Positions 1 to 64,000 of a DNA stretch of 64,000 nt are shown here, piece by piece. Position 1 is the stretch's first letter. The number at the start of each line of letters is the position of its first letter. The notes under the pieces are model-generated. The model was not told the origin of the DNA, ran no database searches, and saw only the letters and a list, made by a program, of their open reading frames with translations. The translations under genes were made by a program, and so were the position numbers. Origin of the DNA: Actinopolymorpha cephalotaxi (GTDB taxonomy: Bacteria; Actinomycetota; Actinomycetes; Propionibacteriales; Actinopolymorphaceae); assembly GCF_013408535.1 (NCBI RefSeq), contig NZ_JACBZA010000001.1, positions 3,432,850-3,496,849 on the forward strand, written 5' to 3'.

Positions 1-683
1 CGGCGGTCCAGGTCGCCCACAGCCATCTCCACCAGGACGTTCCCCCGCCGTCTCAGACGATGCCGTCCGTTCCCGCCGACCTGGACGCACTCGTGGAGTG
101 GGCGACGAACCGAGACCGGGAGCTGCGGCCCGTCGACGCCCAGGTTCTGCTCGACGAGGTGACGCATGTGCGGAGCTCGATGGCCCGGTCGGCGGACGCT
201 CTCGAAGCCACCTCGGCCCTCATGGCGGGGGCGGCGACCGGACCTTCCGGGACCGGCCGGAGCCGAGGCCACCGCCGGCTCGGCACCGCTCTCGCGCTCG
301 TGTCGGTGGCGGCGGTGACCGCGGCCGTGGTCTGGTGGCTCGGCGCGACCGGTCAGGTCGGGCAGGTCCCGGAGGTGGCTGGCACCCCGCACAACGACGC
401 GAGCCGAGTCGAGACGACCGGGCCGACGACCACGCCCAGGCCGCCGGCGGCGATCGCGCCACCCGAGGCGACCCGCACCGTTGCCGAACCGGGAACGGTG
501 GCCGTACCGGACGTTCGAAGACTCGGGACCGACGAGGCCAGGATGGCCTTGTCCGATGCGGGTTTCGAGGTGGAGATCCGTAAGAACCGGCCCTACGTCG
601 GCGGGAACATCGTCGTCCGCCAGTCCCCCGCCGCCGGTCGTTTCGTCAAGCCGGGTTCGAAAGTCGTCATCGTCATCGCCTGA
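1..683 (+). CDS. Serine/threonine protein kinase with PASTA domain (3' part only)
   Basis: The reading frame is open from base 3 at the window edge, so the catalytic domain lies mostly to the left. The first visible residues (AVQVAHSHLHQDVPPP) and the following ATNRDRELRPVDA resemble the last helices of an Hanks-type bacterial kinase (the subdomain XI arginine region: R-D-x-x-x-R-P). A linker leads to one transmembrane helix (about bases 285-355, LGTALALVSVAAVTAAVVWW), then a Pro/Thr-rich stalk and a single extracellular PASTA domain (from about base 500 to the stop). PASTA kinases of the PknB type sense cell-wall fragments and control division and peptidoglycan synthesis. Only one PASTA unit is present, fewer than in PknB itself, so this is probably an accessory paralogue. 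The ATG at base 60 is internal, not the start. Confidence 0.85.
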   Translation, partial: AVQVAHSHLHQDVPPPSQTMPSVPADLDALVEWATNRDRELRPVDAQVLLDEVTHVRSSMARSADALEATSALMAGAATGPSGTGRSRGHRRLGTALALVSVAAVTAAVVWWLGATGQVGQVPEVAGTPHNDASRVETTGPTTTPRPPAAIAPPEATRTVAEPGTVAVPDVRRLGTDEARMALSDAGFEVEIRKNRPYVGGNIVVRQSPAAGRFVKPGSKVVIVIA

Positions 684-713
684 CGGGGGCCGACCTTCCG
701 ACAACCGTCGCCG

Positions 714-2279
714 TCACTTCAGCGCCTTGTAGTCGTCGCCGGTGTAGTCCTTCGCCGGATCCCAGTTGCCGAACGCGTAGTCGTCGCGGGTCACCGTCGA
801 GCCCTTCTTCTTCGCGGTGGCGATGGCGGTGTCCAGCGCCGCGTCCAGCTTGGACTGCAGGCTCGCGAACTGCTTGCGGGGATCGCTCAACTGGCCGGTG
901 AGCAGGCCCTGCAGGACATCGGTCAGGTTGGGGGTCACGACCTTGAGGGCGATGTTCACCTTCGCGACGTCGGGGTTACGCAGCTCCGGACGCGGCGCCA
1001 CATGCATGCCGGCGTTGGCCAGCGCCACCGCGGCCTTGGCCTTCGGGTCGAGCAGACCCGGCTGGTCGGCCGCCTTGTTCGCCTCCGGCTGCAGCGACCG
1101 GAGATTGCCCTCGCTGAGGATGACCATCATCTTCTGACCCTCGGGCGATCCCATGTACGACAGGATCTGGCCGACCACGGTCGGGATCTTCGTGTGCGCG
1201 TACACCCAGCTGGAGTTGCTGCCCTCCAGGAACGGGACCAGGAACGGCTTTCCGTCCTGCGACGGGAGGGACGCGATGTCGTACTTCCACTGCGGGGCCG
1301 CCTTCTTCCAGGCGGGGATGTCCCATGGCCCGTTGAAGATCATGCCTGACTTGCCGGCGGTCATCTGCGCGCGGGCGTCCTTCTCCAGCATGGTGACGAA
1401 CCCCGACACCACGAGCTTGTCGGTGACGAGCTTGTCGAACAGCTCGTACGCCGCCATGAACTCGTCGGCGGTGTAGGCGTACTGCCCCGTCCGCAGGTCC
1501 ATCCCGTTGGCCGGAAGGGCGGTCCAGCCGGCCGTCAACGCCAGATAGCCGACGATTCCGCCGAGGCCGTCGCCGCCCGCCATCAGGCCGACCTTGCCGG
1601 TCTTGCGGACCTTCGTCAGCGCCACGGTGAGGTCGTCCCAGGTCCTGATCTGTTTGCCGGGATCGTCGTAACCGGCCGCCCTCATCACCGCGGTGTCGAA
1701 GATCGACATTCGTTCCAGTCGCCGGTTGGACGCGATCGGCCAGCTGTACACCCGGTCGTTGAAGATGCTGACGCCCGGGACGAGCACGTCGGATCCGAAG
1801 CGGGAACGCCAGGTGTCGAAGTCGGGGATCAGGTCGTCGATCGGACGTACCCAGCCCTCGTTGATCGCGACCTGCGGCGGCACGTCCTGCGGCAGCGCGA
1901 AGACGTCGGGCGCGCTCTTGTTCCTGATCCCGAGCGGCACCACCTGGTTGACGTTGTCCCAGCCGTTGCCGTCGTACTGCGTCCGTACGTTGGCGTGCTT
2001 GGCGGTGAACGCGTCCAGCACGCTCCGCTCCCACACCGACTTCAGGTCACCGCTGTCGACCCAGCGGAAGGTGACGTCGCCGGTCGGCAGCTTGCCCTTC
2101 AGATCGGGGAACCTGATCGCCTTGGGGTTGCTTCCCTTCGAGGCGCCACCGGAGCCGGAGCTCGTGCCGGAGCCGGTGTCGACCTGGCAGCCGGTGGCGA
2201 GCGCGGCGCCGGCCGCACCGATGAGCCCCAGCACGCCACGCCTGCTCAACCGTGCGTCGTTACTCTGCGGAGAACGCAT
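714..2279 (-). CDS. Sugar ABC transporter substrate-binding lipoprotein (family 1)
   Basis: 521 aa. The N-terminus has a twin-arginine motif (SRRGVLGLIG) and a lipobox ending in Cys (ALATGC), so it is a Tat-exported lipoprotein on the outer face of the membrane. The body resembles family-1 (MalE-like) binding proteins: ending strands such as PDVFALPQDVPPQVAINEGWV, and the hinge region MTAGKSGMIFNGPWDIP, are typical. It is the last gene of an operon (sulfatase, two permeases, this), 80 bases after the second permease, so it should deliver the oligosaccharide released by the neighbouring lyase. The start was chosen at the ATG with GGAGGG six bases upstream; the longer open frame upstream is only the antiframe of the permease gene. 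The exact ligand is unknown; context points to a sulfated oligosaccharide. Confidence 0.88.
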   Translation of the reverse strand: MRSPQSNDARLSRRGVLGLIGAAGAALATGCQVDTGSGTSSGSGGASKGSNPKAIRFPDLKGKLPTGDVTFRWVDSGDLKSVWERSVLDAFTAKHANVRTQYDGNGWDNVNQVVPLGIRNKSAPDVFALPQDVPPQVAINEGWVRPIDDLIPDFDTWRSRFGSDVLVPGVSIFNDRVYSWPIASNRRLERMSIFDTAVMRAAGYDDPGKQIRTWDDLTVALTKVRKTGKVGLMAGGDGLGGIVGYLALTAGWTALPANGMDLRTGQYAYTADEFMAAYELFDKLVTDKLVVSGFVTMLEKDARAQMTAGKSGMIFNGPWDIPAWKKAAPQWKYDIASLPSQDGKPFLVPFLEGSNSSWVYAHTKIPTVVGQILSYMGSPEGQKMMVILSEGNLRSLQPEANKAADQPGLLDPKAKAAVALANAGMHVAPRPELRNPDVAKVNIALKVVTPNLTDVLQGLLTGQLSDPRKQFASLQSKLDAALDTAIATAKKKGSTVTRDDYAFGNWDPAKDYTGDDYKALK

Positions 2280-2359
2280 GACAAACCCTCCTTCGGCGCT
2301 TCGGTCCTCGACCGCCGCGACTCCGTCCATTGCGACCACCGCAACCCGCGGTTGCGGTG

Positions 2360-3274
2360 TCACCCCTTCACCGCACCGGCGATGCTCTCCACGAAATGAC
2401 GTTGCAGCAGCAGGAAGACGACGATGATCGGCACCAGCGCGATGGTCGCCGCGGCGGTCATCACGCCCCAGTCGCTGAGGTACTGGCCGCGAAGGGCGTA
2501 GATGCCGACGGAGAGGGTCCGCAGCTCCGGCCGGGTGAGGGTGAGCACCAACGGGAGCAGGAAGTCGTTCCAGCTGTGCAGGAACTGCATGATCACGGCC
2601 GTCGCCGTCACCGGACGGGCAAGCGGCAGATAGACGGTGACGAAGGTGCGTACGAAGCCGGCGCCGTCGACCCGGGCGGCCTCCTCGAGCTCGGCCGGAA
2701 GCTGGGCGAAGTAGCCGGCGAACAACAGCACGGCGACGATGTTCACACCGCCCGCCTCGGCCAGCGTGACGCCCCACAGCGAGCCGGTCAGGTGCAGCCG
2801 GTCGATCAGGTCGTACACCGGAATGATGGTGTAACCCTCCGGCAGGAACACCGCCAGTGCGAACACCGCGATGATGACCTTCTTGCCGGCGAAGCGATAA
2901 CGGCCCAGTGCGTACCCCATCAGCGCGGCGGTGGTCACCGAGATCAGGATCGAGAAGCCCGTGACGAAGACGGTGTTGAAGAAGTAGCGGCCCATCTGCG
3001 CTTCGCGCCAGGCCTGGGTGTAGTTGCCGATCCGCAGGACCGGGCTGAACGGGCTGAGGGATCCGAAGATCTCGCTGGTGCTCTTCAGCGACGAGGAGAT
3101 CGTCCAGACGAACGGATAGACCCAGACGAGCACGATCGGCACCAGGATCAGCGAGATGATCAGCGCCCAGATCCGGTCCCGGCGGGAGAACCGCCGCTGC
3201 CGACCGGGGACGGGCGGCTTCCCACCGACCGGCCGCGGCGTGGTGGTGGTGGTCGACGACACGCTGCCGCTCAC
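2360..3274 (-). CDS. Sugar ABC transporter permease (MalG-like)
   Basis: 304 aa with a Pro-rich cytoplasmic N-terminus and about six membrane segments, the first at residues 34-58. The permease EAA loop, which docks on the ATPase, is clear: EEAARVDGAGFVRTFVTVYLPLARP. This is the MalG-type subunit of a CUT1 importer. The start overlaps the stop of the MalF-type gene by ATGA (bases 3271-3274), indicating translational coupling. No ATPase gene is present in this operon, as is usual for CUT1 systems of Actinobacteria, which share one MsiK-type ATPase encoded elsewhere. Confidence 0.92.
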   Translation of the reverse strand: MSGSVSSTTTTTPRPVGGKPPVPGRQRRFSRRDRIWALIISLILVPIVLVWVYPFVWTISSSLKSTSEIFGSLSPFSPVLRIGNYTQAWREAQMGRYFFNTVFVTGFSILISVTTAALMGYALGRYRFAGKKVIIAVFALAVFLPEGYTIIPVYDLIDRLHLTGSLWGVTLAEAGGVNIVAVLLFAGYFAQLPAELEEAARVDGAGFVRTFVTVYLPLARPVTATAVIMQFLHSWNDFLLPLVLTLTRPELRTLSVGIYALRGQYLSDWGVMTAAATIALVPIIVVFLLLQRHFVESIAGAVKG

Positions 3275-4254
3275 GCGACATCCCCTCTGGCCCTGCGAAG
3301 CTCACGCCGGGTCTCGGCGACCCGCCGGGCGCCCCACAGTTGGACGAGGGCGAACAGCAGGGTCACGGTGCCGAAGAAGCAGCCGGCCGCGGACGCGTAT
3401 CCCAGTCGCGGCACGCCGCCCGCCTCGTCGGCGGCGAAGGCGGTGCGGTAGATGAAGATCTCGGTCACCTGGGTGCTGAAGTACGGACCGCCGCGCGTCA
3501 TCGCCTGGATGATCGCGAACGCGTGCAGATTCTCCTTCGCCGTCAGCACGATGATGATCAACGCGAACGGCAGCAGGATGGGCATGGTGATGTGACGCGC
3601 CAGCTTCGCCCAGCCGGCGCCGTCGATGCGGGCCGCCTCGTAGTACTCCGCCGGCACCGTCTGCAGCGCGGCGAGCCAGTAGATCATGGTGATGCCGAAG
3701 TTCTTCCAGGTGTGCACGAGGAGCGCGGTCCAGATCGCGATCTTCGGATCGGACAGGAATCCCACCGGCGAGTCGGCCAGGCCGGTCCCGACCAGCACCG
3801 AGTTGGCCGGGCCGTTGTTCGGGCTCAGCACGAACGTCATCACCACGCCGATGATCGACGCCGACGCCATCACAGGAAGGAAGAACAACGTGCGGAAGGC
3901 GACCGACAGGCGCATCACCTGACTGTTCAGGATCACCGCCACGACCAGCGCCAAGCCGACCCGCAGCGGGGTGCCGACGAGTACGAAGATCATCGACCGG
4001 CCCAGCGCGGACCAGAACATCCCGTCGCCGAGCAGCTCGCGGTAGTTGCCCAGACCCACGAAGGTCATGTCGTTGTTGAAGCCGGACCAGTCCATCGTGG
4101 AGTACACCCACGACATCACCATCGGGTAGAAGGTGAACATCGCGGTGAGCACGAGCGCGGGCAGCAGGAACACGTAACACCAGCGGCCCGTGGTCCGCTG
4201 GTACCACCCGCCCACCCGGCGCTGAGCAGCCGAGTGGGCCTCGAGCACGGTCAT
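3271..4254 (-). CDS. Sugar ABC transporter permease (MalF-like)
   Basis: 327 aa. Six membrane spans begin at about residue 25 (CYVFLLPALVLTAMFTFYP) and the EAA loop reads YYEAARIDGAGWAKLARHITMP. It pairs with the MalG-type protein encoded next. The ATG overlaps the sulfatase stop (ATGA, bases 4251-4254), so sulfatase and transporter are co-translated, strong evidence that the sulfatase acts on what this transporter imports. The open frame continues upstream only as the antiframe of the sulfatase. Confidence 0.92.
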   Translation of the reverse strand: MTVLEAHSAAQRRVGGWYQRTTGRWCYVFLLPALVLTAMFTFYPMVMSWVYSTMDWSGFNNDMTFVGLGNYRELLGDGMFWSALGRSMIFVLVGTPLRVGLALVVAVILNSQVMRLSVAFRTLFFLPVMASASIIGVVMTFVLSPNNGPANSVLVGTGLADSPVGFLSDPKIAIWTALLVHTWKNFGITMIYWLAALQTVPAEYYEAARIDGAGWAKLARHITMPILLPFALIIIVLTAKENLHAFAIIQAMTRGGPYFSTQVTEIFIYRTAFAADEAGGVPRLGYASAAGCFFGTVTLLFALVQLWGARRVAETRRELRRARGDVA

Positions 4255-5792
4255 CCGGATCCCTTGCCGAGCAGGGCGGTGAGGTCGGAGCGTTCGGTCT
4301 GTGCCGGTCTGCCGGTGACGAGCCGGCCGTCGGCCACGTATCCTTCCTCGCGGCCGGTCAGGTAGCCGACCAGTCGTCGCCGCCAGTCCTCGACCTCCGC
4401 CTGCCTGCCGGAGTCCCCGACCAGGTTGTGGAGTTCCTGCGGATCCTCCTCGAGGTCGAAGAACTGCTCCTTGCCCTCGGCCGACGCCCACAGGTACTTC
4501 CGGCGGCCGTCGGTGACCCACTGCAGGGACTGGTCGAAGTGGGTGTGCTCGCCGTGGATCTCGCTCCGCCAGGTCTGCGGGCGACTCCCCCGTACGTACG
4601 GCATCAGGCTGGCGCCGTCGACCGAGTCCGGGATCGGCACGCCGGCCATCTCCAGCACGGTCGGCATGATGTCGCGCAACTCCGTGACGTCGTTGACCAC
4701 GGCCGACCGGGGCGCGTCCGGGGTGAACCGCGGGGCGGGCCGGACGATCATCGGCACGTGCGCACTGCCCTCGAAGCCGACGGACTTCCGGTACATGTCG
4801 TGGTCGCCCATCATGTCGCCGTGGTCGGACACGAAGACGATGGCCGTGTCGTCCAGCAGTTCGTGGTCGGCGAGCCCTTCGAGCAGCCGGTTGAGCTGGA
4901 CGTCGATGTGACTGATCAGGCCGTAGTAGCCGGTGGTCGTCCGGTGGTGTGACTCCGGATCCAGCCGGCCCATCACGGTCTGGTGGTAGTTGTCCCGGCG
5001 GAACTCCGCGAAGTCCTCGATCCAGTCGCCGCGAGGCGGCTCGACCCGCTCCCGGCTGTAGTACTGGTCCCACGCCCACTGCGGCGGGTTGAACGGTGCG
5101 TGCGGGCGGTGGAACGACACATAGCTGAAGAACGGCACCGTCGGGTCGCGGCGACCCAGCCAGTCCAGGGTCTCGTGCACCACCCAGTTGGTCGGGTGCA
5201 GGTATTCGTCGCGGTTCCACGGCAGCGCCACCATGGAGTTGCAGCCCACTCCGTCGTCGAAGTAGTCGGCGTGGGCGTCCATCCCGGGCTGCCTGCGCAG
5301 CCAGGTCAGGTAGTCGTCGTTGGCCTCGAGGTTACGGCCGCCGTAGCGGCGGCCGAAGTGGAGGAAGCCGTCGTGCAGGCGTACGTCGTCGAAGCCGCAC
5401 CGGGACCGCTCCGGGAAGACGTGCATCTTGCCGATCGCCTGGGTCTGGTAGCCATGCTCGCGCAGCACACCCTGCATGGTCACCGGATGCGCCTCGGTGA
5501 AAGGGATGCCGTCGCGGTAGCCGGTCCGGCCGTGCCGCTCCTGGGACTGCCCGGTGAAGAGCGCGACGCGGCCGGGCACACACGTCGGGGTGGCGGAGTA
5601 GGCCCGCGCGAACCGGGTGCCCTGACCGGCGATGTCGTCCAGGTGTGGCGTCTTCACCACCGGATGCCCGGCGCAGGAAAGGGCGTCGCCGCGCATCTGG
5701 TCGACACAGATCACCATCACGTTGGGCCTGTCGTGACGGCGCGCACGGCTGCCGGACTGGCGAGTGTTCGAGCCGTATGACGGCAGCGCCAT
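4251..5792 (-). CDS. Sulfatase (type I, formylglycine-dependent), cytoplasmic
   Basis: 513 aa from the ATG at 5792, which follows GGGGAGGTAGGA; an in-frame start at 5840 would add 16 residues but overlaps the operator. The alkaline-phosphatase-fold sulfatase signature is present: metal ligand Asp in VICVDQMRG near residue 31, the modifiable Cys of C-V-P-G-R at residue 71 (fits the CxPxR rule for conversion to formylglycine), and the C-terminal metal motif SDHGDMMGDHDMYRKS. No signal peptide is visible, so it should desulfate oligosaccharides after import. It is the first gene of the operon with the MalFG-type permeases and binding protein and faces a LacI regulator. Substrate specificity (hexose or hexosamine position) cannot be read from sequence. 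Confidence 0.9.
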   Translation of the reverse strand: MALPSYGSNTRQSGSRARRHDRPNVMVICVDQMRGDALSCAGHPVVKTPHLDDIAGQGTRFARAYSATPTCVPGRVALFTGQSQERHGRTGYRDGIPFTEAHPVTMQGVLREHGYQTQAIGKMHVFPERSRCGFDDVRLHDGFLHFGRRYGGRNLEANDDYLTWLRRQPGMDAHADYFDDGVGCNSMVALPWNRDEYLHPTNWVVHETLDWLGRRDPTVPFFSYVSFHRPHAPFNPPQWAWDQYYSRERVEPPRGDWIEDFAEFRRDNYHQTVMGRLDPESHHRTTTGYYGLISHIDVQLNRLLEGLADHELLDDTAIVFVSDHGDMMGDHDMYRKSVGFEGSAHVPMIVRPAPRFTPDAPRSAVVNDVTELRDIMPTVLEMAGVPIPDSVDGASLMPYVRGSRPQTWRSEIHGEHTHFDQSLQWVTDGRRKYLWASAEGKEQFFDLEEDPQELHNLVGDSGRQAEVEDWRRRLVGYLTGREEGYVADGRLVTGRPAQTERSDLTALLGKGSG

Positions 5793-5822
5793 TCCTACCT
5801 CCCCGATCGGAAATGAGGTGTC

Positions 5823-5838
5823 GGTTATGCGCCTAACC
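5823..5838. promoter_or_regulatory. Probable LacI-family operator between divergent genes
   Basis: GGTTATGCGCCTAACC is a 16-base inverted repeat with one mismatched pair and a central GC step, the layout of LacI/GalR operators. It sits 31 bases upstream of the sulfatase start and 72 bases upstream of the LacI-type gene, so binding could control both. Seen in sequence; binding is inferred. Confidence 0.55.
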
Positions 5839-5909
5839 AACCACCACTATGCCATGCTGTCAATGCCCTGCTCCAGATGTCGTCGCGCCCGTGTGGTAAC
5901 TCCTGAGAG

Positions 5910-6938
5910 GTGACGTTGAAACCCCGTCGAGCCACGCAGGCCGATGTCGCGCGGGCCGCGCGCGTGTCGGTCGCGACGGTCTCCTACGTCGCGAGCGGCC
6001 GCGCGAACCGGAAGAACCCGGCAACACCCGAGGTCACCGCCCGGGTCCTGCGGGCGATGCGGGAGCTCGACTACACCCCGGCCCGTTCCGGCCGGGTGCT
6101 GGCGCGCAACCGCACCGGTCTCGTGGCGGTGGCGGCGTACACGCCCTTCAATCCCTGGGCACTGGGGCTGATCACCCAGATCGAGGGGGTCGCGGCCGAT
6201 CACGGGCTCGGCGTCGTCATCCAGCGGTACGGCCACACCGAGAACGCCGCCGACCTGATCGAGACCCACCTGCTCGAGGGCCTGGCCGACGCCGCGGTGG
6301 TCGTTGGTTCACCCTCGTTCGGCGCGGGGCGGCTGTACCGGATCGGACGGCGGATCCCGCTGCTCGCGGTCCACCACTCGTACCGTCCGCGCGGTTTCGA
6401 CGTCATGGTGCAGCAGGAGGCGACCGCGGTCCGGGAAGCCGCCGAGCATCTGGTCCGGCTCGGCGTCGAACGGCCGGCCTTCCTCGACGTACCCGACACC
6501 GGGGACCACCCGCGGCGCGACGCGTTCGTGGAGACCTTCCTCGAGCACGGCTACAAGCCGGGCTCGATCACCGTCGTCCAGGACCGCGAGAACGCGTTCA
6601 CCGGCTTTCTCGACTCCCGGCATCTGGCCACGGACCTGCTCACCCGGTCACCGGGCAGGAGGCCCGACGCCATCATGGCCAACTCCGACCGGGCCGCGAT
6701 CGCCACCATGTGGGCCGCCATGCAGCTCGGCATCTCCATCCCGCAGGAGCTGAAGGTGATCGGGGCCGGCAACATCCCCGAAGGCGCAGACCTCCGGCCG
6801 GCACTCACCACCGTGGGCAGTGCGGTCGAGGAGTTCCGGCCGGCAGTGGAACGCCTGATCGAGCGGATCGACGATCCCGGGATGCGTACCGGCACCCTCA
6901 AGGTGCCGTGGCGGCTGATCCTGCGAGACTCCGCCTGA
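5910..6938 (+). CDS. LacI-family transcriptional regulator
   Basis: 342 aa from GTG 5910; a TTG at 5916 is an equally good start because GAGAGG lies five bases before it. The N-terminal helix-turn-helix is canonical (QADVARAARVSVATVSYVAS) followed by the hinge helix region (TPARSGRVLA). The rest is the periplasmic-binding-protein-like effector domain of GalR/LacI regulators. It is divergent from the sulfatase/transporter operon and directly upstream of the lyase gene, so it is the likely local repressor, released by an oligosaccharide of the polymer. A palindromic operator lies in the 117-base divergent promoter region. Confidence 0.92.
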   Translation: MTLKPRRATQADVARAARVSVATVSYVASGRANRKNPATPEVTARVLRAMRELDYTPARSGRVLARNRTGLVAVAAYTPFNPWALGLITQIEGVAADHGLGVVIQRYGHTENAADLIETHLLEGLADAAVVVGSPSFGAGRLYRIGRRIPLLAVHHSYRPRGFDVMVQQEATAVREAAEHLVRLGVERPAFLDVPDTGDHPRRDAFVETFLEHGYKPGSITVVQDRENAFTGFLDSRHLATDLLTRSPGRRPDAIMANSDRAAIATMWAAMQLGISIPQELKVIGAGNIPEGADLRPALTTVGSAVEEFRPAVERLIERIDDPGMRTGTLKVPWRLILRDSA

Positions 6939-7083
6939 CCGACTCCGCGGTGGGACTCGGGTTCTGCCGGCGCTGTCCCGCTGGGTGGCCCGGTGCGGCC
7001 ACCTTGGCACTTTAGGTCTTGCCCGAAACCTGGCCCGCGCTTTACCTTCGGGCTCCAGGAGCGGGACAGAACGAGGTGCTTCC

Positions 7084-10000
7084 ATGAGCGGTTACACCGA
7101 TCCCATGCCACCCTCGCCGACTGGTTTCCGGCCCAGTCGCCGCGATGTGCTGCGCTACGGCATGTTCCTCGGCTCGGCCGCGATGCTGCCGTCGCTCGCC
7201 CCCGACCTTGCCGCTGCGGCTGTGCCGGCGACTGCAACTGGGCCGACGACCGGGGCGACGGTCGCGCTGGCTGACGTACCGACCAAGACGAAGCCGACCG
7301 TCTACACCGCCGAGATGGTGGCTGCGGCCCGCCGTAACGTCGAGCAGTACGACTGGGCGAAGGAACTGCGTGACACGGCTGCCGCGAAGGCCGATCGACT
7401 TCTCGCGAAAGGCGACGACTGGCTGTGGAAGCTGGTCACCGGGCAGGGCGTACCCCGCAGTTACGCGGTCAACCAGGACCTCGGCTCCCCCGTCACCGGC
7501 AAGGACATCTACCGGTTCGGCAACTACCCGTGGCTCACCGACCCGGACAAGCCGTGGAAACTCATCGACCCGTCGGTGCCGGAGGACTCCGGGCTGCCGC
7601 GGATTTACCCGACCAACGACTTCGGCGCGTTCTACGCGAGCGGACTGGACGAACACGGCAACTTCGACCGGGCGCGCGCCGACCGCAGCCTGCTGGTGAA
7701 CGAGCTGTACCCGGAGAAGGGTCCGACGTGGGGCGTCGACGACGGCTTCGGCTGGGTCGACGACGACGGCGACAAGTGGACGTTCGTCCCGTACTACAAC
7801 CACTGGGTGGTCTGGTACAGCGCCAACGCGCTCTATGCCGGTGCGGCCTCCATCTACAACGGCCTGCCCGCGCTGCGCGACGCCTACCTCACCACCGGAG
7901 ACGTCAAGTACGCCCACGCCGGACTGATTCTGCTCGACCGGATCGCCGACGTTTACCCGTCGATGGACACCACTCCGTACAAGCGGTCGGACGGCTACCT
8001 GCACTCCGACGGCCTCAGCGGCAGAGGAAAGGTGGTCGGCTGCATCTGGGAGACCGGAATCTCCCAGATGATCTGCGACGCCTACGACGCCTTCTTCCCG
8101 GCGATCGCGGACGCGGACGAGGCCGACGTCGTGCCGTTCCTGTCGGAGAAGGCCAGGCAGTACGGTCTTGCACCGAAGGACTCTCCGGCCGCGATCCGGG
8201 TGAACATCGAGAACGGCATCCTCCGGCAGGTGTACCCGAACGTCCAGGCCGGGAAGATCCGCGGCAACTTCGGCATGCACCAGCGGTCGGTCACTCTCGC
8301 CGGAGTCGTGCTGGACGCACCGTCGGAGACCAAGGCGTGGATCGACTTCGTCTTCAGAACCGGGAGCGTAGGGCCGCCGCCCGAGTACCGCGTGTCCGGC
8401 GGTGACGTCTTCCGCACCCTCGTGGATGTCGTGGACCGCGACGGAATGGGCAACGAGGCCTCGCCGGGATACAACCGGCTGTGGATCGGCCACATCCGCG
8501 GTATCGCCGACGTCCTCGACGGGTACGACGGATACCCCGCGGCGGATCTCTATCAGCACCCGAAGTTCGCGAAAATGTTCCAGGGAATGCATCCGCTGGT
8601 GATGCTGGGCGCCTACGTGCCACAGATCGGCGACACAGGCTCGACCGGCATGCCCGGCCTGTTCGGCTCCCCGAACGAGTTCTTCAACTTCTACGAGAAG
8701 TTCGGCCTGCCCGAATACGCCCAGATGGCCTACCTGATGAACGGCAACAGCGCCGACAACCTCTACGGCAACCTCTTCAGCCCGGACGTCTCCGGTGTAC
8801 AGCAGCGCATCCGCGAGGTCATCGCCAAGCACGGCCCCTGGCAGCCACCCAGTGAGAACCTCACCGGGTACGGCATCGCCATGCTGCGTGACGGCGCCGG
8901 GAGCAGAGCGCGTGACCTGTGGGTCTACTACGGCCGCACCCCGGGGCACGGGCACCTCGACGCGCTCAACCTCGGCATGCACGGTTTCGGCGTGGACCTG
9001 TTGCCAGACCTCGGCTATCCGGAGTTCGCCGACGCCAGCATCCGTACGCAGGAGTGGAACCAGAACACCGTCGCGCACAACACGGTGGTGGTGGACAGGA
9101 AGCCACAGACCGAGCAATGGGTGGGCACACCGCACGGCTTCGCAGCCGGTGACCGCGTCCAGGTGAGCGACACCTCGGCGCCGGCGGCGTACACCCAGAC
9201 CAGCACCTACCGTCGGGTCTCGGCGATGGTGAAGGTCGACGACACCGACTTCTACGCAGTGGACGTCTTCCGGGCTGTCGGCGGCACGGACCACCACTTC
9301 TCGTTCCACGCCGCGGAGGGCCCCGCGACGGCCGAGGGACTCACACTGACCCGGCAGCCCACGGGCACCTATGCCGGGCCGGACGTACCCATGCCGTCCG
9401 ATGACGCGCCGTTCCGCAGCAACGCCAGCGGCTTCGACTGGCTGGACAACGTGTCCCGCGACACCCACCCCACCGGGCCGTTCAGCATCGACTGGAAGGT
9501 CAAGGACACCTGGGGAGTGCACGACCCCGCCCCGAACCTCCATCTGCGACTGACCATGCTGTCCGACGTGGACGACGTGGCGATCTGCGACGGAACACCG
9601 CCCCGCAACAAGCCGGGCAATCCGGCGAAGCTGCGCTACCTCATAGCGCACCGGCAGGCCTCCGCGGGGCAACAGCTCACCAGCCAGTTCGTCTCTCTGG
9701 TCGAGCCGTACGTCGACCGCCGGGTGGTGCGCTCGGTCTCGGCACTGCCGGTGCGAGCCATTGACGGCACGATTGCCCCGCACGAGGTGACGGCGATACG
9801 CGTGGAGCTGACCAACGGCCGCGTCGACCACATCGTCAGCTCGCTGCGGACCGAAGTGATGCTGAAGATCGATCTCGACAACCGCAAGGAGCTCAGGTTC
9901 CGGGGTTCCTTCGGCTTCTACTCCACCCATGGCTCGGAGCCTGTGTACGCCTGGACCCACGGGGCGAGCTTCCTGGGACCGTTGCCACAGATGCAGGGCC

Positions 10001-10791
10001 CGGCCGCCGCGACGGGTACCTTGCGGGACTTCACCCGCGACCTGTCGTTCCGCAACCAGCTCACCGTGAAGCTCGACGCCGGAGTCCCGGCCGGCTTGAA
10101 GCTCGACGGTAGCTACGCCTACGTCACCGTGCCCCAGTCCACGTACGCGAGGATCGCCTACCCGTCCAGGACTCCCTCCAAGGCTGGTGACTTCGGGGCG
10201 CTGAGCCAGCAGATCGAGGTCAGCCAGGCGACCTCACATCAGCTGTCGGTCAAGGTGAACGACGACTTCGCCGGGGCTACCGCCGGTTACCTCTTCCTGC
10301 AGGTGCTGATCGACGGTGCGGTCGTGGCCGAGCAGGACGTCGCCGGTGCGAGCCAGTGGCGAGAACTCACTGCCGACGTCACCGGACACCTGACAGGCAA
10401 GAGCACTGCCGTACTCACACTGCGCCTGGTCAGCAAGAAGGCCGTCAGCAACTTCGCCGTCGCGGCGATGTTCGACGACGTGGCCATCTCGGGGACCACC
10501 ATCGAGAACGGCGACTTCGAGGACACGTCCTCCCCCGCCTGGCGGCCGGAGTCGAACTCGTCGAGCTTCACCGTCAACTCCCGTGCCACCGCTGACGCCA
10601 ATGCGCGCAACGCCGTCTACCGCATCGAGGGTGTGCCCTTCACGAGTGACACCACGGTGGTGCTGGACATCGGTGACATCACCACGATTCGTGGGTATGT
10701 CGACCCGGAGGACTTCGACAAGGGCTTCCGGTACGACGTGGCAGCCGATGCCGCCGTCAGCATCCCGTTCACCCGGGAATGGCAGTCGTGA
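7084..10791 (+). CDS. Tat-exported heparinase II/III-family polysaccharide lyase
   Basis: 1235 aa. A Tat signal (SRRDVLRYGMFLGSAAM, cleavage near Ala-rich residue 40) directs it outside the cell. The N-terminal half is the alpha/alpha-toroid typical of heparinase II/III-like lyases. The central beta-sheet region has the family core: Tyr 615/616, G-H-G-H-L-D at residues 621-626, then an aromatic/Asn-rich segment with TVAHNTVVVD near 662-671. The last ~240 residues look like an added carbohydrate-binding beta-sandwich (FDDVAISGTTIENGDFED). Such lyases cleave uronate-containing, often sulfated, glycans by beta-elimination. Start ATG has GAGG eight bases upstream. It lies downstream of the LacI gene by 145 bases, so it may have its own promoter. 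Substrate unknown; glycosaminoglycan-like or algal sulfated uronate polymer are options. Confidence 0.85.
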   Translation: MSGYTDPMPPSPTGFRPSRRDVLRYGMFLGSAAMLPSLAPDLAAAAVPATATGPTTGATVALADVPTKTKPTVYTAEMVAAARRNVEQYDWAKELRDTAAAKADRLLAKGDDWLWKLVTGQGVPRSYAVNQDLGSPVTGKDIYRFGNYPWLTDPDKPWKLIDPSVPEDSGLPRIYPTNDFGAFYASGLDEHGNFDRARADRSLLVNELYPEKGPTWGVDDGFGWVDDDGDKWTFVPYYNHWVVWYSANALYAGAASIYNGLPALRDAYLTTGDVKYAHAGLILLDRIADVYPSMDTTPYKRSDGYLHSDGLSGRGKVVGCIWETGISQMICDAYDAFFPAIADADEADVVPFLSEKARQYGLAPKDSPAAIRVNIENGILRQVYPNVQAGKIRGNFGMHQRSVTLAGVVLDAPSETKAWIDFVFRTGSVGPPPEYRVSGGDVFRTLVDVVDRDGMGNEASPGYNRLWIGHIRGIADVLDGYDGYPAADLYQHPKFAKMFQGMHPLVMLGAYVPQIGDTGSTGMPGLFGSPNEFFNFYEKFGLPEYAQMAYLMNGNSADNLYGNLFSPDVSGVQQRIREVIAKHGPWQPPSENLTGYGIAMLRDGAGSRARDLWVYYGRTPGHGHLDALNLGMHGFGVDLLPDLGYPEFADASIRTQEWNQNTVAHNTVVVDRKPQTEQWVGTPHGFAAGDRVQVSDTSAPAAYTQTSTYRRVSAMVKVDDTDFYAVDVFRAVGGTDHHFSFHAAEGPATAEGLTLTRQPTGTYAGPDVPMPSDDAPFRSNASGFDWLDNVSRDTHPTGPFSIDWKVKDTWGVHDPAPNLHLRLTMLSDVDDVAICDGTPPRNKPGNPAKLRYLIAHRQASAGQQLTSQFVSLVEPYVDRRVVRSVSALPVRAIDGTIAPHEVTAIRVELTNGRVDHIVSSLRTEVMLKIDLDNRKELRFRGSFGFYSTHGSEPVYAWTHGASFLGPLPQMQGPAAATGTLRDFTRDLSFRNQLTVKLDAGVPAGLKLDGSYAYVTVPQSTYARIAYPSRTPSKAGDFGALSQQIEVSQATSHQLSVKVNDDFAGATAGYLFLQVLIDGAVVAEQDVAGASQWRELTADVTGHLTGKSTAVLTLRLVSKKAVSNFAVAAMFDDVAISGTTIENGDFEDTSSPAWRPESNSSSFTVNSRATADANARNAVYRIEGVPFTSDTTVVLDIGDITTIRGYVDPEDFDKGFRYDVAADAAVSIPFTREWQS

Positions 10792-10798
10792 AGCTCCT

Positions 10799-13390
10799 TC
10801 AGGTAGCCGGCCTGCTCTGCCGCGACCAGTTCCTGGGGATGCGCCGCGTCGCGACGCGCCACGTCGCGACGACGGGGCGCGTCCAGATCCACCAGTAGGC
10901 AAGCCCCAGCGTGAGGGAGCCGGCGAACGCCGCGACCGGCTGTCCCCGCAGCAGGTCGAGTGCCTGCCAGTGGATGACGTAGATGTACAGCGAAGCTGCC
11001 GCGAGGATCTGGACGATCGGTACGAGTACGGCGGGCACCCGGGTCACCGGCCGCCAGAGCATCAGCAGCACGCACGCGATCGTCAGGCCGTCCCGCGCGG
11101 GGTTGAACGAGAACGTGCCGATCATCGCGATCACGAGCACGGTCATCAGGCGCTTCTGGGCCGGCGTCGCCACCCGGGCCAGCGTCCAGCCGAGAAGGAA
11201 GAGATACAGCACGACCGGCGCCGATCCCTGCATGCGGGGAATGTGCAACGGCAGGATCGGCAGCCGGAAGAGCACGAACGCGGCCGTGGTCAGCGCGAGC
11301 GGCAGACCGAAGGGATGGCGCCGGTCCAGGGCGGCGATCCGGCTCGAGGCGTTGGCGGCGGCGACCACGAGCAGCGCGACGATCATCGCCTCGACGAACC
11401 AGAACCGCCACGGCGGACCGAGCTGTTGTTCCCCGAAGATCCAGTTGGCGAGGAACAGGTTCCGCGTCTCGTAGTAGCCGCCGAGCACGTGCGCGCCGAC
11501 GATGACCACGAGGCTGGGAACGGCGATCCGCACCGCCGCCCCGAGGACCCGGCGGGCCCGGCGCCGTCGTCCGGGGTCGGCCAGCTGGAAGCGCGCGACC
11601 TGGTAGCCGGCGATGACGAGCAGAGCGTTGGCGGTGCCCTGGAGCAGGAAGACGCCGGCGTGGGTGCCGACGATGCAGACGATCGCGAGGGCGCGCAGCC
11701 AGACACTCGTCTCCATCGTGCGCCACGTCGGCCGCCACGTCGGCCGCCACGTCGTGCGCGAGACGAGTGCTGCCGGTCCGCGCCGGCGGCCCCTCCCCTG
11801 CCCCGCCAGGACTTCCAGGTCACGCACCGGGGTCACGTGCCAGTTCGGCGGGAGGTGTCCGAGCAGCTCCTCCAGCCGGATCGACACCTCCACGTAGGAG
11901 AGGGAGTCGCCGCCGAGGGAGACGAAGGTCGCCTCGTCGTCGACGTCGTGCTGGAGCAACCGGCCGTAGAGAGCGGCGACCGCGCGCCCACCCGTCTCCT
12001 CGGCGCGCGCGACCGCCTCCTCGACCGGGGCCGGGCAGGCCAGCGCGAGGAGCGCCGGGTAGTCGGGCTTGCCGGTGGCGAGCAGCGGCTGGTCCCTGAC
12101 GAAGACGACTCGCAGGGCCTCCCGCGGAACGCCGCATGCGCGGATCGCCTGGCGCCGTAGCGACTCCCGGGCAGGTGCCGCTGCGACCTCGCAGGCGACG
12201 ACGATCAGGCCGTCGCGTCCGGTGGTCCGTACGTCGTGACCATCCGCGCGGAGGCGGCTCTCGAGCGCGTCGAGGTCGATGCGGTGCCCGAGGACCTTGA
12301 CGAAACGCGCACGCCGGCCGAGGACGCGTACCAGACCCTCGCGAGTCAGTTCGCCGAGATCGCCGGTGCGCAGCTCGTCGACGGTCCGGCCGAGCGCGAG
12401 GTCGGCGGGCTCCTCGGCGTACCCGAGCATGACGTTGGGCCCGCGAAACACGATCTCGCCGTCCGCCACGTCGATCGTGGCGCCGGGTACGGGGTTCCCG
12501 ACCGTGTCCGGGTGCTCGGCGGCGAGGTCGGGAGGAAGACAGGTCATCCGGGCCGTCGCCTCGGACTGGCCGTACATCACGACCAGATCCCATCCCCGCG
12601 CCTGTCCGAGCTCGGCGAACCGCCGGACGCGGTCGGGCTCCATCCGGCCTCCGGCCTGGGTGACGTACCGCAGCCCCGGCACGTCCCGGTCGGCGAAGCC
12701 GCTGCGCTCGAGGAGTTCGAACGTGTGCGGAACGCCGGGAAGGGTCGTGGCCCCGGCCGTACGGAAGAGCTGCCAGAAGCAGTCGTCGACGACGGACAGG
12801 TCGGTGAGCAGCAGGCTCGCACCCGCGGCCAGGTGGGTGTGCAGCACCGACAGGCCGTAACAGTAGGTGATCGGCAGGGTGAGTGCCGCGCAGTCGTCGG
12901 GGCGTACGCCGAGAGTGGCGGTGATCTGTGCGGCGTTGGCGGTGAGGTTGTCGGCGGACAGGCGGACGAGCTTGGCCGACCCCGTGGAACCGCTCGTGCT
13001 GAGCAGGAGGGCGAGGTCGGGATGTAGTTGGTGAGCCGACGTCTCCCGGACGACCTCGATCCCACCGGCCGGGTCCAGCACGACGTCGGGGCGGTAGGCC
13101 TCGCGCAGCCGGGCGGCGGGGTCGCCGGGTGCGACGAGCAGGACGACGTGGCCGGCGGTCTGAGCCGCGAGGTAGCCGACAACGGTGTCCACCGTGGATC
13201 GTCCCTCGACCTTCACGAGGCGGCGCGGACCGTCGAGCCGCGCGGCGAGGCCGTCCACCCGGCGGGCGAGGTCGGCGTAGGTGACGGAGCCTTCGGCGGT
13301 CCGCAGTGCTGGCCGGTCGCCATGCGCTCCGAGCCGGGACACCCAGGGCATGGTCGGTGACGGGGCCAGGGGCACGGAGCTCGCGGTCAC
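10799..13390 (-). CDS. Adenylation / carrier-protein / membrane acyltransferase-3 fusion, iron-box controlled
   Basis: 863 aa in three parts. Residues ~15-445 are an AMP-forming ligase: P-loop STSGSTGSAK (131-140), YGQSEAT (273-279), RTGDL (341-345) and the catalytic Lys of ATGKPDY (441). Residues ~465-530 are a carrier protein with the phosphopantetheine serine in LGGDSLSYV (Ser 496). After a linker with three tandem TWRP units (547-557), residues ~560-850 hold about ten membrane spans like acyltransferase-3 proteins. The likely logic is activation of an acid, tethering on the carrier, and transfer across or at the membrane to an unknown acceptor. GTG 13390 has no good ribosome site and may be leaderless; the iron box lies 13-31 bases upstream. 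It faces an iron importer, so a role in iron limitation (siderophore or envelope modification) is inferred. Gene ends 8 bases from the convergent lyase. Confidence 0.8.
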   Translation of the reverse strand: MTASSVPLAPSPTMPWVSRLGAHGDRPALRTAEGSVTYADLARRVDGLAARLDGPRRLVKVEGRSTVDTVVGYLAAQTAGHVVLLVAPGDPAARLREAYRPDVVLDPAGGIEVVRETSAHQLHPDLALLLSTSGSTGSAKLVRLSADNLTANAAQITATLGVRPDDCAALTLPITYCYGLSVLHTHLAAGASLLLTDLSVVDDCFWQLFRTAGATTLPGVPHTFELLERSGFADRDVPGLRYVTQAGGRMEPDRVRRFAELGQARGWDLVVMYGQSEATARMTCLPPDLAAEHPDTVGNPVPGATIDVADGEIVFRGPNVMLGYAEEPADLALGRTVDELRTGDLGELTREGLVRVLGRRARFVKVLGHRIDLDALESRLRADGHDVRTTGRDGLIVVACEVAAAPARESLRRQAIRACGVPREALRVVFVRDQPLLATGKPDYPALLALACPAPVEEAVARAEETGGRAVAALYGRLLQHDVDDEATFVSLGGDSLSYVEVSIRLEELLGHLPPNWHVTPVRDLEVLAGQGRGRRRGPAALVSRTTWRPTWRPTWRTMETSVWLRALAIVCIVGTHAGVFLLQGTANALLVIAGYQVARFQLADPGRRRRARRVLGAAVRIAVPSLVVIVGAHVLGGYYETRNLFLANWIFGEQQLGPPWRFWFVEAMIVALLVVAAANASSRIAALDRRHPFGLPLALTTAAFVLFRLPILPLHIPRMQGSAPVVLYLFLLGWTLARVATPAQKRLMTVLVIAMIGTFSFNPARDGLTIACVLLMLWRPVTRVPAVLVPIVQILAAASLYIYVIHWQALDLLRGQPVAAFAGSLTLGLAYWWIWTRPVVATWRVATRRIPRNWSRQSRPAT

Positions 13391-13402
13391 GCGAGGTAGT
13401 AA

Positions 13403-13421
13403 ATAGGTTAGGCAACCCTAA
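13403..13421. promoter_or_regulatory. Iron box (IdeR/DmdR1-type) for the fusion gene
   Basis: ATAGGTTAGGCAACCCTAA matches the known actinobacterial iron box TTAGGTTAGGCTAACCTAA at 16 of 19 positions. It lies 13 bases upstream of the GTG of the adenylation/acyltransferase fusion on the minus strand, where bound Fe-repressor would block transcription. Confidence 0.8.
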
Positions 13422-13463
13422 ATCAAATCCCGGGGCCGACTGCGGCCACCTCGGGTCGGCTCA

Positions 13464-13498
13464 GTTAACCTGCCGTCAGCCAGGTTAGCCTTTCCTGG
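13464..13498. promoter_or_regulatory. Second iron box plus overlapping inverted repeat for the iron importer
   Basis: CCAGGTTAGCCTTTCCTGG (13480-13498) keeps the AGGTTAG...CCT core and dyad symmetry of the iron box (about 12 of 19 to consensus). Its left arm also forms an inverted repeat with GTTAACCTG at 13464-13472 (partner CAGGTTAGC at 13481-13489). The site is about 97 bases upstream of the iron-binding-protein start on the plus strand. Confidence 0.6.
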
Positions 13499-13594
13499 GC
13501 TTGCCATCGGAGTCGAGACCTTGCCACCCACCCACGACCGGCTGCACGCTCCGGGCCGCACGGCCCAACGTTCGAGCCACCAGGAGTTTCCCTC

Positions 13595-14629
13595 GTGACG
13601 CGCCGACGCACCATGATCCTCGCCGCCGTCGTGGCGACCGTGACCGCCCTCGGCCTGTCGGCCTGCAGCAAGAGCCTCGAGGCCACCGGGGATCTCGACA
13701 AGTCGAAGTTGACGATCTACAGCGCCCAGCACGAGAACCTCACCGAGGAGTGGGGGCGGGAGTTCCAGGACAGGACCGGGATCAAGGTCCAGATCCGCTA
13801 CGGCGACGACTCCTCGATGGGCGCGCAGATCGTGCAGGAGGGAACCGGCTCGCCGGCCGACGTCTTCCTCACCGAGAACTCCCCCGCCATGACGACGGTC
13901 CAGAACGCCGGCCTGCTCGCGCCGGTGAAGGCCTCCACCCTGGCCCAGGTCGGCGACCAGTACCACCCCTCCTCGAAGAACTGGGTCGGCATCGCGGCCC
14001 GCTCGACCGTGCTCGTCTACAACCCGAAGAAGATCTCCGAAGCGCAGCTGCCGAAGTCCCTGATGGACCTCGCCAAGCCGGAGTACGCCGGGAAGTGGGG
14101 TGCGGCCGCCGGCGGTGCGGACTTCCAGGCGATCATCTCGGCCATGCTCGCCACCGAGGGCGAGGCCAGGACCTCCCAGTGGCTGTCCGGCCTGAAGTCG
14201 GGCGCGAAGATCTACCAGAACAACATCGCGACGATGAAGGCCGTCAACGCCGGCCAGTCCGCGATGGGCGTCATCTACCACTACTACTGGTACCGCGACC
14301 AGGCTCTGGACAAGGAGAGCAGCGGCAACACGAAGCTGCACTACTTCAGGAACGAGGACCCGGGCGCGTTCGTCAGCCTCTCCGGTGGCGCCGTCCTCAA
14401 GAGCAGCAAGCACGCGGCCGACGCACAGAAGTTCCTCGCGTTCATCACCAGCAAGGAAGGCCAGAAGGCGCTGGGAACGACCGACTCCAAGGAGTACGCC
14501 GTCGGCAAGGGCGCCGCGTCGGACCCCAAGCTTCCGCCGCTCGACTCGCTCCAGGCTCCCAAGGTCGACCCGTTCAAGCTCAACGGGCCCAAGGTCATCA
14601 GCCTCATGACGAAGGCCGGGATCCTCTAG
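13595..14629 (+). CDS. Ferric-iron ABC transporter substrate-binding lipoprotein (FbpA/SfuA type)
   Basis: 344 aa. A signal peptide with lipobox (LGLSAC) is followed by the family opening LTIYSAQHENLTEEWGREFQ and GDDSSMGAQIVQEG. The Tyr-rich YHYYWYRD near residue 230 corresponds to the tyrosine pair that binds Fe3+ directly in FbpA/FutA proteins. First gene of a three-gene operon with permease and ATPase, behind an iron box, so expression should rise on iron starvation. GTG start has AGGAG eight bases upstream. Confidence 0.9.
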   Translation: MTRRRTMILAAVVATVTALGLSACSKSLEATGDLDKSKLTIYSAQHENLTEEWGREFQDRTGIKVQIRYGDDSSMGAQIVQEGTGSPADVFLTENSPAMTTVQNAGLLAPVKASTLAQVGDQYHPSSKNWVGIAARSTVLVYNPKKISEAQLPKSLMDLAKPEYAGKWGAAAGGADFQAIISAMLATEGEARTSQWLSGLKSGAKIYQNNIATMKAVNAGQSAMGVIYHYYWYRDQALDKESSGNTKLHYFRNEDPGAFVSLSGGAVLKSSKHAADAQKFLAFITSKEGQKALGTTDSKEYAVGKGAASDPKLPPLDSLQAPKVDPFKLNGPKVISLMTKAGIL

Positions 14630-16252
14630 GTGACGACCGCGCAGACGCGTACGGCCCCTTCCGCGCAAGGCCCTCCCCCGGTCGGAGACGGACGTCGGTC
14701 CGGACGTCGACCCGGACCGGGCCGCGGACACCGGGCCCCCGGCGACTCGCTGCCGCTGCGAGCGGCGGCGCTGGTCGTCGCGCTCGTGTGCGCACTGCCG
14801 CTGGTCGTCGTCGTGCTCAAGGCGTTCGAGTCCGGCGCGGGCGACGCGTTCGCGCTCATCTGGCGGCCCAGGATCGGCGAACTCCTCGTCAACACCGTGT
14901 CGCTGCTCGTGCTGACGTGCGTGATCTCGACCGTGCTCGGCGTCGGCGCCGCGTGGCTCGTCGAGCGGACGGCACTGCCGGGTACGGCGTTCTGGCGGAT
15001 CGCACTCGTCGCGCCGCTCGCCGTGCCCTCCTTCGTCAACAGCTTCGCCTGGTCCGCGCTCGTGCCGGGGTTCGAGGGCCTCGCCGGGGCCGTCATCGTG
15101 ACCTCCCTGTCGTACTTCCCGTTCGTGTTCCTGCCGGTCGCCGCGCTGCTGCGTACCCTCGACCAGGGTCTGGAGGACGCCGCGCGGGCGCTCGGGCACG
15201 GACCGTGGCGCACCTTCGCACGGGTCGGGCTGGCACAGATCCGTCCGGCGCTGCTGGGCGGCGTGCTGCTGGTGGCGCTGCACCTGCTGGCGGAGTACGG
15301 CGCCCTGGAGATGCTCCGGTTCCCAACCTTCACGACCGCGATCCTCGACCAGTTCCAGGTGGCCTTCGACAGCCGCTCGGGGAGCGTCCTCGCCGTCGTC
15401 CTGATGGGCATCGCGGGCACGGTCCTCACGCTGGAGCTGCTCGCCCGGGGCCGGGTACGCCACACGCGCGTGGGCTCGGGGGCGGTCCGGCGGGTGACCC
15501 GCGAACACCTCGGCCGCGCCACACCGCTCGCCCTGTTCGGGCTGGTCGCTCTCACCGCACTCGCCCTGGGAGTCCCGGCGTGGAGTCTCGGCAAGTGGCT
15601 CTCCCGGGCCGACCAGGCGTCCGAGCCGGCCAACCTCGGCCCGACGCTGTGGTCGACGCTGAGCCTCGGCCTGATCGCCGCGGTCGTCACCACGGTGGCG
15701 ACGGTCCCGGCGGCGTGGCTGATCGCCCGGAGCCGGTCGTGGTTCGCGGTGGCCGTCGAGCGCGTCACCTACGTCGCGGCGTCGCTTCCCGGTGTCGTCG
15801 TGGCGTTGGCGCTGATCACGCTGACGATCGGTTTCGTACGCCCGCTGTACCAGACCACCACGGTCCTCGTCGTGGCGTACGCCATCCTCTTCCTCCCCCG
15901 CGCCATGGTCGCCACCCGCGCCGCCATCGCGGCGGTGCCGCCCGAACTCGGCGACGCCGCCCGCACACTCGGCGACAACCCCGTACGGGCGTTCCTGCGG
16001 GTCCAACTGCCGCTCATGCTGCGTGGCACGATGGCAGGGTTCGCGCTGGTGTTCATCGCCGTCACCACCGAGCTGACGGCCACGCTCCTGCTCGCACCCA
16101 CCGGCACGCACACGCTCGCCACGGCGTTCTGGCACGCGAGCGCCTCGCTCGACTACGCCGCCGCCGCGCCGTACGCCGCGGCGCTCGTCGTGCTCTCCGC
16201 GCCGCTCACCTACCTGCTGCTCCACGGTCGGAACGAGGAATCGCGCACGTGA
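14630..16252 (+). CDS. Ferric-iron ABC transporter permease (FbpB/SfuB type)
   Basis: 540 aa with two homologous halves, each about six membrane spans and an EAA-type loop (LEDAARALGHGPWRTFARVGL and LGDAARTLGDNPVRAFLRVQL), the double-permease plan of FbpB/SfuB. A Pro/Arg-rich cytoplasmic tail of ~40 residues precedes the first span. The GTG start follows the binding-protein stop without a gap, and the stop overlaps the ATPase start (GTGA), so the three genes are one coupled operon. Confidence 0.92.
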   Translation: MTTAQTRTAPSAQGPPPVGDGRRSGRRPGPGRGHRAPGDSLPLRAAALVVALVCALPLVVVVLKAFESGAGDAFALIWRPRIGELLVNTVSLLVLTCVISTVLGVGAAWLVERTALPGTAFWRIALVAPLAVPSFVNSFAWSALVPGFEGLAGAVIVTSLSYFPFVFLPVAALLRTLDQGLEDAARALGHGPWRTFARVGLAQIRPALLGGVLLVALHLLAEYGALEMLRFPTFTTAILDQFQVAFDSRSGSVLAVVLMGIAGTVLTLELLARGRVRHTRVGSGAVRRVTREHLGRATPLALFGLVALTALALGVPAWSLGKWLSRADQASEPANLGPTLWSTLSLGLIAAVVTTVATVPAAWLIARSRSWFAVAVERVTYVAASLPGVVVALALITLTIGFVRPLYQTTTVLVVAYAILFLPRAMVATRAAIAAVPPELGDAARTLGDNPVRAFLRVQLPLMLRGTMAGFALVFIAVTTELTATLLLAPTGTHTLATAFWHASASLDYAAAAPYAAALVVLSAPLTYLLLHGRNEESRT

Positions 16253-17319
16253 GGACTCTCCAGCTCTCCGGAATCACCGCTTCCCACTCGAGTACGCCGG
16301 TGCTGCACGGCATCGACCTCGAGGTGGCCGCCGGCACCACGACGGCGGTACTCGGCCCGTCAGGATGCGGCAAGACGACCCTGCTGCGAGTCGTCGCAGG
16401 CTTCATGCGTCCCGACTCCGGCGAGGTCCGGGTCGGTGACCACGTCGTGGCCGGCCCCGGTGTGTGGGTGGCTCCGGAGAAACGCGGACTCGGCTACGTC
16501 GCGCAGGAGGGCAACCTCTTCCCGCACCTCGACGTCGCCGCCAACATCTCCTACGGCCTGCCGCGCCGGGAACGCCGTACCAGGGCCGGTGTGGGTGATC
16601 TGCTCGAGCTGGTCGGCCTGTCGGGCGACCTCGCACGGCGGCGTCCCGACCAGCTCTCCGGCGGCCAACAGCAGCGCGTCGCACTGGCCCGGGCCCTCGC
16701 GCGCCGGCCGTCGATCGTCCTGCTCGACGAGCCGTTCTCGGCCCTCGACCCCGAGCTGCGCATGGCAACCCGTGAGGCCGTCGCCGCCGCGCTCGCGCAC
16801 GAGCGGGCCACCGTCGTACTCGTGACGCACGACCGGGCGGAGGCGCTGTCGTTCGCCGACCAGGTGGCGATCATGCATGACGGCCGGCTGACGCAGGTCG
16901 GCCCGCCCGCGGACGTCTACCGGGCACCCCTGGACCGCCGTTCGGCGGTGTCGCTCGGCGAGGCCTGCTTCCTACCGGGCGTACTGGACAACGGTGTCGT
17001 CACCTGTGCCCTCGGCGCACTGCCGGTGCCCGACGCGGCCGGCTCGGGTCCCTGCGAGGTCCTTCTCCGGCCGGAGCAACTACGCCTGGGCGAACCCGAC
17101 GCGTCCGGGCGCGTCGCCGAGGTGACTCGTACGGTGTTCTACGGCCACGACGCCCTCGTCGTGCTGCGCCTCGACGATCCACTCGAGGACTCCGCCGGCC
17201 CCGTCGAGGTGTCCGCTCGGGTTCTGGGCGACGAGGCGCCGCCGGTCGGGTCGCGGGTCTCGGTGCGGGTCGTCGGCGCACCGCATGTCGTCACCCTCGA
17301 GGACGCCCGCCTTCCCTGA
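16249..17319 (+). CDS. Ferric-iron ABC transporter ATP-binding protein (FbpC type)
   Basis: 356 aa. Walker [11 protein letters not shown]-loop in [14 protein letters not shown], signature LSGGQQQR, Walker [13 protein letters not shown] and H-loop LVTHDRAEA are all intact. The ~100-residue C-terminal TOBE-like regulatory domain ([14 protein letters not shown]...) is present. It powers the iron permease encoded just before; GTG overlaps the permease stop. The gene ends 3 bases from the convergent dehydrogenase gene. Confidence 0.93.
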
Positions 17320-17322
17320 TCG

Positions 17323-18363
17323 TCAGAGGTCGGCGACGTCGACCGTCTGTCCCGTCGCCGCGCTACGGCTGACCGCATCAGTGAACTCCATGTAGCGAAC
17401 GCCGTCCTCGAACGTCGTACGCCTGACTTCCTCGCGTCCCCGGACGGCATTGACGAACTCCTCCTCCACCCGCCATCCGACCCGGCGTTCGGCCGGCACG
17501 GCGACCTCGCTCAACTCCTGGTCACCTCGCCGTCCGGCGGTGAGACGTCCGGAATCCGGTTCGAAGCGCAGGGTGCCCTCGGATCCGAAGATCCACAGCT
17601 CCGTCCGCGGAGCGAGTCCGGTCACGCTGCTGAACCGCAGGTGAGCAACCCCGCCGATGCCCAGCGTCGCGAGAATGTCCACGTGGTCGGGCACCTTGAC
17701 CTCGTGCCAGTTCCCGTCATCGTCCCTGCGCCGGGGAACGGCCGTCGTGGCCATGGCCGACACGCGCCTGGCCGTGCCAAGCCACCGCATCATCGCCTCG
17801 TACCAGATGCCCATGGTCAGGATGTTGTTGCCGCTGATCCCGGCGTCCTGACGCCAGTGCAGGGGTGCCGTTTTGTCGACGAAGGACTGGCCCACGTGGA
17901 CCTCGACGGCCAGCACGTCACCGAGGTGGCCGTCGCCGACCATCGACGCCAGCGTCGAGTCGAACTCCAACGTGAACGGGGACGGCACCACCTGGGCGAC
18001 GACATCAGGCGCCTCGCGTGCGGCGGCCAGCATCTCGCGACCCTCGTCGGCGTTCCTGGCCATCCGCGCCTCGCACAGCACGTGCTTGCCGGCCCGCAGT
18101 GCAGCCACCGTGACGTCACGGTGCAGGTTTGGCCAGGTGCCGATACAGACCGCGTCGATGTCGGGCGCCTCGACGAGGTGCCGCCAGTCGTCCTCCACGC
18201 GCTGGATGGCGTACTCCCCAGCGACCTTCTCTCCGGACTCGCGGGTCCGGTTCGCCACCGCGACGAGTTCGACTCCCGGCAGCGCCTGGAAACCCGGGAT
18301 ATGCCGATGGCGGGTGTTGGCGCCGGCGCCGACGAAGCCAACCCTGATTGGTGAATCAACCAT
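17323..18363 (-). CDS. Gfo/Idh/MocA-family oxidoreductase lacking the usual EKP lysine
   Basis: 346 aa. N-terminal Rossmann fold (RVGFVGAGANTRHRHIPGF) binds NAD(P), followed by the alpha/beta substrate domain. The family normally has E-K-P with a catalytic Lys after the HVL strand; here the segment reads HVLCEARMARNADEG, so the Lys is absent. It may therefore be a non-dehydrogenase member or use another acid/base. It stands alone, convergent with the iron importer and divergent from an NTF2-like gene, so its substrate cannot be inferred. Confidence 0.85.
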   Translation of the reverse strand: MVDSPIRVGFVGAGANTRHRHIPGFQALPGVELVAVANRTRESGEKVAGEYAIQRVEDDWRHLVEAPDIDAVCIGTWPNLHRDVTVAALRAGKHVLCEARMARNADEGREMLAAAREAPDVVAQVVPSPFTLEFDSTLASMVGDGHLGDVLAVEVHVGQSFVDKTAPLHWRQDAGISGNNILTMGIWYEAMMRWLGTARRVSAMATTAVPRRRDDDGNWHEVKVPDHVDILATLGIGGVAHLRFSSVTGLAPRTELWIFGSEGTLRFEPDSGRLTAGRRGDQELSEVAVPAERRVGWRVEEEFVNAVRGREEVRRTTFEDGVRYMEFTDAVSRSAATGQTVDVADL

Positions 18364-18474
18364 GTCCGGACGTTAGCAGTGCGGAAAAGATCCCTCGACG
18401 AGCCTGTCCGCGTTTCGCATACTGCCAAGCAGACCGAGCGTTATCCGCGCCGGACCCGCACCCGGGAGGTGGCG

Positions 18475-18840
18475 ATGAGCCTCAAGGACATCAGCGCGGT
18501 CAACCGACAGTTCGAGCAGGCCGTACGTGACGCGGACATGGACCTGCTGGCCTCGCTCTACACCTCCGACGCGATCGCGCTTCCGCCCGACGGTCCGGTG
18601 GTCAGGGGACGCTCCGGGATCAAGCAGATGTGGACGGCGATCACACAGCAGGCGGGGCTCACCGACGTCCGGCTCCACACGCTCGACTACGAACAGTCCA
18701 GCCGCACCGGTTGCGAGGTCGGCGAGGCCACACTGACGCTCAGCGGCGGGACGGCCGTGGTGAAGTACGTCGTCGCGTGGAAGAGAAGCAAAGGTGTGTG
18801 GCGGCTGCACCGCGACATCTGGAACACGAAGGGCGCGTAG
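18475..18840 (+). CDS. NTF2-like/SnoaL-like small protein (DUF4440-type)
   Basis: 121 aa. The pattern VNRQFEQAVRDADMDLLASLYTSDAIALPPDGP and WKRSKGVWRLHRDIWN at the end is that of the cone-shaped NTF2-like fold seen in DUF4440/SnoaL-like proteins, either ketosteroid-isomerase-like enzymes or ligand-binding proteins. The ATG at 18475 has GGGAGG six bases upstream; the longer frame from 18379 lacks a ribosome site. No operon partner. Confidence 0.8.
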   Translation: MSLKDISAVNRQFEQAVRDADMDLLASLYTSDAIALPPDGPVVRGRSGIKQMWTAITQQAGLTDVRLHTLDYEQSSRTGCEVGEATLTLSGGTAVVKYVVAWKRSKGVWRLHRDIWNTKGA

Positions 18841-18863
18841 CCCGGCCGACAGGTCCCGCGGCC

Positions 18864-19247
18864 TCACCGCGAGCCGGGGGCTCGGCGTTCGAGCATCGCT
18901 CGCATCTGTTCCGCCAGCGCGTCCAGGCCGGACATCGGCCGGATCATGACGAACAGTTCGTCGATCGCTCCGGCCTCGTCGAGGTGCAGGAAGTCGCATC
19001 CTTCGAGTTCCCGATCACCCGCACGTGCCTGGAAGACGAGGGCGACCTCCTGAGAGCCCGCACCGATCTCCCGCGTGTAGCGGAAGTCCTGCAGAACCTC
19101 CGCCACGGCGTACAGCAGAGGTGCGACCGCGTCCCGGCCGCGGTACGGCGCGAAGACGACGGGACTGCGAAACTCCACGTCCTGGGCGAGCAGGGCAACA
19201 GCGCTCTCGACGTCGTGTGCCTGCATGGCCTTCCCGAACGGATGCAT
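18864..19247 (-). CDS. NTF2-like/SnoaL-like small protein
   Basis: 127 aa, FGKAMQAHDVESAVALLAQDVEFRSPVVFAPYRGRDAVAPLL is a typical SnoaL-like opening (helix, then the D-x-x-F-x-S strand). ATG 19247 has GAGGAG five bases upstream. It is convergent with the preceding NTF2-like gene but not closely similar to it, so they are not a recent duplication. Function unknown. Confidence 0.8.
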   Translation of the reverse strand: MHPFGKAMQAHDVESAVALLAQDVEFRSPVVFAPYRGRDAVAPLLYAVAEVLQDFRYTREIGAGSQEVALVFQARAGDRELEGCDFLHLDEAGAIDELFVMIRPMSGLDALAEQMRAMLERRAPGSR

Positions 19248-19435
19248 GGTGCTCCTCACCGGCCGCTGTCGTGCAGTTCTCCGTCGACGGCCCAGGTGTC
19301 CGGCTGCGGTTCCTCGATCATGACCCATACCCCGTCCGGTCGCTGCCCAGGTCGGCTAGAGGCTCCCCTCCAAGGACGTACGGGAGAGGCACGGTGTGAC
19401 ACCAGCCTGTCGGTGGGGTGCGGCACGATGTGGCG

Positions 19436-19759
19436 ATGGTGAACATCGGAGCGATCGTTCTGAAAGTGTCGGACCGTCACCGGGCCTCGGGATTCTGGTC
19501 CCAGGCGCTCGGGTACCAGCCGCAGGCCAGTAATCCGGACTTCCTCGCCGACCCTGCCGGCAAGGGCGTCCGGCTGCACCTGGACGAGACGGACCGCACG
19601 CATCTCGACCTGTGGGCGGAGCCCGGGCAGCAGCGGGCGGAAGTCGACCGGCTGCTGGCGTTGGGCGCGACCAAACCCGACTGGGTCTATCCCGAGAATG
19701 CCGACTTCGTCGTGCTCGCCGACCCGGACGGCAACCTCTTCTGCGTCATCGGCGACTGA
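19436..19759 (+). CDS. VOC/glyoxalase-family protein
   Basis: 107 aa. IGAIVLKVSDRHRASGFWSQALGY at the start and FVVLADPDGNLFCVIGD at the end are the hallmarks of the vicinal-oxygen-chelate fold (glyoxalase, dioxygenase or antibiotic-binding relatives). The in-frame GTG at 19418 is possible, but ATG 19436 starts exactly at the conserved first strand. Ribosome site weak. Function unknown. Confidence 0.82.
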   Translation: MVNIGAIVLKVSDRHRASGFWSQALGYQPQASNPDFLADPAGKGVRLHLDETDRTHLDLWAEPGQQRAEVDRLLALGATKPDWVYPENADFVVLADPDGNLFCVIGD

Positions 19760-19781
19760 GCCTGGCGAGCTGACACAGGTC

Positions 19782-20021
19782 TCAGCTGGACTGTTGGTAC
19801 TCGGTGAGGATCTCGTCGAGCGTATGGCGCACGTCAGCCGGCTCCGAATCGCCGGAGCGCACGGCTCCGGCGTAACCGGCGAGGGCCTTCCACAGTGCCC
19901 AGCCACGCCCGCGCGCCCAGGTTTCGGGACTGACCGACAGCGTGTCGCGAAACGCCTTCCTGCTCGGCCCGGAAAGCATCGTCCACGCGATCGCCAGGTC
20001 GCACGCCGGGTCCCCGACGCC
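19782..20021 (-). pseudogene. Remnant: C-terminal piece of an APH-family phosphotransferase
   Basis: The last ~79 residues of this frame (GDPACDLAIAWTMLSGPSRK... ETWARGRGWALWKAL... TLDEILTEYQ) match the C-terminal helices of macrolide/aminoglycoside-type phosphotransferases, which start just after the catalytic D-x-D. Everything upstream in the frame is antisense of another fragment, so the N-terminal lobe and catalytic loop are gone. This is a truncated relic. Confidence 0.65.
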
Positions 20022-20033
20022 GCAGCCGCGTGT

Positions 20034-20170
20034 CTGTTGCGACAACCCGACCGCTACATCGAGCAGTTCGGACAGGCCAACTACGACATCATGCTCGGCG
20101 ACTGCCTCTGGCACATCTACCGGATGCTCGGCAAACTTGCCGGCTACGCGGTCACCTTCACCAGGCCGGA
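20034..20170 (+). pseudogene. Remnant: coding-like fragment of unknown family
   Basis: On the plus strand, one frame reads a protein-like stretch rich in Tyr, Trp and Ile (DRYIEQFGQANYDIMLGD followed by CLWHIYRMLGKLAGYAVTF), unlike the Arg/Pro-rich shadows around it. It has no start of its own and is bounded by the phosphotransferase remnant on the left and the stop of the next gene on the right. I do not recognise the family. Confidence 0.35.
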
Positions 20171-21348
20171 TCCCGCGCCAGGTCCTCAAGGAGCTGCTCG
20201 ATCTTCGTCACGCTGAAGGGGTTCTCGATCAGGTCCCGCACCTCACCCTCGACGTAGGCTCTCTGCTCGTCGCCGACGGAGGTTCGCGCCGTACAGAACT
20301 GGTTGTAGGTCCAGTTGAGGTGCGCCGTGATCGTGAGCCAGAACGACGACAGGTCGAGTGTCGGCACGCTGCCGGCACGATCGCGGTATCCGGCAACGAG
20401 AGCACGCGCCGCGCCCGGACTGGCGGGACCATAGATCGCCCAGTGGGTGAGGACGTAGGCAAGCTCCCACTCCGGACTGTGCGGACCCGCGAAATCCCAG
20501 TGGATCAGCACGAGTTCGTCGCGTGCATCCATCCGTACCCCGTCGATGTTGAGGTCGGCGATGCTGATCACCAGAGGTTCGGCGGCCTGCCGGAACGGCA
20601 CCGCCTCCAGTGCACGCAACGCGCCTTCCCGAAGGTGGATCAGGTCGTCCGCCCAGGGCTTGCCCGCCGCCGACGTCCCTGCGATGAGCTCATCCCACTG
20701 AGCATCCGTGTGCCGGTACGTCAGGTGCCCCGGTTCGCCCGGCCTGAAGACGTGCCCGGTGGGCATCGCCACCTCGTGCACCGTCGCGAGAGATCGACCG
20801 ACCTGCCGCGCGACAGACGAGCGGACCGGTTGCAGGACTTCGGGGCCGAGCTCCATCCACTCGTCGACCCGCCACTTCTTCCCGTGTACGCGCTTCACGA
20901 ACTCACCGTCGGCGGCGCGGACAGGTTTGGGCGCGAGCACACCGGCGGCCCGGGCTCGTTCCCGCAGTTCGGTGGCCCGAGCGACGTGATCGTTTCCCAT
21001 CCATTCGACGACAGGCCCCGCCTGCCACACGCCCCGGTCCGTCTCCAGCCGCCACCGTCGCCCCATGAACGCGTAGGAGATCGGTGTCAACGGCGCTTTG
21101 ACATCACCCAGGTCGAACGCCGCGGCAAGATCACGGGCGAGCGCTGGGTCCGCGGCCGGCGGCATGGAACGGCGGCGTTCGACCTCGGCCTTGAGGTCCG
21201 GCCAGGTGCGAAAGCCGTACTGGTCGGCGACGGCTCGTTGCGCGTCGGAGAGCACGGCCTTCGGGTCGGTCTCGCGCATGGCGCCGAGGAGACCCTTCGC
21301 TTCTTGGCGAAGGAAGTCGAGATTGGGATTGTCCGGCAGGTATCTCAC
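20158..21348 (-). CDS. APH-like phosphotransferase with N-terminal ankyrin-associated segment
   Basis: 396 aa from GTG 21348 (VRYLPDNPNLDFLRQEAK). The first ~55 residues (NPNLDFLRQEAKGLLGAM, AQRAVADQYGFRTWPDLK) resemble the short helical segment found at the start of some ankyrin-repeat and kinase-like proteins. The remainder is an aminoglycoside-phosphotransferase-like kinase fold: ISIADLNIDGV in place of H-G-D-x-x-x-x-N keeps the catalytic Asp but loses the His and Asn, and VLIHWDFAGPHSPEWELAYVL gives the metal-binding Asp. The altered catalytic loop makes antibiotic inactivation uncertain. AGGAG lies 11 bases before the start; upstream codons in frame are less protein-like. Confidence 0.72.
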   Translation of the reverse strand: MRYLPDNPNLDFLRQEAKGLLGAMRETDPKAVLSDAQRAVADQYGFRTWPDLKAEVERRRSMPPAADPALARDLAAAFDLGDVKAPLTPISYAFMGRRWRLETDRGVWQAGPVVEWMGNDHVARATELRERARAAGVLAPKPVRAADGEFVKRVHGKKWRVDEWMELGPEVLQPVRSSVARQVGRSLATVHEVAMPTGHVFRPGEPGHLTYRHTDAQWDELIAGTSAAGKPWADDLIHLREGALRALEAVPFRQAAEPLVISIADLNIDGVRMDARDELVLIHWDFAGPHSPEWELAYVLTHWAIYGPASPGAARALVAGYRDRAGSVPTLDLSSFWLTITAHLNWTYNQFCTARTSVGDEQRAYVEGEVRDLIENPFSVTKIEQLLEDLARDPAW

Positions 21349-21598
21349 ATCTACTCGCTCTCCTACCCGGACTCGCACGGGCGGCTCAGAGCGGCAGTGT
21401 GATCCCACGCTGATCCATGGACAAGGAGGGTGGCTTCCAGCCTTCCGGCGAGTCTCGACGCGTCCCTCGACACGTTGCGGGTATGCAACCATGCCGCTCC
21501 CCCGACGTCAACACCACCCGGCGACGACGGACGTGAAGTCTCTACCGCCGCGACGTTGGCTGTGGCAGCATCGGTGCACCTTAGCTGGGAGGTACGAC

Positions 21599-22279
21599 AT
21601 GGCTGACCCGCTGGAAGCGACCGCGCCGTGGGAGCGACCTGGGTGGATGGGCCCGGAGGAGTTCTATGCCTGCGAAGGCGTCGACGACTGGCGGTTCGTC
21701 GGTGACGGAATCCAGACGTTCTTTCCTACGGACTCCTTCGCGATCGGCGCCCGGCTGATCCAGGCGATGGCCGACCTGCCCGCCATCGACGCCGACCATC
21801 TGCCCGATGTCGACCTCCGGCCAGACGGTGTGACCGTACGCCTGACCACGATCACCTCGGGGAGATTCTTCGCCGGCATCGGAGCGCGGCACGTGGAGAT
21901 CGCTCGACAGATCTCCGTGGCTGCGCGGGAGTTGGGCATACCGGCCGACCCGGCGCGCACGCAGCACCTCCAGGTTTCGGTCGACGCGCTCTCGATCCCC
22001 GACGTGATGCCGTTCTGGCGGGAAGCGCTCGGCTATGAGTTCCGTCGCGACACCGACGAGGACGTCGTGGATCCCCGAGGTCGCGGACCGTCGTTCTGGT
22101 TCCAGCAGATGAAGGAGCCGCGACGCGAGCGGAACCGGATCCACGTCGACATCAAAGTGCCTCCCGAACAGGCTGAGGCCCGGATCGCCGCCGTGCTCGC
22201 CGCCGGTGGCCGCCGCGCGGACCCGGACCACCCGTGGATCTTCGCTGACCCCGAAGGCAACGAAGTCTGCCTCGGCTGA
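21599..22279 (+). CDS. VOC-family protein with N-terminal pterin-dehydratase-like domain
   Basis: 226 aa. Residues ~25-115 (DDWRFVGDGIQTFFPTDSF... GVTVRLTTITSGRFFAGIG) resemble 4a-hydroxytetrahydrobiopterin dehydratase (PCD/DCoH). Residues ~125-226 form a glyoxalase-type VOC module (LQVSVDALSIPDVMPFWREALGYEF ... IFADPEGNEVCLG). This two-domain arrangement is common in actinobacterial proteins of unknown function. ATG 21599 has GGGAGG seven bases upstream. Stands alone between opposing genes. Confidence 0.8.
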   Translation: MADPLEATAPWERPGWMGPEEFYACEGVDDWRFVGDGIQTFFPTDSFAIGARLIQAMADLPAIDADHLPDVDLRPDGVTVRLTTITSGRFFAGIGARHVEIARQISVAARELGIPADPARTQHLQVSVDALSIPDVMPFWREALGYEFRRDTDEDVVDPRGRGPSFWFQQMKEPRRERNRIHVDIKVPPEQAEARIAAVLAAGGRRADPDHPWIFADPEGNEVCLG

Positions 22280-22716
22280 AGGTACATCCCCGGGTAGGCG
22301 AGCAGGTTGTCGCGCGCGTTCTGCTCCGGCGTGATGTTCTCCCCTATCAGGATGCGCGCCCTGTAGGACAGCGCGATCCGGTCGGCGAGCCACTCCGGAA
22401 CCTCCAGAGCAAGATGTGGCTGAGCGTACGCCGCGGTGAGAAGCTGCTTCGCGAACGCCGCACCGCCGTGCCGATCCGCCCGGGCCTCGAAGTGCGTCCA
22501 GTACCGTCCAAAGGACCCGGCCCGCTCGCCCCAGCGTTCGGTGGCGACCTCGGCCAGAGCTGTCGCGGCCCGGCGGATGGCGATCCAGGCGCCGACCCGG
22601 TCGTCGTCAGCCAGGCGTTTGGCGTCAACGACTCGTTCATCCGTCGCAGCGTAAGTCAGACACGAGCTGTCCGTACCCGCCGTTCGCTCCCCCGAATTTC
22701 GGTCGCCTCCGAACAT
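22280..22716 (-). pseudogene. Hypothetical protein, probably truncated at its C-terminus
   Basis: The frame reads a protein-like sequence (RVGAWIAIRRAATALAEVATER, FGRYWTHFEARADRHGG, EVPEWLADRIALSYRARILIGE) for about 140 residues, then runs into the antisense of the neighbouring VOC gene and only stops at 22033. Coding character fades near 22290, so the original 3' end seems to have been lost where the VOC gene abuts. The start (ATG 22716 or a later GTG) lies 24 bases from the divergent GNAT gene. I do not recognise the family. If it is functional it would overlap the VOC gene by ~250 bases. Confidence 0.35.
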
Positions 22717-22739
22717 GGGCCGCTGCTACGGTCCGGCGG

Positions 22740-23309
22740 GTGGAGTCCATCTGGGTTGGTGAACGCGTGCGGGTGCGAGGCATCGAGCCCGAGGAGTCCG
22801 AGCTTTTGATGGAGTTCGACCAGGACTCCACGTTCATGCGGAACAACGACCGGCTGCACCCGCCGCGTTCGAAGGCCGGCTACCGCCACTACCTGGAGTC
22901 CGGCGTCGGCACTCCCAACGACGACGAGTTCGGTGCCGGCATCGAGTCGCTTGCCGACCGACGGCTCGTCGGCTGGTTCGGTACGAACGGGATCGACAAG
23001 AACTCCGGGGTCTTCTCCTACGGCATCGCGATCGGGACCGACTTCCAGCGGCGCGGCTACGCCAGCGAAACCATCGTCCTGCTGCTGCGCTACATGTTCG
23101 GCGAGCGCCGCTTTCAGAAATGCGACGTCGAGGTCTACGCGTACAACACGGCCTCGCTGAACCTGCACCAGAAGCTCGGGTTCGTCGAGGAAGGCAGACG
23201 CCGGAGGTCGCAGTACTTCGCCGGGGAATATCACGACGTCGTGCTGATGGGCATGACGATCGAGGAGTACGCCGCGGCGTATTCCCTCGGCACCGTCGAG
23301 TCGTCCTGA
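22740..23309 (+). CDS. GNAT acetyltransferase (RimJ/RimL-like)
   Basis: 189 aa. The acetyl-CoA-binding segment IAIGTDFQRRGYASETIVLLLRYMF (R-R-G-Y-A form of the R/Q-x-x-G-x-G/A motif) and the later YAYNTASLNLHQKLGFVEEGRRRRS are standard for RimJ/RimL-type N-acetyltransferases. Target unknown. GTG start at 22740 gives ESIWVGERVRVRGIE, the usual opening strand. Confidence 0.88.
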   Translation: MESIWVGERVRVRGIEPEESELLMEFDQDSTFMRNNDRLHPPRSKAGYRHYLESGVGTPNDDEFGAGIESLADRRLVGWFGTNGIDKNSGVFSYGIAIGTDFQRRGYASETIVLLLRYMFGERRFQKCDVEVYAYNTASLNLHQKLGFVEEGRRRRSQYFAGEYHDVVLMGMTIEEYAAAYSLGTVESS

Positions 23310-23354
23310 ACGACCCGCACCCACACGCCCTGGCTCATCCGGCATTATTCGCTC

Positions 23355-24140
23355 ATGGTTCAGGAGAACTCAGGTACAGGCACTGCTGACGCAGGCGGCG
23401 GCGACTCGAGCCGTCCGTGGCAGACACTCTCGTCGGGCTTCGAGCAGGCGCGCGCCCGTGAGGACTCGCTGGACCGGCTCGTCGAGTGGCCGGCGCAGCG
23501 CTCTCTCCTCGGCGACGTCACCGGACTCGCCGTCCTGGACGCGGGTTGCGGCAACGGGGCGAAGATCGCTCAGTTGGCTGAAGACGGAGCCGCCGCATCG
23601 GTCGGCGTCGACATCAGCGGGAACTTCATCGCGCCGCCGCCGGGCGTCGAGCTCGTCGAGGGTGATCTCTCCGACCTGGCGGCGGTGCCGGGCCTCGCCG
23701 GCCGGCTGTTCGACCGGATCCTGTTCCTGCAGTCCTTCGGGTACGCCGCGGACCCGGTCCGGGCGTTGCGGACCGCGCGCGGGATGTTGGCCGAGGACGG
23801 CTTCATCCTGCTCACCCGTACCCAGCCGATCCGGTACGCGATCGAACGAGCGGAGCAGAACGGCACCTCCCTGGGAGAGGAGTACTTCGCCACCGAATCG
23901 TTCACCTACCGGCACCGCAACTGGGATGAGGGGGTCACCCTCACCAAGCGGCCGTACACGATGTCGGACCTGCTGAACACCTTCAGCGCGGCTGGGCTGT
24001 GGATCGAAGCCGCGGTCGAGCCGCGGATGCCTGCCGAAGCCGCCGAGCGCTATCCCCACAAGCAGGCGCTGCTGAACAAGTATCTCGGCATCCTGATGTT
24101 CAAACTGCGACCCCTGCGAGGGCCGCAACCGAGTCGTTGA
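23355..24140 (+). CDS. SAM-dependent class I methyltransferase
   Basis: 261 aa. Motif I VLDAGCGNGAKIAQL (SAM-binding), acidic VGVDIS at the end of strand 2, and motif IV FDRILFLQSFGYAADP. The C-terminal part (RYPHKQALLNKYLGILMFK) resembles small-molecule methyltransferases. No operon partner reveals the acceptor. ATG start follows a short 45-base gap after the GNAT gene. Confidence 0.87.
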   Translation: MVQENSGTGTADAGGGDSSRPWQTLSSGFEQARAREDSLDRLVEWPAQRSLLGDVTGLAVLDAGCGNGAKIAQLAEDGAAASVGVDISGNFIAPPPGVELVEGDLSDLAAVPGLAGRLFDRILFLQSFGYAADPVRALRTARGMLAEDGFILLTRTQPIRYAIERAEQNGTSLGEEYFATESFTYRHRNWDEGVTLTKRPYTMSDLLNTFSAAGLWIEAAVEPRMPAEAAERYPHKQALLNKYLGILMFKLRPLRGPQPSR

Positions 24141-24259
24141 GCGCCACCTACGGGCTGTTGATGCGGCGGCCTGCGTAGTGAGCCCACGGTGCGGCGGCCT
24201 TGCGTTACCGTCGTGGCGTTGGCCGCCTGTCACGACTCTTGGTCGGCGAAGGAGGGGCA

Positions 24260-25045
24260 GTGCTCTCACCCGCCCAACGGCAACAGTTCGACCGGCTCGG
24301 CATCATCCGGCTCCGCCAGGCAATCCCGGTGCCCGAGGTCACGACGATGTGTGAGCAGGTATGGGACTTCCTGGCCCGCAAGTACGCCATCAGCCGCGAC
24401 GATCCGGCCACCTGGACGCTCGAGAAGGCGTGGCACCTCCAGCCGCTCAGGCCATCCGGGACGTTCGACCCAATGGGTTCGACCGCCGTGTGCAACGCAC
24501 TGGACGACCTTCTCGGGGCGGAAAACTGGCAACGCCCGCGGAGGTGGGGGCGACCGCTGGTGACGTTCCCACAGTCCGGCGACTCGTGGGACGTGCCATA
24601 CACGAGCTGGCACACCGACGGCCTCGGCAGCACTGACGACATCCAGGCAGTAACGATCTTCACGTTCCTGGCACCGGTGCGTCCCGGCGGTGGCGGCACC
24701 GTCGTGGTTGCGGGGTCACATCGGCTCGTCCGCCAGACCGTCGCCGCGGTCGGTCCGGACGCACGGCTGCGGTCCTCAGAGCTCAAGGCACGTCTGGCGT
24801 CCCAGGACGAGTGGCTACGGGACCTTTGGACGCAAGGCACTGTTGACGATCGACGTCGGCGATACCTTCACGACGGCGCGGTCGTCGACGGGGTACCGCT
24901 GCACGTGGCAGAGCTGACCGGTGAACCGGGAGACGTGATCCTCATGAACTCCCGCTCACTTCACGCCCCTGCCCCGAACGTCTCGGACACCCCACGCATG
25001 ATGCTCGTGCACATCGCGGCGAACGACCGCGCCCCGCAAATATGA
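24260..25045 (+). CDS. Phytanoyl-CoA dioxygenase (PhyH)-family Fe(II)/2-oxoglutarate oxygenase
   Basis: 261 aa from GTG 24260 (GGAGG five bases upstream). The double-stranded beta-helix metal triad is visible: His 118 and Asp 120 in SWHTDG and His 235 in SLHAPAPN, with an Arg in TPRMM about 11 residues on for 2-oxoglutarate. FLAPVRPGGGGTVVVAGSH is the typical strand-loop before. Closely resembles the protein encoded at 25936 (same length, same order of motifs). Substrate unknown; family members hydroxylate lipids, amino acids and natural products. Confidence 0.85.
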   Translation: MLSPAQRQQFDRLGIIRLRQAIPVPEVTTMCEQVWDFLARKYAISRDDPATWTLEKAWHLQPLRPSGTFDPMGSTAVCNALDDLLGAENWQRPRRWGRPLVTFPQSGDSWDVPYTSWHTDGLGSTDDIQAVTIFTFLAPVRPGGGGTVVVAGSHRLVRQTVAAVGPDARLRSSELKARLASQDEWLRDLWTQGTVDDRRRRYLHDGAVVDGVPLHVAELTGEPGDVILMNSRSLHAPAPNVSDTPRMMLVHIAANDRAPQI

Positions 25046-25073
25046 CCGGCTCAACTCCCCTTGATCTCTGGTA

Positions 25074-25595
25074 TCAGCGAGGCATCTGTCCCATGCCGTG
25101 ATGTGACTTCATCAGCGAGACGTCGAACACGTGCACCGCGGTGGCGTTCTGCATGCTTCCGGTCGCGACCACGACCACCTGCGCACCGTCCTTGATCGAG
25201 CCGAGGCCGTTGCGGCCGGCGTTGACTGTGGCGTCGGCGCCGACGGTGTAGGTCCCCTTGAAACCGTCGCTGCTGCGCAACGAGATGTTGTCCGTGCTCA
25301 CACTCTGCACCGCGCCCCGCTGGATCAGTACGGTCTGGCGGCCACCTCCTGGCTTGGCCAGCACGAACTCACCGTGCAGCATCCGTTCGAACATGCCGTG
25401 CATGGAGTGCATGCCGTGCATGTCGTCCGGCGCCCCACCCTGCCGCGACTGCGCGGTCTGCACGATCTGGGTCGTCTGTGTCCTGTCGGCCGCTACGGCC
25501 GGGCTGCCTGCCGCCGCGACGCCACCGGTGGTGAGCGCCACCACCGCCACGCCCGACGCGAGGATCCCGGCGAACGAGGATCGGTTGATCTTCAT
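25074..25595 (-). CDS. Secreted DUF5666-like protein with His/Met-rich patch
   Basis: 173 aa with a Sec signal peptide (SFAGILASGVAVVALTTGGVAAA). The mature part has a His/Met-rich run DDMHGMHSMHGMF, a possible soft-metal (copper) binding patch, then beta-rich repeats (TVLIQRGAVQSVSTDNISLRS, TYTVGADATVNAGRNGL, DGAQVVVVATG) that resemble DUF5666 domains. The end carries another HHGMGQM. ATG 25595 has AGGGAG eight bases upstream. A metal-handling role is only a guess from composition. Confidence 0.75.
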   Translation of the reverse strand: MKINRSSFAGILASGVAVVALTTGGVAAAGSPAVAADRTQTTQIVQTAQSRQGGAPDDMHGMHSMHGMFERMLHGEFVLAKPGGGRQTVLIQRGAVQSVSTDNISLRSSDGFKGTYTVGADATVNAGRNGLGSIKDGAQVVVVATGSMQNATAVHVFDVSLMKSHHGMGQMPR

Positions 25596-25935
25596 GGGCG
25601 TACTCCCTTCTGTGTAAGGAGCTTTCAACCCACTCTCCACCATGCCGTGTCGACCACTCCCCACGAGGTCCCCACATCTGCAGCGCCGGCAGCCCTGGCG
25701 CCCGTGGGCGCAGCAAGTGCGAGTCGACACCGGGCGGTGGCCGGAAGCGGATTCCGAACGACGGGGAGATGATAATCGGGTAGCGGCAGCAAAGCTTCCA
25801 GAGGTAACGTCGGCGTCACCTTCGGGCAGACACCCGAAGTCACTCGCCAGATTCAGTACGCCGGATCTGGTGACGTGACTCGCTGTCTTCCCGAGGGTCA
25901 CGTCGCCGCTCCGGCCCGGCCAGGAGACGAGAGCG
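25596..25935. other. Divergent intergenic region without a gene
   Basis: 340 bases between two divergently transcribed genes. I see no credible coding frame. It holds an AT-rich GATAAT (about 25773) that could be a -10 element for the plus-strand oxygenase gene, and a small hairpin CTTCGGG-6 nt-CCCGAAG at 25820-25839. Confidence 0.4.
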
Positions 25936-26721
25936 ATGTTGACTGACGAGCAGACGGCACGGTTCGAGTCGGACGGACTGCTGCCACTCCCCCAGGCGGT
26001 GCCCGCCACCACGGCCCTGGCGATGCGCGACCGCCTGTGGGCCTTTCTGTCGATCATGCACGGGCGCCGGCACGACGACCCCACGACGTGGAGTGCCATC
26101 GAGGGCCGCGTCGGCTTCAAGACGCTGATGCGCGCCGGTGCCTTCGACGGCCTGAGCGAGCACCTGTCCGAGCCCGTGACCGACCTGCTGGGTACGGCGT
26201 GGAAACCGCCCGCGCACTGGGGCCACCCGCTGGTCACCTTCCCGAATCTGCAGGCACAGTGGGCGATCCCGGCCAGGAACTGGCACGTCGACTCCACGCA
26301 GTGGTCCACCGGACCGATCCCTGGAGTCGTCGCCTTCACCTTCCTAAACGAGGTTCGTCCCCGCGGCGGCGGAACGCTGGTCATGGCCGGCTCGCACCAT
26401 CTCACCTGGGAGCTCTGCCGACAGGCAGGTGGGTTCATGAAGACGAGCACCATGAAGGCCGTACTTGCGGAGCGGCACAGCTGGTTCGCCGACCTTTGGC
26501 GGGAACCGGTCACCGGCGAGCAGCAGCTTCGCCGATACCTCGACGAGGGAGACGTCGTCGAAGGCACCCACCTTCGCGTCGTCGAGCTGTGCGGTCGCCC
26601 CGGCGACGTCGTACTGATGAACCAGGACATGCTGCACGTCGCCGCGCCGAACACGCTCGACACACCGCGGATGATGCTCTCCGACTTCATCACCCGGATT
26701 CCCGACGAGGAGCCCGGATAG
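25936..26721 (+). CDS. PhyH-family Fe(II)/2-oxoglutarate oxygenase, paralogue of the 24260 gene
   Basis: 261 aa. Metal ligands His 117 and Asp 119 (NWHVDST) and His 234 (MLHVAAPN), with TPRMM following, occupy the same positions as in the paralogue 0.9 kb upstream; FLNEVRPRGGGTLVMAGSHH matches its counterpart. The two proteins share length and motif spacing but are clearly diverged, so the duplication is old or they entered separately. ATG has AGGAGACGAGAGCG upstream. Ends before a strong hairpin. Substrate unknown. Confidence 0.86.
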   Translation: MLTDEQTARFESDGLLPLPQAVPATTALAMRDRLWAFLSIMHGRRHDDPTTWSAIEGRVGFKTLMRAGAFDGLSEHLSEPVTDLLGTAWKPPAHWGHPLVTFPNLQAQWAIPARNWHVDSTQWSTGPIPGVVAFTFLNEVRPRGGGTLVMAGSHHLTWELCRQAGGFMKTSTMKAVLAERHSWFADLWREPVTGEQQLRRYLDEGDVVEGTHLRVVELCGRPGDVVLMNQDMLHVAAPNTLDTPRMMLSDFITRIPDEEPG

Positions 26722-26738
26722 AGGTATGAACGGGCTTG

Positions 26739-26768
26739 CAGGGTGTAGAGCTCGGCGTACACACCCTG
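26739..26768. terminator. Hairpin after the PhyH gene
   Basis: CAGGGTGT (26739-26746) pairs with ACACCCTG (26761-26768), and flanking GCTTG/CGAAGC lengthen the stem with a bulge. It lies 17 bases after the oxygenase stop. No T-tract follows, as is common in Actinobacteria. Confidence 0.5.
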
Positions 26769-26776
26769 CGAAGCCA

Positions 26777-26893
26777 TCAGTTGCTGTGGTCACCGACCTC
26801 GACGAGCCGGCCGCGGTCGACGACGGCGATGAGATCGGCCGTACCAACGGTCGAGAAACGGTGTGAGACAAGGACGGTCACGGCACCGCAACC
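26777..26893 (-). pseudogene. Remnant: C-terminal end of an ABC-exporter ATPase domain
   Basis: The last ~37 residues before the stop (VTVLVSHRFSTVGTADLIAV followed by VDRGRLVEVGDHSN) are the H-loop region of an ABC-transporter ATPase of the exporter class, where the usual text is TVLVSHRFSTVRxADLI. No Walker A, signature or membrane domain remains; the frame upstream is antisense of the solute-binding protein. A clear relic of a deleted exporter gene. Confidence 0.7.
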
Positions 26894-26981
26894 GTGTTGG
26901 AATTTTCCGAAGGTGGCCGCACCGAGCCGTGTACGCGCCCACCTGAGCGACCTAGCCTCCCTGAAAAGGAAGGCGGTTTCC

Positions 26982-29030
26982 ATGCGCGCAGATCGCTCCG
27001 ACGACGCCGTCGAACCGACCGCACCACCCGAGCAGGGGATCGCTCTCCCACTGAACCCGTCCCGGCGGCACCTGCTGCGTGCGGGCGGCGTCATGGCCAC
27101 CGCCGCGTTCACGGCCGGCTGCGACATGTTGTCCACCAAGCCGCAGGCGAAGCGAGCCGGCGGCACCGGCGGCGAAGGTTCCTCCACCGCCAAGGAGGCG
27201 CCCGAGCTCAGCAAGCGGGTCAAGGCCGGAGACCTCCCACCCCTGAAGCAGCGACTGCCCACCGATCCGCTGGTGGTCCCACCGCACGAGCGGATCGGCA
27301 CGTACGGCGGTCAGTGGGACCTGTTCGGTGACAGCCCCCCGGCAGGTGGCGGTGCGGAGGTCTACTACGAGTGGCTGGTCCGGTGGAGCGCGGACTGGAA
27401 GAAGGTGATCCCGAACGTCGTTCGTTCGTGGGAGATCCGCGGCGACGGCCGGGAGTACACCTTCCACCTGCGCCGGGGCATGAAGTGGTCGGACGGAGAG
27501 CCCTTCACCACCGAGGACATCGCCTTCGCCTACGAGGATGTGGTGCTCAACAACGAGCTGTTCTCCGCACCGCCGAACTTCTTCGTCACCGCCGACCGGC
27601 CGGCACACCTGGACGTCCTCGACGAGCACACGTTCCGGTTCGTCTTCACCAGGCCGAACGGACTGTTCCTGGAGCAGTTGGCGTCCAACGGCGCACACGT
27701 GCTGACGATCTGCGCCAAGCACTACTTCCGCCAGTTCCATCCCAAGTACAACAAGGACATCGGTGAGCTGCTGAAGAAGGAGAAGACCGAGCACTGGTAC
27801 CAGCTCTTCGCCCAGAAGGGCGGCTCACAGGGGTGGATCGGCGACATCTGGCAGCCGCAGGTCCCGCTGCTGACGGCGTGGCACACCACCAGCGTCACCC
27901 AGCAGGGCAACCGGATGATCCTCGAACGCAACCCGTACTACTGGAAGACCGATCCGCAGGGACGCCAGCTTCCCTACCTGGACCGCATCGTCCGGACCGT
28001 GATCAGTGACCAGGAGGCCGCGCTGTTGCGGGCGATGGACGGGGAGTTCGAGCTCCTCAGTCCGACGTTCTACAACCCCAACCTCGGAACGCCGAAGAAC
28101 AAGCCGGTGCTCGCGTCCAACCGGGAACGCGGTGAGTACGAGTTCGTCGAGGGTCTGGACTCGACGATGAACAAGACCGTCATCGCGTTCAACCTCAACC
28201 ACCCGGACCGAAAGCTCCGGGAGGTGTTCCAGAACCGCGACTTCCGGATCGGCCTGTCCTACGCGATCAACCGCAAGGAGATCATCGCGGCGGTCTACCA
28301 GCGGCAGGGCGAACCCTGGCAGGCAGCACCCCGCAAGGAGTCGGAGTTCTACCTCGAGCAGCTCGCCACGCAGTACACCGCGTACGACCCGAAGCTGGCC
28401 GACCGGCACCTGGACAAGGCCGGTTACACCCGCCGTGACCCGGAGGGGTTCAGGCTGCGGCCGGACGGAAAGCGGCTGACGTTCAACATCGACGTGATCA
28501 CCGAGGAGCCGACCCAGATCGACGCACTCCAACTCGTCCGCGGCTACTGGGAACGCGTCGGGGTGAAGCTGAACCTCTACTCGATCGACCGTTCGCTGTA
28601 CTACACGCGCAAGGCGGCGAACAAACACGAGGCGAGCGTGTGGACCGGCGACGGCGGCCTGCGGGACGGCATCGTGGATCCGCGGTGGTATTTCCCGGCG
28701 AACAACGAGTCCAACTTCGCACTCCTGTGGTCGACCTGGTACACCAGCCGCGGACGGAGCGGTGAGAAGCCGCCCGAGGCCGCACGCCGCCAGATGAGCC
28801 TGTACGACCGGATCGGGGAGACCGTCGACGAGAACCGCAGACGTGAACTGTTCATGGAGATCCTGCGGATCGCCGCGGAGGAGTTCTGGGTGCTGGGCAC
28901 CGTCCTCCCGGTCGGGACGTTCGGCATCAAGCGAAGGAACTTCCACAACGTGCCGAAGTCGATGATCGCGTCCTGGCGCTACCCGACCCCGGGCCCGACC
29001 GCGCCGGAGCAGTACTTCGTCACGTCCTGA
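26982..29030 (+). CDS. Orphan ABC substrate-binding lipoprotein, family 5
   Basis: 682 aa. Tat motif (PSRRHLLRAGG) and lipobox (FTAGC) mark an exported lipoprotein. The family-5 (DppA/OppA-like) fold is shown by YEWLVRWSADWKKVIPNVVRSWEI, the YTFHLRRGMKWSDGEPFTTED strand, and FRIGLSYAINRKEII. It is longer than usual family-5 proteins (~550 aa). No permease or ATPase genes are adjacent; permeases must be encoded elsewhere. It resembles the other two orphan proteins in the window (32707 and 56437) in plan but is more distant than they are from each other. ATG follows AAGGAAGG. Confidence 0.88.
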   Translation: MRADRSDDAVEPTAPPEQGIALPLNPSRRHLLRAGGVMATAAFTAGCDMLSTKPQAKRAGGTGGEGSSTAKEAPELSKRVKAGDLPPLKQRLPTDPLVVPPHERIGTYGGQWDLFGDSPPAGGGAEVYYEWLVRWSADWKKVIPNVVRSWEIRGDGREYTFHLRRGMKWSDGEPFTTEDIAFAYEDVVLNNELFSAPPNFFVTADRPAHLDVLDEHTFRFVFTRPNGLFLEQLASNGAHVLTICAKHYFRQFHPKYNKDIGELLKKEKTEHWYQLFAQKGGSQGWIGDIWQPQVPLLTAWHTTSVTQQGNRMILERNPYYWKTDPQGRQLPYLDRIVRTVISDQEAALLRAMDGEFELLSPTFYNPNLGTPKNKPVLASNRERGEYEFVEGLDSTMNKTVIAFNLNHPDRKLREVFQNRDFRIGLSYAINRKEIIAAVYQRQGEPWQAAPRKESEFYLEQLATQYTAYDPKLADRHLDKAGYTRRDPEGFRLRPDGKRLTFNIDVITEEPTQIDALQLVRGYWERVGVKLNLYSIDRSLYYTRKAANKHEASVWTGDGGLRDGIVDPRWYFPANNESNFALLWSTWYTSRGRSGEKPPEAARRQMSLYDRIGETVDENRRRELFMEILRIAAEEFWVLGTVLPVGTFGIKRRNFHNVPKSMIASWRYPTPGPTAPEQYFVTS

Positions 29031-29089
29031 GCCGCATCGCCACCTCCGGTGAACGCGGGCCTTCAGCGAGGTCGCATGACATTAGCCCC

Positions 29090-29105
29090 GTTTGCGTGTA
29101 CAAAC
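29090..29105. promoter_or_regulatory. Small inverted repeat upstream of the beta-propeller gene
   Basis: GTTTG-CGTGTA-CAAAC, an imperfectly AT-rich dyad in an otherwise GC-rich gap, 67 bases before the GTG at 29172. Could be an operator; no evidence beyond symmetry. Confidence 0.25.
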
Positions 29106-29171
29106 TAACCGAACCACGGGGGCCAGCACCCAAGCGCCGCACCCCACCCTTCTTGCTCTCGAGGAGCAGAC

Positions 29172-32090
29172 GTGTCCGGAGTACCTCTCCGTCGGCCTCG
29201 TCGCCCACTTGTTCTGACCTGCGCAGCGATCGCTGCCGTCTCAGCAACGGTGGTCGCAATGAGTACCACCGCCACCCCGCAAGGCACAGGCGAGACCACG
29301 CATCGAACAGCGCTACCCCACGTAGCGAAGGAGTACCTGCACGAAATTCAGGGCGTCGACGAAGCCGACGGCGCCGGTGGCGAGACGAAGGAGATCACCA
29401 GCGCCCTCGCCCAGTTCAACGACGCACGCAACGCCCCGGGCTTCGCGCTCCAGGGCGGCTACACCGCGGCGGTCGACCACGTCCACGGCATGACGTCGAC
29501 GGGTGGAGCGTGGGACGAGGTCAGCAACGTACCCTACAACTCCGACGACCAGCGCTACCGCGACTACTACGCCAACACGACTGCGGGCGGCGGCTTCGTG
29601 ACCGGTCGGGTGCAGGCACTCGCGGCCGGGGGCGACTACCTGTTCGCAGCAGGTGCCAGCGGCGGTGTCTACCGCAGGAACGTCGCCCAGAACGGCCCGT
29701 GGACGTCCATCTCCGACGTCAGCGGCGGAGTGCCCGCGCTGTCGAGCGGCGCGCTCGCCTACGTCGCCTCCCGGGACGAGCTCTGGTACGCCACCGGCGA
29801 CGGATCGACCGGCGCGACCACCTACGCCGGTGACGGCGTCTGGGTCGCCCAGCACGCGAGCACCACGCCGGTCTGGACCCACCTCGCCGACGGGGACGCC
29901 GCGCCCGGCCAGACCGGCACGCGGAAGAACCTCTTCGACGGCGCCGTCATCCAGCAGATCCGGTTCAACAAGGCCGGCACCTGGGCGTACGCCCCGTCCA
30001 GCTTCGGGCTGTGGCGCCACTCGACCACCGACCTGAACGCCACCTGGAAGCCGGTGTTCGTGCCCAACCCGAGTGCACTGCCCTCAGACACTCCCACCGG
30101 CACGCACAGCACCGACAACTACGTCACCGACGTCGCCATCGACCCCACGAACGACAGCCACCTGGTCGCCGCCTTCGGCTGGGTCGCCGGCGGCACCGAC
30201 AACGGGTGGTACGACGGGCGCTACGACGCGGGCACGCAGTCGTGGACGTTCGCGAAGTCGAACGTGACCGGCTCGATCAACCCGAAGGACATCGGGCGGA
30301 CCACCTTCGCCTGGGGTAAGAAGAAGCTGTACGCGCTCGTGCACAACCCCGACCACGCCAGCCAGGGCAACAGCTACTCCGAGCTCGGCGGCATCTACGT
30401 CTCGAACAGCGGCTCGGTGTCCGGACCCTGGTCGAAGATCGCCGACTCCCAAAAGCTGGCACAGGCCGGCTCCGCGCTGGACCCGACCGTCAAGCACGCC
30501 GGCGCGGTGAATCCGGGCTACCAGCCGGGCGTGCAGGCCTGGTACAACCAGTTCCTCGCCGTCGACCCGACCAATGACGACCACGTGTTCGCGGGGCTGG
30601 AGGAGGTCTACGAGACGAAGAACTCCGGAGCGAGCTGGACCACCCCCGGCCCGTACTGGAACTTCTTCTTCTCCTGCTGGGGCAGCGACGCGAACGCCGA
30701 CCAGCTCGGCTGCCCGAGCACCACGCACTCCGACCAGCACGCGGTCGCGATCGCGAACGGCCGGCTCTACGTCGGCAACGACGGCGGTCTCTACACCCGC
30801 CCGGTCAGCGGCCGAGCCAACGGCGAGGGCCACGCGACGGACTGGCAGAGCCTCAGCGCTCCGCAGAGCGGCACGCCGGACTTCCTGCAGTACTACGCCG
30901 TCGGCATCGGCAAGGTCGACCCCGCCAAGGCGGCCGCCATCATGGGCACCAGGTCCTACGATCACAACGGTGTCGTGGTCAGCGGCGGCCTCCAGGACAA
31001 CGGTGGCTCGATCCTGTTCACCGGCGCCTCCTCCGAGAAGACGATGGGCTCCAACTTCGGCGGCGACGGCGGCGACGTCCTCGTCGACCCGAACGACGGC
31101 TGCCGGATCGTCCAGGAGTACGTCGATCTGGCGATGCGGGTGACCAACGTGTGCGCCGCCGCGACCGGGACGGACTCGTTCACCGACCTCAGCAAGGCGC
31201 ACACGCGCAGCATCGCGCCTCCGGAGACGACGGCCCGGTTCACCGCGCCGTTCGCCGCCGACCACGAGCACATCGACAACTGGCTGGCGGGCGGGCAGCG
31301 TGTCTGGCTGAACACCAAGGGTTTCAACATCGCCTCCGGCCAGGACTGGCAGAAGCTCGTCGACCTGGGCACGAACGCGGCCGGCACCGCTGCGCGCACC
31401 GCGACGGCGGTCGCCTCCGACCACGGTGACGCGATCGTGCCGTTCTGCGGCTCGTGCAGCCCCGGCGGCGCGTTCGAGAGTGGCTACGCGTTCGGCAGGG
31501 CCGACGCCGCGGCGCTCGGGGGCTCCGGCAACCACGGCTGGAAGATCCTGACCACCACCGACGCCAAGGTCGTCGACGCGGGCGGCAAGGTCGTCGGTAC
31601 GCTGCCGAACCGGATGATCTCCGGCGCGGACGTCTACCGTGAAGCCGGGCAAGTTCACTACCTGCTGGCGTTCAACGGCTTCTCGCGGCGCTGGGTCGAG
31701 GGACCCGGCGCGGGCATCGGGCACCTGTTCGAGTCCACCGACGGCGTGACGTGGCACGACTGGTCCAACGGCAGCGACGCCTCGACCAGCCTTCCCGACG
31801 TACCCGCCAGCACCGTGAAGTTCGTCGGCGACGGCAGGGTCGCTCTCGGCACGGACCTCGGCGCCTTCCTCCGCGATGCGGACGGCAACTGGGCCAAGCT
31901 CGGAACCGGCCTGCCGGCGACCGTCGTGAACGACCTCGAGCCGGGGCCGGCAGGTGACGACCACCTGTACGCCGCCACCTACGGTCGGGGCATCTGGAAG
32001 CTCGCCACGACGACGGTGCACTACGCCGGCGGCGACGCCTCGCAGGATGACTGGTGGAACGCGCACAAGCCTGCGGGCGCCACCCCGTAG
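29172..32090 (+). CDS. Large secreted beta-propeller protein (BNR/VPS10/GH74-like repeats)
   Basis: 972 aa. Signal peptide-like start (PLVLTCAAIAAVSATVVAMS). The mature protein is built of propeller repeats: DPTNDSHLVAAFG, DPTNDDHVFAGLEEVYETKNSG, VGNDGGLYTRP, SGGLQDNGGS, DPNDGCRIVQEY, and the closing LYAATYGRGIWKLAT. This is the pattern of sortilin/GH74/exo-sialidase-like proteins that read tandem Asp-box blades. No catalytic residues of a named hydrolase can be assigned by eye. GTG 29172 has GAGGAG five bases upstream. It lies 141 bases after an orphan binding-protein gene, same strand, possibly one transcript, and ends at a strong hairpin. Confidence 0.8.
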   Translation: MSGVPLRRPRRPLVLTCAAIAAVSATVVAMSTTATPQGTGETTHRTALPHVAKEYLHEIQGVDEADGAGGETKEITSALAQFNDARNAPGFALQGGYTAAVDHVHGMTSTGGAWDEVSNVPYNSDDQRYRDYYANTTAGGGFVTGRVQALAAGGDYLFAAGASGGVYRRNVAQNGPWTSISDVSGGVPALSSGALAYVASRDELWYATGDGSTGATTYAGDGVWVAQHASTTPVWTHLADGDAAPGQTGTRKNLFDGAVIQQIRFNKAGTWAYAPSSFGLWRHSTTDLNATWKPVFVPNPSALPSDTPTGTHSTDNYVTDVAIDPTNDSHLVAAFGWVAGGTDNGWYDGRYDAGTQSWTFAKSNVTGSINPKDIGRTTFAWGKKKLYALVHNPDHASQGNSYSELGGIYVSNSGSVSGPWSKIADSQKLAQAGSALDPTVKHAGAVNPGYQPGVQAWYNQFLAVDPTNDDHVFAGLEEVYETKNSGASWTTPGPYWNFFFSCWGSDANADQLGCPSTTHSDQHAVAIANGRLYVGNDGGLYTRPVSGRANGEGHATDWQSLSAPQSGTPDFLQYYAVGIGKVDPAKAAAIMGTRSYDHNGVVVSGGLQDNGGSILFTGASSEKTMGSNFGGDGGDVLVDPNDGCRIVQEYVDLAMRVTNVCAAATGTDSFTDLSKAHTRSIAPPETTARFTAPFAADHEHIDNWLAGGQRVWLNTKGFNIASGQDWQKLVDLGTNAAGTAARTATAVASDHGDAIVPFCGSCSPGGAFESGYAFGRADAAALGGSGNHGWKILTTTDAKVVDAGGKVVGTLPNRMISGADVYREAGQVHYLLAFNGFSRRWVEGPGAGIGHLFESTDGVTWHDWSNGSDASTSLPDVPASTVKFVGDGRVALGTDLGAFLRDADGNWAKLGTGLPATVVNDLEPGPAGDDHLYAATYGRGIWKLATTTVHYAGGDASQDDWWNAHKPAGATP

Positions 32091-32097
32091 GGAACTC

Positions 32098-32128
32098 GGC
32101 CCGGCTGGGCACACAACCCAGCCGGGCC
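32098..32128. terminator. Strong hairpin terminator
   Basis: A perfect 12-base stem GGCCCGGCTGGG / CCCAGCCGGGCC with a 7-base loop (CACACAA), starting 7 bases after the propeller-gene stop. Very GC-rich and without a T-tract, but position and perfection support transcription termination. Confidence 0.75.
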
Positions 32129-32281
32129 CAGCCGGGCCGCGCAACGGCGTCGGTCGGTGACCACTGTGACGGTCGCCGGCCGACGCCGTTTCCGTTTCGG
32201 CCCGAGGCGAGCGATCCTGAACACGGGGACATCCTGGCCAACCAGCCGGTCATGCACAGGTTTGCGCAGGAGGTGAGGATC

Positions 32282-32659
32282 GTGACGATCAGAGTGCGGC
32301 TTCGGCGGGTCTACGACCCACCCTCCCCCGAGGACGGCACGCGGGTTCTCGTCGACCGGGTCTGGCCGCGGGGCCTTACCAAGGAGGCGGCCGCACTGGA
32401 TTCGTGGGAGAAGGAGATCGCACCGTCCACTCAGCTGCGTAAGTGGTACGGCCACCAACCGGGGAAGTTCGAGGAGTTCACGCGTCGCTACTCCGCTGAG
32501 TTGTCCGAGCCCGAGCGCGACGCTGTGCTCGACCGGCTCCGGAAACTCGCACGTAGAACCCCGGTGACACTCCTGACGGCGACGAAGGACGTCGAGCACA
32601 GCCAGGCCGCGGTACTCGCTCAGCGCCTCGGTGGGACGAAAGGCAGCCGTGGCCGGTGA
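32282..32659 (+). CDS. DUF488-family protein
   Basis: 125 aa. Contains the family signatures RVYDPPSPEDGTRVLVDRVWPRG near the start, LRKWYGHQPGKFEEF in the middle and VTLLTATKDVEHSQAAVLA at the end. DUF488 proteins are small single-domain proteins of unresolved function, often linked to stress genes. The GTG was chosen because AGGAGGTGAGG lies just upstream and the conserved region begins immediately. Confidence 0.85.
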   Translation: MTIRVRLRRVYDPPSPEDGTRVLVDRVWPRGLTKEAAALDSWEKEIAPSTQLRKWYGHQPGKFEEFTRRYSAELSEPERDAVLDRLRKLARRTPVTLLTATKDVEHSQAAVLAQRLGGTKGSRGR

Positions 32660-32706
32660 CCGCGGACCACAGGTCCGAGGGCACCGGCCACTGATGCGCT
32701 GCCGAC

Positions 32707-34875
32707 CTAGTGCTTCTCAGGGTCGGACCAGAACACCGTCTCGGGGTCGTAGACCGCAGGGGTCGGGTGGATCCACGGAGCGGTGAAGCCGCCCTGGCCG
32801 AGATTCTCCTTACGAGGAACGTTCTTCAGCTCCTGGTGCGCGAGCATGACCGAGGGCGCGTTCGACACCGAGCCCTGGAAGAACGGCCCCTCCTTGACGT
32901 GGATCTTCGTCATCTCCCACACCAGGCGGTGCCGGCCCATCTCGTCGACCGTGGTCTTGCTCTGGTCGTACAGCTTCCAGAGTCGTTCGACCGGACCGCC
33001 CGCCTCCGGCTCCATCCGGGGTGGTGTCCGCTTGAACGGGTCGACGTTCTTCTGCTTGTGCTCGTCCGGGGTGCCACGCACGTTGTAGAACTGACCCTCC
33101 AGCGGGGCCCAGCGGCTCGGCTCCAGCGGCACCAGCCACTGCGGGTAGACCAGGCAGTTCGGGCCGTCGCCGACGCCCCAGCCCGAGTTGGACATCAGCT
33201 TGCCGGTGTTCCACTCGGTGCCGTACGCCTCCGGGGAGATCGGGAACTGGCGGGCGTCGATCCCGATCGCCTTCCAGTCCCGCACCAGCAGCTCGTTCAG
33301 CTTCTTGTAGTCGCTGCCGACGTTCGAGGCGTACTGCAGGCGAACGATCAGCTTGCTGCCGTCCGGCGCCTCCCGCTTGCCGTCGCCGTCCTTGTCCACC
33401 ACGCCGAGTGCGTCGAGGATCGCCTTCGCCTTCTCCGGGTCGTGCTTGACGTAGCTGTCACGCCACTGCTTGTAGACCTGCTTGCCCTCGTCGTTGACGT
33501 GGTACTCGATGGCCTTGGTGCTCATCGTGCCGGTGGTCTTCTCACCGGTGTTGAAGTAGATGGTCTTCTGGGCGTCCTCGCGGTTGAACGCGAAGGAGAG
33601 TGCCTGGCGGAACTTCGGCTCGCGGATCAGCTTGCGGAGCTTCTCGTCGTAGTAGTCGTAGTTGAAGAAGAACGCCGCTCCCGTGCCGTCTCCCGCGTCC
33701 CACAGGATCGGTACGGTCTTGCTCGCGGACTGCGCCGCCTTCAGGCCCGACACGTCGCTCAGCGACACGCCCATGAACCCACCCAGCAGGTAGTCGATCT
33801 TGCCCTGCTGGATCTGCAGCTTGGCGACCTCCTGGTTCTGCACCGCGGAGGCCGTGAGCGTGTCGACGTAGGGAAGCTGGTTGCCCTGCCGGTCGACGCA
33901 CCAGTAGTACGGGTTGCGCTCCCAGCCGGACTGCCGTCCTTCCTTGTACGACTTCAGCCGCCAGCCGGTCATGGTCGGGCTGTCCGGGTTGATCTGCCAG
34001 TTGCGCTTCTTCTCGAACTCACCGTCGGCGGTGGCCCAGTTCTTGCCGACCGACTTGTTGTACTTCGGGTGGAACTGCTTCATGTAGTGCTTGGGCTCCA
34101 TCCAACCGGGTCCGATGCCACGGTTGACCCACATGGCAAGGCGGTCCGCGGTCAGCGGTGCGGGCGCGTCGAACTTCATCACGATCGTGTAGTCGTCGGG
34201 TGCGGTCATCTTCATGACCGTTCCCTTGCCCGACTTCGCCTCGTCCGGCGGCACCTCGGAGTGCTGTTCGTTGAGGACCATGTCCTCCCACCAGAACATC
34301 ACGTCCGCGGTGGTCCACGGCTGGCCGTCGGACCACTTGAGGCCCTTGCGGAAGTGCAGCGTCCACTCGGATGCGTCGGCGTTGGACGACCAGCTCTCCA
34401 CCAGGCCGGGGCCGATGTCGAGGCCGTCGTTGAGCCACCGCAGCGGGGAGTGGCCGTACATGTACTCCTTCAGCTGCCCGTCGTCGGTGGCAGGGATCAT
34501 CATCCTCAGGTTGCCGCCGTACTTGCCGGGCTCCAGCCAGTTGTGCGGGACGACGTAGGGGTTGTCCGGGAGCCGCTTCTCCACGGGCGGCAACTTCCCC
34601 TGCTTCACCTGCGCGGCCAGCGAGGGAGCTTCCTTGAACGACGCCGGGGCCGCGAGCGGCTTGCGGGCCGAGCCCTTGCGGTTCGCGCTTCCGGCCTGGG
34701 CGGCGGTCTTCTTCCGTCCCTCCTGCCCACCGGAACCTGAGTTACAGCCGGCGAGGGTCAGGGCCGCTGCCGTGACCGCGGACCCGTACAGAAGCGCCCG
34801 TCGCGTCAACCCTCCCTGCTCGTTCTCGTCTGCGGAGTTGTTGGTCGCTGTTCGACGGACCATGCGTTTCACCAC
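32707..34875 (-). CDS. Orphan ABC substrate-binding lipoprotein, family 5 (paralogue of 56437)
   Basis: 722 aa, beginning GTG-GTG; an ATG four codons later (34863) is an alternative start. Tat motif (LTRRALLYG) and lipobox (LTLAGC). Body is an oversize family-5 binding protein (YMYGHSPLRWLNDGLDIGPG, WTLHFRKGLKWSDGQPWTT, FRQALSFAFNREDAQK). By eye it is very similar along its whole length to the protein encoded at 56437-58611, a recent duplication on the same strand. No transporter permease or ATPase gene is adjacent. Ligand unknown; family-5 members of this size in carbohydrate loci often bind oligosaccharides. Confidence 0.9.
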   Translation of the reverse strand: MVKRMVRRTATNNSADENEQGGLTRRALLYGSAVTAAALTLAGCNSGSGGQEGRKKTAAQAGSANRKGSARKPLAAPASFKEAPSLAAQVKQGKLPPVEKRLPDNPYVVPHNWLEPGKYGGNLRMMIPATDDGQLKEYMYGHSPLRWLNDGLDIGPGLVESWSSNADASEWTLHFRKGLKWSDGQPWTTADVMFWWEDMVLNEQHSEVPPDEAKSGKGTVMKMTAPDDYTIVMKFDAPAPLTADRLAMWVNRGIGPGWMEPKHYMKQFHPKYNKSVGKNWATADGEFEKKRNWQINPDSPTMTGWRLKSYKEGRQSGWERNPYYWCVDRQGNQLPYVDTLTASAVQNQEVAKLQIQQGKIDYLLGGFMGVSLSDVSGLKAAQSASKTVPILWDAGDGTGAAFFFNYDYYDEKLRKLIREPKFRQALSFAFNREDAQKTIYFNTGEKTTGTMSTKAIEYHVNDEGKQVYKQWRDSYVKHDPEKAKAILDALGVVDKDGDGKREAPDGSKLIVRLQYASNVGSDYKKLNELLVRDWKAIGIDARQFPISPEAYGTEWNTGKLMSNSGWGVGDGPNCLVYPQWLVPLEPSRWAPLEGQFYNVRGTPDEHKQKNVDPFKRTPPRMEPEAGGPVERLWKLYDQSKTTVDEMGRHRLVWEMTKIHVKEGPFFQGSVSNAPSVMLAHQELKNVPRKENLGQGGFTAPWIHPTPAVYDPETVFWSDPEKH

Positions 34876-34940
34876 CGGATCCCAACGCTGCGGCTAGAAA
34901 ACGGTGAAGGCGCCGTACTGGCCGACTTCACCGGGGTGAC

Positions 34941-34951
34941 GAGAAGAATAG
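34941..34951 (-). promoter_or_regulatory. Conserved -10-like element before the 32707 binding protein
   Basis: GAGAAGAATAG on the plus strand (minus-strand core TATTCT) lies 66 bases before the start. The same 11 bases occur 67 bases before the start of the paralogue (58678-58688), while most of the surrounding leader has diverged, suggesting a retained promoter -10. Confidence 0.45.
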
Positions 34952-35084
34952 GGATGTCACCTTGGGTTGGCGTTCGTTTTCCGGTTTCGGCCACACCACC
35001 ACGGTTTATGTACGTTCTGCGACCATGCGGCACCCCATTCGGAACCCCTGTCGGGTAAAAAATCGGGTGGATCCGTGGGTCAGG

Positions 35085-36026
35085 TCACCCGTTCGACTGC
35101 CGCGCCGACGCGGCGTCACGATGGGACCGGCAACGCGTCAGGTAGTCGTCCAGTAACTCCAGGCCGACCTCGGCGGCCATCTCCTCCGCCGGCACGTCGC
35201 ACTCACTGGTGACGAGTACGGACCCGAGCAGGCCCGGGTCGTGGATGCGGACGCCGCGGCCGTAGCGGCGCTTGAGTTCGGCGAGCCGGTCGCTGTTGAA
35301 GTCGAGGTGGGCGACGACCCTGTCGAGGTTGATCCGGTGCGTCACGTGGTCGACGTAGTTGGTGCTGGCCGCGACCGGTTCTCCCACGGGCGAGACGATC
35401 CCGCACGGTGCAGGCGGGCGGACGGCCGCCACCAGCCAGGCGCGGCTGGAGTACGCCCACTGGGTCTGCAGGAAACTGCCGTGGAACATCGAACTGAACA
35501 GCACCAGGTCGGGCCGGGCCGCCGCGTAGCGCTCGCGCAGCTGGTCGAAGTTGAGGTCGAAGCAGATCACGCAGGCGACCCGCCCGATGTCGAGGTCGAA
35601 CACCGGGGCGGCGTCGCCGTGGGTGAGCCCGAGCTCGTCGTGTTCGCCGATCGTGAGATGGAACTTGTCGTACGTCCCGCCGACCGCTCCGGTCCGGTCG
35701 ATCAGCTGGAGCGAGTTGTGCCAGCGGCCGTCCGCTGCCTGCCGAACCGCGGAGTAGCCGATGTGGCAGCCGTGCTCGCGGGCCACCTCGGCGAGGCGGT
35801 CACGGACCCGGTCTCCCCTGGCCCGGTAGTAGTCCATCGGGGCGTCGGTGACCCACTCGTCGCAGTACTCGGACAGCAGAACGAGATCGGGTCGGTCCGG
35901 CAGGACCGCGGCGAGGCGCCGCACCAGGCCGTCGGCGATGAGCTCGGCGGCCCGGGCGGCATCCAGATCCGGGCCGGGATTCCAGGCCGGGGCGGAGACG
36001 GCGCTGACCGTGACCCAGCGGGCCAT
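35085..36026 (-). CDS. Carbon-nitrogen hydrolase (nitrilase superfamily)
   Basis: 313 aa. The Glu-Lys-Cys triad is visible: Glu in LVLLSEYCDE, Lys in YDKFHLTIGE and Cys in VACVICFDLNFDQLRE. Members cleave nitriles, amides or carbamoyl groups. It is the last gene of the 12-gene operon, three bases after the FadR-type regulator. An amide-bond hydrolase in a sugar cluster could act on an amidated or N-acylated sugar acid; that is inference. No signal peptide, so cytoplasmic. Confidence 0.88.
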   Translation of the reverse strand: MARWVTVSAVSAPAWNPGPDLDAARAAELIADGLVRRLAAVLPDRPDLVLLSEYCDEWVTDAPMDYYRARGDRVRDRLAEVAREHGCHIGYSAVRQAADGRWHNSLQLIDRTGAVGGTYDKFHLTIGEHDELGLTHGDAAPVFDLDIGRVACVICFDLNFDQLRERYAAARPDLVLFSSMFHGSFLQTQWAYSSRAWLVAAVRPPAPCGIVSPVGEPVAASTNYVDHVTHRINLDRVVAHLDFNSDRLAELKRRYGRGVRIHDPGLLGSVLVTSECDVPAEEMAAEVGLELLDDYLTRCRSHRDAASARQSNG

Positions 36027-36029
36027 GCG

Positions 36030-36785
36030 TCATCCTGCCTGTTCGTAGCGGCGGGCGACGCGCTCCAGGTGGGTACGCATGGCCTGCTCGGCAAGCATCA
36101 GGTCGGCTGAACTCAGCGCGTACATGATGGTCCGGTGCTCGGCGTCACTCTCCTCGTGGTGCCCCACAGCGGACTCGGTGAGCGCCGCGCCCCGGCGGCG
36201 TTCCGAAGCGAGGGCGTCGGCGAGCGCCTCGTGGATGGCGGTGAAGAAGCGGTTCTCCGAGGCGCGGACGATCATCTGGTGGAACGTGAGGTCGAGCTCC
36301 ACCCGGGCGGCGAGGTCGTCGCCGCAGGCCGTGGTCTTGCCGAGGATCTCCTCCAGCTCGGCGAGCCGGCTCTCGTTGATGCGGGTGGCGGCCAACCCCG
36401 CGGCCTTGGTCTCCAGCGCCTGGCGGAGTTCGAGCAGCTCCCCGATGGCGTGTTTGTCCATGCCGGTGGCGAGCTTGAAGTAGCCGTGCACGGCCACCGG
36501 CCGCAGGTCGCTGACCACGGCACGCTTGCCCTGCTGGGTGCGCAGCACGCCCTGCTGGCCGAGCTGCCGCAGCGCGTCGCGGACGACGCGCTGGCTCACG
36601 CCGTACTCGTCGGCGAGCACCGCCTCCGACGGCAGCGGGTCCCCGGCGACCAGGCCCTCGCGCCGGATGTAGTCGGTGAGGCCGTCGGCGACCTGGGCGC
36701 CCAGCAGCACCCGGTCACTACCCCGGCGGCGGCCCGCGGGCGCGCGAACCTCGCTGCTGCCCGCTTCCTGAGGACGCGCGCTCAT
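36030..36785 (-). CDS. FadR-subfamily GntR transcriptional regulator
   Basis: 251 aa. N-terminal winged helix (GDPLPSEAVLADEYGVSQRVVRDALRQL) and C-terminal FCD ligand domain with metal-type residues (D and H in ELDLTFHQMIV, then HHEESDAEHRTIMYAL and AMRTHL). FadR-type regulators with FCD domains commonly sense sugar acids or other carboxylates, fitting this locus. It is within the operon, but the motif AC[C/A]TAGG[A/T]C lies 46 bases upstream of its start, suggesting autoregulation from an internal promoter. It is the only regulator gene in 35-58 kb and so the likely controller of the whole set. Confidence 0.92.
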   Translation of the reverse strand: MSARPQEAGSSEVRAPAGRRRGSDRVLLGAQVADGLTDYIRREGLVAGDPLPSEAVLADEYGVSQRVVRDALRQLGQQGVLRTQQGKRAVVSDLRPVAVHGYFKLATGMDKHAIGELLELRQALETKAAGLAATRINESRLAELEEILGKTTACGDDLAARVELDLTFHQMIVRASENRFFTAIHEALADALASERRRGAALTESAVGHHEESDAEHRTIMYALSSADLMLAEQAMRTHLERVARRYEQAG

Positions 36786-36824
36786 GTCGGACCGCCTCTC
36801 TCGGCGCGTGTACGTGGAGTGAGC

Positions 36825-36839
36825 ATATCTGTCCTAGGT
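36825..36839 (-). promoter_or_regulatory. Predicted FadR-type operator, site A
   Basis: Minus-strand ACCTAGGACAGATAT; the 9-base core ACCTAGGAC spans 36831-36839 and overlaps the TAG stop of the preceding dehydrogenase gene. It lies just upstream of the regulator gene. The same core occurs before three other transcription units of the cluster. Confidence 0.55.
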
Positions 36840-37808
36840 CTTGACAACGGAAGGTTGCGGCGCGAGTTTGTCGAGCACCTCGAGGACGGCCAGCACATCC
36901 TCGGCCGATGGTTCCGGCTCGCGTCCCTGCCCCACCACTTCGAGGAAGTGGGCGTCCTGCGCGGCGACCGCCGCGCGTTCGGCGGCCGCGAGGTCCCCGC
37001 TGTCGACGAGCAGCTCCGCTCCGCGCCGGAGCCTGCCGTCGGCGATGACCAGTGTCTGCTCGGGCGAGATCAGGAGTACGTCGTTCACCGACTCGCGGGA
37101 GTGGTAGGACAGCGCCAGCGAGGCGAGCCGGCTGTCGCGGGTCCGCAGGACCGCCGCGACGTCCATCGGCCGGCCGTTGCCGTCCCACGGCTGTCCCACT
37201 CCCCCGTACACCGCCTCCGGTGAGTCGTCGAGCAGCCAGGCGGCGAGGTCGACCAGGTGGGCGGCGTGGTGCCAGAGAACGTCGTCCACCCAGTCTCGTG
37301 GGCGGCCGGTCCAGCCGACGTCACGCTGGCGCAGTTGCAGCCGCCTCGCGACCAGCTGGGTGATGGTCAGTTGCCCGGTGGAGACCAGCCGCCGAACCTC
37401 ACGGTGTGGCCGCATGAACCGCAGTGTGTGGGCCACCATGACCTGCCGGCCGTGGCGTTCGGCGGCTGCCACCACCTCCCGGCCGTCGGCGAGCGACGTC
37501 GCCAGCGGGACCTCGCACAGCACGTCGAGTCCGTGCTCGAGTGCTGTCAAGGTGTGCTTGACGTGCAGGTCGCTCGGAGACGCGACCACCACGGCGTCGA
37601 GACTTTCGGTACGCAACATCTGGTTGACATCGGTGTGCACGGCGCGGATTCCGTGCCGTGCCGCGAAGTCCTGCGTACTCGGCAGCGTGTGCCCGGCGAC
37701 GGCGGCCAGCGTCCCGCCGGCGGCACGGATCGCGTCGGCGTGCAGTTCGGCCACGGCGCCGGGGCCGATCAGGCCGATCCTGGGCGTGATCCGAGGTGTG
37801 GTGGTCAC
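36834..37808 (-). CDS. Gfo/Idh/MocA-family oxidoreductase without EKP lysine
   Basis: 324 aa from GTG 37808, which overlaps the amidohydrolase stop (GTGA). Rossmann start RIGLIGPGAVAELHADAIRAAGG. The segment that normally holds the catalytic E-K-P reads LCEVPLATSLADG, so Lys is replaced by Val. Of the four such genes in this operon it is the only one with the change, suggesting a different reaction or a regulatory/structural role. C-terminal domain contains DDVLWHHAAHLVDLAAWLL typical of the family. Confidence 0.87.
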   Translation of the reverse strand: MTTTPRITPRIGLIGPGAVAELHADAIRAAGGTLAAVAGHTLPSTQDFAARHGIRAVHTDVNQMLRTESLDAVVVASPSDLHVKHTLTALEHGLDVLCEVPLATSLADGREVVAAAERHGRQVMVAHTLRFMRPHREVRRLVSTGQLTITQLVARRLQLRQRDVGWTGRPRDWVDDVLWHHAAHLVDLAAWLLDDSPEAVYGGVGQPWDGNGRPMDVAAVLRTRDSRLASLALSYHSRESVNDVLLISPEQTLVIADGRLRRGAELLVDSGDLAAAERAAVAAQDAHFLEVVGQGREPEPSAEDVLAVLEVLDKLAPQPSVVKT

Positions 37809-38581
37809 GGCGCGCCCTCCAGGCCGAACACCGTGGCGGCGGTACGGCCGAGGATCCACTCGCGGTCGGCCTCGGTCAGGAAGTCCAGGTGTTCGGTGAC
37901 GTGCTCCACCGCCGCGTCGTACTCGTCATCGGTCGCCGTCCGGTCGCGGTTCCAGTCACCGCTCCACATGACGCGTTCCGGACCGTAGGCCGCCAGCGAC
38001 GCGCGGAGGTACGGCGTCGCGTCCGGGTAGGGGTGGCCGGCGCTGCTGTAGGCGTGGTAGCCCGACCACATGGTGCAGACCCCGGGCCGGTCGGCGAGCC
38101 GCAGGAACGCGTCGAAGCCGGCGTCGACGCCGTACCGGAAGAACCCCAGGTGCTCCATCCGCACCACGAGACCGGGCACCTCGTCGAGCAGTGCGGCGAA
38201 GTCAGGGTGCGCGATGTCGGCGAACGGCCCGCGGACGCTGGCCACCAGGTGGTTGCGGTCGAGGGCGCGCCAGACCGCGAGGGGGTCGGCGCCGGGTGAG
38301 CGGGTGGTGGCCCACAACCGCACGCCGGCGAAGCCCGCGGCCGCCAGCCGGTCCACCTGGTCCGGCGCGTCCGGACGCTCCGGGTCGACCATCCCGACCA
38401 GCGCGAACCGGCCGGGATGCCTGGTCCGACACTCGTGCAGGTAGCGGTTGTCGGTGTTGCCGACGTACTGCACGAGCACCGCCTGCCCGACCCCGGCACG
38501 GGTCATGGCCGTCAGACAGTCCTCGACCGGCGGGTACTTCTGCCGGCCGACGTGGACGTGCGCGTCGACGAGTCGCATCAT
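37805..38581 (-). CDS. Amidohydrolase-2 family TIM-barrel hydrolase, probable sugar lactonase
   Basis: 258 aa. Opens with the metal-binding DAHVHVG and ends with VMWSGDWNRD (conserved Asp) typical of amidohydrolase-related (COG3618-like) enzymes, a family that includes L-fuconolactonase and related sugar lactonases. Between dehydrogenase genes on both sides, overlapping both by start/stop, it is well placed to open the aldonolactone made by a dehydrogenase. The two ATGs at the start (38581, 38578) are equivalent. Confidence 0.8.
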   Translation of the reverse strand: MMRLVDAHVHVGRQKYPPVEDCLTAMTRAGVGQAVLVQYVGNTDNRYLHECRTRHPGRFALVGMVDPERPDAPDQVDRLAAAGFAGVRLWATTRSPGADPLAVWRALDRNHLVASVRGPFADIAHPDFAALLDEVPGLVVRMEHLGFFRYGVDAGFDAFLRLADRPGVCTMWSGYHAYSSAGHPYPDATPYLRASLAAYGPERVMWSGDWNRDRTATDDEYDAAVEHVTEHLDFLTEADREWILGRTAATVFGLEGAP

Positions 38582-39678
38582 TCGAGTGCTTTCACCGGGG
38601 TGGTCCACAGATCGATCGGCCGCTTCGCCGGACCGGGGTCGAACGGGAGCGTGACCCGCTGACCGATACCCGCCGACTGGTAACCGGCGTAGATCAGCTG
38701 GAGCGCGAGCCGCCCGTCCTCGCCGGTCGCCCGCGGCTGTTCGAGCCCGAGCACGCAGGCGCAGAAGTGGTCCATCTCCTGCGGGAAGCCGTAGTTCCAC
38801 AGCTCCTCGTAGATCGGATAGCTCCACCCCTTGGTGGACGGGGCCTTCTCCACCGCGTAGCCGTAGCCGTTCTCGGAGTACGTCGGCAGCGCGTTTCCCA
38901 TGTGCAGGTTGGCGTAGCTCACGCCCTCACTGCCGTAGACCTCGATGCGGTCGTCCATCCCGCCGAGCCGGGCCCAGCTGTTCTCCACGTGACCGATGGC
39001 GCCGTTGGCGAACTCGACGATGGCGAACGAGTGGTCCTCCGCGTTCGTCCTGTCCTTGTGGACGTAGGTGCCCATGTGCGCGGTGATCGCGGTCGGCTCG
39101 GGCCGGCCGAGGAACCAGTGACAGAACGACAGACCGTGGCAGCCCATGTCCATGAACACCCCGCCACCGGAGCGTTCGGTGTCCCAGAACCAGTCGCCGT
39201 GCGGGCCGGAGTGCATCTCCGACTGCTTCACCAGGAACACGTCGCCGAACGCGCCCTCCTCGGCCATCTGCTTGGCCTTGACGTACTTGGGGGTGAAGAA
39301 CAGTTCCTCGGCGTAGAACAGGTGCACCCCGGCGCTCGCGCAGGCGTCGATCATCCGGTCGCAGTCGGCGACCGTGAGGGCCATCGGCTTCTCCACGACG
39401 ACGTGCTTGCCCGCGCCGGCCGCGTCGATGGCCATCTGCGCGTGCAGGTGGTTGGGTGCGGCGATCACCACCAGGTCGACGTTCGGATCGTCGATGAGCT
39501 CGTGGTAGTCCAGGTAACTCTGCTCGACGTCGTGGCGGCGCGCGAGTTCGGCCGCGTTCCCGGGCGTGGGTGAGGCGACCGCCACCACCCGCCCGTGACG
39601 CCCCATGCCGACCGAGGCCGCGAGGGCCTCGGCCTCGAACTGCGAACCGATGATTCCGATGCCGACCTTGCCGGTCAT
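38578..39678 (-). CDS. Gfo/Idh/MocA-family dehydrogenase
   Basis: 366 aa. NAD(P)-binding GIGIIGSQFEAEALAASV and intact catalytic motif VVVEKPMALTVADC. C-terminal domain with GCHGLSFCHWFLGRPEP, the HxxD-like substrate region of the family. Overlaps the amidohydrolase start by ATGA. Likely oxidises a sugar or sugar derivative to a lactone or ketosugar, in step with the lactonase-like gene that follows. Confidence 0.88.
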   Translation of the reverse strand: MTGKVGIGIIGSQFEAEALAASVGMGRHGRVVAVASPTPGNAAELARRHDVEQSYLDYHELIDDPNVDLVVIAAPNHLHAQMAIDAAGAGKHVVVEKPMALTVADCDRMIDACASAGVHLFYAEELFFTPKYVKAKQMAEEGAFGDVFLVKQSEMHSGPHGDWFWDTERSGGGVFMDMGCHGLSFCHWFLGRPEPTAITAHMGTYVHKDRTNAEDHSFAIVEFANGAIGHVENSWARLGGMDDRIEVYGSEGVSYANLHMGNALPTYSENGYGYAVEKAPSTKGWSYPIYEELWNYGFPQEMDHFCACVLGLEQPRATGEDGRLALQLIYAGYQSAGIGQRVTLPFDPGPAKRPIDLWTTPVKALE

Positions 39679-39727
39679 GCTCGCTCCCTTGATGGGCTTC
39701 GACTGATGGCCTTCGACGATTCGGGGT

Positions 39728-40687
39728 TCATCCCTTGACCGACCCCACCAGCACGCCCTTCTTGAAGTGGCGCTGGATGAACGGGTACGCGACCAGGATG
39801 GGCACGATCGCGATCACCAGGATCGCCATCTGGATCGACTCCGGCGGCGGCGGTGCGTGCCCGGGGATGAACTTGAGGTTCAGCGAGTTCTGCTTCACCA
39901 CATAGGTGTTCAGGACGAGCTGCAGCGGCCACTTCGTGGTGTCGCTGATGTAGAGGAGTGCGGTGAAGAAGTTGTTCCAGTAGCCCACCGCCGAGAACAA
40001 CCCGACCACGGCGAGCACCGGCTTGGACAACGGCAGCACGATCCGCCAGAACGTCTGCAGCTCCCCCGCGCCGTCCACCCGTGCGGCGTCCAGGATCTCC
40101 TGCGGCAACTCCAGGAAGAAGGCACGCATGACGATGACGTTGAAGCCGTCCAGCATCACCGGCAGGAGCAGCGCCCAGTAGGAGTTGAGCAGTCCCAGCT
40201 CCTTCACCATCAGGTAGCTGGGGATGATGCCGGGAGAGAACAGCAGCGTGAACAGCACCATCAGTAGCACCGGCTTGTGCGCCAGCGTTCCCGGACGCGA
40301 CAGCGAGTAGGCGAGCAGCGACGTGCACGCCAGCGAGAGCGTCGTGCCCACCAGCGTGATGCAGATCGACACGAATGCCGAGTGCAGCACCACCGGGTTC
40401 TCGAACACCGTCGTGTAGGCCTGCAGGGTGGGATGGCTCGGCCAGAGCACGAACCCGCCCGACGCGTTGATCTGCTTCTCGTCGGCCAGGCTGGTCGCGA
40501 TCACCGAGATCAGCGGGATGATGATGACCGAGCAGCAGACGAACAGGAAGACGCCCTTGCTCGCGCGTGCCGTCGGTCCGGGCGGCGTGAGTCCCGGCGG
40601 ACCGGAGCGCCGCTTCCGCCCGGACGACCCCGGCCGGCTCAGGTCGCGGCGGCCGGCCGCGCGGGTGACGACGCGGTTGCTAGCCAT
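39728..40687 (-). CDS. Sugar ABC transporter permease (LplC/YtcP type)
   Basis: 319 aa with an Arg/Pro-rich N-terminal tail and six membrane spans from about residue 45 (KGVFLFVCCSVIIIPLISVIATS). EAA loop ILDAARVDGAGELQTFWRIVLP. LplC-type subunit of the CUT1 branch that imports complex oligosaccharides (pectin, alginate or rhamnogalacturonan fragments in known cases). Nine bases after the LplB-type gene. Confidence 0.92.
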   Translation of the reverse strand: MASNRVVTRAAGRRDLSRPGSSGRKRRSGPPGLTPPGPTARASKGVFLFVCCSVIIIPLISVIATSLADEKQINASGGFVLWPSHPTLQAYTTVFENPVVLHSAFVSICITLVGTTLSLACTSLLAYSLSRPGTLAHKPVLLMVLFTLLFSPGIIPSYLMVKELGLLNSYWALLLPVMLDGFNVIVMRAFFLELPQEILDAARVDGAGELQTFWRIVLPLSKPVLAVVGLFSAVGYWNNFFTALLYISDTTKWPLQLVLNTYVVKQNSLNLKFIPGHAPPPPESIQMAILVIAIVPILVAYPFIQRHFKKGVLVGSVKG

Positions 40688-40696
40688 GGTGGACCC

Positions 40697-41656
40697 TCAT
40701 CCCTCGTAGACCCCTCGTTCGCCGAACAGGTGGGCCACCTTGTTCGCACCGAGCACCAGCACCACGCCCAGCACGCCCTTGACCAACCCGACAGCTGTGG
40801 CCACGCCCCAGGCCCCGTCGAGTACGCCGTTGGTGTAGACGTAGGTGTCGAGCACCTGACTGGCATTGATGCCGACCGGACCCTGCTGCAGGACGATCTG
40901 CTCGAAGCCCACCGACAGCACGCTGCCCAGGCGCAGAATCAGCAGCAGGATGACGACACCCTTGATGCCGGGCAAGGTGATGTGCCAGATCTGCCGCAGC
41001 CGGGAGGCGCCGTCGACGGCGGCGGCCTCGTACAGGCTGATGTTGATCGCGGACAGCGCGGCCAGGAAGAGGATCATTGCCCAGCCGGTGTCCTTCCAGA
41101 TCACCTGGGAGGTGATCAGCCACTTGAACAGCTCGGGGTTGCCGATGATGTTCAGCGGATGCTCTCCCTGGGAACGCATCCAGTTGTTGAGGAGTCCGGC
41201 GCCGCCCAGAATGCTCTGGAACATCGCCACCACGACCACCCAGGACAGGAAGTGCGGTAGGTACAGCACCGACTGCACCGCCTGCTTGATGCGTTCGGAC
41301 AGCAGGCTGTTGAGCAACAGCGCCAGGCAGATCGGGGCCGGGAACACGAAGATCGTCTGGATGACGAAGATCTCCAGCGTGTTGACCAGCGCGTTGAGGA
41401 ACGCCGGATCGCCGTTGAAGACGACCGAGAAGTTCGACAGGCCGACCCACGGCGACTGCAGGATGCCGATGTAGGGCTGGTAGTCCTTGAACGCGATGAC
41501 GTTGCCCAGCAGCGGGATGTACTGGAACAACACCAGGAGAAGGAGGCCGGGCAGGCCGAAGGCGAGCAGCGGCCAGTCGCGGCGCAGGCGCGACTTCAGC
41601 GCCTGCTTCCTTCCGCCGCCGGTGGCGGGTCGCGGCGACGCGGTCAGTGTGCCCAT
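40697..41656 (-). CDS. Sugar ABC transporter permease (LplB type)
   Basis: 319 aa. The opening RRDWPLLAFGLPGLLLLVLFQYIPLLGNVIAFKDY is the LplB/YteP hallmark. EAA loop YEAAAVDGASRLRQIWHITLPG. Partner of the LplC-type permease; both use the LipO/LplA-type binding protein at the head of this operon. The start overlaps the isomerase-like gene by 13 bases. No ATPase gene here; a shared MsiK-like ATPase elsewhere is expected. Confidence 0.92.
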   Translation of the reverse strand: MGTLTASPRPATGGGRKQALKSRLRRDWPLLAFGLPGLLLLVLFQYIPLLGNVIAFKDYQPYIGILQSPWVGLSNFSVVFNGDPAFLNALVNTLEIFVIQTIFVFPAPICLALLLNSLLSERIKQAVQSVLYLPHFLSWVVVVAMFQSILGGAGLLNNWMRSQGEHPLNIIGNPELFKWLITSQVIWKDTGWAMILFLAALSAINISLYEAAAVDGASRLRQIWHITLPGIKGVVILLLILRLGSVLSVGFEQIVLQQGPVGINASQVLDTYVYTNGVLDGAWGVATAVGLVKGVLGVVLVLGANKVAHLFGERGVYEG

Positions 41657-42498
41657 CGGATCTCCGCCCACTCCGGGTGCTCGTCGAGCCGGCGCTCCAT
41701 GTCCCGAAGCGTCTCGATGTTGTGTCGCAGCTGGGTGTAGACGTCGCCACCGATGGAGAAGCCCTGGAAGCCGACCGGGCCCTGGTAGCCGACGCTGCGC
41801 AACAGTCCGAGCACGGCGAAGTTGTCCAGGCTGCCGCGGTCGATGGTCTCGATCGTGTAGCGCTCCTGGTCTCCGTTGACCACCAGGCTGCTCCCGCTCA
41901 GGTTCACCGACTGCAGGTAGGGCGCGGCGTCGGCGAGGCGGCCCCGCAGATCGGCCTGGTCCCCGGCGTACCAGTGCCAGCCGCAGAACACCACGCCCAG
42001 CCGGGGATGGTCGATGTGTCTCACCAGCTCGACCGCCTGGTCGACGCGGTGCAGCCACACCTTCGGCGAGTGCCGTACGTGGTGGTACAACGCGACCTGC
42101 AACTCGTTGCCGGCGGTGGCGTCGAGCAGCTCCTGCAGGGCGGCGGCCGCCGCCGGCGAGGCCGGATCGAAGTCCGCCTCGTCGCTGGAGTTGAGCGACA
42201 CCTCCAGCCGGGTGCCCGGCGGCAGCTCGGGAACGACCTCGAGGAACCTCGTGTGCCTGGGGGCGCGCTGCGCGAGATCGAGGACGCCGTGCACGGCGAC
42301 CGACCGCACGCCGTACGTGCCGGTGAGCTCCTTCAGGCGCGCCAGCTCGTCCCAGGCGTAGGCCAGGTCCGGCTCGCCGACGAGGATCTGGATGCCGTCG
42401 TAGCCCAGCTCGGCGAGCATGCCGAACCGCGCGTCCCAGCTGTAGTCGCCCAGCGACGTGCGGAAGTGCGTGTCCATCGCGAAGCAGGGTGTCCTCAT
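41644..42498 (-). CDS. Xylose-isomerase-like TIM-barrel sugar isomerase/epimerase
   Basis: 284 aa. Alpha/beta-barrel features of the AP-endonuclease-2/IolE-like family: FGMLAELGYDGIQILVGE, VALYHHVRHSPKVW, LGVVFCGWHWYAG, and a late GYQGPVGFQGF. His and Glu metal ligands typical of the family are scattered (HH in ALYHH, E in TIETID), though a full ligand set cannot be assigned by eye. Probably isomerises, epimerises or dehydrates the keto-sugar produced by the neighbouring dehydrogenases. ATGA overlap with the gene before. Confidence 0.82.
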   Translation of the reverse strand: MRTPCFAMDTHFRTSLGDYSWDARFGMLAELGYDGIQILVGEPDLAYAWDELARLKELTGTYGVRSVAVHGVLDLAQRAPRHTRFLEVVPELPPGTRLEVSLNSSDEADFDPASPAAAAALQELLDATAGNELQVALYHHVRHSPKVWLHRVDQAVELVRHIDHPRLGVVFCGWHWYAGDQADLRGRLADAAPYLQSVNLSGSSLVVNGDQERYTIETIDRGSLDNFAVLGLLRSVGYQGPVGFQGFSIGGDVYTQLRHNIETLRDMERRLDEHPEWAEIRWAH

Positions 42499-43640
42499 CG
42501 CACGCCTCCCGCGGTGGCCGTGGTGGCCGTGGTGGCCGCGCGCTCGACGCGCTGCGCCGTCCCGGTCGCCGCACAGTCGTAGATGGCCCGCAGGCACCCG
42601 AACACGAACAGCGCGTCCTCGGCCAGCAGCACGTCGGGGGCGGCGGCGACCTCTCCGCGTACGAGCCGGGAGAAGGACGCGAGCAGCTTGTGGGTGATGT
42701 CGTACGGCTTCTCCACGCCGGTCACCTCGATCTGGTCGGTGGCCGGCGCGCCGGCCTGATCCCGGCCGAGCGCGATCGTGGGCGGGCCGGCTCCGAAGAT
42801 TCCGGCCAGCCAGTCCCAGTGCGCGGACCCGTCCAGGCCGTCCAGCTCGGCTTCGCGCCGTTCGAGCCCGTGGGTGCAGGCGGCGTGTTCGTAGTCGACG
42901 TGCACCCGCTCGCCGCCGGCGAGCTCGTAGACCAGGGTGGCGCCCACCTGGGTCTCGACGTCGAAGACCGTGCCCGGTGGGAGGTTCAGCGCGGTGCGCG
43001 GGTTGGCCAGCCAGGCGTCGCGGACCTCGACGCTGACCGGCGCGAGCAGGTCGTCCAGCAGGGTGAGGTCGTACGGTCCCCAGTCCATCAGGATGCCGCC
43101 GCCGGTCCTGCTGCGGTCGAGGAACCACGGCGGGCTGTCGGAGTCGATGGCGGTGCGGGACCGCCGCTGCCGGTGCACGTAGCGCATCCGGTGCGGTGGC
43201 CCGAGCCGCGGGACGACGTCGCGCAGCGCGCGGGTGGTGGCGATGTCGCGGAAGCGGGCGGCGCAGTCGGCGAGGAGCAGACCCTTGGCCCGGGCGAGGC
43301 CGACCATGCTCTCCGCCTCGGCGAAGTCCTTGGCCAGCGGCTTCTCACACAGCACGTGCCGGCCGCTCTCCAGCGCCAGCGCGGTCATCGCCGCGTGCGC
43401 ATAAGGAGGGGTGGCCACGACCACGATGTCGTCGTCGCGGGCCGGCTCGGCCAGCATCGTCGCGGCGTCGGGATGGACGCGGGCCCCGGGGAACGACTCG
43501 GCGAAGGTGGCCCGGCTCCCCGGGTCGGGGTCCGCGACCGACAGGGCGACCGGCACGGGGAGCTTGCCCGCCACGGTGGCGTGCAGGCGGGCGATCTGGC
43601 CCGCACCGACGAGGTAGATCCGCTGCTCCGCTTGGGTCAT
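42495..43640 (-). CDS. Gfo/Idh/MocA-family dehydrogenase
   Basis: 381 aa. Rossmann segment RIYLVGAGQIARLHATVAG, intact motif HVLCEKPLAKDFAEAESM, and C-terminal DSPPWFLDRSRTGGGILMDWGPYDLTLLDDLL. Coupled by ATGA to the TIM-barrel gene after it and by a one-base TGATG overlap to the dehydrogenase before it, so two dehydrogenases and an isomerase are made together. The C-terminus ends in an Ala/Thr-rich tail (RVERAATTATTATAGG) of low complexity. Confidence 0.87.
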   Translation of the reverse strand: MTQAEQRIYLVGAGQIARLHATVAGKLPVPVALSVADPDPGSRATFAESFPGARVHPDAATMLAEPARDDDIVVVATPPYAHAAMTALALESGRHVLCEKPLAKDFAEAESMVGLARAKGLLLADCAARFRDIATTRALRDVVPRLGPPHRMRYVHRQRRSRTAIDSDSPPWFLDRSRTGGGILMDWGPYDLTLLDDLLAPVSVEVRDAWLANPRTALNLPPGTVFDVETQVGATLVYELAGGERVHVDYEHAACTHGLERREAELDGLDGSAHWDWLAGIFGAGPPTIALGRDQAGAPATDQIEVTGVEKPYDITHKLLASFSRLVRGEVAAAPDVLLAEDALFVFGCLRAIYDCAATGTAQRVERAATTATTATAGGVR

Positions 43641-44758
43641 CAGGTCGTTCCTTCCAGAGATTGCTTTCCTGCGTTGCCGAGCGCCGCGATGTCCTCGAGC
43701 CGTACCGGCCGGCCCTCGTCGCTGGACAGTTCGGCCGCGGCGCAGACGAACATCGTCTGCAACGCGTCGTCCGGGGCAATGCTCGGCGGACGTCCGTCGC
43801 GCACCCGCCGGACCACGTCCCGGGCCTGCTCGGTCGTGTTGTGCAGGTAGGTGTGGTCGTCGGCCAGCGCCCAGGTGAGCTGCTCGACCAGCGAGCTGTC
43901 CAGGCCCCGCCGGGTTTCCTCGAACGCCCAGCGTTTGATGGACCGGCCGAAGATGTCGGTCTCGGCGGCACCCTTGGTGCCCTGGACGAGGTAACGCAGC
44001 TCGTGGCCGTCACCGCGTTGCTGGGTGAGCATGTCCTGCAAGGGGTCGAGGTCGGTGGTGGTGGACGCCAGCGCCATCAGGAACGACAGGTGGCCCACCG
44101 CCCCGGTGCCGAACCGGCAGGTGGTCTGGTAGTTGTCCCGGACCTGGAAGTACGGCACGGCGTTCGGCGCCGACGCGGAGTAGACCTCGGTCACCTCCGA
44201 ACCGGTCCACCAGCGCGGCAGATCGACGTAGTGCGACAGCTTCTCGCCGAACATCCCGCCGGAGGTCGCCTGGGTGCGCCAGCTGTCCCGCCCCCAGAAC
44301 TCACCGGGGACGTAGGTGCAGTTGACGGCGAGGACGTCGCCGAGCAGCCCTTCGTCGATCCACTGTTTCACCGTGGTGTAGAGGCGGGAGTAGCGCAGCT
44401 CGAAACCGACCTGCAGGAAGCCTGCGGTCTCGTGCGCGGTGCGCGCCATCGCCGCCGCGTCCTCCAACCGGGCCGCCATCGGCTTCTCGCACATCACCGC
44501 CTTGCCGGCCGCCAGCGCGGCCAGGGAGAGCTCGGCGTGCGCGTCGTTGGACGCGGTGACGAACACCACCCGCACCTGCGGGTCGTCCAGCACGCGGCGC
44601 AGCTCGGTGGTGACCTCGATCGGGTAGCGGGCGGCGAGTTCCGCGGTCCGCTCGGCGCGCACGTCGTACGCGATCAGACCGGTCAGGATCGGATCGTCGA
44701 GCAGGTGCCCGATGACCGTCTCCCCCATCCGGCCCGCTCCGAGAATCGCTGCCTTCAT
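43640..44758 (-). CDS. Gfo/Idh/MocA-family dehydrogenase
   Basis: 372 aa. KAAILGAGRMGETVIGHLL binds the cofactor; AVMCEKPMAARLEDA carries the catalytic Lys; GGMFGEKLSHYVDLPRWWTG is the substrate-domain His/Asp motif. Overlaps the stop of the GH38-like gene by ATGA (44755-44758), linking it to that hydrolase's product. Substrate probably the monosaccharide freed by the hydrolase. Confidence 0.88.
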   Translation of the reverse strand: MKAAILGAGRMGETVIGHLLDDPILTGLIAYDVRAERTAELAARYPIEVTTELRRVLDDPQVRVVFVTASNDAHAELSLAALAAGKAVMCEKPMAARLEDAAAMARTAHETAGFLQVGFELRYSRLYTTVKQWIDEGLLGDVLAVNCTYVPGEFWGRDSWRTQATSGGMFGEKLSHYVDLPRWWTGSEVTEVYSASAPNAVPYFQVRDNYQTTCRFGTGAVGHLSFLMALASTTTDLDPLQDMLTQQRGDGHELRYLVQGTKGAAETDIFGRSIKRWAFEETRRGLDSSLVEQLTWALADDHTYLHNTTEQARDVVRRVRDGRPPSIAPDDALQTMFVCAAAELSSDEGRPVRLEDIAALGNAGKQSLEGTT

Positions 44759-47700
44759 GACTGCCTCCCCGGAACGTGTCCCAGTGCGATGGTGACGACC
44801 TCGTGCGGCCCGAGGTCGAGGGTGATCTTCCCGTCGGTGTCAACCGGAAGTTGCTCGACCGGCTGCTCGACCGCGGTGCAGCGGTGCGCGGTCGCCGCCG
44901 GGCCGGGGTTCGGGTGCCACAGCGTGCCGGTCCCACCGCGCCCGGCGACCTCCTGCACCCGCACCAGCAGGTCTGCCTCCCACCGGCCGACGTACGCCGT
45001 GGCGACCAGGTGGTCGGGCAGCTCCGTCCGGAACAGTTGACCCGTGTCCGGTGGCCGGTTCGGCTCGCGCGGATAGCCCTGCTGAACCTCGGTCGTCAGG
45101 GCCGGCAGCCGCCGGTCGCGGCCGAACCGCCCGGCGGCGGCCAGGTCGAGGTTCCGGTCGGCGCGGAACGAGTAGTGCAGCTCGACGCGCCCGGACTGGC
45201 TGGCCGGGGTGTTGGTACGCCAGTAGTTGTTCATCACCCAGGAACACAGCGTGCCGTTGCCCGCGGTGAAGGTGCGCGGCCAGGTGGCACGGACGATGTC
45301 GCCGACGGTGAACAGCGGGGCGTCGGCCGACGTCCAGGTGACGGTGAGGTCCGGGTCGGTCACGGTGACCGCGTTCTGGGTGGTGAACCACTCGTTGCAG
45401 GCGCCCGGGTAGTGGTCGCGGGCCGGGTCGACCCAGCCCTGCTGCCGGTCGTAGTGCACCACCGGGTCGGCGACCGCGAACGGGAACGCGACGTACACCG
45501 ACTCCTTCGCCAGCACCGGTTCCTTGTCGAACGTCACCGTGACGTCCACCCGGTCGGTGTCCTCGTGGAAGCGGATCTCGGTACGCAGACCAGGGATGCT
45601 CGGCGCGCTGCCCTCGGTGACCAACGTCCACCCGTGCTGTGTCCGGCGCAAGCTCGCCTTGCGGGTCTCGGACGGGATGACGGTCAGCTCGGGTGCGGGG
45701 AAGTACGGGTCGTTCATGGTCAGCTGGGTGGACTCGGCGTTCATACCGCGACCCTGCTCGGTCCCGCCGCCCGCGACGTACAGCAGCTCACCGAGTCCCC
45801 AGCCGGTGCCGGGGTCGAGCAGCTCGCGGTCCAGGCCGCGGTGCCGCAGGCCGGTCACCCGGCCGGTCAGCGGTTCGATCGCGACCTCGTAGTGCGGGGT
45901 GACCAGCACCTCCGGCACCTGCTCGTCCCACGCTGCCGCGTCCGACACCGACACCGGGTCTGGCACCGGCTCCGGCAGCGGCACGATCGGGAGCAGCCGA
46001 TACCCGAACGCGGGCACGTCCTGCACCCGGTAGCGCCTGGTCTGCTGCCCGTCCCGCGGCTCGTCGAGTTCCTCGAAGCCCAGCGAGCCAAGGGTTTCCG
46101 CTACCGGGAGATCGACGTCCACCTCGAGGTCACGCGACCAGCTGGCCGCGTTGAACACCAGCAGGGACCTGCTGTCGGGGAGACCGAACGCCGCGCCGAA
46201 GTGGCTCAGCGCGCGCCGGCCCTCGTCCAGGGCCAGCCAGCGTCCCTGCTCGATGCGGGCCACCTTCCACGCGATCTGGTCCGCGTTCTTCGCCGAGTGC
46301 GGCCGCTGGGTGGCGTGGCTGGATGCCCAGGTGTGCTCACTGCCGAGAAGCTGTCCCTCCCACGCGCGGTCCAGCGCGGCGGTGTCCGCCGCGAACCGGC
46401 CGTCCTGACCGGTGACCAGCGCGGTCAGCGCCTCCACCGCCGGTAGCAGCGCCTGCGTCCGGCGGAAGCTGGTGATGATCTGTGCGTGGGCGCCGGCGCC
46501 GTCCTCCCAGTAGCTCCCGCCGTCGCCGTGCAGCGCCGGAAGGCGATCCGCCAACGGCTGAACGGATTCCAGGTAGTCGCCGATGGTGGAGAAGCGCAGC
46601 CGGGGCCACGCGAACCGTTCGTTCCACCGGGTCACCACGTCGGCGTACCCGTCGGAGATCTCGTTGTTGTCGGAGTGCGTGCCCACGACCGGGACGTCGT
46701 GCGGCAGGTAGTCGTCGCGCTCGTAGCGGTCGAGGAACCGGCACAGCCCGTCGGAGATGCCGGCGACGGACAGGAACTCCCCGGCCAGCAACCGCAGCTG
46801 GAGGTAGTGGTCGGCGAAGAAGGTCACCATCGCCGCGCCGTCGGGTCCCTCCCAGCGCATCGGCGACTGCAGGTGGACGATGTCGCTCTCTTCGTTCCCG
46901 GCGCGGGCGTGGTTGGGGATTCCCATGAACGCCTCGACGCCGGCGGCCGCGAGCACCGAGGGCACCGCCCAGCTGTACGACGGGACGTCGGTGAGGTTGG
47001 CGTACCGCAGCGGTACGCCGTGCTCGCGGTCGAGCCGCGCGGCGAGGTACAGGCCGCGGTAGAGCTCCTCCAGGCTGGCCAGCCCGGTCAGCAGCTGTGC
47101 CCACCAGGCGCTGATCCCGACCTGCCCGTCGCGCATCGCCCTGATCAGGTCCTCGCCCTGACCGGCGCTGCGGGTGCGCAGGAACTCCTGTGCGACCAGG
47201 CTCCCGTCCGCGGAGAACGCGTAGTCCGGGTTGTCCTTCACGATGTCCAGCGCGCCGTCGATGTTGCTGCTGTGCACCTCCAGAACGCTTGCCTGGTAGT
47301 CGGTGTAGCCGACATCGAGGTGAACGTGCGGGACGACGTGCACGGTCCACTTGCGGGCCGGACGCAGCGGGTTGTCGTACGTGAGCGGACCTCCGGGCAG
47401 GTCGAGCATCACCTCGACCGGCGCCTCGCCCTCCCACTCCGGCACCTCGAGCCGCACCACCAGGTCGCCGAACTCGCGGCCGTCCGCCGGGTCGGGCAGC
47501 TCGAAGCGGTGGCCGCCGACAGTGACAGTGGCCGTCGCCGACCGCAGGTCGGGGGCGCCGACGACCATCAGGTCGACCAACTCCTTCAGCCCGCCTGCCG
47601 GGTCCTCGAGATACAACGGCAGCGGGACGACAGTGATCGCCGCCTCGGGTGCGGACGGCCGCCTGCGCAACGCCACGCCGGCCCAGTGCAACTCGCCGCC

Positions 47701-48300
47701 GCCGCCGTTCACGTAGTGCCGGTTCGCCGCCAGCTCCACCGGGTCGGGCCGCTCGGAGGTGGAGGTCAGGCTGATCACGTTCCGGCCCGGGCGCAGGGTG
47801 CCGGGCGGAATCGCCAGTTCGGTCGCGAACGGTCCGGCGATCGGCCCGGTGATGCCCGGGAAGTACCCGCGCGTCGAGCGGCTCGGGCGTACGGCGACGA
47901 AGGCGCGGTGCCCGTTCACCTCCACCAGCAGGTCGGGGCACGGCCCGACGTGCGCGAACCCCTTCAGCTCCAGCGAATGCCAACCGTCGCCCAGGTCCTG
48001 GGCACCCTCGAACTCGACCGTGGCCGTCAGCTCCCGGAACCCGGCCGCGCCGTTGTACGGGCCGGGGTGGAAACGCGGCCAGTCCCGGCCCGGGTCGGAC
48101 TCGCCGATCACGAAACGGATCTCGTCCGGGGAGTCCAGGCTCTCCCACAGCTGGCTGAACTGCGCCTCGCCGCGGGCCGGGTCACCGATCGACCACAGCA
48201 GGCCGCCGGCGCCGGCGGAGTCCGGCTCCGCCGGCGAACCGGTGCTCCCCTCGGGGTGATCGGCCACGGTGTCGTTCGTTCGCTCAGTGCTCTGCGGCAT
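44755..48300 (-). CDS. GH38-like alpha-mannosidase-fold hydrolase with N-terminal lyase-type beta-domain
   Basis: 1181 aa. Residues ~33-220 (LLWSIGDPARGEAQF..., DWPRFHPGPYNGAAG..., LLVEVNGHRAFVAVRP) resemble the C-terminal beta-sandwich of PL4 rhamnogalacturonan lyases. The GH38-type catalytic barrel begins near 318 with VPHVHLDVGYTDY (325-334) in place of the usual H-x-N-D-x-G-W, then NIDGAL, SAWWAQLLTG, and Asp 438 in LTDVPSYSW as the probable nucleophile region. The long C-terminal half carries the GH38 beta-domains. No signal peptide: it acts in the cytoplasm on imported oligosaccharide. Overlaps its neighbours on both sides. Mannose specificity should not be assumed because the metal-site motif is altered. 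Confidence 0.75.
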   Translation of the reverse strand: MPQSTERTNDTVADHPEGSTGSPAEPDSAGAGGLLWSIGDPARGEAQFSQLWESLDSPDEIRFVIGESDPGRDWPRFHPGPYNGAAGFRELTATVEFEGAQDLGDGWHSLELKGFAHVGPCPDLLVEVNGHRAFVAVRPSRSTRGYFPGITGPIAGPFATELAIPPGTLRPGRNVISLTSTSERPDPVELAANRHYVNGGGGELHWAGVALRRRPSAPEAAITVVPLPLYLEDPAGGLKELVDLMVVGAPDLRSATATVTVGGHRFELPDPADGREFGDLVVRLEVPEWEGEAPVEVMLDLPGGPLTYDNPLRPARKWTVHVVPHVHLDVGYTDYQASVLEVHSSNIDGALDIVKDNPDYAFSADGSLVAQEFLRTRSAGQGEDLIRAMRDGQVGISAWWAQLLTGLASLEELYRGLYLAARLDREHGVPLRYANLTDVPSYSWAVPSVLAAAGVEAFMGIPNHARAGNEESDIVHLQSPMRWEGPDGAAMVTFFADHYLQLRLLAGEFLSVAGISDGLCRFLDRYERDDYLPHDVPVVGTHSDNNEISDGYADVVTRWNERFAWPRLRFSTIGDYLESVQPLADRLPALHGDGGSYWEDGAGAHAQIITSFRRTQALLPAVEALTALVTGQDGRFAADTAALDRAWEGQLLGSEHTWASSHATQRPHSAKNADQIAWKVARIEQGRWLALDEGRRALSHFGAAFGLPDSRSLLVFNAASWSRDLEVDVDLPVAETLGSLGFEELDEPRDGQQTRRYRVQDVPAFGYRLLPIVPLPEPVPDPVSVSDAAAWDEQVPEVLVTPHYEVAIEPLTGRVTGLRHRGLDRELLDPGTGWGLGELLYVAGGGTEQGRGMNAESTQLTMNDPYFPAPELTVIPSETRKASLRRTQHGWTLVTEGSAPSIPGLRTEIRFHEDTDRVDVTVTFDKEPVLAKESVYVAFPFAVADPVVHYDRQQGWVDPARDHYPGACNEWFTTQNAVTVTDPDLTVTWTSADAPLFTVGDIVRATWPRTFTAGNGTLCSWVMNNYWRTNTPASQSGRVELHYSFRADRNLDLAAAGRFGRDRRLPALTTEVQQGYPREPNRPPDTGQLFRTELPDHLVATAYVGRWEADLLVRVQEVAGRGGTGTLWHPNPGPAATAHRCTAVEQPVEQLPVDTDGKITLDLGPHEVVTIALGHVPGRQS

Positions 48301-49930
48301 AGCTCTTCTCGTACTCCTTGCGGATCTGGTCGCCGCCGTTGCTTCGCCAGGTCTTGACGCCGTCTGCCCAGGCCGAGATCGGCTGGTGCCCCTGGATGAT
48401 GTCGTTCGCCAGGTTGGTCATGTTCGTGGTCAGCGTGGCGCCCTTGGAGGAGTCGGCGTCGGAGTAGAGGACGAGCCCGGGGTTGGGGACCGAGGTCGGC
48501 CCGGTCGCCTTGAAGTAGTCGTGCATGCCGACGAGCGCGTCGTGGACTCCGGGTCCCGGCGCGAGGTTCAGCACCTGCGGAGGACCGGCGAAGGACTGGA
48601 CCCGGATGTTCGACTCGTTGTTGCCACGCTCGGTCATCACCGGCCCTTCCTTGGTCATGTTGTAGTCGACACCCTCCACGCCGTAGGCGGCGAGGAGGTA
48701 CTCCTTGCTGCCGACGGGTGCGGACAGCCAGTCCAGCACCCGCAACAGCTCCTTGACACGAGCCGGTGAGGTGCCCTTGCGGATCCCTGCGCTGTTCGGG
48801 CGGTCGGCGTTCTGGAACGTGCCGGCCGTTCCGCCGCCGCCCCACTTGAACGGCCGCACCGGCGCGATCTCGAGGTCGGGGTACTGCTTCTTCTTGTTCT
48901 GCATGTACCAGCCCCAGATCCCCGGGAAGCCCTGCTCCATCACGATCTTGCCGGTGCAGAACGGCACGCTGTCGTCGAAGGTCGGCGAGAACGAGTCCGG
49001 GTGGAAGTACTGCTTCTTCCACAGGTCGGCGACGATGCCCAGCGCCTGCTTGTACTCCGGCGTCTCGTAGTCGCGGGTCCACTTGCCGTCCTTGCCGACC
49101 CGCCAGCGGTTCGGAGCGCCGAGACAGGCCAGCACGAACGACAGCGTGGTGCCGGGCAGGGCGAGCACCCACTGGTTGCGGGCCGGGTCGGCGAACTCCT
49201 TGCACAGCGAGAGGAACTCCTCGCCGCTCTTGGGCTGCGGGTCGACTCCCTTGGCCTTGGCGAGGTCGGAGCGGATGATCATCATGTTGAACACGGAGTT
49301 GGGCCACTGGTAGGCCGGCACCGAGTAGATCTTCCCGGCGAACACCGACATCCGCCAGGTGTCGGTCGGGTTGTTCGCGAGGTTCGGGTAGGCCTTGACC
49401 TTGTCACCGGCCAGGAAGGGGGTGAGGTCCTCGAACTTCGCCTCCAGGACCTGCGGCAGGTGCGGCGTCTCGTACGCGTCGATGACCGAGATCTCGCGCA
49501 GCTCCCCGCCGGCCAGTGCGGTCGCGAACTTCTGGGCGTAGCCACCCACCGACCAGTCGAACTTCAGCTCCGCGCCGAGTTCCTTGTTCAGCGTCTGCCA
49601 CATCGTGTTCTTGCCGACCGGCGGCGGAACGGCGTCGGTGGAAGAGAGGATCTCGATCGACCCACCCTTGGCCGGCGTTCCCTTGGTGGCGCTGGGCGGG
49701 TTCTGCGGGTACGTGAACAGCACCGGCGGCGGCGCGCCGTTCGGGCCGGCGGGCAAGTCGTACTTGACGGCCGTCTGCGCGACGTAGGTCGGCAGCTTGA
49801 CCTTGTTTCCCGACGCCGCCGTTGTGGACGGGCTCTTCGTCGTCGTGCAGCCCGCGAGTGGGAGGGCCCCGGCGGCCGCGGCGACAGCCGCGCCTCGCAG
49901 CAGGGCCCGGCGTCCGATGACAGCGTTCAT
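48284..49930 (-). CDS. Sugar ABC transporter substrate-binding lipoprotein (LipO/LplA type)
   Basis: 548 aa. Tat motif (GRRALLRGAAV) and lipobox (LPLAGC). Long LplA-type family-1 protein with the characteristic ALAGGELREISVIDAYETPHLP, PAYQWPNSVFNMMIIRSDL and RVLDWLSAPVGSKEYLL. First gene of the 12-gene operon; ATG has GAGGAG seven bases upstream and its stop overlaps the GH38-like start by 17 bases. It should feed the LplB/LplC permeases encoded seven and eight kilobases downstream. Confidence 0.92.
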   Translation of the reverse strand: MNAVIGRRALLRGAAVAAAAGALPLAGCTTTKSPSTTAASGNKVKLPTYVAQTAVKYDLPAGPNGAPPPVLFTYPQNPPSATKGTPAKGGSIEILSSTDAVPPPVGKNTMWQTLNKELGAELKFDWSVGGYAQKFATALAGGELREISVIDAYETPHLPQVLEAKFEDLTPFLAGDKVKAYPNLANNPTDTWRMSVFAGKIYSVPAYQWPNSVFNMMIIRSDLAKAKGVDPQPKSGEEFLSLCKEFADPARNQWVLALPGTTLSFVLACLGAPNRWRVGKDGKWTRDYETPEYKQALGIVADLWKKQYFHPDSFSPTFDDSVPFCTGKIVMEQGFPGIWGWYMQNKKKQYPDLEIAPVRPFKWGGGGTAGTFQNADRPNSAGIRKGTSPARVKELLRVLDWLSAPVGSKEYLLAAYGVEGVDYNMTKEGPVMTERGNNESNIRVQSFAGPPQVLNLAPGPGVHDALVGMHDYFKATGPTSVPNPGLVLYSDADSSKGATLTTNMTNLANDIIQGHQPISAWADGVKTWRSNGGDQIRKEYEKSYAAEH

Positions 49931-50124
49931 GGAGTTCTCCTCGTGCCGAAACCAGTCAGCTTGGATTCACTCGTCTCGAGGATCCGGCCCACGATCGGCC
50001 GGTGACCGAGACGCCCCCGGTTGGCGTGCGATGTCGAAGGTGGCGTCACCGGCTGCGCCGGCGACGCGTTCCGCTCTGCTGCTCCTGCCTGCATCCAGTC
50101 ACGGATGTTTCAGGAGCATCTGAG

Positions 50125-50139
50125 ACATAGGTCCTAACT
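50125..50139 (+). promoter_or_regulatory. Predicted FadR-type operator, site B
   Basis: ACATAGGTCCTAACT contains the perfect 9-base dyad TAGGTCCTA (50128-50136) and the core ACATAGGTC. It lies in the 259-base gap ahead of the 12-gene operon, 195 bases upstream of the binding-protein start, which would imply a long leader. Confidence 0.5.
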
Positions 50140-50189
50140 AAAGCACTCGTCGATCACGTCCGCAAGACTGTCGCGAGTCGTCCATCGGA

Positions 50190-51062
50190 TCAGTTGAAGG
50201 TGCCCGGCGTGACCGCGTCGGCGAGCAGTTGCGTGCCGTCCGCGCCGTGCCGCCCGGCCAGCGCCGTGGCGCTCGCCTGCACGTGCGCGGTGCCGGCCAA
50301 CTCGAGCCGGAGCTCGCGTGCCTCGTCGAGGGCGAGGTTCAGATCCTTCAGCAGGTGGCCGAGCTTGAACCCGGGCGCGGCGTCACCGACAGCGAGCTTG
50401 CCCCAGAGGAACGCGGTCAGCGGTGAGCCGGCCGCTCCTGCCTGCAGGGACTGGAGAACCCGGCCGAGGTCCAGCCCACCGGCGCCGGCCAGGGCGAACG
50501 CCTCGCAGGTCGCCTGGGTGACCCCGGCGACGAGCACCTGGTTGACCAGCTTCGCCAGTTGCCCCGCGCCGGCCGGGCCGTGGTGCACGACCGTGGCGCC
50601 CACGCAGTCCAGGATCGGGCGGATGTGGCCGACGGGTACCTCGTCGCCACCGACCATCACCGACAGCTGACCGCTCTCGGCGCCGAAGGGTCCGCCGCTG
50701 ACCGGCGCGTCGAGGACCGTCACGTCCCGCGCGGCCCCGGCCTCGGCCAGCTCCCGGGCGAGGGCCGGCGAGGAGGTGGTCATGTCGACGCAGACCGTGC
50801 CGGGTTCGGCGTGCGCGAGGATCCCGCCCTCGCCGAGGTAGACCTCGCGTACCTCGGCGGGCGTCGGCAGCACGGTCACCACGACGTCGGCGCCCGCGGC
50901 CACGTCGCCTACCTGGTCACGAACCTCGGCTCCGGACGTGGCGAGGGACGCGACCGCCTCGGCCCCTCGTCGCAGGACCGCGACCTGGTGTCCGGCCTCG
51001 AGCACCCGCCGGCACATCGGCAGGCCCATCAGGCCGATGCCGATCCATCCCACACGCACCAT
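50190..51062 (-). CDS. Beta-hydroxyacid dehydrogenase (HIBADH / tartronate-semialdehyde-reductase-like)
   Basis: 290 aa from ATG 51062. Rossmann VGWIGIGLMGLPMCRR, substrate motif DAPVSGGPFGAESGQL (118-132) and the catalytic Lys 171/Asn 174 of GQLAKLVNQVLVAG are intact. Such enzymes reduce or oxidise C3-C4 hydroxyacids, e.g. tartronate semialdehyde to glycerate, the kind of product an aldolase of 2-keto-3-deoxy acids releases. It is a single-gene unit facing the aldolase/dehydratase operon, with operator site C directly at its start. Confidence 0.9.
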   Translation of the reverse strand: MVRVGWIGIGLMGLPMCRRVLEAGHQVAVLRRGAEAVASLATSGAEVRDQVGDVAAGADVVVTVLPTPAEVREVYLGEGGILAHAEPGTVCVDMTTSSPALARELAEAGAARDVTVLDAPVSGGPFGAESGQLSVMVGGDEVPVGHIRPILDCVGATVVHHGPAGAGQLAKLVNQVLVAGVTQATCEAFALAGAGGLDLGRVLQSLQAGAAGSPLTAFLWGKLAVGDAAPGFKLGHLLKDLNLALDEARELRLELAGTAHVQASATALAGRHGADGTQLLADAVTPGTFN

Positions 51063-51069
51063 GCACCTC

Positions 51070-51084
51070 ACAACTGACCTAGGT
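51070..51084 (-). promoter_or_regulatory. Predicted FadR-type operator, site C
   Basis: Minus-strand ACCTAGGTCAGTTGT; core ACCTAGGTC at 51076-51084 with the perfect 8-base palindrome ACCTAGGT (51077-51084). Only 15 bases before the hydroxyacid-dehydrogenase ATG, so binding would block transcription or initiation. Confidence 0.55.
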
Positions 51085-51312
51085 TGGACCCGCCAGAGGG
51101 CAGGCCGAGAATGTCTGCGAGCCGGCGCTGGGTGAGCCACGACATTACCCGGCCTCGCCCCGTCGGTGCGGCGTGGGTCCCGTCATGTTCGCGGCAACGA
51201 AAGTGGCAGAAGTTCGTCGCCAGACAGTAGAACCGGGCCCGGTTAGTGTCAACGAGCCCACTGGCGCTCCGCCACGTTGACCGACCTTGCGCAAGATCCT
51301 TGCTCTCCGGCC

Positions 51313-51327
51313 ACCTAGGACTTAGGT
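51313..51327 (+). promoter_or_regulatory. Predicted FadR-type operator, site D
   Basis: ACCTAGGACTTAGGT is a 15-base imperfect dyad (arms ACCTA/TAGGT perfect) with the core ACCTAGGAC. It lies 32 bases upstream of the aldolase GTG and ahead of its GGGAGG ribosome site. It is the most symmetric of the five sites. Confidence 0.6.
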
Positions 51328-51358
51328 TGCTTGTCCGAAGGTTAGGGAGGTACGTCTG

Positions 51359-52363
51359 GTGGTCTCGTCTGAGAATCGCGCACCGACTTCCGGTGCACCG
51401 CCGTCCGGTCCGCCCCGCGACCAGGAGTCGTGGGGCGGAGTCATGCCGGCGGTGCTCACCATGTTCGACGCCGACGGCGCGTTGGACGAGGTGGCCACGG
51501 CCGAGCACATCGAGCGGCTGGTGAGCGAGGGCGTGCACGGCGTCGTGGTCGGCGGGACCAGCGGGGAGTTCATCGGGCTCTCCCCCGCGGAACGCGATCG
51601 GCTGGTCCAGGTCGCGGTGAGGACGGTGCGGGGCCGGGTGCCGGTCGTCGCGGGCACCGGCGCGTACGCCACCCAGGAGACGATCGAGCTCACCCGGGCC
51701 GCCGCCGGCCGCGGTGCCGACGGCGCGATCGTGATCCTTCCGTACTTCCAGAAGCCCACCCGGGACGAGGTGATGCGGCACCTGCGTTCCGTCGGTGCGG
51801 CGTCCCCGATCCCGGTGATGGCGTACAACAACCCGGCGAACTCCGGTGCGCCGGAGCTGCGGGCCGCCGACCTGGCCGCGCTGTTCGGTGACGGCGCGAT
51901 CACGGCGGTGAAGAGCACCTTCCCCAGCGTCCACCAGGTGCACGAGGCGCGGGCGGCGGTGCCGGACGAGGCGTTCCGGATCCTCTACGGCAGCTTCACC
52001 GCACCTCTGGAGGCGCTCGCCGGCGGCGCGGACGGCTGGATCAGCGGCATCCTCAACGTCGTCGCCGCCGACGCTCTCGCACTGTTCGACGCCATCGGCC
52101 GCGCGGACCTGGCGGCCGCCCGGCAGGCCTGGGCACGCATCCTGCCGATCAGGCGGCTGTACACCGAGCAACTGCTCGGACCGGTGGGCGACCTGGCCAT
52201 CTACCGCGGGATTCTCAGGCTGCGCGGCCTGCCCGGCGGGCACTGCCGGGCACCCCTGCTGGACCTGACCCCATCGCAGGAGGAACGCCTCGCGGAGATT
52301 CTCGACGCGAGTGACAAGCCGGAGAAACTGGCGGCCACGGCCGCGCCTGGGAGGCACACATGA
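51359..52363 (+). CDS. DapA-family aldolase (2-keto-3-deoxy-sugar-acid aldolase-like)
   Basis: 334 aa. The NAL/DapA barrel is complete: GGTSGEFIGLS (65-75) binds the keto-acid carboxylate, Tyr 156 (VMAYNNPA) and Schiff-base Lys 185 (TAVKSTFP). In a locus with an enolase-superfamily acid dehydratase, translationally coupled by ATGA overlap, the likely role is cleavage of a 2-keto-3-deoxyaldonate rather than lysine synthesis. GTG has GGGAGG eight bases upstream. A ~25-residue N-terminal tail precedes the barrel. Confidence 0.9.
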   Translation: MVSSENRAPTSGAPPSGPPRDQESWGGVMPAVLTMFDADGALDEVATAEHIERLVSEGVHGVVVGGTSGEFIGLSPAERDRLVQVAVRTVRGRVPVVAGTGAYATQETIELTRAAAGRGADGAIVILPYFQKPTRDEVMRHLRSVGAASPIPVMAYNNPANSGAPELRAADLAALFGDGAITAVKSTFPSVHQVHEARAAVPDEAFRILYGSFTAPLEALAGGADGWISGILNVVAADALALFDAIGRADLAAARQAWARILPIRRLYTEQLLGPVGDLAIYRGILRLRGLPGGHCRAPLLDLTPSQEERLAEILDASDKPEKLAATAAPGRHT

Positions 52364-53535
52364 AGGTGACAGGGGTCCGGCAGTGGATTGCCGAGTTCGG
52401 CTACTACAACGCGATCTACGTACAGGTGGAGACCGACGACGGTGTGGTCGGCCAGGCCGAGGTGGCGATGCGCCGGCGCACCCGCACGGTCGCCGCGCTG
52501 ATCGAGGAGCTCGGCGAGTACCTCGTCGGTGAGGACCCGACCCGGATCGAGGCGCACTTCGAGCGGATGTACCGCGACTCGTTCCTGGGCGGCACGCTGC
52601 TCACGATCGGCATCGCGGCGCTGGACATGGCGCTGTGGGACCTCAACGCCCGCAGTCTCGGCGTACCCGTGCACCGGCTGCTGGGCGGGAAGTTTCGCGA
52701 CGCCGTCCCGGTCTACACCCACGCCCGGGCCACCGAGAGCCCCGAGACGTTCGCGGCAGAGGTGAAGGACCGGGTGGACAAGGGTTTCACCGCTGTCAAG
52801 ACGACCTTGCCCGGGTTCTACTCGCAGGTGACCAGCGTGCACCACAAGGTGCCGGCCTCGATCCCGGCCCGGACGACCGAGACCGAGCTGCTCCCCACCT
52901 CCATCTGGCAGCGGGTCGGCGAGTACTTCCAGGCCGCCCGGGAGGCGGTCGGCCCGGACGTGCACCTGATGCTGGACTGCCACGGCCGGCTCAACGTCGC
53001 GAACGCCGTACGGCTGTGTGAGGAGCTGGCGCCGTACCAGCTCACGTTCATCGAGGAGCCCACCCCGCCCGAGCGACCGGACTGGCTGGCCGAGGTCACC
53101 CGCCGCTCCACCACCCCGATCGCCTCCGGCGAGCGGTGGGCCGGTCCCTACGGCTCCGCGCCGTTCCTCGAACAGCACGCGCTGTCGATCGTGCAGCCCG
53201 ACGTCGCGTTCTGCGGCGGCATCACGGCGGCCAAGCGGATCGCGACGGTGGCCGAGACGCACGGGATATCGGTCGCGTTCCACAACCCGTTCGGCCCGCT
53301 CACCAGCGCCGCGACCTGGCACCTCGCGGCCACCCTGCCCAACTTCATGATCTCGGAGTCCATGCTGACGCCGGCGCAGCTGAAGTTCTGGGACCGCTAC
53401 GCCGAGAATCCGCCCAAGGTGGAGAACGGCATGTGGCAGGTGACCGACGATCCCGGGCTGGGCCCGCGGCTGCGCATCGACGAGATCGTCCGGCACCCGT
53501 TCAGGCCGGAGTACGATCGCGGCGGAACGAGGTAG
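52360..53535 (+). CDS. Enolase-superfamily sugar-acid dehydratase (MR/MLE, galactonate-dehydratase-like)
   Basis: 391 aa. Metal ligands Asp 206 (LMLDCHG), Glu 232 (IEEPTPP) and Glu 258 (ASGERW) plus His 308 (FHNPFGP) and Asp 281 (VQPDVAF) are those of the mannonate/galactonate dehydratase branch. It dehydrates an aldonate to the 2-keto-3-deoxy acid for the coupled aldolase. The precise acid cannot be decided: the ~30-residue insert between 150 and 180 (VHHKVPASIPARTTETELLP) differs from classical DgoD loops. Confidence 0.88.
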   Translation: MKVTGVRQWIAEFGYYNAIYVQVETDDGVVGQAEVAMRRRTRTVAALIEELGEYLVGEDPTRIEAHFERMYRDSFLGGTLLTIGIAALDMALWDLNARSLGVPVHRLLGGKFRDAVPVYTHARATESPETFAAEVKDRVDKGFTAVKTTLPGFYSQVTSVHHKVPASIPARTTETELLPTSIWQRVGEYFQAAREAVGPDVHLMLDCHGRLNVANAVRLCEELAPYQLTFIEEPTPPERPDWLAEVTRRSTTPIASGERWAGPYGSAPFLEQHALSIVQPDVAFCGGITAAKRIATVAETHGISVAFHNPFGPLTSAATWHLAATLPNFMISESMLTPAQLKFWDRYAENPPKVENGMWQVTDDPGLGPRLRIDEIVRHPFRPEYDRGGTR

Positions 53536-53544
53536 GCACTCTTC

Positions 53545-56376
53545 ATGGACGTCACGCCGGACCCGCCCGGTGCGGCCGCTGCCGCTGCCGCACCGGGCGC
53601 GGTCACCGGTGGCGCGCTGTCGGCCCACGACTACGACCCGGTGTCGGACGCCGCTGTCAGCTGGCGGTTGACACCGGGTACGTCGGTCACCCAGCAGATC
53701 ACCGTGCCACTCGGAGTCGTGCCGGCCCGGGTGGCGGTCAAGCTGCGCCGCGTCGAAGGCACCGGTCCCCTGCACTACCGGCTCGGCAGCGCCTGGGGCC
53801 GCGCCGACCTCGCCGAAGGTGTCATCGCCGCGGAGGACGTCGGCCCGTGGTTCGAGCGGTGGACCTGGATCGAGCTGCCGCCGAACCCTTCGGCGCCGGC
53901 CGGTGGCGAGCTGTATCTCCAGGTCCAGCTCGCCGCGGCGGACTCCGGCGGCTACGAGTGGTTCGGCACCGCGACCGTGCTGCCCGACCGGCCGGAGGTA
54001 CGCATCCACTTCGGCTACGCACCCGGCTGGTCGGAGGTCGAGAACGCGGAGCCGCCGACGTTCGAGAACCCGATGAACCTGGACTACGGCACCACCACGC
54101 CCTCCTACGGTGGCGGGATGGTGCTCGACCAGGACGCCGCGCCGGTCACCGGCCTCAGCCTCGCGTTCCGGGTCGAGGGAGCAGGTGGTCACCCGGCTGT
54201 AGGCGAGGAGCGGTTCGCGTTCGCCGACCAGCTCACCGGGCCGCTGTTCACCCGTTCGGTGCGACGGCGCGACGTCGTACCCACCGACGGTGAGATCGCG
54301 CTCGACGACGGCTGGGCGGCGCCGAGCGCACCGAGCGCACCGAGCACACCGGGCACATCTAGCGCACCGGACGCCGGATCGCTGGTGGGCAGGGCGGTCG
54401 CGGAGTTCGGCGACTTCCTGCGGATCGCGATGGAATGCCCATTGCGTGGCGGCAAACCGTTCCGGCTGGCGGTCGATCCCACCGCGGACCTGCCCGGCGC
54501 CGAGGCGTTCGAGCTGGACGTGACCGAGCAGGCCGTCACCCTCACCGCCGGCACCGAGCTCGGACTCATGCGTGGCCTGCACTATGCCGAGGCACTGATG
54601 CGGCTGCGGCGCGCGCCGATCCTCCCGCTCGGGCGGCACGTCCGCAGCCCGCGGTGGACGGACCGGATCACGTGTGCGCCGTTCGGAACCCGGCGCGAGC
54701 TCACCGGCTCCGCCGACGCCTACAGCGACGAGGTGCTGGCCCGGATCTCCCGCGCCGGCTGCAACGGCATCTGGATCCTGGCGGAGCTGGAGGAGCTCGG
54801 CCACTCCGCCGTCTATCCCGAGCTCAACGACGGCGTCGCCGAACGTCAGCAACGTCTCGCAGATCTGGTGGACCGCGCGGCGAGGTACGGCATCCGCGTT
54901 CATGTGTACCTGGAAAGCCACCCGCAGCCGGACGAGTTCTTCGAACGCCATCCCGGCGTCCGTGGCTCGACGTTCGAGGCGTACGGCGGTACCGCGGTCT
55001 GCTGCGCCGCGGTTCCCGAAGTACAGCAGCACATCCGCTCCGGCATCACCGACCTGGTGACCGCGGTGCCGCTGCTGGGCTCACTCGTCCTCAACATCGG
55101 CGGCGAGGGATTCCTGCACTGCCACACGCGGATCGACGACTGCCCGCGCTGCCGGTCCCACCCGGCGGCCGACGTCGTGGCCCGGCTGGTGGCCATGATC
55201 ACCGAAGCGGCCCACGCGGCCGACCCGGCGGTCACCGTCGCCGCCTGGCCCTACAGCGCGACCAACTGGTGGTCGGCGGCCGACCCGACGCAGTCCCGGC
55301 TCATCCCGCGACTTCCCTCGGACACCACGCTGCTCACCGAGTTCGCCAAGGAGGGCCGGGTCTCCGTCGGCGCACAGTCCATCCCGGCGTACGACTATCC
55401 GATCAGCATCCTGGGTCCCTCCGACCGGTTCGCCACGCAGCACGATCTCGCGCGGCGACACGGGTTGCGGCTGTGGACCAAGACCGAGCACGCGATCGCG
55501 CTCGAGTTCATCACCACTCCGTACATCCCGGCCTTCGCGCAGTGGGTCGAACGCTACAACCGGATCGCGGCCCTGCCGCACACCTCCGGTGTCATGGTCA
55601 ACTGGATGCACTACGGCTTCCTACCCAGCCGCGCAGGCGACCTGCTCCACTGGGCGGTCTGGGACGGCCCGCACGATCCGGACACGCTGCTGCGGCGCAT
55701 CGCCGTCCGCGACTTCGGTGCCGCGGCCGCCGACCGCGTCCTGGATGCCTGGCAGCTGTTCAGCCAGGCGATCCGGGAGTATCCACTGTCCAGTCCGATG
55801 GCGCTCGGGCCGATCCAGTCCGGCCCGGCCCACCCGCTGTTCCTCGACCCCGCCTACCAGCCCTGGCACGGTGCCCAGCGGCAGTTCCACAACGACCTGT
55901 CCTGGACCGAGCCGTGGGGACCGCAAGCCACGCTTGCGCAGTTGCGCCGGCTGGCCGAACCCTGGGCTCGCGGCGTCGCGGAGCTACGAGCCGCCACCGG
56001 CCTGGTGGCCACCGGGGATCGGGTCGACCTCGACCGCGAGATCGGCGTCGCCGTCAGCCTGCTCGCCTGCGTGCACAGCGCCATCCACGTCGGGGAGTTC
56101 TACCTGGCAAGGGCGCGGCTCGCCGAGGCGACCGAGGGTCCGCAGCGTCACGCGGTCGTCGACGAGCTGACCCGGATCGCCGAGGCCGAGCGGGCCAACT
56201 GCACGGAGGTTCTCCCCTATCTGCGTGCAGACTCCCGCCTCGGCTACGCCAACTCCGCCGACAGCAACCAGCAGGGTGTCCCCCGTGGCGGGCTGTTCGG
56301 CCCGGGGAGTGTCACGAAGAAGCTGGCCCACCTCGACCGGCTTCTTCGTGACGACCTCCCGGCCCTGTGCCGTTGA
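53545..56376 (+). CDS. Unclassified glycoside hydrolase with GH20/GH67-type architecture
   Basis: 943 aa, no signal peptide. Residues ~40-260 are beta-rich accessory domain(s). A Ser/Ala/Pro linker (about 258-275) is encoded by 9-base tandem repeats. Residues ~290-350 (FELDVTEQAVTLTAGTELGLMRGLHYAEALMRL) look like the small alpha/beta domain preceding GH20 and GH67 catalytic barrels. The barrel (~370-750) has GCNGIWILAELEELG, RVHVYLESHPQP, LVLNIGGEGFLHCH, a Cys pair DCPRC, and TKTEHAIALEF. Candidate acids are the Glu of GGEG and of TKTEHA. I cannot place it in a CAZy family by eye. Ten bases after the dehydratase gene, hence in the same operon. Confidence 0.7.
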   Translation: MDVTPDPPGAAAAAAAPGAVTGGALSAHDYDPVSDAAVSWRLTPGTSVTQQITVPLGVVPARVAVKLRRVEGTGPLHYRLGSAWGRADLAEGVIAAEDVGPWFERWTWIELPPNPSAPAGGELYLQVQLAAADSGGYEWFGTATVLPDRPEVRIHFGYAPGWSEVENAEPPTFENPMNLDYGTTTPSYGGGMVLDQDAAPVTGLSLAFRVEGAGGHPAVGEERFAFADQLTGPLFTRSVRRRDVVPTDGEIALDDGWAAPSAPSAPSTPGTSSAPDAGSLVGRAVAEFGDFLRIAMECPLRGGKPFRLAVDPTADLPGAEAFELDVTEQAVTLTAGTELGLMRGLHYAEALMRLRRAPILPLGRHVRSPRWTDRITCAPFGTRRELTGSADAYSDEVLARISRAGCNGIWILAELEELGHSAVYPELNDGVAERQQRLADLVDRAARYGIRVHVYLESHPQPDEFFERHPGVRGSTFEAYGGTAVCCAAVPEVQQHIRSGITDLVTAVPLLGSLVLNIGGEGFLHCHTRIDDCPRCRSHPAADVVARLVAMITEAAHAADPAVTVAAWPYSATNWWSAADPTQSRLIPRLPSDTTLLTEFAKEGRVSVGAQSIPAYDYPISILGPSDRFATQHDLARRHGLRLWTKTEHAIALEFITTPYIPAFAQWVERYNRIAALPHTSGVMVNWMHYGFLPSRAGDLLHWAVWDGPHDPDTLLRRIAVRDFGAAAADRVLDAWQLFSQAIREYPLSSPMALGPIQSGPAHPLFLDPAYQPWHGAQRQFHNDLSWTEPWGPQATLAQLRRLAEPWARGVAELRAATGLVATGDRVDLDREIGVAVSLLACVHSAIHVGEFYLARARLAEATEGPQRHAVVDELTRIAEAERANCTEVLPYLRADSRLGYANSADSNQQGVPRGGLFGPGSVTKKLAHLDRLLRDDLPALCR

Positions 56377-56419
56377 CAGCTCGCGCGGTGCGCGCAACCT
56401 GCGGTTGACACAGGGCCGG
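56359..56419. terminator. Bidirectional terminator between convergent genes
   Basis: CCGGCCCTGTG (56359-56369, overlapping the hydrolase stop region) is perfectly complementary to CACAGGGCCGG (56409-56419). The 39-base interior can fold further (GCGCG-rich). It separates the plus-strand hydrolase gene from the minus-strand binding-protein gene. Confidence 0.55.
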
Positions 56420-56436
56420 TGGGCAGCCCGGCCCGG

Positions 56437-58611
56437 TCAGCCCTTGTGCTGCTCGGGGTTGGACCAGAACATCGCCTCCGGGTCGTACACCGCCGGCGTC
56501 GGGTGGATCGACGGGGCGGTGAACCCGCCCTGGGCGAGGTTCTCCTTACGGGGAACGTTCTTCAGGTCCTTGTGGACGAGTACGACCTCGGGCGCGTTCG
56601 ACACCGAGCCCTGGAAGAACGGCCCCTCCTTGATGTGGATCTTCGTGATCTCCCACACCAGTCGGTGCCGTGCCAGCTCGTCGGCCTCGGTCTTGCTCTT
56701 GTCGTACAGCTTCCAGAGGCGATCGACCGGCCCGCCCGGCTCGGGCGCCATCCGGGGCGGTGTCCGCTTGTACGGGTCGACGTTCTCTTCCGTACCTTCC
56801 TCGGGAGTGCCTCGTACGTTGTAGTACTGGCCCTCCAGCGGCGCCCACCTGCTCGGCTCCAGCGGCACCAGCCACTGCGGGTAGACCAGGCAGTTCGGGC
56901 CGTCACCGACACCCCAGCCCGAGTTCGACATCAGCTTGCCGTCGTTCCACTCGGTGCCGTAGGCCTCGGGCGCGATGGGGTACTGACGGGCGTCGAGCCC
57001 GATCGCCTTCCAGTCCCGCTCCAGCAGGTCGTTGTTCTTCCTGTACTGGCTGCCGACGTCGGAGCCGTACTGCAGCCGGATGATCAGTTTGCTGCCGTCC
57101 GGCGCCTCCCGCTTGCCGTCGCCGTCCTTGTCCACCACGCCGAGCTCGTCCAGCAGGGCCTTGGCCTTCTCCGGGTCGTACTTCACGTAGCTGTCGCGCC
57201 ACTGCTGGTAGATCTGCTCGCCCTGGTCGCTGACGTGGTACTCGATCGCCTTGACGCTCATCGTGCCGGTGGTCTTCTGGCCGGTGTTGAAGTAGATCGA
57301 CTTCTGGGCGTCGTCGCGGTTGGTGGCGTGTGAGAGCGCCTGCCGGAACTTCGGCTCGCGGATGAGCTTGCGAATGTTCTCCTCGTAGTAGTCGTAGTTG
57401 AAGAACACGGCCGCGCCCGTGCCGTCGCCGGTGTCCCACAGGATAGGCTCGACCTTGCTCTTCGCTTGCGCGGACTTCAGCCCCGAGATGTCGCTCAGCA
57501 CCACGCCCATGAACGAGCCGACGAGGAAGTCGAGCTTGCCCTGCTGGATCTGCAGCTTGGCGACCTCGGTGTTCTGCACGGCGCTGGCCGTGAGCGTGTC
57601 GATGAAGGGAAGCTGGTTGCCCTGCCGGTCGACGCACCAGTAGTAGGGGTTGCGTTCCCAGGTGACCTGGCGGCCTTCCTTGTACGACTTCAGCCGCCAG
57701 CCGGTCATGGTCGGATTGTCCGGGTTGGTCTGCCAGTTGCGCTTCTTCTCGAACTCGCCGTCGGCGGTGGCCCAGTTCTTGTCCACGGACGGGTTGTACT
57801 TCGGGTGGAACTGCTTGAGGTAGTGCTTCGGCTCCATCCACGTGGGGCCGGCACCACGCTTGACCCGCATGGCGAGCCGGTCCGCGGTGAGCGGTGCGGG
57901 TGCGTCGAACTTCATCTCGATCGTGTAGTCGTCGGGCGCGGTCATCTTCATGACCGTGCCCTTGCCCGACTTCGCCTCGTCCGGCGGAACCTCCGAGTGC
58001 TCCTTGTTGAGGATCATGTCCTCCCACCAGAACATCACGTCCGCGGTGGTCCACGGCTGGCCGTCGGACCACTTCAACCCCTTGCGGAAGTGCAGCGTCC
58101 ACAAGGATGCGTCGGCGTTGGCCTCCCAGCTCTCCACCAGACCCGGTCCGATGTCGAGGCCGTCGTTGAGCCAGCGCAACGGGGAGTGGCCGTACATGTA
58201 CTGCTTCAACTGGCCGTCGTCGGTGGCAGGCAGCATCAACCGCAGGTCGCCGCCGTACTTGCCCGAGTCCAGCCAGTTGTGCGGAACGACGTAGGGCTTG
58301 TCCGGCAGCCGCTTCTCCACCGGTGGCAGCGTGCCCTGTTTCACCTGCGCGGCAAGCGAGGGTGCCTCCTTGAACGACGCCGGGGCCGCGAGCGGCTTAC
58401 GTGCCGACCCCTTGCGATTCGGGCTTCCGGATGACGTCGTCCCCTTCTTCGGCCCCGCCTGCTCACCCGAGCCGGAACTGCAGGCACCGACGGTGAAGAC
58501 CGCCGCCACGACACCGGACCGGTACAGGAGCGCCCGGCGCGTCAGACCTTCCCGCTGGCTACCGGCTGGAATGTCCTGGGTCGCCGGCCGACGGACCATG
58601 CGTATCACCAC
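56437..58611 (-). CDS. Orphan ABC substrate-binding lipoprotein, family 5 (paralogue of 32707)
   Basis: 724 aa, GTG-GTG start like its paralogue, with an ATG four codons on (58599). Tat motif (LTRRALLYRS); the expected lipobox reads FTVGAC. The oversize family-5 body is nearly collinear with the 32707-34875 protein (ARKPLAAPASFKEAPSLAAQ, YMYGHSPLRWLNDGLDIGPG in both). No permease genes are adjacent. A one-mismatch copy of the cluster motif lies at 58657-58671 just downstream of the likely transcription start, so unlike its paralogue it may belong to the FadR-type regulon. It probably captures an oligosaccharide of the same polymer. Confidence 0.9.
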   Translation of the reverse strand: MVIRMVRRPATQDIPAGSQREGLTRRALLYRSGVVAAVFTVGACSSGSGEQAGPKKGTTSSGSPNRKGSARKPLAAPASFKEAPSLAAQVKQGTLPPVEKRLPDKPYVVPHNWLDSGKYGGDLRLMLPATDDGQLKQYMYGHSPLRWLNDGLDIGPGLVESWEANADASLWTLHFRKGLKWSDGQPWTTADVMFWWEDMILNKEHSEVPPDEAKSGKGTVMKMTAPDDYTIEMKFDAPAPLTADRLAMRVKRGAGPTWMEPKHYLKQFHPKYNPSVDKNWATADGEFEKKRNWQTNPDNPTMTGWRLKSYKEGRQVTWERNPYYWCVDRQGNQLPFIDTLTASAVQNTEVAKLQIQQGKLDFLVGSFMGVVLSDISGLKSAQAKSKVEPILWDTGDGTGAAVFFNYDYYEENIRKLIREPKFRQALSHATNRDDAQKSIYFNTGQKTTGTMSVKAIEYHVSDQGEQIYQQWRDSYVKYDPEKAKALLDELGVVDKDGDGKREAPDGSKLIIRLQYGSDVGSQYRKNNDLLERDWKAIGLDARQYPIAPEAYGTEWNDGKLMSNSGWGVGDGPNCLVYPQWLVPLEPSRWAPLEGQYYNVRGTPEEGTEENVDPYKRTPPRMAPEPGGPVDRLWKLYDKSKTEADELARHRLVWEITKIHIKEGPFFQGSVSNAPEVVLVHKDLKNVPRKENLAQGGFTAPSIHPTPAVYDPEAMFWSNPEQHKG

Positions 58612-58656
58612 CCGTTCTCGTTGGTGCGGATCGAGGCCGCTGAAGTCAAAGTTCTG

Positions 58657-58671
58657 ACAAAGGTCTTACCT
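58657..58671 (+). promoter_or_regulatory. Possible FadR-type operator, site E (one mismatch)
   Basis: ACAAAGGTCTTACCT fits the composite ACnTAGGnCnTAnnT at all fixed positions but one. It lies 46 bases upstream of the binding-protein start and just downstream of its -10-like TATTCT (58682-58687). Confidence 0.4.
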
Positions 58672-58677
58672 GATGCC

Positions 58678-58688
58678 GAGAAGAATAG
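58678..58688 (-). promoter_or_regulatory. Conserved -10-like element before the 56437 binding protein
   Basis: GAGAAGAATAG, identical to 34941-34951 and at the same distance (67 versus 66 bases) from the start of the paralogue. A perfect 12-base palindrome ATCAGCGCTGAT (58694-58705) lies just beyond, near the expected -35. Confidence 0.45.
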
Positions 58689-58863
58689 AGACGATCAGCG
58701 CTGATGCACGACGATCGCCGTGTCCCATTCCGGCCACTGAGACACCCGTGCGGACCGCGTCAGAACGAACACTCCTCGCGCCGAAACCGGGCTGACGCGG
58801 CGTCGGCGGCCCGTGTCAGGGCGAGGTCAGGTCCGTGTCAGGGCGCGCGGCGAGAGTCACCGC

Positions 58864-59805
58864 ATGACGAGTTCAGCGATCGCGGTCTCCGGACTGCGCA
58901 AGGCGTACAAGGACAAGGTCGTGCTCGACGGCATCGACCTCGACGTCCCTTCTGGAACGATCTTTTCCCTCCTCGGCCCGAACGGCGCCGGCAAGACCAC
59001 GGCGGTGAACGTCCTGACGACGTTGATCAGGGCCGATGGCGGCACGGTCCGCGTCGCCGGTCACGACGTGGCGACGGAGGCGAAGGCCGTACGCGGGGCG
59101 ATCGGGGTCACCGGTCAGTTCGCGGCGGTGGACGAGTTGCTGACCGGGCAGGAGAACCTCCAGCTGATGGTGGACCTCGCCCCGGTCCGCGCCGGGGAGG
59201 GCAGACGGACCGTCGCCTCTCTGCTGGAGCGTTTCGATCTCGTGGAGGCCGCGCGCAAGCCGGTGTCGGCGTACTCCGGCGGCATGCGCCGCAAGCTCGA
59301 CCTGGCGATGACGCTCGTCGGCAACCCGCGGATCATCTTCCTGGACGAGCCGACGACGGGTCTGGACCCGCGCAGCCGGCGCACCATGTGGTCGATCATC
59401 CGTGAGCTGGTCGCCGACGGCGTGACGATCTTCCTCACCACGCAGTACCTCGACGAGGCCGACCAGCTCGCCGACCGGATCGCGGTGCTCGACCAGGGTC
59501 GCATCGTCGCCCAGGGCTCGCCCGACGAGCTCAAGCGCCGGCTCCCGGGTACCCACGTCCGGCTCCGGTTCGCCACCGCCGCTGAACTCGACGCGGCCGC
59601 GCTGGTCCTCACCGACTCCCTCCGGGACGAGGAGGCCCTGGCACTCCGCGTACCCAGCGACGGCGGCACCAGGTCCGTGCGTGCGCTGCTGGACCGGCTC
59701 GACGAGTACTCCCTCGGTGCCGAGGAGCTCTCCGTCCACACCCCCGACCTCGACGACGTTTTCCTCGCCCTGACGGGCCACGCCACGGAGGTGGTCGCGA
59801 AATGA
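58864..59805 (+). CDS. ABC exporter ATP-binding protein (DrrA-like)
   Basis: 313 aa. Walker A GPNGAGKTT, Q-loop VTGQFAAVDELLTG, signature YSGGMRRK, Walker B IIFLDEPTTGLDPRSR and H-loop TTQYLDEAD match the DrrA class of drug/lipid exporters; the ~90-residue C-terminal extension (VRLRFATAAELDAAAL...) is also typical. Operates with the permease encoded next (ATGA overlap). Linked to a large ATPase regulator on its right in the ancestral order, see the direct repeats. Confidence 0.92.
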   Translation: MTSSAIAVSGLRKAYKDKVVLDGIDLDVPSGTIFSLLGPNGAGKTTAVNVLTTLIRADGGTVRVAGHDVATEAKAVRGAIGVTGQFAAVDELLTGQENLQLMVDLAPVRAGEGRRTVASLLERFDLVEAARKPVSAYSGGMRRKLDLAMTLVGNPRIIFLDEPTTGLDPRSRRTMWSIIRELVADGVTIFLTTQYLDEADQLADRIAVLDQGRIVAQGSPDELKRRLPGTHVRLRFATAAELDAAALVLTDSLRDEEALALRVPSDGGTRSVRALLDRLDEYSLGAEELSVHTPDLDDVFLALTGHATEVVAK

Positions 59806-60545
59806 AGTCCCATTCGATGGTGATGTTGCGCCGCAACTTCAAGCACGTCGCCCGGAACCCGATGACGGTGTTCAACGCGATCCTGATGCCGGTCGTGGTG
59901 ATGCTGATGTTCGTCTACATGCTCGGTGACGCGTTCAGCGTCGGCGTGGACTACGTGGACTACGCGACGCCCGGCCTGATGCTGCTGGCCGTCTGCTACG
60001 GACTGGGATCGGTGGCCACGGCTGTCAACGCCGACATGACAAAGGGCATCATCAACCGGTTCAAGGTCATGGACGTCTCCCGTGGCGCGGTGCTCACCGG
60101 GCACGTCGTCGCCAGTGTGCTGACCAACCTGGTGGCCGTCGCGGCCCTGGTCGGGGTGGCGTTCGCGCTGGGTTTCCGTCCCTCGGCAGGGATGCTCGAC
60201 TGGCTCGGAGCGGTCGGCATCGTCGTACTGCTGGGACTCGCGGCCGGCTGGCTCACGATCGCCCTCGGGCTGGCGGCGAAGTCCCCGGAGACGGCGGGCC
60301 TGGCGTCGGTGCCACTGGTGATGCTGCCGTTCTTCAGCAGCGCGATCGTGCCGGCGGACAAGATGGGGCCTGGCGTACGGCAGTTCGCGGAGTACCAGCC
60401 GTTCACGCCGATCATCGAAACCCTGCGTGGGTTGCTGAACGGCGCACCGTCGGCCGGCACCACGGTCGTCGCCGTCGCCTGGTGCGCCGGGATCGCGATC
60501 GTCGGGTACGTGTGGGCGCGCTCGACGTTCAGGAAGCGAGCGTGA
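59802..60545 (+). CDS. ABC-2 type exporter permease (DrrB-like)
   Basis: 247 aa with about six membrane spans (NAILMPVVVMLMFVYML, LMLLAVCYGLGSVATAV, VVLLGLAAGWLTIALGLAA and others) and the ABC-2 signature GLASVPLVMLPFFSSAIVPADKM with YQPFTPIIETLRGLLNG. Coupled to the ATPase. Its last ~8 codons lie inside direct repeat R1 and a degenerate copy of that end (STFRGRA-stop) recurs at 61637 inside R2. Confidence 0.9.
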   Translation: MKSHSMVMLRRNFKHVARNPMTVFNAILMPVVVMLMFVYMLGDAFSVGVDYVDYATPGLMLLAVCYGLGSVATAVNADMTKGIINRFKVMDVSRGAVLTGHVVASVLTNLVAVAALVGVAFALGFRPSAGMLDWLGAVGIVVLLGLAAGWLTIALGLAAKSPETAGLASVPLVMLPFFSSAIVPADKMGPGVRQFAEYQPFTPIIETLRGLLNGAPSAGTTVVAVAWCAGIAIVGYVWARSTFRKRA

Positions 60546-60611
60546 CGGCGGCGAGCTCGCCAGTCCGCCTCAGACCCCTCCCGCGTCGCCTCGGTGAACT
60601 TCGCGTCACCG
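60522..60611 (+). repeat. Direct repeat R1 (~90 bp)
   Basis: Begins TCGACGTTCAGG, covers the 3' end of the permease gene, and continues as a degenerate copy of the 3' end of the right-hand regulator gene (minus-strand GDAKFTEATREGSEADWR versus GDARFTEATQEGAEADWR). Matches 61637-61728 with roughly ten to fifteen substitutions and a short indel by eye. Confidence 0.8.
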
Positions 60612-60708
60612 CCTCGCCCACGACGCGTCACCCAAATGCACGCTGTTCCGACCGCGCTACCTGCGTGGCCGTGGCATCGACTCGCCGCCTCGGGGATAGA
60701 TAGGGGTC

Positions 60709-61320
60709 ATGGACACTCCACGCGGAACGATCTGGATCAACTACCACGGTCCGGATCCGAGTGGGTCGACCTGGGGCGCGTCGTGGCAGGACGATGCCAC
60801 CGGAGAGTCGATCGGTGAGATCGACTATGTGCGCCGAGACGAAGCGATCGAGTGGGCGCGCGGACAGACAGCACGGCGCGTGCTCATCACCAACCCCGAC
60901 CCAGACGGCGGCTGGATATCACCTGATGAACTGGACGACCGAGTGAGGACGACGCGCATGAACGAGCACGACGAACAGCCAGGCGAGGGCTGGACCATGG
61001 GGGCGCGCGACGACTACACCAGGAAGGCGCTGGAGGCGGTCGAAGCCGGCAGTACCGACACCGCAGTCGTCTACATGATGATCGGGCTGAGCAAGACGCT
61101 GCAAAGCCTCGAACACCAGATCACGGCAATCAACCTCCGCGAGGGCCGCAACGACTACCCGCCCGAAGCTGAGCCGTACTTCGACAAGGCTCAGCAATTC
61201 GCTCAGGCCGGCGAGCTGGAGAAGGCACTGGTCTACGGGGTGCTGAACGTCGGTGCGCTGCTGGACGGGTTCTTTCCGCGCATGGACGAGATGATCCACG
61301 CTCTCCGGAGCCGTCGGTAG
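60709..61320 (+). CDS. Hypothetical protein in a repeat-bounded cassette
   Basis: 203 aa, not recognised. The N-terminal ~75 residues (IWINYHGPDPSGSTWGASW, IDYVRRDEAIEWARGQTARRV) look like a small alpha/beta domain with repeated Trp; after a charged linker (NEHDEQPGEGW) the C-terminal ~115 residues are helical (RKALEAVEAGSTDTAVVYMM, AQQFAQAGELEKALVYGVLN) and TPR-like in spacing. Soluble, no signal. ATG has GGGG close upstream. First of three genes bounded by direct repeats; the two tiny genes that follow are coupled to each other. Confidence 0.65.
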   Translation: MDTPRGTIWINYHGPDPSGSTWGASWQDDATGESIGEIDYVRRDEAIEWARGQTARRVLITNPDPDGGWISPDELDDRVRTTRMNEHDEQPGEGWTMGARDDYTRKALEAVEAGSTDTAVVYMMIGLSKTLQSLEHQITAINLREGRNDYPPEAEPYFDKAQQFAQAGELEKALVYGVLNVGALLDGFFPRMDEMIHALRSRR

Positions 61321-61323
61321 CCC

Positions 61324-61422
61324 ATGATCGGCATTATCGAGATTCAGTACTTCGACGATGACTTCGGCCGCTGGGTGACAGCCGACGGCCCACTCGGCAA
61401 CCCGGAGGAGAGCAGGCCATGA
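61324..61422 (+). CDS. Small ORF, 32 aa, acidic
   Basis: Begins three bases after the stop of the 203-aa gene and reads MIGIIEIQYFDDDFGRWVTA followed by DGPLGNPEESRP. Its stop overlaps the start of the next small gene (ATGA at 61419-61422). The amphipathic, aromatic-rich opening is protein-like. Ribosome site weak, so translation may depend on coupling to the upstream gene. Confidence 0.4.
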   Translation: MIGIIEIQYFDDDFGRWVTADGPLGNPEESRP

Positions 61423-61568
61423 GTGTCCGGGCAAAGGTGGTGGCGGTCGTCGCCCTGGTCGCCGTCGCGGGCGCCGGGCTGGTCGCTTACCGATACGTGT
61501 CGGCCAGCTCGAACGACCAGTGCTCCGAGCGAGTCAGCGGTCGGCTGTGCGTCGAGGTCAGCGACTAG
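61419..61568 (+). CDS. Small secreted or membrane-anchored peptide, 49 aa
   Basis: ATG 61419 has GGAGGAG about eight bases upstream and overlaps the preceding stop. Residues 7-27 (VVAVVALVAVAGAGLVAYRYV) form one hydrophobic helix, followed by a short polar tail with two cysteines (QCSERVSGRLCVEVSD, Cys 34 and Cys 44) that could form a disulfide outside the cell. No family recognised. The good ribosome site and the gene coupling make it likely to be real. Confidence 0.55.
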   Translation: MSVRAKVVAVVALVAVAGAGLVAYRYVSASSNDQCSERVSGRLCVEVSD

Positions 61569-61636
61569 CGGAGAACCCGTTTCGGCGGGGGGCGAAGGTG
61601 GTCCCGAGATCGGCCGCGCTCAAACCACTGGGCGTG

Positions 61637-61728
61637 TCGACGTTCAGGGGGCGAGCGTGACGGCGGCGAGATAGCGCCAGTCCGCCTCAGCCCCCTCCTG
61701 CGTCGCCTCGGTGAACCTCGCGTCGCCG
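61637..61728 (+). repeat. Direct repeat R2 (~92 bp)
   Basis: Second copy of R1, here forming the genuine 3' end of the regulator gene (stop at 61644) while its first bases retain a relic of the permease C-terminus (frame STFRGRA-stop, ending at 61660). Confidence 0.8.
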
Positions 61729-64000
61729 AGGTGGCGCCGGGCCTCCTGCTCGATCCGCGCGACGTCCGGCAGGGAGCGATCGGCCAGCCCGCGCACGCTC
61801 GTGCTCGCCGCGAGCAACCGTGCGGCCTGGTCGTACTGGTCCTGGCGCAGTGCCAGGTCCGCGATCCCGACGAGTACCCGCGCGATCAGGGGCGCGTTGC
61901 CCTGCTCCGACACCGCCTCGAACGCCGCGACGCGGTGTTCACGGGCCTGGTCGAGGTCCTCGCTGAGGTAGCCGAGCAGGTCGTGAGTGACTCCCTTGAT
62001 GTACTCCGCCCCGTCTCCCAGCACCGCCCCGGCCCGGGTGAGTTGCGCGTACGCCTCGTCAACGTCGCCTTGCCACCGGGCGAGCTCCGCCTTCACGAAC
62101 GCCAGTTGGGCAAGCGCATCCGGCCAGACGATCCGGTCCGCGTACTGCTGCGCCTCGGCCATGGCCAACGCACTCGCCTCATGGTCACCGGCCAGCCAGT
62201 ACACCTGCGCCTGCTGCGACCGGATCCGGAGCGCGTCCTCGATGGCGCCGACCGCGGTGACGGCCTCGACCGCCTGATCGTAGTGCCGGCACGCGCGGTC
62301 GAACTCTCCCCGCACCGCGAGCCGGTCGGCCAGCGCGGTCAGCGCGAACGAGACGCCCCAGCGTTCACCGATCGCACCGAACTCCGCGAGCGCGGTCTCG
62401 ATGTCGGCGTCCGCGTCGCGTTCGTCGTGACCGAGCAGGATCCGCATCCGGCCGCGGGTCAGCCTCGCGTTCGCACGGGTCCACGGGTCGTCGGCGACGA
62501 GCAGCGGGTCGAACGCCGGCAGGAAGTCGCCCGGTGCCACCAGCATGCGTTCCAGCACCGCGACGAACCCCAGCGCCGGGTGCGGGATTTCAACGCGCTG
62601 ACTGAGTTCGTACGCCTGATGGATCCACTCCCGGGCCTCGTACTCCGACGCCTGCCCGGCGGTGACGAAGTACGCGGCGAACGCGTACGCCGTCGCCCGG
62701 ATGTGGTCGGCGACCTCGCCGGACATGCCGGCCGCCGCGGTGGACAGCTCGATGCCTTCGGCCCGGTGCCCGCCGAGCATCCAGTACCACCCGGCGGCGG
62801 CGGTGAGCCGCATCGCCCCCTGCGCCTCGCCGGCCGCGAGTGCGGCCCGCATCGCGGCGGCGATGTTGTCGTGCTCGGACTCCAGCACCGCAAGCCATTC
62901 CACCTGCTCGGAGCGGCGCAGGTGCGGCTCGGCGGTCTCGGCGAGTTCGGTGAAGTACGCCAGGTGCGCGCGGCGGGCCGGCTCCGACTCCCGCGCCTCC
63001 GCGAGCCGCTGTTCGGCGTACTCCTTGATCGTGCCGAGCATGCGATAGCGCGGAGCCCCCTCGCCCTCGGTGACCACCAGCGACTTCTCCACCAGGGCGG
63101 TCAGCAGCTCCAGCACCTGGCCCGACTCAACCGCCTGGCCCGCGACACCGGCGCAGACCCCCTCGGCGGCCTCCAGGCTCGCGCCACCGGAGAACACCGA
63201 GAGCCTGCGCAGGACCGCGCGTTCGGCATCGGTGAGCAGCTCCCAGCTCCAGTCGACCACCGCGCGCAGCGTCCGGTGCCGGGGCAGTGCGGTCCGGCTG
63301 CCGCCGGTCAGCAGGCGGAACCGGTCGTCGAGCCGGTTGGCTAGCTGATCGAGGGACATGGTGCGCAGCCTGGCCGCGGCGAGCTCGATCGCCAGCGGCA
63401 TTCCGTCCAGCGCCCGGCACACGCGCGCCAGGGTGGCCAGCGTGTGGGCGTCGGCCGCTTCGCTCGCGAGGTCCTTGCGTACGGCGCCGGCCCGGTCCCG
63501 CAGCAACTGGATGGCCGGTGCGGACTCGATCTCGCTCGCGGCGGCGCCCTCCGCCGGGAGCACCAGGGGCGCGACCGGCCACAATGCCTCCCCGGTGATG
63601 CCGAGGGGTTCCCTGCTGGTCGCCAGGATCCGCAGCCGCCGGCACTCCCCCAGGACCCGATGGGCGAACGTCGCCGCGGACTCGATCACGTGCTCGCAGT
63701 TGTCCAGCACCAGCACCATCGCCCGATCGCGGAGCGCGGCGACCACCCGGTCCGTCGGCTCCGCGTCCGGTGACTCGCCGAGCAACGCGTCCCGCAGCCG
63801 GAGCGCGTCAAGCGTGGCTTGCGCCACGTCACCCTCGGCGCCGATGGCCGCGAGTTCGACCAGCCAGGCTCCGTCCGGAAGGTCACCGACCACTGTGCGG
63901 GCGGTCTCGGTCGCCAACCTGGTCTTGCCCGAACCGCCGGGGCCGATCAGCGTGGTGAGTCGGTGCTCGGCGAGGAGCTCGCGGACCGCGGTGACGTCGG
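61644..64000 (-). CDS. AfsR/SARP-like or LuxR-like STAND ATPase regulator (C-terminal part; 5' end off window)
   Basis: At least 785 aa are visible and the frame is open to the right edge. NB-ARC/STAND ATPase motifs: Walker A LIGPGGSGKTR (about 63930-63960), Walker B VLVLDNCEH, sensor RILATSREPLG, then DGMPLAIELAAARLRTMS and the winged-helix region RTLRAVVDWSWELLTDAERAVLRRLSVF. The C-terminal ~400 residues are TPR-like helical repeats. This layout is that of signal-transduction ATPases related to AfsR or BTAD/SARP regulators; the DNA-binding domain must lie beyond the edge. Convergent with the DrrAB-type exporter, which it might control. Confidence 0.85.
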   Translation of the reverse strand, partial: DVTAVRELLAEHRLTTLIGPGGSGKTRLATETARTVVGDLPDGAWLVELAAIGAEGDVAQATLDALRLRDALLGESPDAEPTDRVVAALRDRAMVLVLDNCEHVIESAATFAHRVLGECRRLRILATSREPLGITGEALWPVAPLVLPAEGAAASEIESAPAIQLLRDRAGAVRKDLASEAADAHTLATLARVCRALDGMPLAIELAAARLRTMSLDQLANRLDDRFRLLTGGSRTALPRHRTLRAVVDWSWELLTDAERAVLRRLSVFSGGASLEAAEGVCAGVAGQAVESGQVLELLTALVEKSLVVTEGEGAPRYRMLGTIKEYAEQRLAEARESEPARRAHLAYFTELAETAEPHLRRSEQVEWLAVLESEHDNIAAAMRAALAAGEAQGAMRLTAAAGWYWMLGGHRAEGIELSTAAAGMSGEVADHIRATAYAFAAYFVTAGQASEYEAREWIHQAYELSQRVEIPHPALGFVAVLERMLVAPGDFLPAFDPLLVADDPWTRANARLTRGRMRILLGHDERDADADIETALAEFGAIGERWGVSFALTALADRLAVRGEFDRACRHYDQAVEAVTAVGAIEDALRIRSQQAQVYWLAGDHEASALAMAEAQQYADRIVWPDALAQLAFVKAELARWQGDVDEAYAQLTRAGAVLGDGAEYIKGVTHDLLGYLSEDLDQAREHRVAAFEAVSEQGNAPLIARVLVGIADLALRQDQYDQAARLLAASTSVRGLADRSLPDVARIEQEARRHLGDARFTEATQEGAEADWRYLAAVTLAP

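Follow-up and report, generated by a model that had tools for sequence, protein, structure and literature searches.

A short CTAG-containing motif recurs before several units of a catabolic gene cluster of Actinopolymorpha cephalotaxi, and the question raised by this locus is whether the motif marks the regulon of the GntR/FCD regulator encoded in the same cluster (36030-36785). The DNA was analysed as a window of 64,000 nucleotides, by which the whole stretch is meant. Computation gives the regulon reading good support: the five places concerned are in all likelihood operators of the local regulator, which would act as a repressor, and its binding at the boxes is very probably to be expected. 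The sites, their conservation, their link with the regulator's clade and, in some relatives, their overlap with promoters were computed, and from the sequences we infer binding, repression, effector and substrate. In this way a motif picked out by inspection has led to a testable regulon common to three actinobacterial genera, with one switch that would be tied to an uncharacterised sugar-acid pathway (dehydrogenases, lactonase-like hydrolase, dehydratase, aldolase, reductase, transporter and hydrolases). The switch is of an ordinary bacterial kind; its binding sequence is unusual.

The dyad and its places in the window

The preliminary description was built on a 9-base core, ACMTAGGWC, and its four exact copies lie where they were reported (36831-36839 (-), 50125-50133 (+), 51076-51084 (-) and 51313-51321 (+)), with no others in the window; the fifth, one-mismatch copy before the binding protein was also recovered, at 58657-58665 (ACAAAGGTC). 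The proposed dyad symmetry held, but the core as unit had to be given up, being one CCTAGG-like box plus flank. The full motif is a 13-bp dyad, CCTAGG-N-CCTAGG, with boxes at a 7-bp pitch and frequently a third box; such third boxes show enrichment: at 7 bp a mean of 2.30 of 6 bases match in the worse flank, vs 0.33-1.26 at offsets 8-15. The site consensus is nnnACCTAGGnCCTAGGTnnn. Perfect places for ACNTAGGNCNTANNT, among the matches listed on the forward strand, are 50125 and 51313, and the 51314 site is the only one-mismatch match in the genome to CCTAGGWCCTAGG, which has no perfect match there.

A symmetric 21-bp matrix was derived from 23 sites in relatives' loci only (L009, L054-L057 and L059), leaving out L058 and L060-L063, of the same genus and with near-identical sites. 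Scanned over the window, it returned the five places of the preliminary description as the five best distinct places (Table 1), in the order 50126, 51314, 36833, 58658 and 51071, with the overlapping registers at 36826 and 50119 ranking ahead of 51071 and the next place scoring 5.2. Six of 21 gene starts in the region score above 2.3; these are the five predicted starts plus that of an ABC gene, which has the 58658 site in common with one of them. The TIM-barrel gene was omitted from this count because its start is ambiguous. By score alone the 51071 and 58658 sites are weak, the former lying within the chance range of a 64-kb scan and the latter being outscored by one other place of the genome (10.7), and their assignment draws on position and orthology.

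Table 1. Genes and candidate operators of the cluster (window positions)
Feature	Position	Strand	Basis or remark
Leftward gene run (binding protein, GH38-like, oxidoreductases, TIM-barrel protein, two permeases, lactonase-like amidohydrolase, regulator, CN-hydrolase)	35085..49930	-	ORFs and Pfam; gene spacing suggests one transcript
GntR/FCD regulator, 251 aa, proposed binder	36030..36785	-	Pfam GntR 1.5e-14, FCD 2e-20
Candidate operator before regulator gene	36833..36845		matrix 11.7; overlapping register 36826-36838, 9.2
Candidate operator before leftward run	50126..50138		matrix 22.2, best of window; 195 bp from first start codon
3-Hydroxyisobutyrate/tartronate-semialdehyde reductase-like dehydrogenase	50190..51062	-	Pfam and NCBIfam, below equivalog cut-offs; start proposed
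Candidate operator before dehydrogenase	51071..51083		matrix 6.4, weak alone
Candidate operator before aldolase-dehydratase genes	51314..51326		matrix 19.1
DHDPS-family aldolase	51359..52363	+	Pfam 2.4e-51
Enolase-superfamily sugar-acid dehydratase	52360..53535	+	Pfam MR_MLE
943-aa protein, third gene after the 51314 operator	53545..56376	+	no Pfam or NCBIfam match
Solute-binding protein, SBP_bac_5 type	56437..58611	-	Pfam 9.6e-57
Candidate operator before binding protein	58658..58670		matrix 9.6; just past TATTCT element

Two of the places needed adjustment. The site reported before the FadR-type gene is indeed there, within the 48-bp gap that precedes the regulator, but it does not head a separate unit, being internal to the leftward run; it contains the TAG stop codon of the adjacent upstream gene (36834-37859). 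A core had also been described 15 bases from the dehydrogenase start, whereas the listed ORF, running to 51140, covers the site. The Pfam domain starts only at residue 29, and from the in-frame ATG at 51062, proposed here as the start, the core lies 14 bases upstream; the orthologues in L009 and L054 have sites at most 100 bp upstream.

Going by what is known of the enzyme families, the gene set, comprising oxidoreductases, a lactonase-like amidohydrolase, a dehydratase, an aldolase and a reductase, points to a route in which a sugar is oxidised to its acid, the acid is dehydrated and the product undergoes aldol cleavage. For the dehydratase and the aldolase several substrate specificities match, all below cut-off, the best NCBIfam model of the dehydratase being galactonate dehydratase (274.6 bits vs a cut-off of 311). 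The 943-aa protein had no Pfam or NCBIfam match, an unconvincing best E of 0.53 in the PDB and no relation by BLASTP to the DUF4838 protein of L009. The binding protein at 56437-58611 has a duplicate at 32707-34875 (82% identical), and the pair flanks the cluster. Both upstream regions carry TC(T/C)CTATTCTTCTCG, followed by a CCTAGG-like box only before 58611; the same spot of the other copy scores -4.0. With a candidate operator after the common TATTCT in one of them, the duplicates form a natural promoter comparison.

Promoters, effector and the predicted switch

In the mechanism proposed, a regulator dimer would recognise pairs of CCTAGG-like boxes at the 7-bp pitch, frequently accompanied by a weaker third one. 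At the transport/hydrolase run, the dehydrogenase, the aldolase-dehydratase genes and the binding protein, bound regulator would cover the promoter or sit just past it; it would also bind before its own gene, and all bound units would be repressed. When the sugar is present, a pathway carboxylate (sugar acid or 2-keto-3-deoxy acid) would enter the metal-holding FCD pocket, and the regulator would then release the DNA. In the regulator, D165, H169, H217 and H239 align with the NanR zinc ligands D172, H176, H222 and H244, and R121 with the carboxylate-binding Arg128, for which reason a metal-held carboxylate is the likely effector.

The arrangement of dimers might also be different. We tentatively consider, while doubting it, that the self-complementary CCTAGG units form an array with one dimer on each, two to three dimers binding cooperatively as in NanR, for which several dimers side by side, joined via an N-terminal extension, are described (PMC8012715, accessible part). 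About 29 residues precede the HTH of the present regulator. Were the array true, a distinct class of operators in the FadR subfamily would be defined by the helix S[QM]RVVRDALR together with the G-[KR]-R-A wing, and box number and quality would tune repression.

Under either arrangement of dimers, the direction of control is suggested by promoters in relatives. A -35/-10 pair lies within 45 bp of five of the 27 site clusters vs 0.16 expected, a value that may be low for intergenic DNA, the null having been drawn from whole loci that are mostly coding; no such pair was found near the remaining 22. Both L056 sites fall inside a spacer of 17 bp, with TTGACA as the -35 and TAAGTT or TATGTT as the -10, while at the other three readable promoters the hexamer starts 11-15 bases past the -10. 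Because the boxes sit in the spacer or just past the -10, repression is suggested. Four of the five readable promoters face a gene, with DUF4838-type starts in L009 and L054 and amidohydrolase-like ones (named by eye) in L055 and L056; the fifth, at L056 10464, faces away from the regulator and towards no ORF reaching 80 aa in the next 300 bases. The five window sites have no consensus -35/-10 pair, and none occurs in 49900-51400. That the FCD regulator binds the boxes and activates, as CitO does, appears improbable: CitO is an activator of the FadR subfamily, and activation by some members is also discussed in PMC6608401 (accessible part), but the boxes lie upstream of the -35 at none of the readable promoters, and the 58658 box comes after the -10-like TATTCT common to both duplicates.

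The predicted repressor joins a GntR winged HTH to an FCD domain, both above the Pfam cut-off, which is the architecture of the FadR subfamily. With that subfamily it also shares a local catabolic regulon and a site before the regulator gene, and its extra boxes, 10.5 nt from the site centre, fall within the 7-12 nt surveyed (PMC4494728, accessible part). The survey consensus is GT-N3-AC (or N2) within TKGT/ACMA, unlike the present CCTAGG-N-CCTAGG, which is without GT-N2/3-AC (PMC4494728, accessible part). The GT-N2/3-AC pattern is common rather than strictly defining, NanR and BioR being known exceptions, and an operator that departs from it bears on the prediction of operators from recognition helices. 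Escherichia coli NanR provides the best NCBIfam model and the second PDB match of the present regulator, and the two have in common a G-x-R-A wing, Asp/His/His/His ligands, repeated boxes and their departure from the consensus (PMC8012715, accessible part). Assignment to the NanR family nevertheless fails, the score being 119.6 bits vs a cut-off of 260 and the GGTATA repeat operator, which in NanR serves sialic-acid genes, being replaced by CCTAGG boxes (PMC8012715, accessible part). Streptomyces coelicolor HypR is likewise an FCD regulator and autorepressor of a small actinobacterial catabolic regulon, whose own site covers the -10; it differs in its motif, CTNTGC(A/C)ATGTCAC, and in its hydroxyproline genes (PMC6608401, accessible part). 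Among the matches listed from open-licence literature there was no GntR regulator with CCTAGG-type sites, and the accessible part of PMC5425828 gives no operator.

Relatives and the regulator clade

Conservation in relatives, to which the preliminary description had looked for a check, is strong, the sites recurring ahead of orthologous genes as well as of the regulator gene. Among the named genomes scanned, one close regulator was met, that of Phytoactinopolyspora alkaliphila (L009, 61% identity). Its locus of 20.7 kb contains seven sites, including two perfect CCTAGG-W-CCTAGG; they lie close to the starts of the dehydrogenase, pectate-lyase-like, dehydratase-aldolase-regulator, oxidoreductase and DUF4838 genes. 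Of 394 genomes sampled across the class, 11, counting the present one, encode a close regulator (E up to 1e-30); they fall into 3 of 138 genera. The two other genera belong to one family; Phytoactinopolyspora is one of them, and the second we take to be, probably, Jiangella. The sequence CCTAGAACCTAGGACTTAGG, three boxes at the 7-bp pitch, stands between regulator and divergent dehydratase in all seven genomes with 42-44% identical regulators.

That the boxes are a true operator of another pathway regulator encoded elsewhere, with the FCD protein a bystander, we regard as very improbable. The loci were fetched via the FCD regulator, whose presence is therefore by construction, but the motif lies directly upstream of this gene throughout the clade. 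The best matrix score in the 400 bp upstream of the regulator is 9.0-25.8 in 11 of 11 clade loci, a partly circular result in that six of these (L043-L046, L048 and L053) come from matrix-source genomes, L044 being the same genome as L009, and L047 and L049-L052, outside those genomes, are yet close relatives. Upstream of 31-36% identical paralogues the motif is absent, the matrix score staying at or below 4.0 in all 29 loci. Of the 394 genomes, 10 encode a close dehydratase (E up to 1e-110), and each of these also encodes a close regulator; the eleventh genome with the regulator, G316, gave no close dehydratase. Both regulator copies of G316 (48-51%) keep the motif, which thus follows the regulator rather than the dehydratase. 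Finally, Pfam scanning of the window ORFs from 32.7 to 64 kb gave no other DNA-binding family.

All 12 regulators compared carry the same recognition helix, S[QM]RVVRDALR. The fourth metal-binding His is absent in seven of them (L057-L063, with a V or I region instead), the recognition helix being kept. In five congeners no close regulator was seen among 18 scored candidates per genome (best E 4.1e-17). The distribution is thus patchy for the cluster (35085-58611), two genera of another family having a close regulator, and transfer or loss is possible.

Rarity and background

CTAG, described beforehand as generally rare, proved so in the window, with 12 occurrences vs 184 expected from base composition or 51 from a second-order model, and all three CCTAGG hexamers of the window lie inside proposed sites. 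One-mismatch copies of ACMTAGGWC are by themselves unremarkable: at up to one mismatch there are 32 places in the window vs 25.7 expected, with 16 of 100 shuffles as high. Four exact copies within 14.5 kb are remarkable, because the 6.86-Mb genome has only 26 strand matches (13 + 13), these four included; the reversed-pattern control gave 63 + 67. CNTARGNCYTA has six strand matches genome-wide, at four distinct places, two of them in the cluster.

In 100 first-order Markov sequences the best matrix score averaged 10.3 (maximum 18.8), and 0, 0, 1, 2, 0 and 0 of them reached the real ranks 1-6. Equally good matches elsewhere had been named beforehand as a reason to abandon the regulon; outside the cluster, 119,920 bases of the same genome, 86,920 of them picked for motif-like matches, held 0, 0, 0, 1 and 5 places that reach the respective scores of the five sites, taken in rank order. 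Neither this check nor that of conservation in relatives refutes the regulon. Since the relatives' sites had first been located with the motif of the preliminary description, dyads were also searched de novo, leaving the window aside, in 52,275 bases of approximately intergenic DNA from relatives, with 4096 hexamers at 11 spacings (0-10). CCTAGG-N1-CCTAGG ranked first, with 23 spacing-1 dyads vs 0.3 expected (z 24.3), the intergenic mask being rough, with coding DNA remaining in L009, L055 and L056, and triple boxes being counted repeatedly; over whole loci codon bias was dominant and CCTAGG did not show. That a pattern-seeking reader met a rare tetranucleotide a few times by chance can be dismissed: one-mismatch copies, being as common in shuffles, would fit it, but the genome count of ACMTAGGWC, the matrix scan, the background outside the cluster, the de novo dyads and conservation in two other genera speak against it.

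The regulon in its own genome was followed with patterns and one weak model, a search that leaves room for weak sites elsewhere; genome-wide, the model returned only the 51313 place (E 2.9). Eighteen stretches around the remaining 22 exact strand matches of ACMTAGGWC, with two more at the other CNTARGNCYTA places, scored at most 10.7, under the three best window sites and over 58658 and 51071. The best motif-like place among these fetched stretches, at genome position 6481885 (L082), may be a distant member of the regulon or a site of another regulator.
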